Positions 1 through 64,000 of a stretch of DNA of 64,000 nucleotides are shown in pieces (position 1 is the stretch's first letter; each line of letters begins with the position of its first letter). Origin of the DNA: Phlebopus portentosus (lineage: Eukaryota > Basidiomycota > Agaricomycetes > Boletales > Boletinellaceae). The stretch is from the NCBI GenBank assembly GCA_037892935.1, contig JAYXKI010000006.1, positions 744,001 to 808,000 on the forward strand, read 5' to 3'. The notes under the pieces are model-generated. The model was given only the letters and a program-made list of their open reading frames with translations. It was not told the origin of the DNA and did not search any database. The position numbers and the translations under genes are program-made.

Positions 1-28
1 TAATTTTCTATACTGCTGCAATATCAAG

Positions 29-797
29 CTCAATGAGGGCACGAGATTCAGCGTATCTCTTCTAGGTGATGCGCATCCGGGAATGACAGAAGATCAAGCC
101 CTCGATACATTCATCGGAAAATTGATCTTGGATAACCGTACTTTGACGTCGGATGTACTTGCCAGAATTAATGAGGTTTACCCTGCAAATGATCCAGCAA
201 ATAACGCCCCATTCAACACCGGGGACTCGCTGTTTGACCGAGCATCTGCATTCTATGGAGATAACATGTTTCTTGCACCTAGACGCTTCTTCTTCGACCG
301 AGCAGCGTCTCTGCAGCCACTTTTCGCGTACCATTTCAGGGAGTTTATCCCAGGCAACAATGTGACTTTTGGTGGTGCGTATATTTCGGTCGCTATCTTG
401 AACAGGACGTCTCATAGAGCCCATCAGTTGCGCACGCTTCCGAATTGGCTCTCCTCTACGGACCCGTCCCGACTGCAGTCGAAGATGAATTTGCTAATAT
501 GATGCTAGACTTCTACATTAATTTCATATCGGACATGGATCCTGGACGTGAGTCACCTCCTATGATAATTGGTTACACGCTCACGGGTGCTTTCGGAAAG
601 CTTCTTGGCCAAGATTCACAGGCGAAGGCAAGAAAGTGCTGCAATTGATGAGGAATAACATTACGGCTATCGACGATGGTGAGTCAGTATCACTGGAAAG
701 CAGGAGCACTGACTTGATGACTCCTTTCCAAGATTTCAACTTGGCAATGACGAATTTCTTGAATTCACCTGAGGTTCTGAATGAATTTGAGAAGTGA
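29..797 (+). CDS. Carboxylesterase type B / lipase, C-terminal part (5' end outside window)
   Basis: This is the 3' end of a type-B carboxylesterase (alpha/beta hydrolase, Candida rugosa lipase-like), which hydrolyses ester bonds and is usually secreted. Four exons can be read: 29-374, 428-547, 601-678 and 733-797, ending EFLNSPEVLNEFEK-like before TGA. The segment VAHASELALLYGPVP carries the catalytic-triad histidine. The nucleophile serine lies upstream, outside the window. The protein closely parallels the complete esterase encoded at 47946-50281 on the other strand; for example FNTGDSLFDRA and LQPLFAYHFREFIPG are shared. Exon borders are the same, so the two are paralogues. Reading frames are open, so the visible part looks functional. 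Substrate cannot be told from the sequence. Confidence 0.85.
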
Positions 798-1213
798 TAA
801 GAGAGAAAGTAGGAGTTGCGTGTGTGCTCGAAGGCATTTTTGATTCACGTATGGAATGATCAGGTCAAATGCAGACAGCTCTCTCGCGGTACACAGGGAC
901 AAATTTCTCCGTCTATAGCACATCTCAAATCAAAATATTTCAATTTCAATGAATATGAGGCACAAATACTGCTACAGAAGATGCTACAAGTTTGGGATAT
1001 CAACCTATTCCACGCTGACGTGAACCGAAGTCGAGAAAACAGCCAATTGTCGATGTCATTTCGCACTAGTGTGAACGATGAGACTTCATTCCTCATAAAA
1101 TATAGTTGCAGGACCACTGAAAACCTGGTAAGTGTCCGACGAGCATCAGTCCAGAAGACATACTATTTCGTTTTTCCCTGACAAAGAAGACTGTCTCAAT
1201 CAAAGGTAGGTGC
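798..1213. other. Intergenic, convergent 3' ends
   Basis: This gap lies between the esterase stop and the end of the H1 gene on the other strand. Short open frames overlap on both strands, but none has an intron pattern or similarity I recognise. I see only 3' flanking sequence here. Confidence 0.5.
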
Positions 1214-3559
1214 CTATCGAGCCGCGCGACGTACATTTTCTGTCCATTTGATCCTGGCTTGGAGCTCCGTCAAACCGAACATAATCTCCACGTCATACGT
1301 TAACTCCCAGAATGCCTTGTCGTTGTAGAATTGGAAATTGGAGAATCGGCATAGACATGAAAGATCAGCATCTATAACACAGGCGAGATCAAACATGTCT
1401 TTATGCCGCAAACAGACTAGATCAGATTGCCATTCAGCCGAATAGATAAAAGTTTACATGCCTTCGTTCTCGTCATACCATTTCGGAACGGGATCTTCAT
1501 CGGCAAAACTGTGGATCCTCGTTTTGATTCTTCTCGCAGATGAGATGTCTTCAACTAAACAATGATAAGACCTGCTGAACCGGCTTGCTTCCTTCACTTC
1601 GTTATTCTAAGATGAAAATCGGACACTAAATTGGGTTTTACACCGAGCAATGTTCGAACGTTCACTCACCTTCTTTACAATGATGTCGAACTTTCCTGGC
1701 ATCATCAACTGGCCCTTGAGGTTCGTATACTGCAAATGTTTCCGTCTACGATGCTGCGAGTCATTCTTGTCATAAGCTGTGCTGCAGACAAGTCCATATG
1801 TACACCTAGTGACTCGGCTCGACACTATGTTCTCCAAACTGTATAATACGTTCCCGTGAGCTACAGCCTTTGACCTGTAAGCAGCAAAGATCAGCGTGAC
1901 AAACTGCCCGGCCAGAAATATGAAAAACAGTATACAGATCAATCGCTGTCGGACGACGAATTTCAACTCCATCACTTCTCAGTGCGTCTTCCAACTTTAA
2001 GAACAACCAGTCACTTGCAGCAAAACCGCCGACAAGCCAGACAGGCTAAGAAAACAATCAGTACATTTGTAATCATCGTTCTGTGCGAAGCCGGCTCTAC
2101 CATTGACTTTCCACCGCATCTAGCTATCTGAGCTTTGATCATTTTGAGTGCCTCGGAAATCGAACGTTCGAAGCAGCTCGCCACGTCTTTACTAAAGTTA
2201 CAATGATAGATGGTCAAGACGTTTCTTTGATCATAAGGTACTGGCACTCACCCATCGATCCGCAGACGTCCCTGTCTAACGCCTAATCTCGCATTGTTCT
2301 CATCGCGATTTCCAACGCGAAGCCATGAGATTTTTCTCTCGTCCTTGAATTGTCTCTTGGTAGAAGTTTCAAAATGATCGTCGATCGCTTCCTTTAGAAT
2401 TTCCGGATTGTCGTACTGCGATCCTCGTAAGAGCTCTGACATATGGTCAGGACACTTATACACGGCATCAGAACAAAACATCCGCTTACTTTGGACAAGG
2501 TTTCTCGCACTATTGTTGACGAATACAGAACCGGCGAATTGACCTAGTGTGAACGTCAGAATCGGTTTACGGCAGACGTGGAATCGGCAAACAATCAGAT
2601 GAGGTGAGCTCCTTAAGGCACAATGGCGATGAATTTGTGACTTCATAGGATGTCATATCGAGAGTTCCTCCACCTAAATCAGCAATCATAAAGCGGTATC
2701 CACGCTGTAAGGGGAGAAAAGGCATGAAGCAAGGAATTCGACGCAATGAAAGAGCTAGTACTCACATCGAGGTTAGGAGGACAGAACCCCCCGGCGAGGC
2801 AGGAAAGCGCACTGGCTTCACCCTCCGACACGAAGCTGATCTTTGCGCGCGCTTCTTCGCTGTCCTTTACTAGCTTTCCCAAGACTGCCGCTTCGCGCAT
2901 GCGTTGCTGCGGTAAGCCAGCCCATCCATTTGGGTGGCTCAGTACGAACTTGATCCGATCCATTGACGCTCTTCAGAAGATCGGCACTGTCGGAGTGATG
3001 AATCCTGATGTACTTGACTGTTTCTGAATAAAGATAGCCAAGGAAATCACCCATGACAGTCGTCGGAGTCATAGATTGTGGTAAAGGGCTGATCTCCAGG
3101 CCTTTGTATCAATCGTCATACCGGCAGGCCTCATATACATCTTGAAGCTTGATGAATGAGGTCAGAAAGGCTTGGAGTACTGTATGTACGATGAGACGAC
3201 TTACTATTGCACTTTGAGCCACCCTTCGCATTCCGCTTCGACATCAGTGTCCTCAGTTGCAGCTGTTGCACCCGCTGCTTTCATTTCCATTCCCTCGCCG
3301 TAATACATAATTGAAGGTATCTTGCTGTCACCCGACGTCTGGTCTGTGAACCTATAAAGAATGGATAAGGAATGACTGGGCATCAAGTTATCGGTACATG
3401 CCTTGTCACCGAGTGGATTTGAGGAATTTCTCCCGGTCTGAGGAATGCATAGCAAACACCACTAAACGTTGTGCCTACATCGATGCCAATGATGAGTTCG
3501 TTGTGAGGTCCATTATGAGGCTGAGGGTTCAATATTCGAGGTTGCTTTGCACTGTTCAT
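1214..3559 (-). pseudogene. H1: HSPA12-type Hsp70-like ATPase, disrupted copy
   Basis: This copy belongs to the Hsp70/actin-like ATPase superfamily. Phosphate-1 motif GIDVGTTFSGVCY is in exon 1, phosphate-2 motif IADLGGGTLDMTSYEV in exon 4, and the adenosine loop PVWLVGGFAASDW further on. The C-terminal tail ends LTELQARIKWTENVRR, as in its three paralogues. Exon order follows H2, H3 and H4. Exon 3 is broken: the frame shifts near 3103 (one base missing) and shifts back near 2964 (one base extra), so the conserved helix region MGDFLGYLYSET is reachable only out of frame. Donor sites also look worn: GC donors end exon 1 and the next-to-last exon, and a GTTTGC donor sits near 2590. The gene is head-to-head with P1, 208 bp away. 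A sequencing error could mimic the frameshifts, but two in one exon plus altered donors favour decay. Confidence 0.65.
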
Positions 3560-3767
3560 GATTGCCGTAGGACAAAGAAATAGATAGTATGTATGCAGTA
3601 TGTATGGACGAGAGGCTGAGCCCACGATATATACAAGGACGGATGCTAAGAAGGTCTCGCCTGAATAACGCGTGTCTGCCTCGCCCAAAGGTCATGTCTT
3701 CTTAATTCTGTGATGTAGAAAACGACAGAGCAGCCTACACATTCTTAGACGCATACCTCCACCACGC
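3560..3767. promoter_or_regulatory. Shared divergent promoter of H1 and P1
   Basis: 208 bp separate the two start codons, so regulatory DNA must be shared. An ATATATAC stretch at about 3627-3634 could serve as a TATA element for either direction. The element conserved in the other three units is at best a weak match here (CTGAATAACG at 3661). Confidence 0.5.
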
Positions 3768-5228
3768 ATGAGCATCCTTTGCTCAATCCTCTCCCATCCC
3801 CTACGCATCTTCATTCCGGCAGGCCTATTCTACGAGCAATTGAGGTGCGCAATGAATGCTACCGAAAAAATCATCCGAATCCTAAGCAACTACAATAGCG
3901 CCGTCGACGAGACCGACGAGAATCCAGAGATGACAGCTGATAGGACACGATCACCAGAGCCGTATGGCCATGGGTCTTCAGGGCCTTTCCCACAAGCACG
4001 GAGACGTCCAGCCAGGACAGGATCAACAGTGAACCGGTATGAAAAGCTTTATCGCTGAGAGAAGTGCACAGCGCTGGACTCTTTTTGCGAGTAGATCTTC
4101 GTTGCGTCAGAGCATGAACTTTGACTTACTGAACATTCTCTCTTGGCCAAAGGCAGACAGCGTGAAGATGACAGGAAAATACAAAGGAAAAATCACCGGC
4201 AATCGCCGAAGGGGACTCTACCTACTCTACCAGACATTCAGCAAGAGGAGGAGGAAACTTCGCGTAACACGATTACATGTAACCGCGATGATCAGAGCAG
4301 CAAACGGCTGTTTCAAGACACACTTGACCTTTGTTCAGAGACAGACGTTATCAATGCATGTCGAGCGCTCAACGAGAAAATCAATGACGTTGCCCTTTCT
4401 TTGGTCGACGAGTGGGTCGAGACACCATCCATATCACGCCTTCGGATCCGAAGCGGTAGTTCTTCCGGTTTAGGCCAGACCGAAGCAGAGTATCTGCGAA
4501 ATGCCACTGGACAATGCCTGTATAATTTGATCAGAAGTAAAAGATCATTACAACCGTCATCAGAAGTGCAGAATTGGGTGACGGACGCTCTCCAAGCTGT
4601 AGCGGCCTATGAACTCTCGGTCATCATCTCTAGCACGTTCTGTCCGGGGCTTTCTTCTCAGGCCGATGTCGAAATGAAAGAAACTTTTGAGAACATGCTT
4701 CGCTCAGGTACTTTCTTGTACAGATTGATCAGTGTATTTAAGAGTTGCTTACTGATTATCGGCAAAGAATCTCTGCCAGCAGCATTACGATGGAGAGCCC
4801 TAACATATACACACTCGGCTTCCAACTGTAAATCTGAGAATGTCAAGAATTTCGCTACAAATCATGTAGAGGATCTTGCGTATCACTTCCAGTCCGTTTT
4901 CGTCCTCGCAGGAGAGAAGAATTCCTCGGTCTTTATGTCACGAATTCAGGAAGTCGTGGCAGAGAGCGAGATAATCGAGTCGGCGATGAGGCTATCAGAA
5001 ATTCTCAAGACAAAACTTTTCTCAATCTTCCTCGATATACACGTAGTCCACCCGAGCACAGACTTTCGAGAAGATATCATGAAAGTCGAGACCAACTCGA
5101 CGCTGAATGCTGTCAGGGCACGTCCTGTCCTATGCACACTTGAGATCGGTCTCCGGGAAGTGCCAGCTCAAGACAGATCTGGGAGGATCCTTCTGAAAAC
5201 AAAGGTGGCATTAGCGGTAAGAAAATAG
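3768..5228 (+). CDS. P1: uncharacterised helical partner protein, shortened copy
   Basis: Three exons (3768-4036, 4157-4707, 4768-5228) give 426 residues. It is a paralogue of P2, P3 and P4 and belongs to no named family I recognise. The N-terminus (LSHPLRIFIPAGLF) is hydrophobic and is followed by a charged, low-complexity linker to about residue 120. A helical region then contains CRALNEKINDVALSLVDEW. The C-terminal domain has ALRWRALTYTH, SVFVLAGE and a final LEIGLREV...LLKTKVALAV strand-like segment that all four partners share. The 60 nt intron at 4708-4767 is a multiple of three without stops, so it could also be retained. The middle exon present in P2-P4 (about 60 residues) is absent. 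It is divergent from the broken H1, so it may be losing function, though its frame is open. Confidence 0.7.
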
Positions 5229-5599
5229 CTTTTATGTACTTTGACATTTTTGACAGTAATTTTAGCCATGAGCGGCCTTATTTCACTCAGACCAAAGCAA
5301 TTCGGGAGTATTGTATAGGTGTTGTCGAGTTTATTGTTCAGAAATATGCAAGTCATGTAGTAGTACAGTGCACTTCCAGCACGGCAGGAGTGGGCAGACA
5401 AATCAACGCAACGGCACGGGGTCATGAAAATCATTCTCAATAATACAAAAGCGGTCACTTCAGCCAATCGATCTTCACCGGCCCACTTTTACGAAAAAGG
5501 AGAGTAAGGCGTGCGCATTGCGAGGTAGACTGAGAACAACTTACTATTTGGTGACACCCTGGAAATTCAGATCAGCATCTATCAAGCTCCAAGAAAAGA
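5229..5599. other. Intergenic, convergent 3' ends of P1 and H2
   Basis: 371 bp between two converging stop codons. No gene, repeat or RNA is recognised. It presumably holds overlapping 3' UTRs. Confidence 0.5.
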
Positions 5600-7933
5600 T
5601 TAAAAGCGACGAACATTCTCCACCCATTTGATTCTTGCCTCGACCTCCGTTGTTCCGAACTTCAACTCTACGTCAAAGGATACATTCCAGTATGGCCCAA
5701 TAAGAGGCGTTATGAATGCTTCAAGCAGTGAAGATGTCGGGCTTGGATCCCGACATAAGGAAGAAAGGTCTGCCTCTAATCTGCATATCGTTCGGAATTT
5801 CTCTAACGAAATCGGTTGAGCTCGTCATCCGAATTAAATGACTTAGGATCATACCTTTGTTCTCGTTGTACCAGTAAGGTACCGGAGGATCTCCGTCGTA
5901 GCAAAGAAGCTCTGCAGTATAGTGCGAAGCCCTCTCCTTGGAGAAGAACCTCTGACTGTAGCTTCTCGTGAATGTCTTACCAACGTCGACAGTCGATCCC
6001 TATGGAACGGCTAAGACGATTTGAACACAAATGGTGACAGAAGAGATCACCTTCTGAGCAATGACATCAAATATCGGACCAATGAAGGCGCCGTTCGACC
6101 TGTTCTCGATGAACTCAGGTTTGCTGCGGTGGTCAGAACGTGAAGAGTCAAAACGAGTATAACAGTCTGTTCCGTAGGACGTCGGGCAGACTCGGGCTAC
6201 AACCATGCCGTCGAGATGATGTAGAACAGCACCGTTCGCCACGGCCTTGGATCTGGTCGACGTGATCAGGGACATTTTCTGCGCTTCAACTGCTCAATTA
6301 GACTACATACAAGTTTGTATCGGGAGTTTGGATGGCGGTGCCGCTCTGTTCAAAAGCCTTCCGCAATTCGTTCAAGAGAAAGGAGCTTGATCCAAAACCT
6401 CCTACCAGCCAGACAGGCTAGCAAACCAATAAGCAGAAGCAGAACAGAAAGACAATTAGTAAGTACCGTCGTTCTCTCGTCACTGCGACTTGTAGCGAAC
6501 TGCTCTCGAATTGATTCGACAATATCCATGATGGAATCTTCAAAACATGAAGCTAGCTCCTCGCTACGGAGAGATTAGATCAAAATAACTGTCACATGTA
6601 ATCTAGATACCGTACCATTTTAGGCGGAGAAAGCCGGCAGAGATACCTAGTTCCTGGGTATTGTCTCGCCGTCCTCCGATTCTAAGCAAGCCATCTTCTT
6701 CTCCAGTGAACTGCGGCTTTGTTGTTTGTTCAAATTCATCGCTTATGAAGCTTTCGATGTTGTCTTCGTCATCGTATTTGGAATTGGCTAGTCGTCCTAT
6801 GAAATAAAGGTGTCAACGAAACGAACATTCCCGAAGTAGCATGTGAGCTTACTCCGAAGTAAGTCTTTTGCGCGCATGTTTACAAACACGGACCCGGCGA
6901 ACCGACCTTTCCAAAAGTCTAAATCTATTGTTGAAAATAAAGATTGATACTCACAATCCGGTTTAGTAACTTCCTTTACTTGCAAGGGTGACGTCCCAAC
7001 AACCTCGAAGGTAGTCATATCGACTGTGCCTCCTCCCGCATCTGCAATCATGAAACGAAATCCTCGCTAGGGATATAGTCAGCGGCAAATTCCGCCAATT
7101 GAGACAAATAATTATTCCTACCTTCAGGGTATTCGGTCCCAAACCACCCTGTAGACAGGCTAACGCACTCGCCTCTCCTTCGGTGACAAATTTAATTCGC
7201 TTGCGACCTTCATCGGTGTCAGGAACGAGTCCGCCTAATATCGCAGCAGCACGATAACGTTGCTGCGAATATCCGGACCATCCATTGGGGTGACCAAGAA
7301 CATATATCGCATCATCCTTAACTTTGTTCCATAAATCATTGTCCTCTATGTGTGCTCCGGAAATAAATCGGCCAGTCTCATCAGCAAGATAGCGCAAGAA
7401 ATCCCCCATAACCTCTTCAGCAGACTTTCCGGGGGGGAGTTCGCCGACTCTGAGTCCATTAGTCTCCAACTGTCGACCAGGCGGTCGAAGGTGCATCTTG
7501 AAGCTGGAATATTGAAGATAATGAGTTAGACAACATTATAGAGCAAGATCGAAACGGATGCCCACTGTTCCGCTTTAAACCATTCCTTTTCCAAAGCCTC
7601 ATTAATGACCATGCCCTTTGTCGTAGCGGCGCCAATAGCTTTCGGCGCAGCATAGTCATCTAAGTCATAATAAATAATGGATGGAATCTTGCTGTGCCCT
7701 ACGGATTGATCTGAAAATCTACGCAAAGCGTAGTCAATGCCGATATCATAATTTATAAATCATGTAAATACGGCTCACTTCGTCACTTGCTGGACCTCCG
7801 GCACCACATTCGGACGAAGTATTGAATATGAGACGCCGCTAAAGGTCGTTCCCACGTCTATACCAATTATGATGGAAGTCTTATTTCCAGTGTAGCGCTT
7901 TGTCCGAAGAGAGCGAATATCGTATGAAGCCAT
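5600..7933 (-). CDS. H2: HSPA12-type Hsp70-like ATPase
   Basis: This is an intact copy of about 596 residues in 11 exons; exon 1 is 7779-7933 and the stop is at 5600-5602. Motifs in order: phosphate-1 GIDVGTTFSGVSY (about residue 25), LRPPGRQLETNGLR, connecting GEASALACL, phosphate-2 IADAGGGTVDMTTFEV (about 235), adenosine loop PVWLVGGFGSS (about 380), YWYNENK, and the C-terminal FDVELKFGTTEVEARIKW. It has the ATPase fold but neither a classical Hsp70 peptide-binding domain nor an EEVD-like tail. This matches HSPA12-type proteins, which are expanded in fungi. It probably acts in the cytosol or nucleus, since no signal peptide or membrane segment is seen. It is divergent from P2 with 310 bp between starts. 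What it folds or moves is unknown; the paired P protein is the obvious candidate client or partner (inference). Confidence 0.85.
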
Positions 7934-8243
7934 GGTAGGATGTGCGAGCTGTTCCCTGGGGAAAGAGCAAGTACTTTAAGTCTTATGAAGTTGAGGCCCC
8001 AAGACACGACCCATAGGCAATTTGGTGAATAGAAGTCTGGACCGTGCTTCAGATGACTACATGCACGAAACATGTGTTTCATATATCAAAGCATGGAGAG
8101 AACTCAGCTTTATATACGCAAAGGTTAGTTGTGACTTGTATTTCATTCCTACCGCCTCTAGCTCTGCTTTTGTCTACGTTGTCACCAAGAAAGTGAGGTA
8201 AGGTTATCTGTGCAGACTCAATATTTAGGGTATTGCCTGAACA
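7934..8243. promoter_or_regulatory. Shared divergent promoter of H2 and P2
   Basis: 310 bp lie between the two starts. On the minus strand a TATATAAA-like box lies at about 8108-8116. The element shared with units 3 and 4 lies at 8025-8035, pointing towards H2. Confidence 0.5.
8025..8035 (-). promoter_or_regulatory. Conserved H-promoter element, unit 2
   Basis: GTGAATAGAAG on the plus strand reads CTTCTATTCAC towards H2, 92 bp from its ATG. The same string with the same orientation occurs upstream of H3 and H4. Confidence 0.45.
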
Positions 8244-10221
8244 ATGTTTAGAGTGATGTCTGTCGTAGACATATCGCGATTCACCATTACGAAACCATCG
8301 GCAGACTTCTGGCATGGTACCAAGGAGCTACTCAAACAGCTTTTGGAGATTGTATTTGGATGCATGTGTCTGGTTTTCTTGACACTGATGCGGCCTTGTT
8401 GTACAAGGCTTGTGCCCAACAGCAAGGATAGCGATCAGGTCACAACCCCAGAAGAAGCCGAAGACCTCGAGTCACAGGCAATCCATGAGCCAATCGGAGA
8501 GGTAGCGCAGAGGAGTAGCACGGAAGCAGCGAGGATAGTTGAGAGGCATTCGCATGTAAGGTAATGAGAAATTTGAATGAGCCTCGAAGCTCACGGAACC
8601 CATGCAGCCAGACGAAGATGAGCGTCTATCAATGGGAAAGAGAAATCGCGAGAGCGAGCTTCCTGACACCTCTTACCCCGTGCGGCAGGATGGTGAAGCA
8701 TTGCACGAGAGCCCTATCCAGAAGGTCAGGAGCTCTGATCCCTATCCGGTTTGCGCGACGGCAGACGACAACGCGTTCGTTATCACTCCGAAGAAGATAT
8801 ATCTGATATCCAGCCCCGAGGCACCAGAACCAAGCCGTTCAAAGAAGCTGAAGTTGGATCAGATTGACATCGGGCCTCCACGCCAGCAACGGGTATTCGT
8901 ATCTCCAGCTCGTTCAAGGATAGATTCTATCCCGAGCACAAGTAGCAAAGAACCAGTTTCACCATCCACAGCACGTGCTCCTCAAGTCGAGGGCGGCCAT
9001 GGTGGTATCAACGCGACAATCGACCAACAGCATCGTCGCAACGAGGCCAATAACGTAAACGACGGAGGACACGGCGAAGTTCATGAATCAGCTCCAAGCG
9101 GCCCTTTCACCTTCCTTGATGAAACAGCAAGACGCTTCTTCATGAACAGAGCCGATGCATACACCGAGAAGGAAATAATAGACTGGTCAAAGTTGCTGGC
9201 TTCCCGCGTCAACACGCTTTCCGCGTCCCTTATTGAAGGGATCGTCAGGCGAAAGTCTGGAAGTGATGTACGGCATTCCGATGCGGATGGAACCGAAAGG
9301 CGGATAGGAGAACTTATCAAGAAAGGCCTTGGGACTCGCCTTTACACGGAACTTGCTGAAGCTGGCCAAGATCGTGAAGAACTGTCCATCGATGATATCT
9401 CAGCATCCCTTCATGACAGTCTTGATTCGTGGTTGACATTCTGCATCAATCTGGCGATGAAACCCATGCTGTTTGGGCTGAGTCTGAGAACAGTGAATGA
9501 TTTAGAAGACATTTTCCGCCGAATGGCCGACCACGGTTTGAGTTCCCCCTCCTCTATTTTCATGTTGCTGATTAAAGAGTGCAGAGCCGGAGCTGGCGCG
9601 ATGTTGGAAGCAGATAAGGTACTATTATACCGTCTCGCCTCGTGCGATCACCCAGAGAACGCAGGAGCTCGTCGATGGTATGTGTACTTTGCGACAGATA
9701 GATCAGGAAGAGTATGCCATTCTTGAAGAAATCTATCATCGCTACCTAATTCATAACGGTAAGCATCTGCTGGAGACGAAGCAAGTCTTTTACTGACTGT
9801 ACCGGCAGAGTATGGAGGACAATTTGCATTGCATTGGCGAGGATTGTTCTACAAATACGAGCTTGGACTCCCTTCTTACAGGAACGCGATCAAACGAACG
9901 GAAGAGGTCTTTAAACGGGGCATTCTGCAGATTTTCACGATAGCTGGAGTCGAACTTCCAGAACCAGACAGTTTCCGAGACAAGCTAGAGAGGATTGTTA
10001 AAGACGCCGCCACATTAGCGGAGCGTACGAGGACTGGCGTCTTTTCGCAAACAGTAGAAACTGTCATAGTTGATCCTGGGAGTCCATTTGACGGAGAGTC
10101 GATGGTGCCCGTAGAAGGAGACGGCAATGAAGTTAAGTGTACATTGCAGTGCGGATTAGAAGTGGTAGACTCGGATGGTCAGCGGAGAGTTTTGATCTCG
10201 CCAGAGGTGTTATGTGTTTGA
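8244..10221 (+). CDS. P2: uncharacterised helical partner protein
   Basis: Five exons (8244-8555, 8608-9535, 9578-9618, 9665-9758, 9809-10221) give 595 residues in frame. The N-terminus has a hydrophobic segment, LLEIVFGCMCLVFLTLM (about 32-50), followed by the cysteine pair RPCCTRL. It may be a membrane anchor with acylation sites (inference). A long charged linker with KKLKLDQ (possible nuclear signal) runs to about 275. The conserved helical core follows: FFMNRADAYTEKEI, then LDSWLTFCINLAMKPMLFGL and FRRMADHG. The C-terminal domain starts at LHWRGLFYKYELGLPSYRNA (about 465) and includes FTIAGVELP, VKDAATLAERTRTGVFSQ and the end CTLQCGLEVVDSDGQ...LISPEVLCV. I know no described family for it. 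It is the most complete of the four partners, divergent from the intact H2. Confidence 0.8.
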
Positions 10222-10569
10222 GATTTCTCATTTGTATCTGGTTGTCTGTGCAAAAGGTGTTCATTGCGTTTTACGAATGAAATGTATCTGCGAACTCACT
10301 GCGGCGGTAAATTATCCTTTTGTCTCCCACTCTTCACTTATTCGGGACAGCTGTACAATTTCCCTGCCTTTTGAATATAGAACGAGCTGATTATGCTTGG
10401 TGCCAGTGATGGGATGAGGAGAGCGCATGCATGTGGAAGAGAATTTCGAAAAGAATATACAAGGCCGGCGGCGCGCCGAGAACTTCCTAAACAGGTACCC
10501 AGTGATCCAGTCGTGCTAGCCGACCGAGCCGGTTTGCGTGCAAGGCACTCTCATGCGACGACCACCACC
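10222..10569. other. Intergenic, promoter of the serine-rich gene
   Basis: 348 bp between the P2 stop and the next start. An in-frame ATG at 10393 exists upstream, but the CCACCATGG context at 10570 is the better start. Nothing else is recognised. Confidence 0.45.
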
Positions 10570-13567
10570 ATGGTCAGCGCTGAGTCTCCCGCTCTTGTTA
10601 CCGCTGACGCCGGCGGGCCGGCTCAAGCCCTCAACAAGCTCGAAACTCGCCCCTCCATGTCTAGCGGACATATGAGTGAGGGCAGCTCCTCCCTCACGCG
10701 TCGGTCCCGTGTGCGACGAAAGAATTCTCGTCGTGCCGAAGATTCTTCCTCTGATATTGTATCGACTTCTGGCGATATATCCAGCAGCCAGCTGTTTGTC
10801 CAAATTCCGTCGACCGACTCGCGTCCTGGTTCTTCTCCGAAAAGTCTGAGTGCTTTGGAGGTTAGTACCATCGCTCGTCACGGTATTTACAAAGTCCGAC
10901 GCGTCCTATCAACTTTTTTCCTCTTTTGACCTTAGACTGGTGCACCACCAAGACCCCCACGTTCGCCCCAGCGAGTGCAAACAGCACCGGTCTCTGGAAA
11001 TAAGGAGGACAATCCAGACCAACAACGGTTGCCGCGGCAGCGGACACGTAGTACAGAGCCATCAGCTACCCGTCCGGTGATAGACGATATCCGAGGCAGA
11101 GAGACGCGTTCAGAAAATGGTCAACATTGGAAAGGCCAACGTGTGAGTGCTTCTAATTCATTTTCTCACCATGGAGAACACTGTCTGATGCTTTTCTGGC
11201 ACAAAGTCGCGGGGTGTGAGCTTGCCTAGGCACGCTTTTCGCAATAGTTCGGTATCCGATTCCTCGGAACAGCCTAGCCCGCTAACGCCCAACGCATTCA
11301 GCGGCACCCCTCTTGTGCCCGTGTTCGCGACAAGCCGTCGTTTTCAGCACCAGCCGCGCGATTCGGGTGTCACTGAACAGTCGACAGCGTCGAGTTCCAT
11401 TTATCCAAAGTCCACCTCTACCGAAGGTTCTTATCCTTCTCCTCCTTCCTTGCCTGCACAAGACATGGGCGACTGTCACATTATCACCGTCGATCCTGCT
11501 GATGATTCGCACCTTGATGCACTCCATGAGATGGATGCTGATGAAGTTTCTTATCGTCTTCGTCTGCTCATGCAGAATAACTATTATCTTCCCCCAGCGC
11601 ATTCGAAACCGTTCAGCGAGATACCCTCTCCGGATACCCCGAGGAAGTTTCTTGCGAAATCCTCTTCGCCTACATTCTTCGACATTTTCAAAGTCGTTAA
11701 AAAGAAGGCCGCAGTATCGTTAGACAATAAGATAGCCTCGGCGCCTTCCGCGCCTATACTTAGAACGACATCTGACTCCTCCACTTTATCTGGTCTTCTA
11801 TGTCCTCAGCAGGCTTCAGCTCCTGTACAACGTATGCGGACAGCTTATTCTGCACCCCAAATTCGCCAAGAAGCTAAAGGCAGGGTTGTAGTCGTTCGAG
11901 AACGAGTGGAGGATCTTGCAAGCGTCGCCAAACAGGCCGAACAAGAGCTGAAGGTGCGGGAGGCCGAACGACAGAGAAATGCTAGCGATGCTTCCCGCTC
12001 TGATCAGATTCAGGCGCAATTTGTGGATCCTACGGATTCTGTAGACCTTCCTCTGGTGCCTCCTAGCGAGTTTTTTGGACCTCAGGCGGCTTTGCTTCGC
12101 GGCATGGGCATCGATTCTTCATTGGGAGCAGCACTACTGGCAGATCAACTTCCTCCATCAAGTCCAGGAAGCTGGTCGGCTGAATCAGAAGACATGGCAT
12201 GGAGGAAAGCCATTCTACACGCAGCTGTTGATCATTCACTCAATAACTCGTCAATGGACACACCCGCACGTTCGGGTACTAGCTCTAGCCCAATTCGTGC
12301 GCTGGATCTTCATTCTCCGACGTCGGCATCAGCATCGCCTTCGATGCTTTCGCCATCTGTCACATCTCCTGCAATGAGTATCCCGCCATTACCCTCCCGT
12401 TATATGGACGAAGCGAAGCCACCTGTCATTACTGGCCATTCTGAGTTTTCCCAAAAGCCCATTATAGGACAGAGTATCCTAAAATGTATTATAGACGACG
12501 AAGAAGGTGGTCAGGCTCCAGCTCACGGCGAACTGAAAAGACATGAGAGCTCAGAACTACTGGCCAGCCAGCAATCCGGAGGCGAAGCGGAAAAGTCTCG
12601 CGGCTTACTTGTGGCGAACGAGCCTGAGCGTGCATCATCTCCGACGGTACCAACGATGCCACTGCAGCCTCCACCAAGGCGATCAAATCCAACGTCTAGT
12701 GGATCATCCTCTGACAATGCCCAAGACCAGGGCGATCAAGAGGACGATAGCCCTTTGGTCGCCGACACTAGCCACCTGCAGGCCGACCAGGACACCACTC
12801 TTAGACTTTCAGATGTTTATGAATCTCACGTCGGATTGAGCGGTGCTTTCGGCAAGCTTACACCTCCAGGATCGCAGCACAACTCAGCGACACTGTCCGC
12901 CGTCAAACCTGGTACAGCAGAGTCTTCTCGAACAATGGAGAATTTGAGTACGACGAGCGGTTCGCATTATTCGGATGATGATGGAGAACTGAATACTTTC
13001 CATACCCCTCAGGAACATACGTTGGCGTCAACGATCGTTGGATCGCGTCCTTCGTTTGGATCTTTGTTCGTACCTCGAGAATCATGCGAGTCGTCACAAC
13101 CTTCTCCGACTACATCTGCATTTCGAGATGCTTATGATCGAGGTCAATACGCTGATAGTCTTGTCGGTCACTCTGATATCAATACCTTGGGAGGTAATTC
13201 GCGCATTGCTTCTCGTGCTTCCAACCATTCCGATCCTTTTTCATTCGTTTCGCCTCCGCCGCGCGTTTCGTCTATGCACGTAAACAACTCTATGAGCGCT
13301 TCCCATCGGTCACGCGACGCAAATCAGCCTTCGAGACTGGTTACCGGTGTTGCAAGAGGCTTAGACGATACAATTGGACAGGAGGAGCCGGGAACGCCTA
13401 CCGCATTGCATGTTCCACGACTGACAGTACAAGATCTGTTAGCCCAGGGATCGCATTCAAGTCCTTACACTGCGTCTCCAATTTCGTTCTTTGATGCCGT
13501 CGAAATGCAGAGTCATCATGACGACTCAGAATCTTCAGACTCGGATAATGGTGATGATGACCACAAC

Positions 13568-13599
<32 letters not shown>

Positions 13600-14188
13600 C
13601 GATGGAGACAATGTCAGTTCTGTCCACGACGATGCGTCTGTAGCAAGTTCGAGCGTAGGCGGGTACAAGAGCGACCCTGCGGGAAGGATATCTGTCGATC
13701 CTCGAGCAGGTTCTACACATAGTCTTGTTCATGATCAGAGACACGCTTTGGATGCTCTATTGCAACATCGGAATGCATCCTCCCCTCAACTCAGCTCTCG
13801 GACAGATTTGAATGAACGTGGTATTGGACTTGAGCACCACGCGGCCAACCATTGGCGAGGAATATCTAATGTCCCTCAGTCTTCGTCGCGTACTACCTTC
13901 TGGAATAAGAAGCATGGCAAGTGGCACGATGTATTCCCGAATCCTCCTCGCATTTCAGAGTCGACGGCGGATTGGCTGAAGCACGAAGAGGCCAAAATCG
14001 CGTTGGCGAAGAGGCCTCAGACTGCGAGCTCCAGCGTACCAGGCAGGGATGGTCAGCCTCATGGAGGACAACAAGTTCAACAAGATTCATCTGTGCGTCG
14101 TCTAGACGGAATGCTTATAGAACACATGGAACGGGAAAAGGAGGTCTTAAAACGGATAACAACAACACTTTCAAAGCCATCACTTTGA
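10570..14188 (+). CDS. Large serine-rich low-complexity protein, function unknown
   Basis: Three exons (10570-10860, 10936-11142, 11207-14188) give 1159 residues. The start at 10570 sits in an ideal CCACCATGG context. The protein is mostly disordered: serine, proline and acidic tracts with few hydrophobic blocks. It has a short ordered stretch (FDIFKVVKKKAAVSLDNKIA), a predicted coiled coil around RERVEDLASVAKQAEQELKV, a run of about 12 aspartates encoded by a (GAT)n repeat, and a C-terminal block WNKKHGKWHDVFPNPPRISE followed by a helix rich in E and K. It resembles conserved basidiomycete proteins of unknown role, perhaps cytoskeletal or signalling scaffolds, but I recognise no domain. It lies between the mirror-image H/P pairs, in the same direction as the next gene. 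Confidence 0.75.
13568..13599 (+). repeat. (GAT)n microsatellite encoding poly-Asp
   Basis: About ten GAT units lie in frame inside the serine-rich gene and give a poly-aspartate tract. Length variation between strains would be expected. Confidence 0.8.
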
Positions 14189-14751
14189 TTTCCCCCTTTT
14201 TTTATTTACCATTCCACGATCTCAGTATGGATTTCCATCTACTCATCATTTACCACGTATATACCCGGGCTCTTGGAGGTATTTGCATATTTCTCGCCTT
14301 TCTACTTGATGGTTTGTGTTCTATTTCCACCGACTTGCACTTCTGACGTCGTTACTGCATCTTTTCCAGCTCCAACTATGTGTCATTCCTTTATTTCACA
14401 TTGCCTGCACACTCATCCTTGGATTGCTCATTCTCTTTACTCTTTCCCATACCCATGTTGGGGATGTCCGCATTTTCTGACGTTTACTGTATTAATTGAT
14501 CACATTATTTCTTACTTATGTGCTATCGAACGCAAACTAGTGCTGCCATTTTTCAAATACAATGACTCGTAATTTGAGAGAAGAAAAGAGCGTGATTGAC
14601 TCATGAGAAAAGAGTGAGCAGTTGCAGAAGCTGTACAGTACTATTATGTACTACTCCTAACTAGAGCCGTAAGCCGCGCGGTTGTCCGTAATAATGCGTG
14701 CCGAATGTCGCGTCCTCTTGCTCTCTTCCTCTTTCCACACCATATTCCGCC
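14189..14751. other. Intergenic, 3' UTR and promoter
   Basis: 563 bp, rich in T and C on the plus strand near 14190-14560, as expected for a 3' flank. No gene is recognised on either strand. Confidence 0.45.
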
Positions 14752-16649
14752 ATGGACGATGACAGACATGTAGGAGCCTTCTTCTGGCATCAAGTACGTA
14801 TGAATATAGGCCAACAAAAACGACGTTAGATGACTGACGGTCGTTGGGTGTGACAGGTGCTTGATCAGGTACCTATTTATTCCTCCGTGATGCTGTGAAT
14901 TGTGCTCACAATCCGCAGGCAATAGTGAACATACTCGTACCGCATGAAACGATACTTGATGACATAGAAGTGAGAGCATCCCCAGGGAGCTGTGAGTTGC
15001 ATATTGAACACGTTGGGATAATTCTAGGTTGTGATTGACCCACCATACTTGGTGGCGGGCATACGTGGGCAAATGCCATTCCTCAAGGTAAGTCCCATGC
15101 ATGCTCGTCTATCCATGGCTATAATTCAAACTCTTCTTGGTGATGCTCACTATGCGTAGGGAAAGATCTACACTGCTATCGACAGGGCAGCCTCTCAGTG
15201 GACATTTGAGTCAACGGACAAGCCACGACGGCGAACTGCTTCCACGGCCTCGACGGTGTCAACACAGTCTTCGTATGCATATGTCTCCGATGCGGAAATC
15301 TCAAGCAGCTTCGCTGCATCGCTAGAGAGCGCGCAGGTATCAGATAACGACGATTCGGACTTCGCATCGCCTGAACGTTCTCATCCATTGTCTCGCGATG
15401 AACAACAACGCATGACTGCCACTATCACGATTCCTGCGTTCCCTCAACGTGCTCTTGGTTCTTATCCTACCTCTCCACAGATGCCGTCTATGGAGTCTTC
15501 GCTGTCCTCTCTTGATTCATTGCGTTCCGATCGCCCTGAGAAGCTAGTGACAATTGCTTTAGCTAAGGAGAGGTCAGGTTACTGGCCTCGTTTGCTTGAT
15601 GGTCCAGTACCGGAGTCGTATTCGCCTACACCTACAGGCCCTTTTACGTTCGACATTAATGTAGAGCGACAAAAGTACAATATGGATCCCACTACCTTGG
15701 GATGTTTTGGAGAAGAGTATCTTAGGAGTCGAAATGACAAGGAAGAAGCATTTGAGTATTTTGTGTAAGTGCCTCACTATTGTCAACTTCTACGGTTCTG
15801 TTTATGCAGCTCTATATTAACAGACGATCATGGCACTACCTCCATACGCCGTTTGCAGCACTGCGCCTCGTTACCCATTTTCTACCAGTTACTACCGTGA
15901 TACCCGCCTCTGCACATTCGCCTTCGCCGAAAACCTCTCCGACGCCTACGCCTCTTCCCCGAAGAGGTACGGTAGAGTATTACGTGTTGTGCCTCGGGGG
16001 AACAGCAGCTCTCGCGCAGCTTTTCTTGGAGGCAGGCTTAGCTCATCTGGACGGAATAGCAACCAAGCTCCTTTCCTCCAACTATTCCCCCCTTAACTCC
16101 ATTCGGCGGAATGAAGCCCCCGTACCAGCGCCACGCATAGAAAGCAGTACGCAAATGTGGAAACGCGACCGAGCAAATGCAAGAATGTACTTTGAGCGAG
16201 CACGTAAACTAGCACCGGGAATGGATGGTTCGATACCTTACCTACCCGAGGAGACTGATCTACGCGGCATTGATCGCCCAGGTCGTGCAGAGCGCACGAG
16301 CAGATCGCCACGCTCGAGGCGAGGTATGGGAATGAATACATCTCCGTCAGGAGGTGCAGGACTGGAGCTGCAGATGCCGTCAATCTTTTTGGATGATGGA
16401 AAGACGATACGACCATCTGATCCAACGTCCGGAGATTTGGAGAAGACTCGCCCAGAGTCGACACTCCGCGTACGGAGACGACGGCAGCAGGCGTCAGAGG
16501 CACTTCTGGAGCGGACGAATGAGGAGGAAGAACAGGATAACACTTGGTACCTGTATCTTCCCGGCCTTGTTGGTGCCGGCACTGCGCTTCTCGTTGTGAG
16601 CGTCGTCGGGGCTCTGAGCTTTCAGTCTTGGCGAAAGAATAATAACTGA
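14752..16649 (+). CDS. CS-domain / Sel1-like tail-anchored membrane protein
   Basis: Six exons (14752-14793, 14857-14868, 14919-14969, 15028-15087, 15160-15764, 15824-16649) give 531 residues. Residues 14-75 (NILVPHETILDDIEVVIDPP, then VAGIRGQMPFLKGKIYTAID) read as a p23/NudC-type CS domain, a co-chaperone fold. A serine-rich linker follows. A helical repeat region contains RSRNDKEEAFEYFVRSWHYL and PFAALRLVTHFLP, which look like TPR/Sel1 repeats. Near the C-terminus one membrane helix, WYLYLPGLVGAGTALLVVSVV, precedes a short basic tail (SWRKNNN). That suggests a tail-anchored protein facing the cytosol from the ER or mitochondrial surface. The two tiny exons (12 and 51 nt) are supported by the CS-domain continuity. 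Its neighbours are Hsp70-like genes, but it is transcribed independently; a chaperone link is only suggestive. Confidence 0.8.
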
Positions 16650-17325
16650 TAATATATGACTTAATGCGCATTGTGAGTCTATCGTGCGCTTTGATTGCTC
16701 ATCGTATTTATCTCGTCTTTTCAAATGATTTAGCTGGAGATCTGACTTACAATTACTGATGACTAAAAGGTACGTTACGCACGACGTTTCTACGATTTTT
16801 TAAAATTCTTTTCCGAGCTCTTCCCGGCATCCTGTGTATCTCCTACCCACCGCTCATTTGTTCCCTTGGGTTAGACCTATCTATCTGTCTTTACGCACTC
16901 CATCTTTTATTCCTCGTCGTTTTTCTTAGGCTTTTTTAGATTCCAGCTTTGCTTCCTTGACCATTGGTAAACGTCAGATATCCTGTGCCTGTTGTAATCT
17001 TAGTCTTATACGTTCATCTACTACTTGGTCTGGCAGTCTCGTGCTTTCACCCTTTAGATCGAATTTGAGTTGATGACGTAAATCGGCATTGTTTTTTTAC
17101 GGAAGTAAACCATGAAGATTTGCTTATGTTTGGTCCTACCTTAACTTGTAACCGTCATCATACACAGTCGTCATCTGAATTTCTCGAGGGTGTAGACAGA
17201 CAATTTTATTTCACAAGATGACGATGGACATGTCTATAAATGCAACAGAACTAAACAGAGCGAGATCGCAGACAACAAATAAATCACTTCACAATTTCGA
17301 TCGATGCAATGCACACTGTCATGAT
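16650..17325. other. Intergenic, convergent 3' ends
   Basis: 676 bp between the CS-domain gene and P3, which converge. It is T-rich and has no open frame with gene-like structure. Confidence 0.45.
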
Positions 17326-19011
17326 TCAGGTGAGTAAAACTTCTGTCTTCAATAGCCATTTCTCGTTTCCGTCTGTGTCTGTCGCGCGTAACCCGAATTT
17401 TATGGTGCATTTGACCTTCCCTTTGTCTAATTCGTCTGCAGACTTCATGTACTTCTTGTCGCACTCGGTCTCCGGTTCGACCATAACGACCTCGGTATTC
17501 TGCGAAAAGACAGCCGTCTTCGTGTATTTAGCCAATGTAGCCGCGTCTTTGACAATGTTCAATGTCATCCCAGCAAGGTTGGCGTTGTTTGAAATCTCAG
17601 GACGCTCAGCGCCTGCCACTGCGAAGACTTCACGCAATCCCTCCTGAAGAAACCGATCGGTTTGTGAGATTGCCGTTTTATATGACTCAAGTCCGAACTC
17701 GTGCGCGTGCAGCAAAGCTCCCCAATGGAGTGGGACTTGCAACGGACACTTTGGCCCAACTATGACTTGCATTAGTAACTTGCCGTTGCAGAAGAAAATG
17801 ACGCTTACCTCCGGTGATTGTTCGTTCATAGATTTCTTGAAGGACGGCGTACTCTAACTTTCCCACGTCTTTAGGCGGCACATGCTGTAATTTACCTATG
17901 TCTTCCAGAGTTTTAGTACCCTGGTCGACTCTGCGTGGGGTATCATAGTCCTTAATCAGATTCCAGCACTGAGCAAGTTCCGGTTCTATGTATCACCATC
18001 AGCATCACCGGATGAATCTCACTGTGAATGAGAACAAACCTTTATCGGCCATGCTATTACATATGCGTTTAATTTCTTCGTCATTCCGTAACTTCAGTCC
18101 GAAAAGCACAGGTTTCATTGCCAGGTATACGCAAGATATCGACCAAGCATCGAGGCCGTCACGTATGGAATGGTCGACGGCGGTAGAACTTCTCGTGTTC
18201 ATTTTGTTATTGGTAAGTTCATCGACCAGCCGCTTCCCTAGAACCTTCCGAACGAGTTCTGGAATAGTTTCATTTCCGTTGGCAGGGTTGCGGGTTTCAG
18301 CCTGTTGTTTGTCCTGCAGGAGGACGCGCATTCGGTTCTTCTCTCTAATCAAGTGTCCTGATAGATGGTTTATGCGGCCGTTCAAGGATTTGCACAACGT
18401 TATCACCTCATTCTCCGAGTAATCGTCATTTTTCTCCAGGAACGTCCTTCTTGCGATCTCGTTGCCGAATATGTTTGAGTCAACGGTGATTCCCATTACG
18501 GCAGTGGAAGGAGAAGGAGCCGCATTGATCATAGCGTTGTATCGCTCGGAAATAAACAAGCCGGTGAGCTCGTCATTTTCGGGGCGCGAAATTGATTGAG
18601 CGTCAATGCCAATGCCTGAACCCGCAGGGCGAGCTTCGCCTTCTATGTTCAGGAGGTTTTGTTTCGTATTGCCGTCACTGGGACTAATATCATTTCCCGT
18701 AGATGAGCGCTCATTTTGGTAGGACTGTGACGCCCGTGGTTCAGTTGAGAAATGCTTGGAACCGATAACTGGACCTTACATTCGTCTGCGAAGAATCGGG
18801 ACTTCGTGCTGTCTTACTGGTGTCTTGCGTGTTCTTCGAGTCCTGCCTTTGCGATTCTATGTCACTGGGTTTGACTTTACGCTTTCCAAGACAGCTCCGC
18901 TGCGCGAGACAGCAGGAATAGCAGGACGTTTCTGAACATAAAGCCTATGTTTCCACAAGGATTCCAAACACTTACGAACACTTCGCGTAGCAGTGCCAGG
19001 AATCTCGACAT
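17326..19011 (-). CDS. P3: uncharacterised helical partner protein
   Basis: Five exons (18976-19011, 18780-18944, 18040-18724, 17809-17985, 17326-17765) give 500 residues in frame. The first exon is only 36 nt (MSRFLALLREVF). The next begins ALCSETSCYSCCLAQRSCLG, so the amphipathic N-terminus is followed by a dense cysteine cluster, as in P2. This would suit lipid modification or metal binding (inference). The core has TFLEKNDDYSENEVITLC, INHLSGHLIREKNRMR, VLGKRLVDELT and AWSISCVYLAMKPVLFGLKL. The C-terminal domain has LHWGALLHAHEFGLESYKTA, FAVAG, IVKDAATLAKYTKTAVFSQ and the end CTIKFGLRATDTDGN...LLKTEVLLT. It is divergent from H3 with 356 bp between starts. Confidence 0.8.
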
Positions 19012-19367
19012 TTCTTTAGGTGGGGTCAGTGAAACTGCAATGACGAGTCGAGAGCAACCCACCTTTCGTGTCCGATGAAGTGGCTCAATGCAGGAAAGGT
19101 AAGTACCAGGCGAGGAGGCCGAGGAACGCCGGCAATAGTTGACGGTCCTTAGATTTAAGGTAGGTGCTGGTGTTCGCTTTATCAATGAAGAGACTTGCCT
19201 TGCATGTTTCATATCATTTATTCACTGCTGCTGTCTTCTATTCACATGCATGGTCGCGGTACGTTACTAAGGGATGTCTAGTGAAAGGCCCTGGTATTAA
19301 AGGAGTCTCTAATGGTTGATCAACTCGCCTACCTCACCTCACACGTTGACTTGATAGATCACACGAA
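19012..19367. promoter_or_regulatory. Shared divergent promoter of P3 and H3
   Basis: 356 bp between starts. It contains GTTTCATAT (about 19205), also seen in the unit 2 promoter, and TGTCTTCTATTCACA at 19232-19246. A TATTAAA-like box lies near 19296. Confidence 0.5.
19232..19246 (+). promoter_or_regulatory. Conserved H-promoter element, unit 3
   Basis: TGTCTTCTATTCACA lies 121 bp before the H3 ATG. The identical 15-mer lies before H4, and its 11-base core lies before H2. Confidence 0.5.
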
Positions 19368-21732
19368 ATGTCTTCAAACTACATCGAGCCCCTTCAGAAG
19401 CAACGGTATTCTGGGTCAAAGGTTGCCATCGTCATCGGCATCGATGTAGGCACTACCTTCAGCGGCGTATCTTACACCGTACTTCGTCCTGGACAAGTGC
19501 CGAAAATACACCCTGTGACCAGGTAGTTCCCGTCCGATGAATAGTTCTTATTTGATTCATTTTCTCCAGGTTTTCAGACCAGTCTACAGGAGATTATAAA
19601 ATCCCATCGGTTATCTATTACGACAGGACAGGGGTTCCGAAGGCTATCGGGGCAGCGACTATGAAGTCGATGGTTATCCGAGAAGCTGAGCAACAACATT
19701 GGTTTAAAGCCGAGCAGTGGGTGAAGCTTACCAGTCGATCCGTCACGCCCTAATTGCTTGATATTCTGTTTACTCGCAGTTTCAAGATGCATCTCCGCCC
19801 TTCTGGCCAGAAACTTGAAACATACGGCCTGAAGTTAGGAGAACTTCCTCCCGGGAAAACTACCGAGGAGGTCATGTCCGATTTCTTGCGTTATCTCATC
19901 GATGAAACGAGTCGATATATTTCCGCAACTCACATAGACGAGAGTGAGCTATGGAACAAGGTCAAAGATGAAGCGGTGTATGTCCTTGGACATCCTAACG
20001 GGTGGTCGGGTTACACTCAGCAGCGATATCGGACTGCTGCAGTGAAGGGTGGACTTGTTCCGGACACAAACGAGGGACACAACAGGATCAAGTTTGTTAC
20101 AGAAGGAGAAGCGAGCGCATTGTCTTGCCTGAGGGGCGGATTAGGACCGGATCTGAAGGTACACTCAATCACCATACATCTTGAAAGGTTTGCTGAACGA
20201 CCTGAATAGCGGGGATTCCGATTTATGATTGCCGACGCTGGAGGAGGCACGGTTGACATGACTACGTTTGAAGTCGTTGAGACATCACCCATACAGTTGA
20301 AGGAGTGCACTGCGCCGGACTGTAGGTCTCGGAGGAAACGCCTTCTTACAGCATTAGCCTTACGATTAAATCTGAACAGGTCGATTCGCTGGTTCAATAT
20401 TCGTGAACATGCGCGGAAAGGATCTGCTTCGCAGTAGCCTAGCTTTTACATCCCGTAAAACGGCACGGAGCTGATATATTTACTTACAGGACGGTTAGCA
20501 GACTCGAAATATGGTGACGAGGATAACATCAGTGCCCTTATAAGCGACGAATTTGAGCCCGAGACCAAGATGCAATTCAGTGGAGATGGAGATGGGCTGC
20601 TTCGAGTTGGCGGTCGTCGAGAGAACGATGCTCTTCTGGACATATCTGGTGGTTTCCTTCTGTTACATCGGTGCGTGTTCGGTTTCTGAGAAAGGCTAAT
20701 GTCTGACAGTCCGTGAGGGACGATCTGGCCCATTGCTTTGAGCACTCTGTTTCTGAAGTTGTAAAATCAATTCGGGAGCAATTCACGAAGAGCCGAAGTG
20801 ACGCCAAAACCACGGTATTTCTTCTACTCTCTAACGCGTAGCTTTCTTTTGACCAAGATGCATGAAAGCCCGTCTGGTTGGTTGGGGGCTTTGGTAACAG
20901 TGCTTATCTTCAGAGGGAGCTGCGTAGATCATTCGAACAAAGTGGGACCAGGATCCAAACGCCAGACACGAGTCTGTAAGTCAGAGGTACTCAAAAGTAC
21001 TCTTGGCGACACGATTTCTAATTGGTTCATTAGTTCCAAGGCTGTTGCGAACGGAACTATTCTTCATTACCTTGATGGGACCGTCGTAGCACGAGTTTGC
21101 CCGACGACCTATGGCACGTATTGCTACACCCGTTATAACCGTCTACGCTCCGATCACCGGGAGAGACCTGACCTTGTCGAACACGAATCGGATGGCGACT
21201 TTATAGGTCCAATATTCGATCCCATTGCTGAGAAGGTACACCAATTCTTCTGAGATACAGCAAACGTGCTTCTACATATTCTCTTAGGGATCTTCTATAG
21301 AAGTCATGAAGACGTTTTCCTGTAGTTACAGAAGGAAAGCCTTCTCGAGAGCAAACGCATCTCGATGCAATGCAGAACTCTTGTGCTACGACGGTGACCT
21401 TCCGGCACCATATTGGTACAATGAAAATAAAGGTATCCTGACAGACCTCGGTTGAGGCGGATGTCTAACTTCTTTGAATAGACAAATTCAAAACGATTTT
21501 CAAACTGGAAGCCGACCTTTCTTCCTTGCGGGATACTCTTGATCGTGGCACATCGTTGTTCGAGGTTATCCTTAACCCCACGTTTCGGCCTTACAAGTAC
21601 CTGGTTTTCGACATAGAGCTCAAGTTTGGGACAACCGAGGTAGAAGCAAGGATCAAGTGGGAAGAAAATGTCCGTCGATTCACTCTTGTTTCTTACTTCA
21701 AGGTACTGATAACTTTTTTCAGGGTATCGTGA
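19368..21732 (+). CDS. H3: HSPA12-type Hsp70-like ATPase
   Basis: Eleven exons, starting 19368-19522 and ending 21482-21732, give 609 residues in frame. Exon sizes 147, 112, 54, 181, 97, 107 and 202 nt are identical to those of H4, showing a shared origin. Motifs: GIDVGTTFSGVSYTVLRPG (phosphate 1), LRPSGQKLETYGLKLGELPP, GEASALSCL, IADAGGGTVDMTTFEV (phosphate 2), PVWLVGGFGNSAYL (adenosine), APYWYNENK and FDIELKFGTTEVEARIKW. No signal peptide or membrane segment is seen. As in H2, the canonical Hsp70 substrate-binding domain is missing. It is head-to-head with P3. The 3' half from about 20630 is repeated almost exactly at 34402-35716, so this gene or a very recent sister was a duplication donor. 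Confidence 0.85.
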
Positions 21733-22360
21733 AATAGTAAGTCGGCTGATCCAGACTGTCCGCAGTTCCTTCTCATCGCCTACCGATTACAGTGGCCCCG
21801 CAAAGATTCATTGGCTCGAATGAACTCGGAGGGTACGAATACCCTGATTCCTCCGATTCGGCACTTCTGATCGGTTCTCCTATGCAATTCTCGTAGCCTA
21901 CGCTTTCATTCGTTTCCTTAGTGATAGTGCTAGGTCGCTGTCAACAGTCTGGAGTTATTGTCATTTTACTCTTGGGATCGAATTATGAATACCACTTCAA
22001 GTCGTTAGCTAATGAAAAAGTACCTCTCTTGTTAGTAATGCTTGTCGCATCCACGAAACTTTAGAGAAAGCAGAAGAGAAGATATTCGCCGTTTGCAGAT
22101 CGCTCCAGATTATCTAATTGGACAAGAATCGTCGTACGTGGAGATCCGTAGCCATTCTTTCTGAGTCCTTCACTTGTCCCGCCTTGAGGTTTAGAACACA
22201 GGCAATATCGATGCAGATAAACAAGGAAGAAGCGGCTATGAACGATGTGAGAGTAATTCTTAAATACAAGAAGCCACGAAATTCGGGTGAAGTTGTTCTT
22301 TTATATAGCAATCTAGCTCGGTGACTACAAGCACCTCTCTTATATCAGCCTTCCAATCAT
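21733..22360. other. Intergenic, convergent 3' ends of H3 and P4
   Basis: 628 bp. The part up to about 21960 has a diverged counterpart downstream of the H fragment at 35500-35700. No gene is recognised. Confidence 0.45.
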
Positions 22361-23515
22361 TCAGGTAAGCAAGACCTCTGGCTTCAATAACAACTCCTTT
22401 TCCCCCTCTACACGTAATCCGAGGGTTACGGTGTATTTGACCTTTCCTTTGTCTAACTCATCTGCAGACCTCATCAACTCCTTCTCGTACTTGCTCTCCG
22501 GTTCGACCAAAACAACCTCGATATTCTCAGAAAAAACACCGGTCCTCATATACTTTGCCAATGTAGCTGCGTCATGAACGACATTAGATATCATTCGCTT
22601 TGTAGAAGGTTTGTCCCAGGAAGCCGAAGCGTCAATGCCTGCAACACAGAAGACCCGATCGAGCCCTTGTTGAAGAACTTGTTCAGTTCGTGATATGGCC
22701 TCCCTATAGGAATGGAGTTCGAGCTCGTGCTTGTGTACCAGAGCTCTCCAGTGGAGAGGAACTGGTGATACGTAGTCTGTTCATGCGAGTCATTTGTGAA
22801 CTTCCCTCCTCCGATGGAATGAATATAATCGCACCTCTAGCAATGCCTCTGCAGTAAGTATCTTCAAGAAATACATTATCGAAAGTCATCATATCTTTCT
22901 CTTGTGTTTGATTCAGTTCTTCAAGGGCTTCAACAAGATCCTGATCGATGGTTTCGATCTCACGAGGAGGGTAGCACTCCCTGAGTAATGTCCAGCATGT
23001 CTGTAAGTCTGATTCTTCTCGAGTGATCAAAATCATCAAATGAAATCCAAAAGAAATGAGAAAGAGAACGGACCATGCTGAGCCATGTGAGTGCATATGC
23101 CTTCAATTTCTGCACCGATACGCAGACTCCATCCAAAGAGCATTGGTTTTATTGCGCGATACATGCAATATATAGACCAAGCATTGAGACTCTCTCGGAT
23201 CGTTCGATTAACAGCTGTAGGTGCACCTCCGTTTATCTTGATATGGGCAAGCTGCTGACACCGATCTCCTATAGCATTGTGCACACATTGTGCAATCGTA
23301 TCTTCTTTCCAATTGGGTTTGCACATCTCTAGGCATTCGCGCATACGATTCTTCTCTCTGATCAGGTGTCCCGAAAGTTGCTTTATGCGACCAGTCAAAG
23401 ATGTAGTTGCTGAAATGATCTCGGTCTCTGAATACTCGTCCGCTCTCTCCATAAATGCTCGTTTTGCAGATTCTGAAATGTTATTTCCGAATGTGTCCAC
23501 TGCAAAGTCATCCAT
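22361..23515 (-). CDS. P4: uncharacterised helical partner protein, short N-terminus
   Basis: Three exons (23074-23515, 22835-23017, 22361-22761) give 341 residues in frame. The first ATG in frame is at 23515 (MDDFAVDTFGNN). An upstream exon carrying the hydrophobic/cysteine N-terminus of P2 and P3 was not found, so either it is lost or it lies in the 566 bp to H4 with an unclear splice. The core has AFMERADEYSETEIISATTS, IKQLSGHLIREKNRMR and AWSIYCMYRAIKPMLFGW. The C-terminal domain has LHWRALVHKHELELHSYREA, FCVAGIDAS, VVHDAATLAKYMRTGVFSEN and the end YTVTLGLRVEGEKELLLKPE. It is divergent from H4. Confidence 0.75.
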
Positions 23516-24081
23516 ATCAGTCAATCCTCATTGTCTCGTGCCAATGACCTATAACTCACAACTCCTTGGGATCGAATCATGTGAACTCAAGCTGGTAAGC
23601 ACAGTATGATATCCCCACTTGATCCAAACTGCAGCTTTCAATACTAATGCAAGAAATTTGTTGGTCGTCAACCAGGCAGGTATTTTTCCATAAAGATTTT
23701 GAAACAATAGCATTTTCCTCTTGTAGATGGTGGTCCAGAGCTAACACAAGATGGGGGTAAACTGTCCGTTTGGATGTGACCAATGATAGTAGGGCTTGTA
23801 GTGTGCTGTAGGTTAGTTGTCTTTCGTCTTTAAGACAGAACAGACATTGATTTAAGTTTGTGCCTTCATATCAGCCACGCTGTTCACGCATGTTGTTCAA
23901 AGTTATATCAGCGCTGATGTCTTCTATTCACAATCATGTAGGAACGTGTTTACCGCGAGGCTTCAGTGTTGCAGCATCAAACCTCAAAAGGCTTTCCTAA
24001 TGTACCATCTCAAATGTCCCTTCCCTCGCTCCGACTTCAACATCCCCATTCATTCAAGTTACTAGTAATTCACATCTCATC
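23516..24081. promoter_or_regulatory. Shared divergent promoter of P4 and H4
   Basis: 566 bp between starts, the longest of the four. It contains TGTCTTCTATTCACA at 23918-23932, identical to the unit 3 element. An undetected first exon of P4 may also lie here. Confidence 0.45.
23918..23932 (+). promoter_or_regulatory. Conserved H-promoter element, unit 4
   Basis: TGTCTTCTATTCACA lies 149 bp before the H4 ATG, in the same orientation as in unit 3. Confidence 0.5.
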
Positions 24082-26460
24082 ATGGCTTATTACATTGATT
24101 CTCTTTTGAAGAAAGAATATTCTGGACCAAAGACCTCTGTTGTCATTGGAATCGATGTTGGCACAACCTTCAGCGGCGTATCTTATTCTGTACTTCATCC
24201 TGGAGCAAAGCCATTAATCTATGCTGTCAACAAGTAAGTCGCATCAGTTCTATTCTATAGCACAATTGCAGCCCTAAACATTTCTTCTCAGATTCTCAGA
24301 TCAGATAGCGGGGGATAACAAAATCCCATCAATCATCTACTATGACAGCAGTGGAGCACAACAAGTGATAGGACCCAAGACCATGACAGCATCAACGATT
24401 ACCCGAGCAGTACAAAATAACTGGTTCAAATGCGAGCAGTATGTGATATTAACCGCTCGTCTTGGGAGTTATAACAAACTCGTCATTTAACTGCTAGCTT
24501 CAAGTTGCATCTTCGCCCTCCAGATCAGGAGATTGAGACAAACGGGATGCATCTGGGAGGACTTCCTCCTGGAAAAACGAGAGAGGAAGTTATGGGGGAT
24601 TTCTTGCGCTATCTTGTGAATGAGACACGGTGTCACATGATCCGATCAAGAACTTATTCTGCAGACGTATACGACAAGACTGTCAAGGATGAGGAAATGT
24701 TTATCATTTGTCATCCCAATGGGTGGAAGGGTCCTTCTCAGCAGCTCTATCGGGATGCCGCAATAAGGGGTGGCCTTGTTCCTGACACTGAAGAAGGACA
24801 TAAACGAATCAAATTTGTCACAGAAGGAGAAGCGAGTGCATTGGCCTGCTTATGGGGCCGTCTAGACCCTGAGAATCTGACGGTGAGTTCATCCCTTCTG
24901 TATGTTGACATGTTGATTGTTAAGACTGTGCTTGTGCTATGTATTTAGGTGGGATTCCGCTTTATGATCTGTGATGCCGGTGGTGGCACTGTTGACACGA
25001 CAACATTTGAAGTCGTTGGAACATCACCACTGGAGTTAAGAGAGTGTGCTATTCCAAGCTGTAAGTTATCCTGGTAGTATCTGAACTTGAGATAAACGTC
25101 GAGCAGGTCGATTCGCTGGTTCGCAGTTTGTTAGCATAAGCGGAAGAATGCTACTAGAGCGTGAGTTTATGTATTTCTTTTACTGGAATAAAAACATATG
25201 TCTCTGTCAACAGGAATTCTGGAAGGGTCAAAATATGTCAACGGCGAGACAATTGATACCTTGATATCACACGAATTTGAAAGGAATGTGAAGATGCAAT
25301 TTTCTGGTGATGATGATGCTTTCTTGCAACTCGGATATAATTTAGAGGATGATGAGGATCGGGGTATAATTGCTGGCTCCCTAAGTTTACGCTGGTATGT
25401 TTTATTGCTGATGTTACAACTTCAACTGAGGTGCAATAGTGAGGATGTTGCAAATTGCTTTGAGCACTCTGTTTCTCAGATCATCGAGTCAATTGACGAT
25501 CAGTTTTCGAGGAGCAAAAGTAACAAGAGCGCAACTGTATGTTGTATTTTTTATTGAACATCTCCTTTTTTTCTGCTGACGAGTGCGGAAGCCCATATGG
25601 CTTGTTGGAGGCTTTGCCAACAATGAATATCTCAGTAAAGAGCTCAGCAGAAGACTAGAACAGCAGGAAATTCGTCTCGAGATTCCAGATACAAATCTGT
25701 ATGTCAACCTTGCGAAGCATTTCCATTATAGGGATTAAATTTATTTCTTAGATCCAAGGCTGTCGCAAACGGTTCTGTATTGCATTATATCGATAATCCA
25801 GTCATAGCCCGAACCTGTTGGACAACATATGGAACGATCTGTTACACTCAGTTTGACTTCTCTCGATCTGACCATAGAGAAAGGAAGGATCTTGTTGAAT
25901 GTGAGAGGGATGGTTTGTTCATAGGACCTTTGTTTGATAAATTAGTCGAGAAGGTAAGTAATCTTACGGTAGTTCCAGTATCGACTAACAGCTGTGGACA
26001 GGGAACTTCTATACCTGTGGGGAAGAAGTTCGTCTGTACCTATCACAGGACCCCCTTGTCCAGGGAGACTGCACGACTGAAAGCTAACATTTTACGGTAC
26101 GACGGAGACCTTCCAGCACCTTATTGGTACAATGAAAATAAAGGTATGTCAACAGTTTCCGGTCAAGCAGGTATGGAGCTAAGCTTTGAAATAGACAAGT
26201 TCAAGACGGTTCTCGAGCTCGAAGCGGACCTCTCTTCCTTATGGGATTCTGTTGAGGCAACGGAAATTCGTGGCTCCTCTTTGCTTGAGCTTCTGTTTAG
26301 TTCGATTCTTCCGCCCCACAAAGATCTTGTTTTCGAGATAGAACTTGACTTGGGAGGGATGGAGGACAAAGCAGCGGTCAAATGGAAAGAAAATGTCCGT
26401 TTATTCACGTCCATTTCTTACATAGTTCAGATGCTGATAGCTTCCTTAGGGCGTAGATAA
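24082..26460 (+). CDS. H4: HSPA12-type Hsp70-like ATPase
   Basis: Eleven exons (24082-24233, 24292-24438, 24498-24882, 24949-25060, 25107-25160, 25214-25394, 25440-25536, 25592-25698, 25752-25953, 26002-26143, 26195-26460) give 614 residues. Motifs: GIDVGTTFSGVSYSVLHPG, GEASALACL, CDAGGGTVDTTTFEVVG (phosphate 2, with Cys in place of Ala at the first residue), PIWLVGGFANNEYL, APYWYNENK, and the more diverged C-terminus FEIELDLGGMEDKAAVKWKE. It is more divergent from H3 than H3 is from the fragment at 34.4 kb, so unit 4 is an older duplicate. All frames are open and splice sites are canonical. Confidence 0.85.
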
Positions 26461-26867
26461 GTAGTAAGTGGACTTTGACATCTGGTCTAGCTTCACAGAT
26501 ATCTTACGATTCATGACTAAAGCGGTCCAGTGAAGATTATTCATCGCGAGTGATGTCGATCTTGTTGATTCCCCCGGTTCGAATTTCCCGTATGTACGAA
26601 TTCGCCTTGCTGTCCCAGCTCGTGTCGTGCTGTCTCAATGTCAGTGTTCGTTACCTCTGGTACCGGCTTGCGATCGATTGTCTAGCATTCTATCCATGTC
26701 CTACTCTCGATTTCCGAATGGCAAGTAAATGATCTGATGTCGAATCTTCCGTCGAGTAGAGTGCGTAGAGAAGAAAGTCATTTCAAAGTTTCAACACTCT
26801 TTTTCGCATGTTACTTACTGATTCAACGAACGGACAAAAACTGACCAACCACCCGACTTAAGTCGAA
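26461..26867. other. Intergenic, 3' flank of H4
   Basis: 407 bp with no gene recognised. GATTCCCCCGGTTCGAATTT near 26568 resembles a tRNA B-box region, but no cloverleaf forms. A similar GATTCCCCCGCTTCG stands at about 36098 downstream of the H fragment, so the flank is part of the duplicated unit. Confidence 0.45.
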
Positions 26868-27795
26868 ATGAAGTCATCAAGCACGCGACTACACCCAATG
26901 TCCAGAACCGCAGCGATAAGTATTCCGGAACTGAAATCGTTCAAGGATCGGACAGTGCTTACCCTAGCCGGGAGTCAATCTCGATTAACGAGACAGCAAC
27001 TCAAGGCGCACGTACGCGGAAAGAAGAAACGAAAAGAAGGCGACGGGAATAGAAAAGTCAAGTCTGGACTAGTCAGGAAAGATAACAACAGCAACGCAGC
27101 TCGGCGATGGGCGAACTAGATCTCATTACGCTCTTTCACCCTTTCATCAATCTAAGTAAAATAAGTAAGTAACGAAGTCAGATAAGTCTATGTGCTATAG
27201 ACACAAACGAATACATAAGAGGAAACATCCTAAGGAGTCTTGGTATATTTTCCTTTTTGACGAATTTAGTTTCGCGGCTAAGGAGCTCTAAGGTTTCTCA
27301 AGAGGCGAACGTAAGAACTTGAGCCTGGATGCTCGACTGCCAGTGCGCCCATTCGTGTGCCTTGCGCTAGATTACGCTAAGCGCAGTAGTCAATAGTCTG
27401 TGTGCCTGAGACAGGATTGGATGTTTTTGCAAGCGAGTACGGATCGTGGTCTGTCTGATGAGTAGAAACGCAGGACGCTCACCGTAACCAAAGTAGTACT
27501 TATTTAACGCGTGCTGCTAAGTGCAAAATGAAGGTGAGACGAACGGGAAGATATTCGGTAGATCCTCCGATAGCAAATCCGAGACTGTCGCAGATAAATG
27601 AGAAGATATTTGGTCGGAGTGGCTGAGTGAGCTGAGCTGACGTTGAATGATTTCGGTTTGTCTTACTAAATCGTCGAGACGGAGGCAAATGATGCTTGAA
27701 TATTGGGGTCACGAAGCTTCACGTTCAGTCCTTGATCGGAAAGCAGCAGAGAGGTCAAGAGATCCCAAACCTGTTGACAGTTACGATATTTAGCG
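26868..27795. repeat. 0.9 kb non-coding repeat, copy A
   Basis: This segment matches 36310-37225 over almost its whole length with scattered substitutions and indels. Shared blocks include TCATCAAGCACGCGACTA, ATCTCGATTAA.GAGAC and CTCAAGGCGCACGTACG. A frame of 83 codons (26868-27119) is open in this copy but broken in the other, so it is probably not coding. No terminal repeats or transposase are seen. It lies directly downstream of H4. Confidence 0.7.
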
Positions 27796-27842
27796 AAAAG
27801 TCTCAGAAAGGCGGATCCGTCGGGAAATATGTCCGCTGGATC

Positions 27843-28775
27843 ATGTTGGACTCGCCTGTAAACGAAGATCTGCAGCCATTGAAATTGGGCACGAAAGAAT
27901 AGTAGGTATATTATCGCGCGTATCTGATGACTCGGAGAGCATGCATCAGGACCTATTGTGACTGACGCGTTCCCTTGAAGCTGGGATAGTATTTACGAAC
28001 AGGAAATCACGAACTTTGAAGACTTTGTTGATGAGGGGGAGATTTGGTGCATTTTGCCTTTCTTTCCTGCGATTTTGTGTAACTGTACTGTACTGATATG
28101 CTTCTTTTTTCCCTTCTCTTGTTGCTGCGGAACTATTTGGAATGAGATAGGTTCGGTCAAGAAAGCGTGGAAAAGATGGTGTCATGGGCGCTCTCGAACG
28201 TCCCTCCGTCCCCATCTTCATCTTCGTCCGCATCTCCTTCCGTGTCGTCCTCTTCTCCTCCTCCGAAAATCCTCGAAGTCGGCTCAGGGAACGGGAACCT
28301 GCTCTTTGCGCTCGCTGATGTAGGGTACGATCCCTCGTATCTAGCTGGCGTGGATTACTTGCCGGGTTCGGGGTAAACGCATCTGAACGGGGAGGAGGGT
28401 GCAAAAAGATTACTTTTGAAGAAGTTGATTTGAAGCTCGAGCAAGGGAAATTGTGTGGAATTCCGAAGGTGGGTGGTGGAGAGAAAGAGGAAGGAGGTGA
28501 GGACGGATGGACACTCGTACTGGATAAAGGCTCTTATGACGCTATGGCGCTTGCGGAGCGCGATGAGGATGGGACGAGACCTTCTGACTCGTACTCCGAA
28601 CGAGTAGCGACGCTTTTGACACTTGGTGGGTATTTCTTGATTACATGCCAGTGTCGCTTCACTTCATCTACTCTTAAAGTGCCACTTTACGAGCAACTTG
28701 ACAAATAGCATGTAACTTTACGCGGGAAGAACTCTGACGGACGTTCCAGACGTCTAATACAGGTTTCATTTACCA
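27843..28775 (+). pseudogene. EFM4: EFM4/METTL10-like eEF1A lysine methyltransferase, broken
   Basis: EFM4 is a SAM-dependent seven-strand methyltransferase that modifies a lysine of translation factor eEF1A in the cytosol. Exon 1 (27843-27901) reads LQPLKLGTKE. Exon 2 (about 27981-28041) reads YWDSIYEQEITNFEDFVDEG. Exon 3 from about 28152 reads FGQESVEKMVSWALSNVP, the SAM motif KILEVGSGNGNLLFALADVG, then VDLKLEQGKL, LVLDKGSYDAMALAE and GGYFLIT. A frameshift lies between 28361 and 28376, before ITFEEVDL. After a GC-type intron the next exon (SCNFTREEL) runs into TGA at 28735, CGA-to-TGA like, and the C-terminal FGG motif region is not found. The defects mark a pseudogene; a working copy is expected elsewhere in the genome. 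Confidence 0.75.
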
Positions 28776-29531
28776 GTCAGTTCTTCTACTATATACTTTC
28801 CGTCTTACTATACTTGCGGATTCTGATCGCGGGGGCCTCTTTTCAGTTCAGAAATAGAATTCCATAGAATATCGCTCGGAGGAGTACAAGGCAGTACGTA
28901 CTGCAGTGTAGCATTTCAAAAGGCAATGAAGACGCAATGAATCACTCTATGAGATGGCTAATGCGGCGATCAATAGCACGCCCCCATAATGTTCACCGCG
29001 TCAACCAGATCATTCTCAGTCTGGAATGGCTTATCTGGAAAAATATCTTACGTTTCAGGCCGGGAATCGTAAGTACTGCAGCTATCAGCTTCGTTTGTAA
29101 TCTCTTCGGCCATTCGAATAATAAATGTCCCTCAGGACGACGAAGTTCAAGGCTAATGGGTCGTCCTGTTGAAATATACCGAACTAGGGCGTACTGATAA
29201 CTTGGTCTCACTAAAGTCAGCTCTCTTCATGCACGAACTCACGGTCAGAAAATATTTTCTGTGCGATTTTGATTTCCCAGTGCTTGATCGATCCCGTACA
29301 AGGACCGATAAGAGTACTGCATGGCCTGTTGCAAAAACATTCGATTATGACTCGCCGACTCCGTTCGTCGTCATGCAAGCTTGGGGAGAAGAAATTACAC
29401 AAAGGTAGAAGCAAATTAGATCCAGTAAAGGACAACTCTGATCTATCCTGAGTTACGATTTACCGTAAGATTCGCTACAACAAATCTAAATGCTTGACAA
29501 TATCTAATCGGAAGGTGAGTATGCACCGGTC
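28776..29531. other. Gene-free stretch
   Basis: 756 bp. A few open frames on either strand lack similarity and plausible splicing. I see nothing here beyond possible decayed sequence. Confidence 0.4.
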
Positions 29532-32500
29532 TTACAAGACCGTTTTGTATTGCTCACCGTAGTAGTGTTGTGCAACTTGCTTGCACGCCTTGAAGAAGGC
29601 TGTAGTCGTGCAACAGGCAAACACTGCAGTAGCAACCTTCACAGCGGCGGGTGTGCCGGTTGATGACATGATGATTGTCACAGCTACATATGCAATAACG
29701 ATGCCGCCGGTCCAGTACAGAATAATTGCAACCAAAGAAGGTCGACTGCTAGGCTGAAGACTGTAGGTTGTGTGTTGAAAAACAGATGCATGAATAATTG
29801 TTTGAGGAATGATTTGGTTTTCGCTTTGAGGCTGACGAAATCAAGCGTCTGAATCAAATAAGAAATGAGGTTCTCGGCATTCACGGATCTTTTTCCGGAA
29901 TAAAGAGACGTACTTTAAGGATCGTGATCGCAACGCAGTCTTTTTCAACCAACCAGGCATACGCACGGGCGACGTTCGACATCCTGGTATACGAGACACG
30001 ATCCAGCTCAAATGCATTTTCATCTAGGTCACCCCGAGCCATCTCGGCACCACCGACATTCGTTTCACCTAAACTGCGCACGAGGCCCCAGAAACAGTAT
30101 TGCAGCGTTACACGATGGCTGTGCGATTACTTGCAGAGATGCGCTGACATTAGCGTGTAGTACGGCTTGTATGATTTTTCCTGCACATGTCGAGAATATA
30201 TTGAGGAAATGTGATCAAAAGATGGAGACTTACGTTGCCGCAACAGTGCAGGAGAACACGAATGATCTCTCGCTGCTGAACCTCTGTCAGATTTAATTGG
30301 GCCAAGCGATCACAGGCATCGACGTAATCCTAGGGCAATAATTAATCCCTATTTGTTTTAAGGTTTACCTGCCGGACTTACATCACTGCTCATAAGCACG
30401 ACAAATATACTACGCCTGACATCTATATTCATGCCTTGCTTTTTCGCGAGCATCAGCAATGCATTTCTGCAGAAATCGTTGTAGACTGTGTTGCTGAGTT
30501 TTGCTGCTCGGCAAGCGGATCTCCACCCCAAGCCGCTCCGACAAGCCACCATTTGCCTTCAGAGTCGGCTTGACGCAGATCGCTGAGTGATATTCGAAGC
30601 GGTTCGTGGGCACGAACTACAGATTTGCAAGATTAAATAAAGAAGCCAGATGGGATTGAATAAGAGGACAGAAGAACGTACCATGGTACTTCTTTCCAAT
30701 GCCCACAACAAACTTGCTTATCCGCTCTTTTGTCTCGTTACCACCCTGGACGCCTGCTGTGGCTTTCTTGAGCTTGTTATTCTTAAGATTGGCGAGCGTT
30801 TCAACCATGAAACGTGTCCGTGAACTAGTAGAGAGGTCCACGGTTCAACGCACGAAACAGGACATAGCATGACGACGAAAGGACCGACCTAGCATTGCGT
30901 TGATCTTTTAACTTCGTTTGCACAATCTGAATAATATCCTTCAATGCCGATAGATCATCCTGTCGTAATTGTGCACCGGAACCTTCGAGATTACGTTGAG
31001 CTTAGTCCTTTCTCATATGGAATACACAGCAAAGTGCTTACCTCTTGCGATTTTCGAAATCAGTTCAATATCAAGCTCCGATAGCTCAACCCAAAGAACG
31101 AGCCGAATGACATCGTACACCAAGGCGCACGAAATGACGTGGTAATTGTACAGTTCGGACAGTAGCACGAATAAATTTTGAGCATTCTTTGCCGACTTCG
31201 TCCTCTATCTTCGCATTCGACTCCTCTTCAGTACGGGGCGCATAGGGTTCTTTTGATCTGTTATAGTGACGCTCGAAAGTGGCGACAACGTTTTGGACAA
31301 AGTATGCAGCTTATCAGCCGGTAAAACAAAATTTTGAGCCTGAGACATTTGTGAAGCTGAGCAAGTGGACTGTACATACCAAGCTCAACGCCGATAATTT
31401 TATGCAGACATGCTACGAGACCCGCGTGCAATGCAACATAAGAGTCAAGTAAGATGGAATGCGAGCAGGTCCCCTCGATGATTAAATTCGTCAAAGTAGA
31501 AGTGATATTTATGAATCGAAACAATTAGATCCAGAATCGATTCACCCGGGAAAGTCAATTAAAAATACCGTGTCGTCTATGAGATCGGTAAAGACCCTCG
31601 ATCTCTTTCAAGATAGAGTCAATGTTCTGTTCGCTCAGCCTTTAACGAACTCAGTCGGTATTGTAGATAGAATACGTCAAAATTGGAAGTAACCTGTTTA
31701 GAAGGCCCTTGAGTTGCCGAACTGGCTTCGCGTCAATCTCGAATCCGTTGTGCTGCCACTTGCTTTCGCAGATGTGGAGGGATATATTTGACGCTTTTGG
31801 TTACATAAGATGAAAAATATCATGAAAAATCAAGATGCATGACGTACCTGAGCTCTGTACAGCTGCTTCATTCGTCGTCGGTTTGCCATCGCTCTCTGTT
31901 ACCTACGCCTCATCGGCATCTGCATCAGATTCCTCTGACGTAGAGTCTGTCTGTTCATTTCCCGACCCTATGTCTACCTCGTCTTGTCCTGACACCTCGC
32001 TGTCATCGTCGAGTTTTGACGCTTCGTCTCGGTCGTCGGACCCAGCATTTTCATCAGACTAGGAAATATGAACAGTCACATAACAGGATGGATTTCTAGA
32101 GGACAGTTACCCACATTTTCTTCAAGATCGTCATCACCGGCTTGATTCAGCACTTTCTCGTCGAGATCGACTAATAGGTCTAAGGAAAGCGGTCAGACGA
32201 AGCTAAAGAAACATCGTAGATCTCAAAAACTCACCGAGGAATCCATCCTCTTCAAACCCAGAGCCATATCTGCCTTTTCCTTTCTTATCCTTCTTGATTC
32301 CTAGCCTCCGTTCAAGCATCGATATATATGCGTCCTCTTCCTCTTCCACCCTTGACCGCTTCCTTGTCATGTTGGCCAGGGTGATTTTCGTTTGCTTCTC
32401 GCTTAAAGGTAGTCTGGGCCCCCGTTCTTTCGATTTTGCCGTCTTAAGCTTCTTCTTTTCGAGCGTCGTCCCAGTTGTAGTGGTATGGCCGGATGGTTTG

Positions 32501-32868
32501 GCTTTTAGAGCTGACAGAGATGCCATCTCCGGCGGTAGGTCAAACTTCACCTTCTTTCGAGGCGGAGGTGTATCTTTCGTCTCGGTCACTACGTTTCTCT
32601 CACCATTTCGCCTCGGAGCGCCATGTGCGAAAAATCGGGCTTTCCGTTGTTTCGCCAGCTGACGTTCCGCCTTCCTCTCGGCTTTCCGACTGTGGGATCC
32701 TGAGGCACGTCTGTGCCCTGAGCTTGAAGCACCTACACCTCCAAAAGCGAAAGAACTTAGGGAAGTTCATAGAAACAGAAACGTCGAGGTCTCACCAGAC
32801 TGTGCATTTATCTCGTCTATTATCGACTGAGGAAGACGTGTCGTCGATTGTCCCTCTCTGGTCGTCAT
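29532..32868 (-). pseudogene. SGD1: SGD1/NOM1-like nucleolar MIF4G/MA3 protein, degenerate
   Basis: SGD1/NOM1 is a nucleolar MIF4G-MA3 protein needed for 18S rRNA maturation. Recognisable exons in order: start at 32868 (TTRLPQSIIDEINAQSG), basic region SRKAERKAERQLAKQRKARF, AYISMLERRLGIKKDKKGKG, acidic stretch, YIPPHLRKQ, LLNRLSEQNIDSILKEIEGL, MIF4G core SILLDSYVALHAGLVACLHK and FVLLSELYNYHVISCALVYD, RFMVETLANLKNNKLKKATA, WWLVGAAWGGDPLAEQQ, KKQGMNIDVRRSIFVVLMSS, and MA3 ETNVGGAEMARGDLDENAFE with YAWLVEKDCVAITILK. Defects: in-frame TAG (31903-31905), frameshifts near 31740, 31190 and 30500, in-frame TAA (30127-30129), and a missing acceptor before the STLTNLI exon. The protein is essential in yeast, so an intact copy must exist elsewhere. 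Confidence 0.8.
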
Positions 32869-33072
32869 CTTATAACTTTACCGGCAAGTAGCACAATTTA
32901 CAAAATTGTAATTGACTGAGTTACGTAAGCATCATTACATCATACAATAATTTACATAATACGATGATATCCTTTCACACCGAGGAAAAAATCATTCCAA
33001 GCCCTTAGAAATTTTGATTGGAACAGGAGAGCTCTCATCCGATTGGCTTGTTTTCCATTCTGGGTAACATTT

Positions 33073-33413
33073 TCACGATGCGGAAATGAGTTTTTGCCCG
33101 GTGTGTTTCTCTTTGGAGCACTCCATCTTGGCAGGAGCGCGATAACCGAATCGGTCTTCGTGGAATGCTTCCGACGGGGTACACTCAACCTCAACGTCCC
33201 TTACAGTACCCGCTATAGAATTGTCACACTTGAACACTGCGATCGAGGAGCAGAGATATGGTGTAGATCGTCTTGCTCTGGCTGTTATAAGTAAAGTGGT
33301 CCAGTATGACTAAGTTAATCTAGTTTCGAGTTCTCCGTGTATGACTTACCACAGGCATAGACAGAGCGATACGACAGAGGAGGAGAAGAGCAAGAAGGTA
33401 ATTCGAGAACATC
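33073..33413 (-). CDS. Possible small secreted protein
   Basis: An ATG at 33413 opens MFSNYLLALLLLCRIALSMP, a good signal peptide, followed at once by a GTAAGT donor. If the acceptor is the AG before TGTGACAATTC (about 33231), the product continues CDNSIAGTVRDVEVECTP and then MECSKEKHTGQKLISAS before a stop at 33073. That gives about 72 residues with a few cysteines. Acceptors further upstream give shorter products. Only the signal peptide and donor are clear. It could be an effector-like small secreted protein or a chance frame. Confidence 0.3.
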
Positions 33414-34401
33414 GCCCTGAGCCAAATTTACCAATATAGCGAGCACGCGATGGACAGGTTTACTCACACTCACAGCGAGATTTTGATAAATTCAGTGGAG
33501 TATATGCACAGGATCAACCTTGCGACTAGGATGACTAGGAGAATTGAGTAAGACTGGGATGAGGTGCGAGAGGACGGGAATGAAGCATGCGTTTCGAAGT
33601 AAAATGGTTTGGAACACCTCGCTTTATACGTTGTGGATAAGAAGGATTCAGCTATTGTCATACGGGTACCAAGCAGCAATATAGAAGAATGTTGATGCAT
33701 TGCTCAGCTGTCCTCACATCCGGGAGTATCCAGGTATAAAGACCGTTGCATATCAGAGAATGCTCAGACACCAATGATCTTCCAAAGCTTTGCACACAGC
33801 TCTAGTAGCTGCGGTCAAAGTGAAGTCTTATCAATCTTGCTTTGTGATGACGGAATACGCACGTGGCATTGGAAGATCATTCGGTAACCTCTGAACAACA
33901 GTACCAAAGCTTCAATGAGAACAGTGAGAAATGGCGACAAGTATCAATATCCGTCTGTGAGGTAGGCTCGTAGTTGATGAAATACATCCGCAAGGCACGA
34001 GGACCAGTGTTACGAATCCTTGATCGTCCCGACAGTATGATTGAAATCTCTTTCTCCTGATCTCATCGGCAACCATCATCAGCACATTGACGCAATGGAT
34101 CACAGTGCGAGTAACAGATTCTCGAAGTTGTTTGTAGGCATGTCCGGAGATATATTGCTATGAAATGCCATCCAATCATCATCGAGCTGGAATCCTCAAG
34201 TGATACCTCAAGACCGAAGCAAAGAGCTCTGATGATCAAGTGGAGTGATGACAATATGAAAAACCAGCAAAGAATCAGCACGAAAGCTTTTTCTGTCCGA
34301 GATGGTCGTTGAGCGGATGGATATAAGAAAGAAAGCATCCTCGGCTGGCATGTGATTTCCCTTCACTTCACAGAAAGTCACGCGTCGACCATTGGTCCAT
34401 G
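33414..34401. other. Gene-free stretch upstream of the H fragment
   Basis: 988 bp. No remnant of a P partner gene or of the H 5' exons was found. Minus-strand frames at 33470-33700 and 34063-34338 have no recognisable similarity. Confidence 0.4.
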
Positions 34402-35716
34402 CTCTTCTGGACATATCTGGTGGTTTCCTTCTGTTACATCGGTGCGTGTTCGGTCTCTGAGAAAGGCTAATGTCTGACAGTCCGTAAGGGACGATCTGGC
34501 CCATTGCTTTGAGCACTCTGTTTCTGAAGTTGTGAAATCAATTCGGGAGCAATTCACGAAGAGCCGAAGTGACACCAAAACCACGGTATTTCTTCTATTC
34601 TTAACGCGTAGCTTTCTTTTGACCAAGATGCATGAAAGCCCGTCTGGTTGGTCGGGGGCTTTGGTAACAGTGCTTATCTTCAGAGGGAGCTGCGTAGAGC
34701 ATTCGAACAAAGTGGGACCAGGATCCAAACGCCAGACACGAGTCTGTAAGTCAGAAAAACTCATAAGTACTCTTGGCGACACGATTTCTAATTGGTTCAT
34801 TAGTTCCAAGGCTGTTGCGAACGGAACTATTCTTCATTACCTTGATGGGACCGTCGTAGCACGAGTTTGCCCGACGACCTATGGCACGTATTGCTACACC
34901 CGTTATAACCGTCTACGCTCCGATCACCGGGAGAGACCTGACCTTGTCGAACACGAATCGGATGGCGACTTTATAGGTCCGATATTCGATCCCATTGCTG
35001 AGAAGGTACACCAATTCTTCTGAGATACAGCAAACGTGCTTCTACATATTCTCTTGGGGATCTTCTATAGAAGTCATGAGGACGTTTTCCTGTAGTTACA
35101 AAAGGAAAGCCACCTCGAGAGCAAGCGCATCTCGATGCAATGCAGAACTCTTGTGCTACGACGGTGACCTTCCGGCACCATATTGGTACAATGAAAATAA
35201 AGGTATCCTGACAGACCTCGGTTGAGGTGGATGTCTAACTTCTTTGAATAGACAAATTCAAAACGATTTTCAAACTGGAAGCCGACCTTTCTTCCTTGTG
35301 GGATACTCTTGATCGTGGCACATCGTTGTTCGAGGTTATCCTTAACCCCACGTTTAGGCCTTACAAGTACCTGGTTTTCGACATAGAGCTCAAGTTTGGG
35401 ACAACCGAGGTAGAAGCAAGGATCAAGTGGGAAGAAAATGTCCGTCGATTCACTCTTGTTTCTTGCTTCAGGGTGCTGATAACTTTTTCAGGGTATCGTG
35501 AAATAGTAAGTCGTGCCGATATTCAGACTGACCTCCTTCTCATCATTTCGATGTTACAGTGGCCCAGCAAAGATCCTTTGGCTCGAATGAGCTCGCAGGA
35601 TAGAAATCCTTATGTCCCTCATTATTTTTTTCCGGTTTGTTCTCCTATGCAATTCTTTGATTTTAAGCTGTTATCCGTATCCTTCTTACCGGTGCTGGAT
35701 CACTGTTGATATTCCA
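34402..35716 (+). pseudogene. 5'-truncated Hsp70-like copy (H5 fragment)
   Basis: From 34402 the sequence is nearly identical to H3 from 20630: end of exon 6, exons 7-11 and introns included. Preserved parts include LAHCFEHSVSEVV, SKAVANGTILHYLDGTVVAR, APYWYNENK and FDIELKFGTTEVEARIKW. Exons 1-5, the phosphate-1 and phosphate-2 loops, start and promoter are absent, so no ATPase can be made. After the last conserved codons one base is missing from a T-run, which extends the frame to about 35709. The high identity, introns included, marks a recent DNA-level duplication rather than retrocopying. Confidence 0.85.
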
Positions 35717-36309
35717 GAGCAATTGTAATTTTACTTCTACAAATCGAGATTTGAAAGCCGGTCCAGGTCCCAGTTGGTCAAAATTGAAGTACTTTTTGCG
35801 TTACAGTAACGTGCTATTTCGTCTCCTCGAATGATAACTCACTAAAGCGTATAACATGCTGCCATACTGACACCCCCTTAGGGGTCGCGCAATGCTTACT
35901 ACTTACTAGCCTGAGTCCTCGCCAGAACTGGGCGAATAAAATCAATAAAAGAAATATTTGTTCAGACATGAAATCGTTTGTAGTTGAATAGTAAGTGGAC
36001 GTATTATTTGCTTGTTTTGGCAAGACATTTTCAACCAGCTACAAAGTGGACCAGCAAAGACACATCATAACTTGGTTTGCGTGGAGGGGTTTCTTTGATT
36101 CCCCCGCTTCGTCTTTCACGCCAGTTGGTTTTGATATGCAAACGTTTTGGACTTGTAGTCATTAGTGTCTATTCGTCTTCTTTCTCACTGGCGCCAGGTC
36201 ACAGATGCGGCATACGTATGGATACGAACTTAGTCTCAGAAATTTCACGTGTCGCTGGCAAGGTTGGCAGACAAACGAATAAACATTTACCGAGTTAGAA
36301 CTGAAATAA

Positions 36310-37225
36310 AGTCATCAAGCACGCGACTATGTTAAAGTCAGCGTCCGAAATCGATAAGTTCTCCGAAACTAAAACCGTTCAGGATCGGACAATGCTTATC
36401 CCCTAGCCGGGGGTCAATCTCGATTAATGAGACGGCGACTCAAGGCGCACGTACGTGGAAAGAAGAAACGAAAAGAAGGCGACGGGAACAGAGAACTTAG
36501 TCAAGTCTGGACTGGTCAGGAAAGATAACAACAGCAACGCAGCACGGCGATGGGCGAACTAGATCTTATTGCGCTCTTTCACCCTTTCATCAATCTAAGT
36601 AAAATAAGTAACGGAGTCAGATAAGTCTAAGTGTTACGGACACAAGCGAATACATAAGAAGAAACATCCCAAGGAGTCTTGATATATTTTCCTTTTTGAA
36701 ATTTAGGTTCGCGGCTAAGGAGCTCTAAGGCGTTTCAAGAGGCGAACGTAAGAACTCGAGTCACTACGCTCATTCGTGTGCCTTGCGCTATATTACGCTA
36801 AGCGAAGTAGTCGGTAGTTTGTGTGCCTGAGATAGGATTTTGGATGTTTTTGCAAGCGAGTACGGATCGCGAGTACGGATCGTGGTCTGATGAGTTGAGA
36901 CGCAGGACGCTCACCATAACCAAAGTAGTACTTATTCGACGCGTGTTGCTAAGTGTGGAATGAAGGCGAGACGAACAGGAGAATATTCGGTAGATGAATA
37001 CTTATTCTCCAGTAGCACCAATTCGAGACTGTCGCAGATAAATGAGAAGTCATTTGCATTTGGTCGGAGTGAGCTGAGCTGACGTTGAATGATTTCGGTT
37101 TGCCTTACTAAATCGTCGAGACGGAAGCAAATGACGCTTGAATATTGGGGTCACGAAGCTTCACGTTTAGTCCTTGATCGGAGAGGTCAAGGGGTCCCAA
37201 ACCCGTCGACAGGTACGATATTTAG
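36310..37225. repeat. 0.9 kb non-coding repeat, copy B
   Basis: This is the counterpart of 26868-27795, with extra small indels, for example a CGAGTACGGAT duplication near 36860. In both copies it lies downstream of an H sequence (H4 and the H5 fragment). The 83-codon frame of copy A is interrupted here. No gene is seen in the flanking 35717-36309. Confidence 0.7.
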
Positions 37226-37931
37226 CGAAAAGTCTTGACGAAGTGCGACGTGATAGGCGCCCACCGTAACCGACTCGGATGCAAGGCCCGATGAGAGTGG
37301 AGTATTTACAAATCAAAACCTTCCGTAAATACAATACTGTAAGTGAAAGTGAATACAGTGTAGATACGTACGCTTGAAATAACGAATATAATACAAATGC
37401 TTTTATGCTTTCTGATCGGTGATCGTTTCTGCAAGTTCTTCCGCGAAGCTGAGTACATAGAATGATAAATTAGACAAAGGGACGACAAGGAGAGCGGATT
37501 GAATGTGCAAAAAATATCGCTCACTCATTCACTCGCTTGCAGGCGATTTGGTTCTCCTCTTGGATACGAAATCATGATCCCGTAAACTGCGAAGAAACTC
37601 GGGAAGACGTCCGGCCGGGATCGACTGAATCTCCTCAAAGTGGACTAGAGACTTTGCAATCTCAACACACGATGGGAAACAGACTTTATTTGATAAGTAG
37701 CGATGACGTGATTCAAATAAAGACAATCGCGGTCTAGAATTTCCAACGCGGCTTCTTTTTTCTTCTCGATCGATCGTTCGAAGGAAGGAGGAAAGTTTGG
37801 CTTGGGGAGGTGGTAAGAGTAAGCTTCTGTCAAGTGACAGAGCTTGTCAGTCAGGTCAGAAGCTTCTCTTCAAGGCGACGTATTCCCATCGTGCCGTCAG
37901 CCCGAAAAAAAAAAACCGAAAAGACGGGATA
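37226..37931. other. Gene-free stretch
   Basis: 706 bp. Minus-strand frames at 37529-37833 look protein-like but lack an ATG and a good intron. Nothing is firmly supported. Confidence 0.4.
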
Positions 37932-38544
37932 AGATACAGGAAGTATAAACTCGACTACCCGTGACGCGAGTCGCGAGACCCTGACTTACCTCATTCGGTA
38001 CCACAACACAACACCTTAATTCTGCCTCTCATGTTGCACAAACATAGAATTGGACTCCACAGATATCTTCAGACTGAAATTAGCTACACATCTACGGTTT
38101 TAATTTTTGAAAATATTAGGAATTGGCTTCCCAATTATGGAAATAAAACCTTTTGTGCCAAACAACCCAGAATTTATTTTCCAGCCTTCTGGCAAAGTTT
38201 CGGAAATTCTCAAACCAAGATTTTTGCCGCTTCCGGCTGTTACCGGATGACTAATTTAAATCATATATAGTAACTTAAGATATTACTAAGTACAATTAAG
38301 TAAGCAATACTTCCAATGGGTCTCAAGAGTGCTTCAAACAATACAATAAGGGTGTAAACTGCATAAAGACTCTATATTCACCCTTCTAAGTGCCTCCACA
38401 TGAACTACAAGTGGTTTTCAAGCATTCGGAAAATTCAACCTCGAGATTTTTGCCACAGGGTCCTTCCTAATTGGGTTAGTACAGGGTCCATCAGGGTCAT
38501 CGGGTCACGCGTGACGGGTAGTCGAGTTTATACTTCCTGTATCT
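37932..38544. mobile_element. MITE-like element with TIRs and TA target duplication
   Basis: The left end, AGATACAGGAAGTATAAACT from 37932, is an inverted copy of the right end (AGTTTATACTTCCTGTATCT, ending at 38544). Pairing is perfect for about 32 bp and continues imperfectly to about 55 bp (GACGCGAG...GACCCTG). The dinucleotide TA flanks both ends (37930-37931 and 38545-38546), as left by Tc1/mariner-type transposases. The interior is A/T-rich and has no transposase, so it is non-autonomous and 613 bp long. Confidence 0.8.
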
Positions 38545-38546
38545 TA

Positions 38547-39875
38547 GCACGGATAACAGAAGTAACCGTAACCGTATCGTGTCATGCTGCCGAGAGTAAA
38601 GTACAATATTTTACCGCAGCAAAGAACTCATCTGATGGACGAAGTCTCGTCGGAGGAGTTTATTCGCCGAGCATCGGGCAAAAGAGTAAGTATTATAAAT
38701 GTAGCAACAGGACGAGTTTGGATAATTATGGATAAGTCAGAACATACGATGCGGGAAGATATATATGGAAGGAGAGGACATGGACGGGTGCACTTTGCAG
38801 CGCTTGGTCGGAGGAGTGTCCGCGTGGCAATAAGAAATATAGACAAAACGAGGGATCTGGTAGAATACACGACACGAATCGTCTGACGACAAAAGGGATC
38901 GGGTGGTACAGTATAAGCCGGGCAGCGAATGTAAAACGCTTGCAGCCCTGGAGATCTGGATAAGCGAAACGATTGATCGCGACCGGAAACAAAAAGAACT
39001 TGCGTAGGAAATTAGATGGGCGTACTTGGCATTTGAGGACAGAGGTCTTTCAGGCGTTGAAGTGAACGAGAGAGGATGAACTATCGAATGGATGACTGAT
39101 GATGCAAGAGCAAGACGAAGGCTAGAAGGCGGCGCGTGTAACTACAGTTGTACGCGTACGTCTGTGTCGCTGTTAGGGTTTACTTCAGACGAACTTCTTG
39201 CAGATCGGGATTGATGGCTGATGCCGAGACAGATGCCGACTGTCCCATCCATCAATCTGGCACATGATCGGGATGACGATCTTCTGTTTCGAAAGCTTAC
39301 TATTATGTAATCTGAAGCACACCATCCCATTCGCGGTGATTCAGCGCCCGACCGGACAAAATAAACCAAAAATAATACGATCAGAAAATAAAAATAAAAG
39401 ACAAAATAAGATGAAGAAGATGAAGAATCAGAAACCGAGGAAAGAGGGCCAAGAGTGCGAAAGAGAGAGACGAGGAAAATAAGAGAAATAAGGTACGGGG
39501 ATGGAAGGGTCGGGTCGAAGAAGGAGCGTAATTGAAATTGAATATACATTACACTTACACTAGTACTGGCCCGCCATAGGCCCGTTCGCGCGCAATTCAT
39601 CCTTATCCCCACCTTGGGCTCTCTCTCCCTCTTCTCCCTTCCCCGCCTCGTGCGCTCAACGCGCTGTCGCTCGAAGCGCGGAGGACACATCCAAGTCAGT
39701 CTGCGCATGACGCGCGCGCCTAGAGCTTGCTATACCGAGTCTACTAAATCTAGATAAAATATCAAGCGCGCGTGTTCTTCCCTCTTGTGCTTCTCGCGCT
39801 AGTAGTTCATCCATCCTATTACAATTTCGAGCTGAGCCAAACTCTGTCTCTCTCCCCGTCTCCGTCATCCTCTCA
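38547..39875. other. Intergenic, long promoter region of the transcription factor gene
   Basis: 1.3 kb. A 100-codon frame at 38584-38886 has no supporting feature. From 39540 on the sequence is pyrimidine-rich and CpG-containing up to the start at 39876, typical of a long 5' UTR and promoter. Confidence 0.4.
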
Positions 39876-42800
39876 ATGGTCATGGACTCACAAGGTCCTC
39901 TCGATGGTCATCCTCATGGTCCTGGGAGCACCGGCGGCGGCATGAGTGGAAGCAACAAGCGTCCGTATGAAGGGAGCAGTAGCGAGAGCGTAGTCAGCTT
40001 TGCCACAGACAGCGTCAGTGTCACCCAGAACTCGGTCCTCTCTGGTAGCGTTGCCAACTCCGTCGTCGGTCCAGATGGGAAGCGCCCTGTCAAGTCGTCG
40101 GTTTCTTCAATGTGCGTGTCGATCTTGTTGTATTCATTCCCGCTAATCCAATATGTCCTCAATCTCCTCTTCCCCCGCGATGTCCGTAACATAGAGGCTG
40201 TCGTCAGCGTATAACCGTCGTCTGTGCCGAGGTACGTCTCGTCTCTCTCCCCAACAGCTCGCGTTGCTCTTTGCTCCTCTCTTTCGCTGCCAGTTGCACT
40301 AAATTTACCTTTTCTTTTTTTTTGCGCTTGGCAGTGTAAACGTCTCAAGCTCAAATGCGACAGACACACACCTTGTGGTTCCTGTACCAAACGGGACACA
40401 GTCGCGAAATGCATATACTCCCAGGCCGCAGCTGAGAAAGTGTACGTCCCTCGTCCACCTCTCTTCCCCCTATTCACGAAAATAACTTGAATTTTGACAT
40501 CCCACACTTCGATACCCGACTCGTCCGGCGTTGTCGCCCTCATCCTCACCCCTGTCTCCCCTGCGCGCTCTCGCATTGTCGTGTCACGTTTGCCTCCCTT
40601 GCCTCGTACCTTGATGTATCTGGGCGATTTTGACCAACGATTGACGGCGACGATGATGCTGCCGCCTCTATCTGAACCCCCTCGAATACCTCGCCCGCGT
40701 CGCCCTCCACGCATTCACAGAGATGTCCAGTCGCTCAACATCCGTCTGCAGGCCGTGGAAGGCAAGCTGAGCGGCATATCGCTTCCTTCCGATCCGACTT
40801 CGTCTTCTAGCGCCGGTCCTTCTCATGCGCAGAAGAAACCTTCTTTGCCTGGTCTAGCAGCACCTTTACCTGCTTCTACGGCACCGGCTCAGCAGCGTGC
40901 ATTTATTGCCGTAGGTGCCCACGGCTCCTCGGTCTCTGTGAATTTGGAAGGTGTTGCGGGATTGTGGGTCGATCATTTAGGCTTGAGTAAGGCTTTGGTG
41001 CCGGTGCGTGATACGCCTCCCTCGATAGGTGAGCTCGACTTGGAGCGGCTGGGTGTCAGAATAGTGCGTCAAGCTGGCGGGAGTGGGATCGATCTACGAC
41101 CATCTTCGTACCCCGGCATTCCAGCGGAGGGCCTGCTCCAATTTATAGAAGAGTACACGGAGCTCTTTCGCGTCCCTGCTTCCCGAGTTATGACTTCCGA
41201 GACGATCGCTGGTGATGATCGTGATCGTGACATCGAGTATGGAGGGGAAGAAGGCGAAGACGAGGCCGGTGATCAGGTGGGAGTTTCCCCGAAGCTTGTT
41301 TATCATAGCTTCCCTCCCGCCCATATTCGCATGGAGATCTACAAGCGCCTCGAGCAACATCACTTCATGTCTCCGTCTGTCAATTTCATGGTGTTTAAGA
41401 ACCGGATAGAGGAAATGTGCTCCTGGGCTGAGGCGGAGCTCAACAGGACTGCGTCTGGGAGTGGAAGTGAGAATGGAAGGAGGGACGAGCTGCTTCCGAC
41501 GACATCAACGACGAATACATCTGGTCCACCGGCAACGACATCAAGTGCAGTAGCAACAGCAACAAACACCACGATGACGACAACGGCGACAGGGACATTG
41601 CCACCCTCGCACAGTTTCTTCGCGGTTGCTTGTTTCGGTATTGCCCTCGGTGCACGATGCTGGGTCATAGAGCAGGAAGTGCTCGGTCGAACTTCAGGTT
41701 CGAAGTCATCTGGGACCGATCTTGCTTGCAGCCCGGGTCCTTCAAACCTGGGTGGGAGTACGAATACTTACGACCCATCAATGCCACCTCCCCCGCTTCC
41801 ATTATCCTCATTCGACACCGGCGGATCTAATTCCCCGGCTTCCCCTGTCTCTGGTCCCGCAACCTTACACGGTGAGAGCTCTTCAGCAGTGCACCTTGAC
41901 CCCTCATTACCAGGAAAGCTCTATCGCATAGCAAAGTTCTCTCTCCAATTAGCTGTAGAGTGTGCAGGATATGAGGTGTTTGATACGGACTACATCCACG
42001 CCAAGTGTCTTCAAGCGCGATATCTACTAGGCTCGCATCACGGGCTTGGTGAAGGTGCGGATTTGCTACGCGACTTCGGCGTCGGGAGGCGGAAGAAGGT
42101 CGAGAAGCGGAAGCAGAAAGCCCGGCCAAACGGCGGAACCGAGCACGCTCAGCGGCTCGACGAAGAGAGGCTAGACGCAGTCATGGACGATGCGTTTGCT
42201 GCCTCCGCTGCTGCGGAATCACCCTCCGATAATAACTCGCCAAAGAAGAAGGGCAAAGAGAAAGAATCAGCACGTGGGCCTGCACTAGCGCTCGCGCCTG
42301 AGATGTTTGGCGTTGTGGGCAACGCAGTTGCGAACGCGCGGATGATGGGTCTCAATCACGATCCTGAGCTTACAGGAGGCGGGAGGTTCTCAGCGTATGA
42401 GGTTGAAATGCGCAGACGGCTGTGGTGGGAGCTCGTCATCCACGATGCGTACGTATCTCGTTCGCCGCTTTTGTCTTCATTCATTCATTGATTTCTCCGC
42501 AAATGAATATCACTTGGCGCGCTCTTGTTCCTATTTTTATACACGCATTTTGCTTACTGACCTCCCCTTAATGTGCGTTTTTGAACGAATAAACAAACAG
42601 ATTCGTAGCAGAATGTTTAGGCGAGAGTCCGTTCATAAATGACGACAGAGCAACGACGGAGTTGCCTGCCGACGTGGACGAAGAGAGCTTTGGTCCGGAT
42701 TCTGCGAATCGACCTGCTCCGAATATCGAGTCGATGCATGGGAATATTGAGGGCTTCATCCAACGGTGCCGGTCAGTTTCATTTTTCATCGTTTATGGTT

Positions 42801-44824
42801 CATGAAAACCGAATCAATTTCTTCTCTCTCTCCTGCTGATTCCGTTTTTTGCTTGCAGGCTCGTGGCTCTAGGGAAGAAGTTGAAGCGGAAACTCGCTGC
42901 GTTCAAAGAACTCCATCCAGTTGCAGGTCCTGTCGAAACGCGCGAGTTACTTCTGTCGATGAAAGCCGAGATTGCAAGATGGCAGGAGAACCTATCGGAC
43001 CACCTAAAGTTGAAAGAAATACCTTCCAATGCACATAACATCAAGGCCACGGCGTCTCCGTCTTCGAAACGTCCTCCGAGTAGTCCACCTGAGCGGGATA
43101 ATCGGGAAGGAGAGGAGTCTCCGCACCTTATTGCGATACGTTGTCGGCTTGCTATATCCGCTCGGCATCTTTTCATGAATCTCTGTCTTGCCGTGACGAA
43201 AGATAGCAGGCCTGATGGGACTGCTGATTCGAGGAGCAAGGACGATTATTCGGAGAAGACCTTCGATACACTCATGATGCTCGAGCCGGCTGTGTACATC
43301 GTGCGAGTGTGGCGGTATTTGCATTCAGTTTATCGTAACGAGCATCCCGCACTATTCATGTGCTACGCGTTTACAAGGGAGCTCTTCAATGCAGCAGTCG
43401 TGTTAGGCCATCTGGCGATCAAGCATCCGTTATTCGCCCCTCGTGCTCTGGCATCTTTGAGACTAGCGAGCGAGACGATGCGTGATCCTTCCGTGCTCAC
43501 TAGCAAGCGCCCTTCCTCGCATTCAGAAGAGAACGACAATCTGCCAAGCGAAGCTGTGAGGATTATCGAAGAGCTGATTATGAAAGCCGAGGCAGCGGAG
43601 GAGGCCGCGAATTTGGAGTTTGGCGATCTGGGTCCGACGAGTATCGGCACGCCGTCGATGATGAAGCGGAAACACGAGGAAGTGGAAGCTGCGAGCTCGG
43701 ACCTCATGTATCATTTCAGGTTCCCGTTCGTTGGGCCAAGCGTTGTCAGTGCGGGTCCTCCAGCAGCAACTCCGAATCCGAACCCGGTTCCGATCGCAAA
43801 TGTTGCGCTGCCTTTGACGAATGGAGCGGCGAACGCAACAGCGAGCACGAGGAATGGAGCCTCCAGTTCTCGGACAAAGCATGCGGCTGGGACTGTAGTG
43901 GATGTTGCGACAACGGGTGATCCGAGGCCGGTGACGTCGAAGCTCAAGTCGTCCCGTCCGCAGCTCTCGATACGCAACAGGAATCGCAAAGACTCATCCC
44001 GCGCACGGGCGAACAGCACCGCCTCGCAGCGTTCGGACGCCTCGCACGTGCTCCCGCCCTCGAGCTTGTCTTCTACGCACGGTCATGGTGTTCCGCCGAA
44101 TCGTCTTCCCTCCGTCGAGCCATCGACTCCGCTGCTTGGTCCGACGTCTTATCCGGTTCCACTGTCTACGACACCTGGTCCTGGTCCACCGCATTACAAT
44201 TCTCCGCCTGGGACAAGCGGTGGGTCGTCTTCGCAGCCGCCACCACCGCCAAGCAATGGTGGTGAATTCCCCTCGGGCTTCCGCGACACGGGAAACTTTC
44301 ACGGTGCATCGCCTGCTTCGTACGGCCCGCCGTTCCCTCCTCAGAGTGGGCCGTCGTTGCCCGTACCATCTCAAGTCGGATTCGACAGCTTCAATATGGA
44401 ATCGTCCGATCAGAGACATGATAGCATATCGTTGGGCAGCGGCGAGGCATCGTCCTTTGGCTTCAGCTCCACCAATGGGATAGACAGACCAGGTCCAGTC
44501 GGGATGCATCAACCATCTGGTTTCGACAACTTAGGTGGTACGTTCACTCGTATGCTCTCCAATTCCCTTTACCCACCCTATTTTCTATTTATAGGTTTGC
44601 CGCGTCCACTATCAGAGCCTCCTCAAGATCGTCCCTTCCCGAGGAACCTCGTTGGGAGTCGGCCTCATAATCGTGATACAGACGACCGGATGGGTCCCCC
44701 AATACAACCGCTCGAGCATCAACCGCATTCGCATTCGCATCCTTCTTTACATCCGCCGCAGGCCTACCATCCGCCTATGCAACAGGGCTGGAATGACTAC
44801 CCGTCATGGCCGTATTATCCATGA
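39876..44824 (+). CDS. Zn2Cys6 fungal transcription factor
   Basis: Seven exons (39876-40111, 40195-40231, 40335-40441, 40721-42448, 42601-42771, 42859-44537, 44595-44824) give 1395 residues in frame. The zinc cluster VVCAECKRLKLKCDRHTPCG...CTKRDTVAKC (about residues 85-120) has all six cysteines and is rebuilt across two introns. It is followed by a short coiled coil (VQSLNIRLQAVEGKL), as in Gal4-type dimers. The middle part has the fungal_trans pattern: YHSFPPAHIRMEIYKRLEQH, AKCLQARYLLGSHH, ANARMMGLNHDPEL, EMRRRLWWELVIHDAFVAEC. The long C-terminus is Ser/Pro/Gly-rich and disordered, probably activating. It acts in the nucleus; target genes are unknown. The last intron (57 nt) is a multiple of three without stops, so retention is possible. 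Confidence 0.9.
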
Positions 44825-46160
44825 TGGTGACGCTTTCCGTTGCCTTAATTCGCAAGAGATATAACCCGTTTACGCACGTGTCTTTCTGACTGTCTGTCTC
44901 CTTACTTATCTCCTTCTCCGGCTTGATATCTCCCTTCATGCCCGAATGAAACGAAATCACCATGATTATTTGTTTGTTGTCCGTCTATTCTAGATGCAGT
45001 TCTGTTTTCCTTATTTTCCTTCCGTTTTCGTTTCATCATACTTACTCTCCTGTGTACCCGAAGAGATTCAAGCCCCGATCCAAAGCCCGAATCAAAATCC
45101 CCAAGCCCAAGCTCAAGAGTAGCCAGACACTCCGATTTTCAGTCTGGTTATTCGTCTTTCTGATTTATTTCATTCATGACCATTTGCATGCTCATCCATG
45201 GTCCGCCCCCTTCGTAATTATTTTTCTTGGATTAGTCTTACATTTCTCCCTTCGGTTCTTTTTTTCGTTTGTTTCTGCGTATTCCTTCTTGGTTCTTCCG
45301 TCCTTCCTACCCATAGACGTACTACTCTAAGTGACGTACTTCCTATATTTCCTACCTCTATCCCACTTTCTCCGGCCCAATGGCTTTATACATCTATATG
45401 CATTATTTTATGTGCTGTGCTCGGCCACACTCTCCTACTTCGCAATCCCACCCTCATTCCACTCCCATCTCCTGACTCCTGACTCCCATCTGCTACATCC
45501 TATTTCATCCCAAGTTGGGATTTGAAATTCGGCTTACCTCTCATCAACCCGCCTCATCTCGTCCCAACTCATCTACATATCTGCCCGAGCCTTTTGTTGT
45601 CTTTGCATCTTTGTGGCATGGTTATCGTAAAGGATGGACTTATAGATTCGACTGGAATGATAAGTCTTTTTCGTTTGGGCTCCAGATTATATATTTTGCG
45701 CTCTGCAGTACCGTCAGGAGCAAACAAAAAGAATCTAAGTCGGATAGACCTGATATACCATCACTACCACACGTCTGGAATTAGATTTAGATTTAGAAAC
45801 GAAAATATGGCTGCAGGTCGTTACAGCAGGCGACACATTTCTTACTTACAATCTACAACAACAGAGATCGCTCAACGGACTGCAGAATTCTTCAATTGAC
45901 AATAGCACGGAAACAATTACACATACGAAACTGATCTAATACTTCGAGATGATGTGTCGAGAATAGAAAGCTGCCTGAAAGTCTGTGACAAGTAGAAAAT
46001 ACTAAGCAAGATGCCTGTGGTACAATATATGTGAAGTGTAGTATAGGTAGAACAGAAAAAAGAATGCAAGCTGTCAGGTCGTTGTATGTATATTCGTAAA
46101 AAAAAAAAAAAAAAGGCAGAGCTGCCAAACCTGTGTTGATCCAGCTCCTTCCGAGCAGAA
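44825..46160. other. Intergenic, convergent 3' ends
   Basis: 1.3 kb, very T/C-rich from 44980 to 45530, then a 17-base A run at about 46098-46114 just past the SPT2 stop. No gene is recognised. Confidence 0.5.
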
Positions 46161-47695
46161 TTAATAGCCTCTCCGTTCCTTTTCTTTCTTCTTCCTGCGT
46201 TTCTCCTCCTCATGGCGCCTTTCTTCCTCCTCAGCCAACTCGTCTTCTTTCTTGGCAATCCTCGCACTAAGTTACAACGATAGTAACGTGAGCCCCTGAA
46301 AAACAGATGGATCCGATCAACGCACCTCCTCATTTCCTCTCTTCTCAATGCTTCCGCATCGGCTTCCATATCATCGTCCTCATCACTGAAGACATCGTTC
46401 TGAATATACTGGTTTCTGTCCTTTCCGAACAGTTTCCAGATTTCTGAACTGATGTCGTTACGAGTCGAAGATCCGGCAGGCCGACGTTTCACAGGTGGCG
46501 GAGATCCGTCGTCGGATAGCGAACCGTCAGAGTCTGATAATGAGTCCGACCGCGCTCGTTTTCTATATGCAGAAGATGGAACCTTCCCCGTATTGGAAGA
46601 CACGTGGGAAACATGCGAAGTGGCTGATTTTGACGAGACCGTCGATTTCGTTGACGCCGAGTTGTTACCCTTGTTGATTTTCGAGAATGACACTAAATTG
46701 ACAGGATCAGGCTTGACAATGGTCACTTTCGTGCGAGGCTCCTTCCGCTCGGAAGTCTGAGCACTAGCGCCATTTATTCGAGGCTGTGTAGAGGCGGATG
46801 ACCTCGGTGGTGCCACGCACTCTTTAGACCGAGGACGCGGTGATTGCGAGGCTCTCGTCTCCGGACTGGGCGACGGCGAAGGGACCGACGCAACTTTCTT
46901 CATTTTCTTCTGTTCTCCGAACCAGTCAAACCCATTCTTCCGCGCTTCTTCGCCGCCAATGACCTTCACTTCCTTCTTCTTCTGCAAGTCCGTCACAATC
47001 TCGTCAATTGTGCGCACGTCACGTTTCGTAGTGCCTAGCCGCATAAGTGTAGGTGGCATAGCAGCAAGCTTCTTCCTTATATTACTTAGGCTTTCAGCAT
47101 TACTGCCAGAGCCTCCATGCTGCGGGTGACGTGGCTCCTGAGATCGAGGGGATGATGATTCCGAAAGATTCGTTACTGCGCCAGCTCTGTATGATCTCTT
47201 AAGACTTTGTGAAGTTGGACTAGAGTGGCCTTTCCTCGCCGATGGAAAGCTCTTGTTGAGGTCCGAAAGGAGCTTTCGTTGTCGTTTCTCCTCCCTTGTC
47301 AGAACCAAGCCACCTACGTCCTCGCCATCATCATCTGAGCCACCATGGCCTTTACGACTTCGAGCTCCACCACCTGAAGATCCGCCTGCTCGACGATCTT
47401 TTCCATAAACCAGATTCCTTCGCTGCTCCTCCTCTCGCTGCCGGATCAGTTCCTCCTTTCCTCGCCGATCCTCCTCCTGCTTTTGCTTTCGCTCTTCCGC
47501 CTGCTGTTGCTCCTCGAGCTTCTTCTTTATAAGCCTCACTTGGAACTCTCGATCCCGTTTGTCCTTCTCCATCTGTTCCTTCTTCCTCTGCTCTTCCTTC
47601 CGTCTCTTCTCCTGAATAATCTGCTGCGTGGCGGCAACCGAATCCTGAGTCTGCGCGGCGCTTAACGCCATTAATTCAGCAAAACGAGCGGACAT
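46161..47695 (-). CDS. SPT2: SPT2 chromatin protein
   Basis: SPT2 is a histone H3/H4 chaperone that travels with RNA polymerase II and restores chromatin. Two exons (46326-47695 and 46161-46266) give 491 residues. The N-terminus (MSARFAELMALSAAQTQDSV) is followed by a long charged coiled coil rich in E, K and Q, then a basic disordered region. The conserved SPT2 domain lies at the C-terminus: SSEIWKLFGKDRNQYIQNDV, then FSDEDDDMEADAEALRREEM, continued after the 59 nt intron as RSARIAKKEDELAEEEERRH and a KKKEKERRGY end. The start is chosen at 47695 because the upstream extension (to 47806) is not conserved-looking. It reads in the same direction as the esterase downstream of its promoter, but independently. 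Confidence 0.92.
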
Positions 47696-47945
47696 GATTG
47701 ATGACTTAAAGAGTGGGTAGGCAAGAATAAACGAGAAAGAGACTGATCTTTGAGTTGGACGAGGGCAGGTGGCAAGGTTGTGGGTAGTGTACAACTCCGA
47801 TGTCACAGCACAGTGCTCTCAAATATATTCAAATTATGTAAGCAAACGATGATCAGCGGGGCTCAAACCGGCGCCCATAAAGAGCCACAAACTAAAATCA
47901 GGGCTGTCAGGACAGGACAATAGGGATTGCGACGCTTCTCTTTCA

Positions 47946-50281
<2,336 letters not shown>

Positions 50282-51006
50282 CGACGTTTGAAGGGCTTTG
50301 AAGGAGCTCAGGTCCGGTCCGGATTTGATCTTGCATTTTATGTTATAGAGTCGGCAGAAAACGTTCTGGGTCATGCGAAATATCGTGGATTTGTGTGCCG
50401 GTAAGGCAAGTAAAGATGGTTTATTCAGCGCAGCTAGTGCGCGTCATCAGAATTTCCCTGTAGAATTTTGGGCACTTCCTAACCTCGTTGGCTATAGAAG
50501 AAGCCTCTATCTTTAGTCGTGCACTCGGAAGTGAAGCCGAATTATGAGAACACAGGTCCACCGGTCGGGTTAGAGAAGCATCTGTCTATTCAGGTACTAG
50601 GACTTGAGCAAACTCACCAGTGGCATCCTAGCCAAGACCAGATACGAAAGCTTGTCAAATTTCAGTAGGATAGACTGGATAGCCTATACTTGGGTGTCCG
50701 GAAAGTTTTTCTCAGCATAATCGTGGCGTCAAGTGGTGGAAGAAGATCAAGAAGGTCGTGACGACAAAATGGAAGACGGTCCGCTAATTTATATTTAACC
50801 ACATCACATGTTACTCACAGAGGATGGTTGGCTCTGATCGGTTGCAATGACCAGCAAAGCCGCATCATCGGAGCCGTGAGCTACGTTACTTTGCTCGACA
50901 TGCGAGCAGGATAATATTCGCCCTCTAGCATTTTCGAGCTCAATGATTCATCTCACGTAGAATTTTCTGGATGCAGTCCCCGCCGATGCCATATGTCGAA
51001 GGCATG

Positions 51007-51241
51007 CCGGCAATGGAAGCAGCAGTCCCTTCTGAAGACGGCCCGTTCGAATGGCCTTTGAGGTGACATCGTGAAGCCGACCATGTAAGAAGGAATTATA
51101 TCCTTAGTACGGCCCCGAAATCCAGTAAATACTGTACCTAACGGCCGGTAATAGAAGCAGAAATATTGTCTGATGACGGCTCGTTTAAATGTGTCTTGAG
51201 GTGATATCGTAAAGCCAATGATATAGGAAGGGACCTATCTC
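51007..51241 (+). repeat. Imperfect direct repeat (about 97 bp, two copies)
   Basis: 51007-51103 and 51145-51241 align along their length, for example GACGGCCCGTTCGAAT against GACGGCTCGTTTAAAT and GAGGTGACATCGTGAAGCC against GAGGTGATATCGTAAAGCC. Many differences are C-to-T or G-to-A from the first copy to the second. Confidence 0.7.
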
Positions 51242-51944
51242 TTTGTCTCTTTAAGGGCGATGGAGATTGATAATGCGCTCACGAAATAAATATTGCATCT
51301 AATGCAAGAAAAGCCTTCCTTATAGTGAACTCTCTCGACGTAAGCATTGCAGGGCAGGCGCAGATACAAGTCTGCTTCTGAAAGAAGATTATGCGTGATG
51401 ATTTGAAATGAAATTCATGTTCCTCGGCTTTATTTGATAGACCTAGCTGGCAAAAGTCTGCATGTTCTCATGATCGGGAGGTGGTCGTTGGTTGATGAGA
51501 TGAAGCAGCACTGAAGGCGAGCAAGGGCAGTGGTCGCGGAATATTCCGGTAATCACGTGCTATCTATTGCCTATTTCGCGAATTCGTTCCCACTCACTTG
51601 CAGAATCCAGACTACCACTAGTGCCGCTGACCCACGATTTACTGCTTGTTTGCTGTATAGATTTCATCGGAATTACTTCCAGGAGCTCCTCTCAAGTTCT
51701 ATATTCGGCACCTGCCCCACTTCTGGTCAGCTGCTGATTGAGAAGTTCCAGAATGTTTGAATCAGTTACTTCTGTGGCACGAGACCCGGAAGATGAGTTC
51801 ATTAGACAAGGTTCAATTTTGCTTGCTACTCAAATCCCATTGTTCTAAGCTGAAAACCTATTCTCGGAATCTACACTGCCAAAGGGAACGGAAAACATTC
51901 CTGATCGTTACTTATCAGTGAGGATTAGGTGTTGACACGGTAGC

Positions 51945-51952
51945 TATATAAG
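51945..51952 (+). promoter_or_regulatory. TATA box of first oxygenase gene
   Basis: TATATAAG lies 59 bp before the ATG at 52011, a usual distance for a fungal gene with a short leader. Confidence 0.5.
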
Positions 51953-52010
51953 CTCGATATCCACAGGCCCCTCTCATAGTAGAACAGCCGGGTTTTTCTG
52001 TAATCCCAGA

Positions 52011-53259
52011 ATGCCTGGACTAACGCTCCCTTCATTCCCGGAGAACATCCCAACTCATCCTCTTCTGGTCATTGATTATGAACTTCTCCAGACTGGGAAC
52101 TCGAAAGAGATCGATAAGCTTTGGAAAGCCGCGACTGAGCTGGGCTTTTGGTAGTACGTGTCGCAGTTCGGGTTTTACAATGCTTTGGCATAATGCTATA
52201 CAGCCTAAAGAATCACGGCGCTAATGAAGAAGTCGACGGTATGTTCGAAATGGGGGAGGAAACTATGGATCTCCCGTTGGAAGAGAAGATGAAGTTTGAA
52301 CAAGGAGAAGATGGCAGGTCCTGTGGGTAAGGAGCGACCATCATCCGTAAGAGGCTTGAACATAACTCTGACTCCTACCAAGATACAAAGCATTAGGCAC
52401 CTATGCGACGAACGAATACGGAAACCCAGATAATGTTGAATTCATAAACATTTCTAAGGAAGACGCGCTCGCATATCCAAGAGTTGTACAGCGAACCTAT
52501 CCGTCGACGGTCACCGCGCACATGGAGAAGATCATTACACCCTTCGTACGGAAGTCACTTGCAGTCATTGACACGATTCTCTCTGTTTTCGAGAAGAAAC
52601 TTGAACTCCCGGCAAGTACACTCCTGGAGCTCCACTCTCACACGGGCTTCAGTGGCTCCGAGGCCCGTTGCATCAAGAGCCCTCCGAAGTATGCGAATAA
52701 CGGAGGAACTGTTGATAAGGAAAAAGTATCTCTCGGTGCTCACACTGACTTCGGGTCGATTTCCTTCCTTCATAATCGCCTGGGCGGATTGCAAGTGCTT
52801 CGTCCAGGTAGCCCTGATTGGCAGTATGTTCGCCCAATACCAGGACACGCAGTCTGCAATATTGGGGATGCGCTTGCAGTGTATTCCGGTGGCATTTTAC
52901 GTTCAAACATGCATCGTATCGTGCCGCCTCCCGGCGTGCAAAGTGCATACACTCGATGGTCTGTAGTATTCTTCTCGCGCCCAGCACATGGCGCAGAACT
53001 CCGGGCCTTGGACGAGAGTCCTGCAGTGAAAGAAGCTCTTGCTCACATGAGTCCCGAAGACCGGGCAAAGTATCAACCCAACGTGACGCAGGGCGAATGG
53101 TACATTAGGAGGATGGTAAAGCAGAGAGTCAGCAAGATAAAAGTAAGCATACTTAGTTCGTTTTTAGTTATTAATTAAGTGACGTGCTAATGATATCTGC
53201 AGAGTCCCGAGGATTGGTACGCAAGTAGGGGAATGGAACACAAACCCAAAATTATTTAA
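52011..53259 (+). CDS. 2-oxoglutarate/Fe(II) oxygenase A (isopenicillin N synthase-like)
   Basis: This is a non-haem iron oxygenase of the IPNS / plant-type DIOX family, which uses O2 and usually 2-oxoglutarate to oxidise small molecules. Four exons (52011-52153, 52204-52326, 52383-53142, 53203-53259) give 360 residues. The N-terminal DIOX_N part has LLVIDYELLQTG, ATELGFWYLKNHGA and EEKMKFEQG. The catalytic part has the iron ligands in LGAHTDFGSISFLHN (His, Asp) and SNMHRIVPPPG (His), and the oxoglutarate arginine in TRWSVVFFSRP (RxS). It ends EDWYASRGMEHKPKII. Exon lengths are the same as in copy B and the same except for three bases in copy C. No neighbouring biosynthetic core enzyme is present, so the substrate is unknown; secondary metabolism or detoxification are possible. 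Confidence 0.9.
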
Positions 53260-53748
53260 GTCCTTATCGAGGAAGGATGTTTGGGAAGAATGTTTGAATG
53301 TTGTCTCCATGATTAATTGAGCCTTCGAAATGTTGATCAAGGCAAATTTGAAACGCAATTTTAGACAATGCTGTCGTCAAATTATGCGGTACCTAGTGGT
53401 GAGTGGCAAATCCTATGGTCCGGGCTACGCAAAATTTTGATGAACGGACTGGTCCAACTCCGGAACAACATGCTGTATGCGGTTTAACTGCTACAGCATA
53501 CATTGCTGCGCATCGAGGAGAGCTCGGTATGCTCGAATCCATGTCCCTTCGTGACAGTGGAGCTACCAGGCATCCGCTAGGCTCGAATCCGTGTCCCTTC
53601 GTGATAGCGGTTGTAAGTAATGGTCTGCTCGAATACAGTGTCGATAGAGACTGATCTGGATGGAAGTGCTGAACTCAGCTGCGCAGCATGTGAATTGAAC
53701 GCGGTACGCACCTGAAGTAAAAATTTACTGACGATATAGTGCTGTATA
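53260..53748. other. Intergenic with a short duplicated segment
   Basis: 489 bp. GCTCGAATCCATGTCCCTTC (53531) recurs with one change at 53581 (GCTCGAATCCGTGTCCCTTC), a direct repeat of about 27 bp at 50 bp spacing. No gene is recognised. Confidence 0.5.
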
Positions 53749-56700
53749 TCAGCAATTTGGGATCTGGATTTGCCCGAGCGGCAGACGACTCCTTGAACTT
53801 CCCTCCGAAAAACTCTCCGTGACTCCCGATTCAGCCGCCTCGCAAACTAGCTCGTACTTCTTGTCCAAAGCGTCGAGCATGGCATGGAGCCTTGCTGTCT
53901 TGTTCTTCAGCTCGCTGTCTCGCGGTATGTTCAATCTGTTATTTTTGTATTTCCTCAGCTTATCGAGTTGATTTTTCAGGTCGGTACTTTTCATCAATTT
54001 TATCGCTTCTCGGTCCAGCTCGACGGCAAGTCCTCGGAGTTCCTCATCTCGTTCCTGTCGTCTTTGGTCCCTCGCATTGCGCTTCTGCCGTTTGTCATTC
54101 GATTCTCTCACGTTCTCGTCGATAACTTCTCGGCGCCGTTTCCTATCTGGTTTCATCGCGTCCACCCTACGCGCTTCTTGTCTCAAAAAGCGACTATGTT
54201 CCTTGGCCGTGAGTTTTGTCTCGATAAAATTTTCCGTATTGTTTCTTCTGTATCTGAAAAGCGCATTGAATAGCTTCAAAGAACCATTAGGATTCTTTTT
54301 CGCGAAGACGCGATAGGAGCCAAGGGCTCCTTCATTCGCATCATTTGTAGCAGGCATCCAGACCTGCTGACGCTCTCCTTCAGTAAGTGCCGCAATGGCT
54401 CCGTCGTCGTTAAATTCCGCTGAGAATCTCTCCCAGGTATCCAAAGCACCTCGCAGGAAGGCCTTAAACAGGTCCTCCAGCATTGGGAGCTTGGATTCGG
54501 CAATGAGGTTTTGTATCGACCTGATTGTATCAGGGCGGTCCCAGGCCTCATTTCCACTTAGAGTGGCTTCTTGAGGGCTGGAATCTGGTGATATGATGAT
54601 CGTAGGATCGTCTATCAGCTTGTTTATGTGCGACTTGACCTTTTGCGATCAAGGTAAGCACATGTATGGTTGACTTGTTGAACGTAGACTTACTTTCTGC
54701 AATAAAGGACCTAGTTCCAGGGCATTCACGTCCTCCAAGCCGGTACCGCGCACAGAAGCTATATAGGGGACAGAAACGGCTTCCCTGTATAATGCAAAAC
54801 AGGCCAGCTCTGTCAAAGTCGGTGGGTCATTGAGCGCCTTCAATACGTTAGATTCCATATGATTCAACCCCGGGTTTTTTTTAGAAAACTCGATATACTT
54901 CATAAATCCGATATAAAACGAAAGGTGGGCCAGCGTTTCTGCCGCAGCATCGAGATATGATGAGTATCGAGTGTTCGAGGTTTGAGGATAATTGCCCCCG
55001 TATCCGAGATGGACAATGGAATAGTCTCGAAAGATATGGTGATAGCCTGTCACAATTCCAGACTCGAGTAAGCACCTATACAATAGATCCTAGCTGAGTA
55101 TAGACTGACCGATTTTTTCATTAGTATTGTTCAGAAGGAGACCCATCAGAAGACCGGTCTTCATCCCACCGCCCCTCGACAGTTCACGGGCTCGCTTCTC
55201 AGCAGCTGTTTCTTTTCGTGTGCCGCTTGTATCCTCGTTCTCCACATCCTCCGATTCCTCCAATTCTGCAAGCTCCAGAACGGCATCATTGTCCTTATTC
55301 GCTAGTAAGGTAGGTGAACAATCGTGTTTCATCCATTCTAATCGCATCGCCTCATCTCCTCCTTTCACAGCGTTCAGGTCTTTATGCATTCCGCACCCAG
55401 CCCAGACAAACATGCGGGCTTGTCTCCGTTCCTCCTCGGTAAGTTCATCAAGCGCCCGGTCCGCAAGCGACTCGCAAAGCTCATTCATCATCTTCATGTC
55501 CTTTTCCTTCTTCGCTTCCTCAGTCAGTTCCTCCCAGGCCGTTTCGCCACCGAGTCCATAAATGACCTTTCTCCTAGCTTCAAGAACAAGCGCGTACCTC
55601 TCGTCCACAGGCTGGGAGTGCAGGTACTTCGCTCCAAGGCCCCGGAGCGTCATTTCTTGCTTCCAAGACTCCAGAAGGCGATGTTTTGCCTTCTGGTCTT
55701 CCGCATGGTCTCCGTGAGTACCGTGATACTTGATAGCAAGAAATGAGCTGCTGAGTGGGAGCTCAGGACCACCGGGCTGGGATGCCAGTGGACTCCGATT
55801 GAACTGGTCGACGATTTCCTCCATATAGGTAAGTTCTTCTTGTACTTGCGTTTCTGATCGATGATTCGGGGCCAGTTGTAGGTTTGCAAAACGAACGTGT
55901 CGAGTTGATGGTGGGGAACCATCAGTTGAGGGAAGTAATATGTTGTAGTGAAAGGCATCAAAATTTTGCGCCTTGTCTGTCGTTCCATCTCCCCCTGTCG
56001 TAAATCCTGGGCTCTATAGGTAAGTTGTTCTTTGTTATACATTCCAATCGCTAACTTACCTTTGCTTTCCATCAATTCTACAGCATTTTGCAAGTTGGAT
56101 GCCACATACGTTTCTCCAACAATACGTCGAACGGTTCGAAGACTCGGTATGCGAATTTTTGCTTTTGATTCTCCAAAGTTGACACCCAAAATCTCACAGT
56201 AAGCCTGAATGAATATCCCAAGCGCAGAGCCGCATTTCGACAAGGCTATCCCAAGGGATGCTAGCTTTCGAATGATGGCTCGAATTTCATCCCTGAAGAT
56301 GCCATCCTGGGTAAGTCGAATTGCCTTGAATGCCTTCGTTTTGAACTCCTTGAGCTGATGAATTTGCTCTTTGGACCGCGAAACCTGAGTCTGAAGGCCA
56401 CGGCACTTCTCTCTCAACATCAGAATGTCGTCTTGCAGTTCTGTAAGCTTCTTGTAATGTTCCTCCTCTATTTGCTGATTTTCGGCCATTAGGACGCATA
56501 TCTGCTCCCTTAGGGCATGTACCTGGCCTTCTACAAGAGCGGAGGGTCCGTTTGCAAGCCAGGTAACTTGACTCTTGTACAGGGAGGCTTCTGCGCGCAG
56601 TGCACCAGCCTTCCTTTCGAGTTCGGTAAGTTTTTCGTTGTTGTCTGCAACTACTTCCTCTAAGCGTCGATTCTCCTCCTTCATGCTTAAAACTCGCCCC

Positions 56701-57020
56701 TCCAGGTATTTTATCTTTCGTCTGGCACCTCTGAGTCCCTGAAATGAATCGGACTTCCGACCTTGGGCCTTTATGAGACGATTTGAGGTAGAACAAAGTA
56801 AGTTCCTTGCTTTTTTGAGTTGTTGTCTGAGTGACTCATTCTTGTCCGACAGGCTCCCGACTTGGGCCTGTAGACTATCCAAATGGCCCCCAGAAGTAGA
56901 ATGTGAGTGTTTAGGCTGATTGCTGCGCTTTTCTTTTCTCAAACGTATTCTGGCCAGTCGATCGTTACGAACTTCCGCAAGTGCCGAGTTCTGCAAGTCT
57001 GTCCGAGGCTCCTTTACCAT
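53749..57020 (-). CDS. Large coiled-coil protein of a repetitive Agaricomycete family, probably transposon-borne
   Basis: Four exons (56060-57020, 55110-56006, 54694-55046, 53749-54639) give an open frame of 1033 residues. Residues 50-220 form a long coiled coil (LEGRVLSMKEENRRLEEVVA and similar). Then come conserved blocks: CEILGVNFGESKAKIR, RRIVGETYVASNLQNAVELM, FTTGGDGTTDKAQNFDAFHY, MFVWAGCGMHKDLNAVKGGD, LLANKDNDAVL, YPQTSNTRYSSYLDAAAETL, TLTELACFALYREAVSVPY and ATNDANEGALGSYRVF. From memory, proteins with these blocks occur in many copies in mushroom genomes. They may be transposase-like (the DGTT and TNDANEG aspartates would be candidate catalytic residues), but no function is established that I know. 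The gene sits between two otherwise tandem oxygenase genes, on the opposite strand, as an insertion would. Terminal repeats were not found. Confidence 0.75.
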
Positions 57021-58061
57021 CTGCAAGCCAATATATATATATAAGCATGTAAAATACTACTATATATCCAATAGAAGCTCTTACAGATGAGATATGACTG
57101 CAGAAATTGAATTGTGTAGCGTTTTTGCATGTTCGAAGCACCTGGTTGGAAATTCAACATTGACTTCTATCAATCACGTGCTCAATTATTGCCTTTTTTT
57201 GTCCTTACTTCTTGATCGGCGCTGGCTTGCATCTGAGAGCAAACAAATGTTGCCTTCCTCCATCCACAAAAGAAAAAATTACTTTCAATGCATAATTAAG
57301 CCTTTTCCATGATAATAAATCGAATCCTTCAAAAATTCCTCAAAAATTCCACCTAGTTTTCGAGGAGATGTATGTAAACAGTTTATATCTTGCTGAATTT
57401 TCGATGTTTCAAGATTTCCTTCAAAAAATCTGAATCTATGATATCAAAAACCCCCATCCATGAAAATACCATAATATTTATCTTATTGTGCAGTACAGAA
57501 CATGCAGGCAAAAGTCGACTTCAAGAACTGGAGAATTCACACGGCTCGGCTTCCACGCGGCATCTCTAAGCGAGGTCGTGGGAATGCGCAGATTTTTATT
57601 GACCGTTGCTCGTCACCATACCTAGGAGGTCTCCAGGTAGTTCTTACGTAAGCTTTCAATGATGCGGCATTTCTTCCACTCTACCAATTGCAATTCCGTT
57701 TCCCGATGGCCGCTAGACATATAGTCATATGCCACTGCGAAAGTCGTTTACGGGCTCAAATTTGATTTTTCTGTGACACGATCAGTACTTTTTTTTTGGA
57801 CAAGGTTCATTATCACGGACTCACTCGGTGTTCGAAGTCCATCGGCCGGTCCCAAATACATTGAACGATTCTTGTATCACACGGCACACAAGAATAGGGA
57901 TTTGAATAGCGATGATTCCCATGCGTGTTCAACAGCCAAGAGCTAACTTACCAGTGGTTTTGGTAGCTGCGGTAGCAGTTCCTCTCACCCCTGTTATCAA
58001 AGCCGACCAGTGAAAGAGCCTTTCTGAGCTTACTGCCTTCATTGAACTTGTCCAATTCGCT
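57021..58061. other. Intergenic
   Basis: 1.0 kb, A/T-rich, with a (TA)n run at about 57033-57045. It contains the promoter of oxygenase B and possibly the end of the inserted element. No gene is seen. Confidence 0.45.
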
Positions 58062-59313
58062 ATGCCTGGTCTAACACTCCCTCCGTTTCCTGACAATCTT
58101 CCGACGCATCCTCTCCTGGTTATCGACTATGAGCTCCTCAAGAATGGAGACTCTGAAGAAATCGAGAGACTCTGGAAAGCTGCGACAGAACTTGGCTTCT
58201 GGTAGTGAGTACTGTATTCTGATCCCTTTTCATGATGTTTTTAAGTGCCTTGAAGCCTGAAGAATCATGGCGCCGATCGCGAAGTGGAAGGCATGTTCGA
58301 GATGGGAGAGGAAACCATGGATCTCCCATTAGAGGAGAAGCTGAAGTATGAGTACGCCGAAGGCATAGAGACTTCCGGGTACAGATTCGCTGTCATAATC
58401 AACTAGGTTTTGTTGGAATGCTGATATTCCCCAAGATACAAAGCACTAGGCACCTATGCTACCAGCGAGTATGGAACTCCCGACAACGTCGAGTTTATCA
58501 ATATTTCCAGAGAGGATGCACTTGCGTATCCAAAGGTCATCCATCGCGCTTATCCCTCGACGGTTGTTGCGCGCATGGAACCGACTATCATTCCTTTTGT
58601 TCACAAGTCTCTTGCGGTCATTGATACGATTCTTTCTGTCTTCGAGAAGAAACTGGACCTACCAACCGGTACACTTCTTAAGCTCCACGCACATACAGAC
58701 CGTAGTGGCTCTGAGGCTCGTACCATCAAAAGTCCTCCGAAGTATAGGAACAATGGTGGAGCCATCGAAAAGGAGAAACTGTCTCTTGGAGCCCATACTG
58801 ATATCGGGTCGCTCTCTTTCCTCCATAATCGTCTGGGCGGTTTGCAAGTATTCCCTCCAAATAGCGCAGACTGGCAATACGTTCACCCGATTCCTGGGCA
58901 TGCAATCTGTAACATCGGCGACGCGCTCTCCTTATTCTCTGGTGGTATTCTCCGTTCCAACATGCACCGAGTTGTCCCACCTCCAGGCGCTCAAGGTACT
59001 TATCCTCGGTGGTCTGTGGTGTTCTTCTGTCGTCCAGGACATGATATGAAGTTAAATGCTTTGGAAGAGAGCCCTGTCATCCGAGATGCGCTTGTACGCA
59101 TGAGTCCCGAAGAAAAGGGAAAGTATAAACCAAACGTGACGCAGGGCGAGTGGTATAATAGGAGAATCATCAAGCAGAGAGCTAGCAACGTGAAAGTGAG
59201 TACTTCTGACAGTCCAGTTGGAGAAGAGCTACGCTGATGATAAGATCCAAACGCAGAGGCCTGAGGATTGGTATTCGAGCAGAGGAATGGAGCACACACC
59301 GAATATAATCTGA
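58062..59313 (+). CDS. 2-oxoglutarate/Fe(II) oxygenase B (isopenicillin N synthase-like)
   Basis: This tandem paralogue of copy A has four exons (58062-58204, 58256-58378, 58436-59195, 59257-59313) of exactly the same lengths, giving 360 residues. Iron ligands are in LGAHTDIGSLSFLHNRLGG and SNMHRVVPPPG, and the oxoglutarate arginine is in YPRWSVVFFCRPG. It ends EDWYSSRGMEHTPNII. Differences from A are spread over the protein, with more change near the disordered GSEARTIKSPPKYRN loop and the surface helix after the RxS strand, so the substrate may differ. Frames and splice sites are intact. Confidence 0.9.
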
Positions 59314-60003
59314 GTTCTCAGTCAGTAATGACTTTAAAAGAATATACTCTCCTGTACATTTACCTACTGGTTTGTGAAAGTTGAAGTCAATTTCACAGAA
59401 AATTGCGGATGGTTATCTTGCATTGTCCTCTATGGTCTATCATATGCTGAGACAGGTATGCACTCATTACCTATCGTTTGGTTAGTACCACGCGCAAGAT
59501 GGCAGCTAAGTTCAATTTCTTTCTCTTCATTACCACAATCCTCTGCGGCAGCCCCATTTGAACATAGCAATACTCTTATCTGCAAGTCCGAGCAATTCTA
59601 AACGGAGTGCATCGGAGAAGCCTCATACCGAAGCATTTTGTGAAAGAAGTTTGGTAGCTTACCTTTTTCAGCCATCATGCCCGTCGAATGACGCTCATGA
59701 GTATAAATATCCCAAATTTTCCCTGGTTTTGAGCTGCCTCTTCCTTGGATAAAGTTATTCCATACTTGAAGTGCAGATACTGTGGATCTTCTATTGCTTC
59801 ATCCAGCTAGTCAGGAATTCTTCAATCCCACGTCGAATAATAGCAACGGCTCACATGAACATTATCCACAGCTGATCGGATCGCACCTGGAATAGGACTC
59901 GTCGACTAAAGTAGACCCCGTTTTTACTTCTACTGTATAAGAACGAGGTCATGAGCTTACCGGAATCGAGCACGACAACTCTTCTGTTTACGTTGTTAAA
60001 TTC
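59314..60003. other. Intergenic, promoter of oxygenase C
   Basis: 690 bp. A TGTATAA box at 59934-59940 lies 64 bp before the ATG at 60004. Nothing else is recognised. Confidence 0.5.
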
Positions 60004-61244
60004 ATGCCTGGTCTAACGTTACCTCCGTTTCCCGATAATATCAAAACTCACCCTCTCTTGGTCATTGACTATGAACTCGTGAAGGCAGGAGATCTAGAAG
60101 AAATCGACAAGCTCTGGAAAGCCGCGACAGAGCTCGGCTTCTGGTAGTAAGCATCTTTTCCGCATTGCACCTAGATGCCACTCAAGAAAAGACGACAGCT
60201 TGAAGAACCATGGCGCTGATAAGGAAGTTGAGGGTATGTTTGATATGGGAGCTGAGACTATGGACCTACCTCTTGAGGAGAAAATGAAGTTCGAGCAAGG
60301 CGACGATGGAAAGTCCTTTGGGTAACAGCATCTCCTAGCTGATGACCGGAATGGCTTTAACTTGTCACTAAAGATATAAGGCGCTGGGTACGATTGCTAC
60401 AAATGAGCATGGAAGTCCCGATAACGTCGAGTTCATCAACATCTCCAAGGAAGATGCGCTTGCATATCCGAAGGTTGTTCACCGTACATATCCGTCCACA
60501 GTTGTCGCTCGAATGGAACCATCCATCACTCCTTTTGTCCGTAAATCGCTCGCCGTCATTGACACGATATTCTCGGTATTTGAAAAGAAACTCGAATTGC
60601 CTGCTGGCACACTTCGTGAACTTCATTCGCTCGAAAAGCATAGCGGTTCCGAAGCCCGTTGCATTAAAAGCCCGCCCAAGCATACCGATACCGGTAGCGG
60701 TCCAATCGACAAGGACAAAGTAGCCCTGGGCGCTCATACAGACTTCGGGTCGCTTTCGTTCCTGCACAATAGGCTTGGCGGCCTGCAAGTCCTTCCCCCG
60801 AACAGCCCAGACTGGCAGTATGTCCGTCCGATTCCTGGGCATGCCATTTGCAACATCGGAGACGCACTTTCTCTGTTCTCTGGAGGCATTCTCCGTTCAA
60901 ACATTCACAGAATCGTGCCTCCTCCAGGCACTCAAGCCACACATACGCGTTGGTCAGTCGTTTTCTTCTCGCGGCCCGGAAGTAGTGTGCGTCTTCGTGC
61001 ATTGGAGGAAAGTCTGGTAGTAAAAGAAGCACTGTCCCGCATGACTCCCGAGGACCGGGCTAGATATGATCCAAACGTGACTCAGGGAGAATGGTATACC
61101 AGAAGAATGAAGTACACCAGGCTTAAGAACAGAACGGTAAGCATTTCAGTCACGACGTGGGGCCTGTACTAATTGAAATCGATTCAGGGACCCGAGACGT
61201 ATCGTGCAAGTCGGGGAATGGAGCACAAACCGCATATTATTTAA
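60004..61244 (+). CDS. 2-oxoglutarate/Fe(II) oxygenase C (isopenicillin N synthase-like)
   Basis: This is the third tandem paralogue. Four exons (60004-60146, 60199-60321, 60374-61136, 61188-61244) give 361 residues, one residue longer than A and B. Iron ligands are in LGAHTDFGSLSFLHNRLGG and SNIHRIVPPPG, and the oxoglutarate arginine is in HTRWSVVFFSRPG. It ends ETYRASRGMEHKPHII. The start context and N-terminus (MPGLTLPPFPDN) are shared with B, and the EQGDDGKSFG segment is closer to A. The 690 bp spacing to B suggests the original tandem distance, before the coiled-coil gene entered between A and B. Confidence 0.9.
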
Positions 61245-61661
61245 CTTGGGAGAACTCACAGCCTCAAGGACGGCCTGAGATGCACCAGGAGCTATGCCTT
61301 TCCGTGTACTACGCGTTTGCGATATCTCTTGTCTTGAATTGTAAAATTAGCCAAAGCGCATCACTTTTTGGAGAATACTTATGAAACCATTAGGATGAGG
61401 GATGCCTCTGTGGGAATCTGTCCTACCTTGACCCGATACGCCAGGTTCTGACCTGGAATAAACATCTTGGTTTGTAGGCTTTTCAACTTGAAGACGCGGA
61501 AAGTCACAGATGTCACAAACCTGTTCTTCACGTGAATTGGTAAACACGTCACGTCGTGTGTGACGAGCTCGTCACTCACAGTGCTAGACTGCAAGTACTG
61601 TTGTTATACTCAAGCTTGCGCACCTCAACGGAACTACAAACGAACAATGCTATGAAGAAAT
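61245..61661. other. Intergenic, promoter of VPS39
   Basis: 417 bp. A palindromic-looking stretch ACACGTCACGTCGTGTGTGACG at about 61543-61564 could bind a bZIP factor. No gene is seen. Confidence 0.35.
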
Positions 61662-64000
61662 ATGAGACCCTTCTACGAAGCAGCCTCCGTTGTATGCGGA
61701 ATTAAAGAGAAGATAGAATCGTTGGCAGTTCATGGTATGAATCGGTCTCCGTTTCATAGAACGTTGCGAACTCATAGAATGACAGGCGATAGGCTGTTTC
61801 TTGGGACCGCTGTCGGGAACCTGCATATTTATAATATAGATCATGAAGACGACAAAAGCTTGAAAGCTAATCTTGTCACAACCAAGAACTTGGGCAAAAG
61901 ACCCGTAGAGCAAGTTGGGTATATCAAGGACATAAACTCGGTCGTTGCTCTTTCAGGTCTGTGACAATAAAACAAGCATATAGAAATCATCTAAGGTTGT
62001 GTTTAGATTCGGTTGTGACGCTTTACCCGTTTCCGGATCTCGTTCCTCCTACACCACTCCCGCGATCGCGAAAAGCGTTCTCATTCGCTGTTTCTTCAAC
62101 GGTTGAGAGTGTACCGGTGGACGGAAAAGTGCAATCATTCGCCGATGTGGGAGGTACAAGTGCGTCAGGGATTCCTACGCTCGTGACATATTTGGTTGTC
62201 GGCGCACAGAGGAAGATGGTTGTCTATTCGTGGAAGGACGGAGAAGCTCAGGAAGTCAAGGTGATCAAATCCGTGCTCGAGGCTATTGATAACTGACCTA
62301 TTTGATCTCAGGAAGCTCCTCTACCGCATTCAGCTAGGGTCATTGCGTTCATAAAACGCAATGTTCTATGCTTGGCCTATACCGCTTCGGATCACGTTCT
62401 GTTTTACCTCGAAACTATGACTGCCGCGGAACTGACGATGCCTGTGAACGTGCCTACATCGACGAGTTCTGGCGCTTATGGTATGAGCTCTCTCTCTGGA
62501 CTTGGCGGATATATGTCCCTGGGTCTCGCCGCCAAAGCTAAGCCGATGGCGGTCAATGTCGGAGACGAAGTCCTGATACCAAAAGATGGTACGTTGTACG
62601 TGACTCTATGGATCGGTCCAGTTCGTTCATAATATACCTCGCTCAGGCGTAGGCTTCTTTTTTGGTACGGACGGAAAGGCCTCTCAAAACAGTTTACTAT
62701 GGAATGCACCTCCTGAAGACATCGGTAAGCGCAACTGGTCGCACAGAAATTGTGCTTGAGCAGTGTTCTGACCTTCGATGTTAGCCTATGTAAAGCCCTA
62801 CATATTGTCAGTACAACCTGCGGGCAGTATCTCGGCCTCCGCTCTTGATCCCTCAATTATGGCTCCGATAGGACCGTCTGGATTTGTGCAAGCTCCAGTG
62901 CTGCAAATTCATTCAGCGATAGATCAGCAACCTGTCCAATTTACGCTTCTACCCAGCTCTGCGCCATCATCATCCTCATTGAGGTTGTTGGTACCTTCGC
63001 CTTCTGCAAAGGCGCCGGTTTATGCTGTATCGACGCCCGTGGATCGAACCGCAGCATCGATGGAAGGCAGTACAATTTGGGTTTTTCGGATGAAAGCATG
63101 GGGAGAACAGATAGATGACCTCGTCGGAGAGGAGAGATATACGGAAGCTCTCGCCTTGCTAGAGACCATTGAAGAACCTACCTTACCTGATAAGGTTGAT
63201 CTTCGTTTCTTATTTTATTACGAATCGTAACTAATTTTAAAATATTGAAGGCATCACGGACGGCAAGAATACGCGCTCTCAATGCAGTATCCCAGTTCAA
63301 GAAAGGAGAATTCGACAGTGCATTAACTACGTTCATTCAACTGGATATCAATCCTGCGAAGGTCGTCGCTCTTTACCCAGATGTCGTATCTGGTCGTCTG
63401 CATGTCCCGTCAGATCGATGGATACCACTTTTTGGAGGTCCAGAACCTAAGCCGAAAGCTGCCTTTGTGCAGTCTGAGGAGCAGAAGGAACCAGGAGCTG
63501 GAACCTCCCCAGTTGCTCGGACCCCATCACCAGCAGGCTCGATACGTTCTCTGCGTGCTCGAAGGAAAGGCACATTGGATACGAGGGCATCTGGAGTGAG
63601 CAGTAGTGTAGAGAGGGATGAGGACAGAGTTTCCCTTCGGGGCCGAACGAAAGAAAAGTCGAAAACTGCTGGTGAGTTTCTGACCTATCTATACTTTCGT
63701 TCTTCGGCGCGAACTCAAAGGGTTTTAAGATACATTCCCGCGCTCCGTAGAGGCCCTTTTGCGTTACCTTCCGGACAGACGTCCTCGGATCGGACATGCA
63801 CTGAATGTCTTGCATATCACTCCTGCTCAATCCCACCAGTTTCCATCTCTATCAGAAGCGTCTGTAGAGGACCTGCTTGCTCTTCCGAGCGTGCCTTTAA
63901 CGTCGTTGACTCCGGAAGAACTGATCCGTTTCGCGCAAATTGTCGACACTGCACTTTTCAAAGCTTATCTAGTTGTACGACCTGGGTTGATCGGACCATT
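61662..64000 (+). CDS. VPS39: VPS39/VAM6-like HOPS/CORVET tether subunit, 3' end outside window
   Basis: VPS39 (VAM6) is a subunit of the HOPS tethering complex on vacuoles and late endosomes, where it binds Rab7/Ypt7. Eight exons are visible (61662-61734, 61786-61956, 62007-62260, 62312-62588, 62647-62724, 62785-63194, 63251-63671, 63730-64000) and phases agree throughout; about 651 residues can be read. The N-terminal CNH/beta-propeller domain has RLFLGTAVGNLHIYN, DSVVTLYPFPDL and KRNVLCLAYTASDHV. The Vps39 helical part begins near YTEALALLETIEEP and includes FKKGEFDSALTTFIQLDINP, VVALYPDVVSGRLHVPS and IVDTALFKAYLVVRPGLIGP at the window edge. A Ser/Arg-rich insert lies around 63470-63670. 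The clathrin-repeat C-terminus is cut off by the window. Confidence 0.92.

Follow-up and report, generated by a model that had tools for sequence, protein, structure and literature searches.

An amplified head-to-head gene pair coding for an Hsp70-like ATPase and a putative partner protein

HSPA12-type ATPases, a branch of Hsp70 that is expanded in fungi and has unclear roles there, are regarded as having no conventional peptide-binding domain, and we know of no cofactor for them; the closest described pairing considered here is that of DnaK/Hsp70 with GrpE or Mge1. We analysed a stretch of 64,000 nucleotides (the window) of a wood-decay fungus in which a gene for an Hsp70-like ATPase (H) repeatedly lies head-to-head with a gene of a second family (P). 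We take H to be provisionally of the HSPA12 type, a name that comes from the initial annotation and from general background.

The Hsp70 signature motifs given in PMC12692333, a list drawn from metazoan proteins, include DxGTT, GGxT and EPxAA. H shares the first two, which are phosphate-binding motifs, and a length of about 600 aa with the HSPA12 type (DVGTT and DAGGGT are invariant in H2, H3, H4 and H6, and intact copies keep DVGTTFSGV), but the third motif of that metazoan-derived list reads EGEAS in all four. H further differs from the HSPA12 type in its pairing with P and, in H6, in extending into a long low-complexity tail. Models and structures gave little: the Pfam Hsp70 model PF00012 had no match at E ≤ 10 in the four H proteins scanned (4/4), a profile search against solved structures returned only weak matches (one of them an Hsp70 chain, E 0.14), and H6 matched a chaperone model of NCBIfam weakly, at E 0.018. 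The accessible part of PMC8778642 yielded nothing on HSPA12.

Four divergent pairs in the window

The initial annotation described four head-to-head H/P pairs with 208–566 bp between starts, and rechecking places, orientations and spacers bore this out. In pair 1, H1 (1163–3559, minus strand) is a probable pseudogene, since spliced alignment with the H3 and H6 proteins shows that its exon 3 is frameshifted twice, near 3102 and near 2960; its partner P1 (3768–5228, plus strand; scoring 60.9 bits with the profile of the Agaricomycete P family) is open, without the stretch matching P3 residues 280–346. The spacer between them (3560–3767) measures 208 bp if P1 starts at 3768, or 292 bp if it starts at the ATG at 3852, from which P1 has 394 aa (longer from 3768). 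Pair 2 comprises H2 (5544–7933, minus; 12 exons, 596 aa, intact, with no stop or frameshift), a 322-bp spacer (7934–8255) and P2 (8256–10221, plus; 579 aa, 40.9 bits). In pair 3 the order is reversed, with P3 (17326–19011, minus; 483 aa, 5 exons, 33.6 bits), a spacer of 356 bp (19012–19367) and an intact H3 (19368–21737, plus; 12 exons, 595 aa); the P3 gene model and the database protein A7U60_g7649 disagree in 4 of 483 residues. Pair 4 is arranged likewise: P4 (22361–23515, minus; 3 exons, a short N-terminus, 40.2 bits), whose model is identical to A7U60_g7652 (a record of 346 residues), a 566-bp spacer (23516–24081) and an intact H4 (24082–26464, plus; 12 exons, 597 aa). The four-copy arrangement is thus present, as three intact pairs and one that is decaying through the frameshifted H1.

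A further H fragment, absent from the initial annotation, lies at 34399–35735 (plus strand): H5 is a truncated copy of the 3′ half of H3, with 92.7% DNA identity to 20628–21970 and no P detected beside it.

The membrane/Cys N-terminus initially ascribed to P is plausible as a short hydrophobic or Cys-containing segment in P1–P3, and hinges on which start P1 uses and on whether P2 retains an intron: keeping the in-frame, 75-nt intron 1 of P2 gives 604 aa and adds a hydrophobic Cys-rich stretch.

A fifth pair, co-duplication and the wider P family

A fifth pair, P6/H6, whose P6 locus surfaced in a search made with P1, lies on the same contig about 550 kb from the window cluster, and because of it the pairing exceeds what chance would give. 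All five of these P loci (P1–P4 and P6) are head-to-head with an H, all four intact H genes (H2, H3, H4 and H6) have a P, and the three H copies lacking a detectable P (H0, H5 and H7) are all degenerate. Trees of H and of P, checked for congruence, gave the same branching order without conflict, (1,(2,(3,4))) with 6 outside, and the two nodes that fix it have support of 92 and 100 for H and of 97 and 100 for P. Branch lengths are greater in the P tree than in the H tree. Identity to the fifth pair is 19–24% for P1–P4 versus P6 and 37–40% for H2–H4 versus H6. The congruent order, the head-to-head H at each of the five closest P loci and the degeneracy of the P-less H copies uphold the proposal that H and P were duplicated as a unit; as evidence for a functional link, the four window pairs count as a single duplication history.

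P6 is a clear member of a family of Agaricomycete hypothetical proteins, for example FOMMEDRAFT_165309 and TRAVEDRAFT_169387 (76–98% over residues 120–499 for the five closest matches), whereas P1–P4 are remote, profile-level members with different N-termini: the family profile scored 33.6–60.9 bits against them, and the reverse profile up to 82 bits, over the helical and C-terminal domains. The family comprises 94 matches, those named being from mushroom-forming fungi, and no P6-type loci were found in prokaryote and viral collections. P had also been considered as an orphan specific to the cluster, with a P3 search and a P1–P4 profile each giving only the same five proteins; P6 then revealed the wide family.

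The same genome holds three remote relatives. P8, at about 1.373 Mb on C6, matches the family profile with 64.4 bits, on a par with P1; it first surfaced as a sub-threshold match of P6 (C6:1373289, E 0.18). A search with the Boletales member P0018 added P9, at 3.674 Mb on C1 with 43.1 bits, and a weak member, P10, at 1.533 Mb on C6 with 13.8 bits. Weak matches on C5, C7 and C19 were left out of the family, and at the C5 locus, which was read, P profiles found nothing. No H was seen near P8, P9 or P10 within the 10-kb loci read, and the idea that every P has an H was rejected accordingly. The P family is therefore wider than the putative H/P module, and of the initial description of P as an undescribed, dedicated partner the first word stands, while P is neither unique to the cluster nor strictly tied to H. 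In a tree of the P core (299 columns), P1–P4 group together (100 for P2–P4) opposite P6, P8, P9 and P10 across an 87% split, so this tree does not make P6 the nearest relative of P1–P4; scores to the P1–P4 profile favour P6 (38.0 bits, versus 19.5 for P8, 3.4 for P9 and −1.9 for P10).

The structural model of the P6 family (P0006) is confident over most of the core and has an N-terminal helix at 116–192 (a coiled coil), a helical bundle and a small C-terminal beta domain. No long coiled coil was seen in the P3-type model, whose N-terminal part is of low confidence, as are the N-termini of the P models; judging from the model, the coiled coil seems to have been lost in P3.

What might hold H and P together

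Our preferred reading, a tentative one, is that the two genes work together as a functional module with one shared spacer. It would consist of an Hsp70-like ATPase and a co-chaperone-type partner, the latter a helical bundle with a small beta domain at its end and, in its conserved form, a coiled coil. One short common spacer would drive both genes and so keep them together; P would bind the ATPase domain of H and, as a co-chaperone, either control its nucleotide state or link it to clients. In Sanghuangporus the pair has been amplified some 550 kb away from its conserved copy, with copies diverging quickly and some decaying.

It is also quite conceivable, if somewhat doubtful, that a bidirectional promoter and duplication of whole blocks hold the two genes together passively, H and P possibly serving in the same condition without touching. 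The short spacers speak for this, and those of pairs 2–4 share CTTCTATTCAC (102, 133 and 161 bp before the starts of H2, H3 and H4, respectively), a motif matched in 0 of 300 shuffles whose sharing could be explained by common descent. In the five spacers no heat-shock element was found in the simple forms tested, and no 7- to 10-mer was common to at least four of the five. The three remote P relatives without H count slightly for passive linkage and slightly against the module and its GrpE-like version, H–P contact being putative. Recurrence of the pairing at the separate P6/H6 locus argues against mere linkage; the matching shape of the H and P trees fits co-evolving partners, but fits linkage equally.

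Rates of evolution bear on the remaining explanations. Purifying selection acts on copies 3 and 4, the only two between which it can be estimated (dN/dS of 0.18 for H3/H4 and 0.22 for P3/P4), synonymous sites being saturated in the remaining pairs. Compared with one other Sanghuangporus genome, the P6 core is slow-evolving (8 of 380 sites differ, 2.1%) and the P3 core diverges significantly faster (26 of 344; Fisher p 0.0006); only the amplified copies evolve fast.

That P is a client of H, a fast-evolving protein kept with its own folding chaperone, would suit the long P branches and the low model confidence of P N-termini, yet is improbable given the conserved P6 core, well folded in the model, and the peptide-binding domain that HSPA12-type proteins are thought to lack. 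A paired recognition, incompatibility or immune-type system, which the initial annotation had suggested, is very improbable, since local amplification, decaying copies, possible membrane/Cys N-termini and the rapid divergence of P3 are set against a slow-evolving P6, the low P3/P4 dN/dS, the few residues at which the P3 and P4 proteins of strain A7U60 differ from those of the window (4/483 and 0/346) and Pfam scans of P that contained no known incompatibility domain.

If H and P do act as a module, the back-to-back partner gene offers a testable handle on how the HSPA12-type branch works, and the Sanghuangporus cluster, with its duplicated and partly decayed pairs, is material for studying H/P co-evolution. 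Literature titles included none on this gene pair, which we do not equate with its absence from print.

Comparison with GrpE

Searches by sequence saw no Hsp70 cofactor family for P, and against solved structures they gave only coiled-coil or chance-level matches. The GrpE family PF01025 appeared neither among the Pfam matches of P0006 nor among the 25 families listed of 159 for 79 members, and a PF01025 search of the genome itself turned up nothing besides its canonical GrpE, on contig C2. Comparing P C-termini with GrpE, hhalign brought the expected stretches into register with weak significance (P 0.025 against four GrpE sequences; P 0.047 against 16, of which two were misread). When GrpE was used at full length, a short coiled-coil stretch matched best (P 0.0041 in the first of these comparisons and 0.091 in the second). 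A separate profile alignment chose a different, ungapped register, and 5 of 300 column shuffles scored equally high. Given the weak alignments, the conflicting registers and these shuffles, sequence did not establish a relation to GrpE. By structure, Foldseek returned no match at E ≤ 0.001 for either P model; 1dkg was among the top matches of the two, weakly, and was the only Hsp70 cofactor recognised among the best 50 matches listed per model.

P differs from GrpE in its much larger helical part, and the genome holds the canonical GrpE separately, besides P. Any likeness would lie in architecture and setting: the modelled P6 family appears to have, like GrpE and Mge1, a long N-terminal helix, a helical bundle and a small C-terminal beta domain, and as these accompany DnaK/Hsp70, so P neighbours an Hsp70-like ATPase. 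A GrpE-like exchange factor would be the favoured specific version of the role of P, and it is unlikely, though worth stating, that P is a strongly diverged, unrecognised nucleotide exchange factor of this type in mushrooms, serving an HSPA12-type ATPase and inherited with it as a head-to-head pair. If true, P would to our knowledge be the first dedicated cofactor for the HSPA12 branch of Hsp70.

Paired genes in and beyond the window

Gene models for the window (C6:744001-808000), made by combining a simple gene finder with splicing by hand and protein-guided spliced alignment, recovered all four head-to-head pairs claimed in the initial annotation, each joining an Hsp70-like ATPase gene (H1-H4) to a gene of a partner family (P1-P4), and the start-to-start spacers (208 or 292 bp in pair 1, 322 bp in pair 2, 356 bp in pair 3 and 566 bp in pair 4) matched its range of 208-566 bp. 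The HSPA12 name given to H there is tentative: two of the motifs are present and a third was not found. In spliced alignment, H2, H3 and H4 (595-597 aa, 12 exons apiece) had unbroken reading frames; H1 is probably dead or mis-sequenced, because its exon 3 carries two frameshifts and its model also uses two GC donor sites. The P1-P4 frames are open, with N-termini that are uncertain in P1 (two in-frame starts) and P2 (an in-frame 75-nt intron that, if retained, adds a hydrophobic Cys-rich stretch) and may be truncated in P4. P3 is almost the same as A7U60_g7649 of Sanghuangporus baumii (Hymenochaetaceae), with 4 differences in 483 residues, and P4 is identical to A7U60_g7652; the DNA therefore comes from S. 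baumii or a very close relative.

When H4 (E ≤ 0.01) and H6 (E ≤ 10) served as queries against the genome (38.4 Mb, 23 contigs), every H match fell on contig C6: H1-H4; H0 (about 740 kb; altered ATP motifs, decayed end); H5 (window 34.4-35.7 kb; a 3′ fragment of H3); H7 (655 kb; frame-broken); and the intact H6 (1.314 Mb, plus strand, from 1,314,282), which continues in frame into an open tail exon (L026 6604-9735) about 1040 codons long. Rich in SRAPS repeats and Ala/Glu/Lys stretches, this exon sets H6 apart from the window H copies. Searches with P3, P2, P1 and P6 as queries, and a profile scan in six frames that covered the window plus one locus of 9.5-10 kb each at H0, H7 and H6, yielded P1-P4 and P6. 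The last (C6 1,312,435-1,314,062, minus strand, 499 aa), first seen as a weak P1 match (E 0.02, 1,312,522-1,312,926) adjoining the already located H6, starts 219 bp from it. A sub-threshold P6 match and a search with a Boletales family member led to three more remote loci. P8 lies on C6 at about 1.373 Mb and P9 on C1 at 3.674 Mb, scoring 64.4 and 43.1 bits against the family profile; P10 (C6, 1.533 Mb, L065 4109-5646), with 13.8 bits, is a doubtful member. Within the 10 kb locus of each, the H profile matched nothing at better than E 0.5. P10 has a C-terminal hydrophobic stretch resembling a membrane anchor, unlike other P members.

A head-to-head H thus accompanies 5 of the 8 P-family loci found, and P is present at 5 of the 8 H loci and at all 4 intact H, counts that are lower bounds because scoring covered only the best candidates and P-family sequences have diverged strongly. 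Assuming roughly ten thousand genes (our estimate), P6 would lie beside one of 8 H loci by chance with a probability well under 1%; the pairing is therefore real, but it belongs to one section of the P family.

Relationships of the P family and co-duplication

Among 7996 scored candidates, P6 had 94 relatives at E ≤ 0.001, the named ones all from mushroom-forming fungi (among them Fomitiporia, Suillus, Trametes, Lentinula, Armillaria and Lactarius). Searches with P3 and with a P1-P4-based alignment returned only 5 proteins, from Sanghuangporus wherever named, so the amplified P1-P4 branch seems confined to the genus, as far as a word-based search can show. Family profile scores were 60.9 (P1), 40.9 (P2), 40.2 (P4) and 33.6 bits (P3), and the reverse profile comparison reached 82 bits. 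The core tree allows either P6 or P8/P9 to be the closest kin of P1-P4; by profile score, P6 is the better candidate. Pfam matches were scattered, mostly coiled-coil and all below cut-offs, and solved-structure searches gave coiled-coil matches only.

In the maximum-likelihood trees, H and P branch in the same order: 3 groups with 4, joined first by 2 and next by 1, and 6 falls outside (chance agreement of rooted shapes, one in 15; H0, included in the H tree, was placed with a support of only 50). dN/dS was 0.18 for H3/H4 and 0.22 for P3/P4, with synonymous sites saturated in the other four pairs compared; relative to ACEPAG, the genome of another Sanghuangporus, core differences numbered 26 of 344 sites (P3) and 8 of 380 (P6). 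Spacers 2-4 share CTTCTATTCAC, 102-161 bp upstream of the H start (an 11-mer in 3 spacers, 0 of 300 shuffles), which common descent may explain.

Surrounding duplications and other Hsp70-like repeats

Sequences downstream of H4 (window 26865-27803) and H5 (36303-37235) form a direct duplication, 83.6% identical, which together with H5 points to block duplication. Carboxylesterase-like pieces on both sides of the cluster (window 83-797 and 47946-50281, and L024 7938-9179; 47946-50281 assigned by a PF00135 scan, the others by DNA similarity) suggest wider local duplication. Three tandem 2OG-Fe(II) oxygenase copies (52011-53264, 58062-59318 and 60004-61244) share 70-71% DNA identity, a family scan of the third finding PF03171/PF14226.

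Elsewhere, a repeat exceeding 6.2 kb (L055, C6:163001-173000; 96.9% identical to L056 on C12 and 97.6% to L057 on C8) contains a stretch resembling an Hsp70 domain, together with an ORF (L055 8263-8949, minus strand) whose translation resembles an Argonaute PIWI domain; the repeat is possibly a mobile element carrying both. At L058 (C15:52547-57181), both arms of a 4.6 kb near-perfect palindrome (99.2%) carry the same Hsp70-like sequence, and similarly spaced inverted pairs occur on C12, C18 and C20.

A putative two-gene module

The simplest account would be a two-gene module of H and its partner P, with one conserved pair and amplified copies in Sanghuangporus, inside a P family whose other members include some without H. 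For the incompatibility system suggested initially, no specific support was found. Given the pairing and a weak resemblance to GrpE, P may act on the nucleotide state of H.
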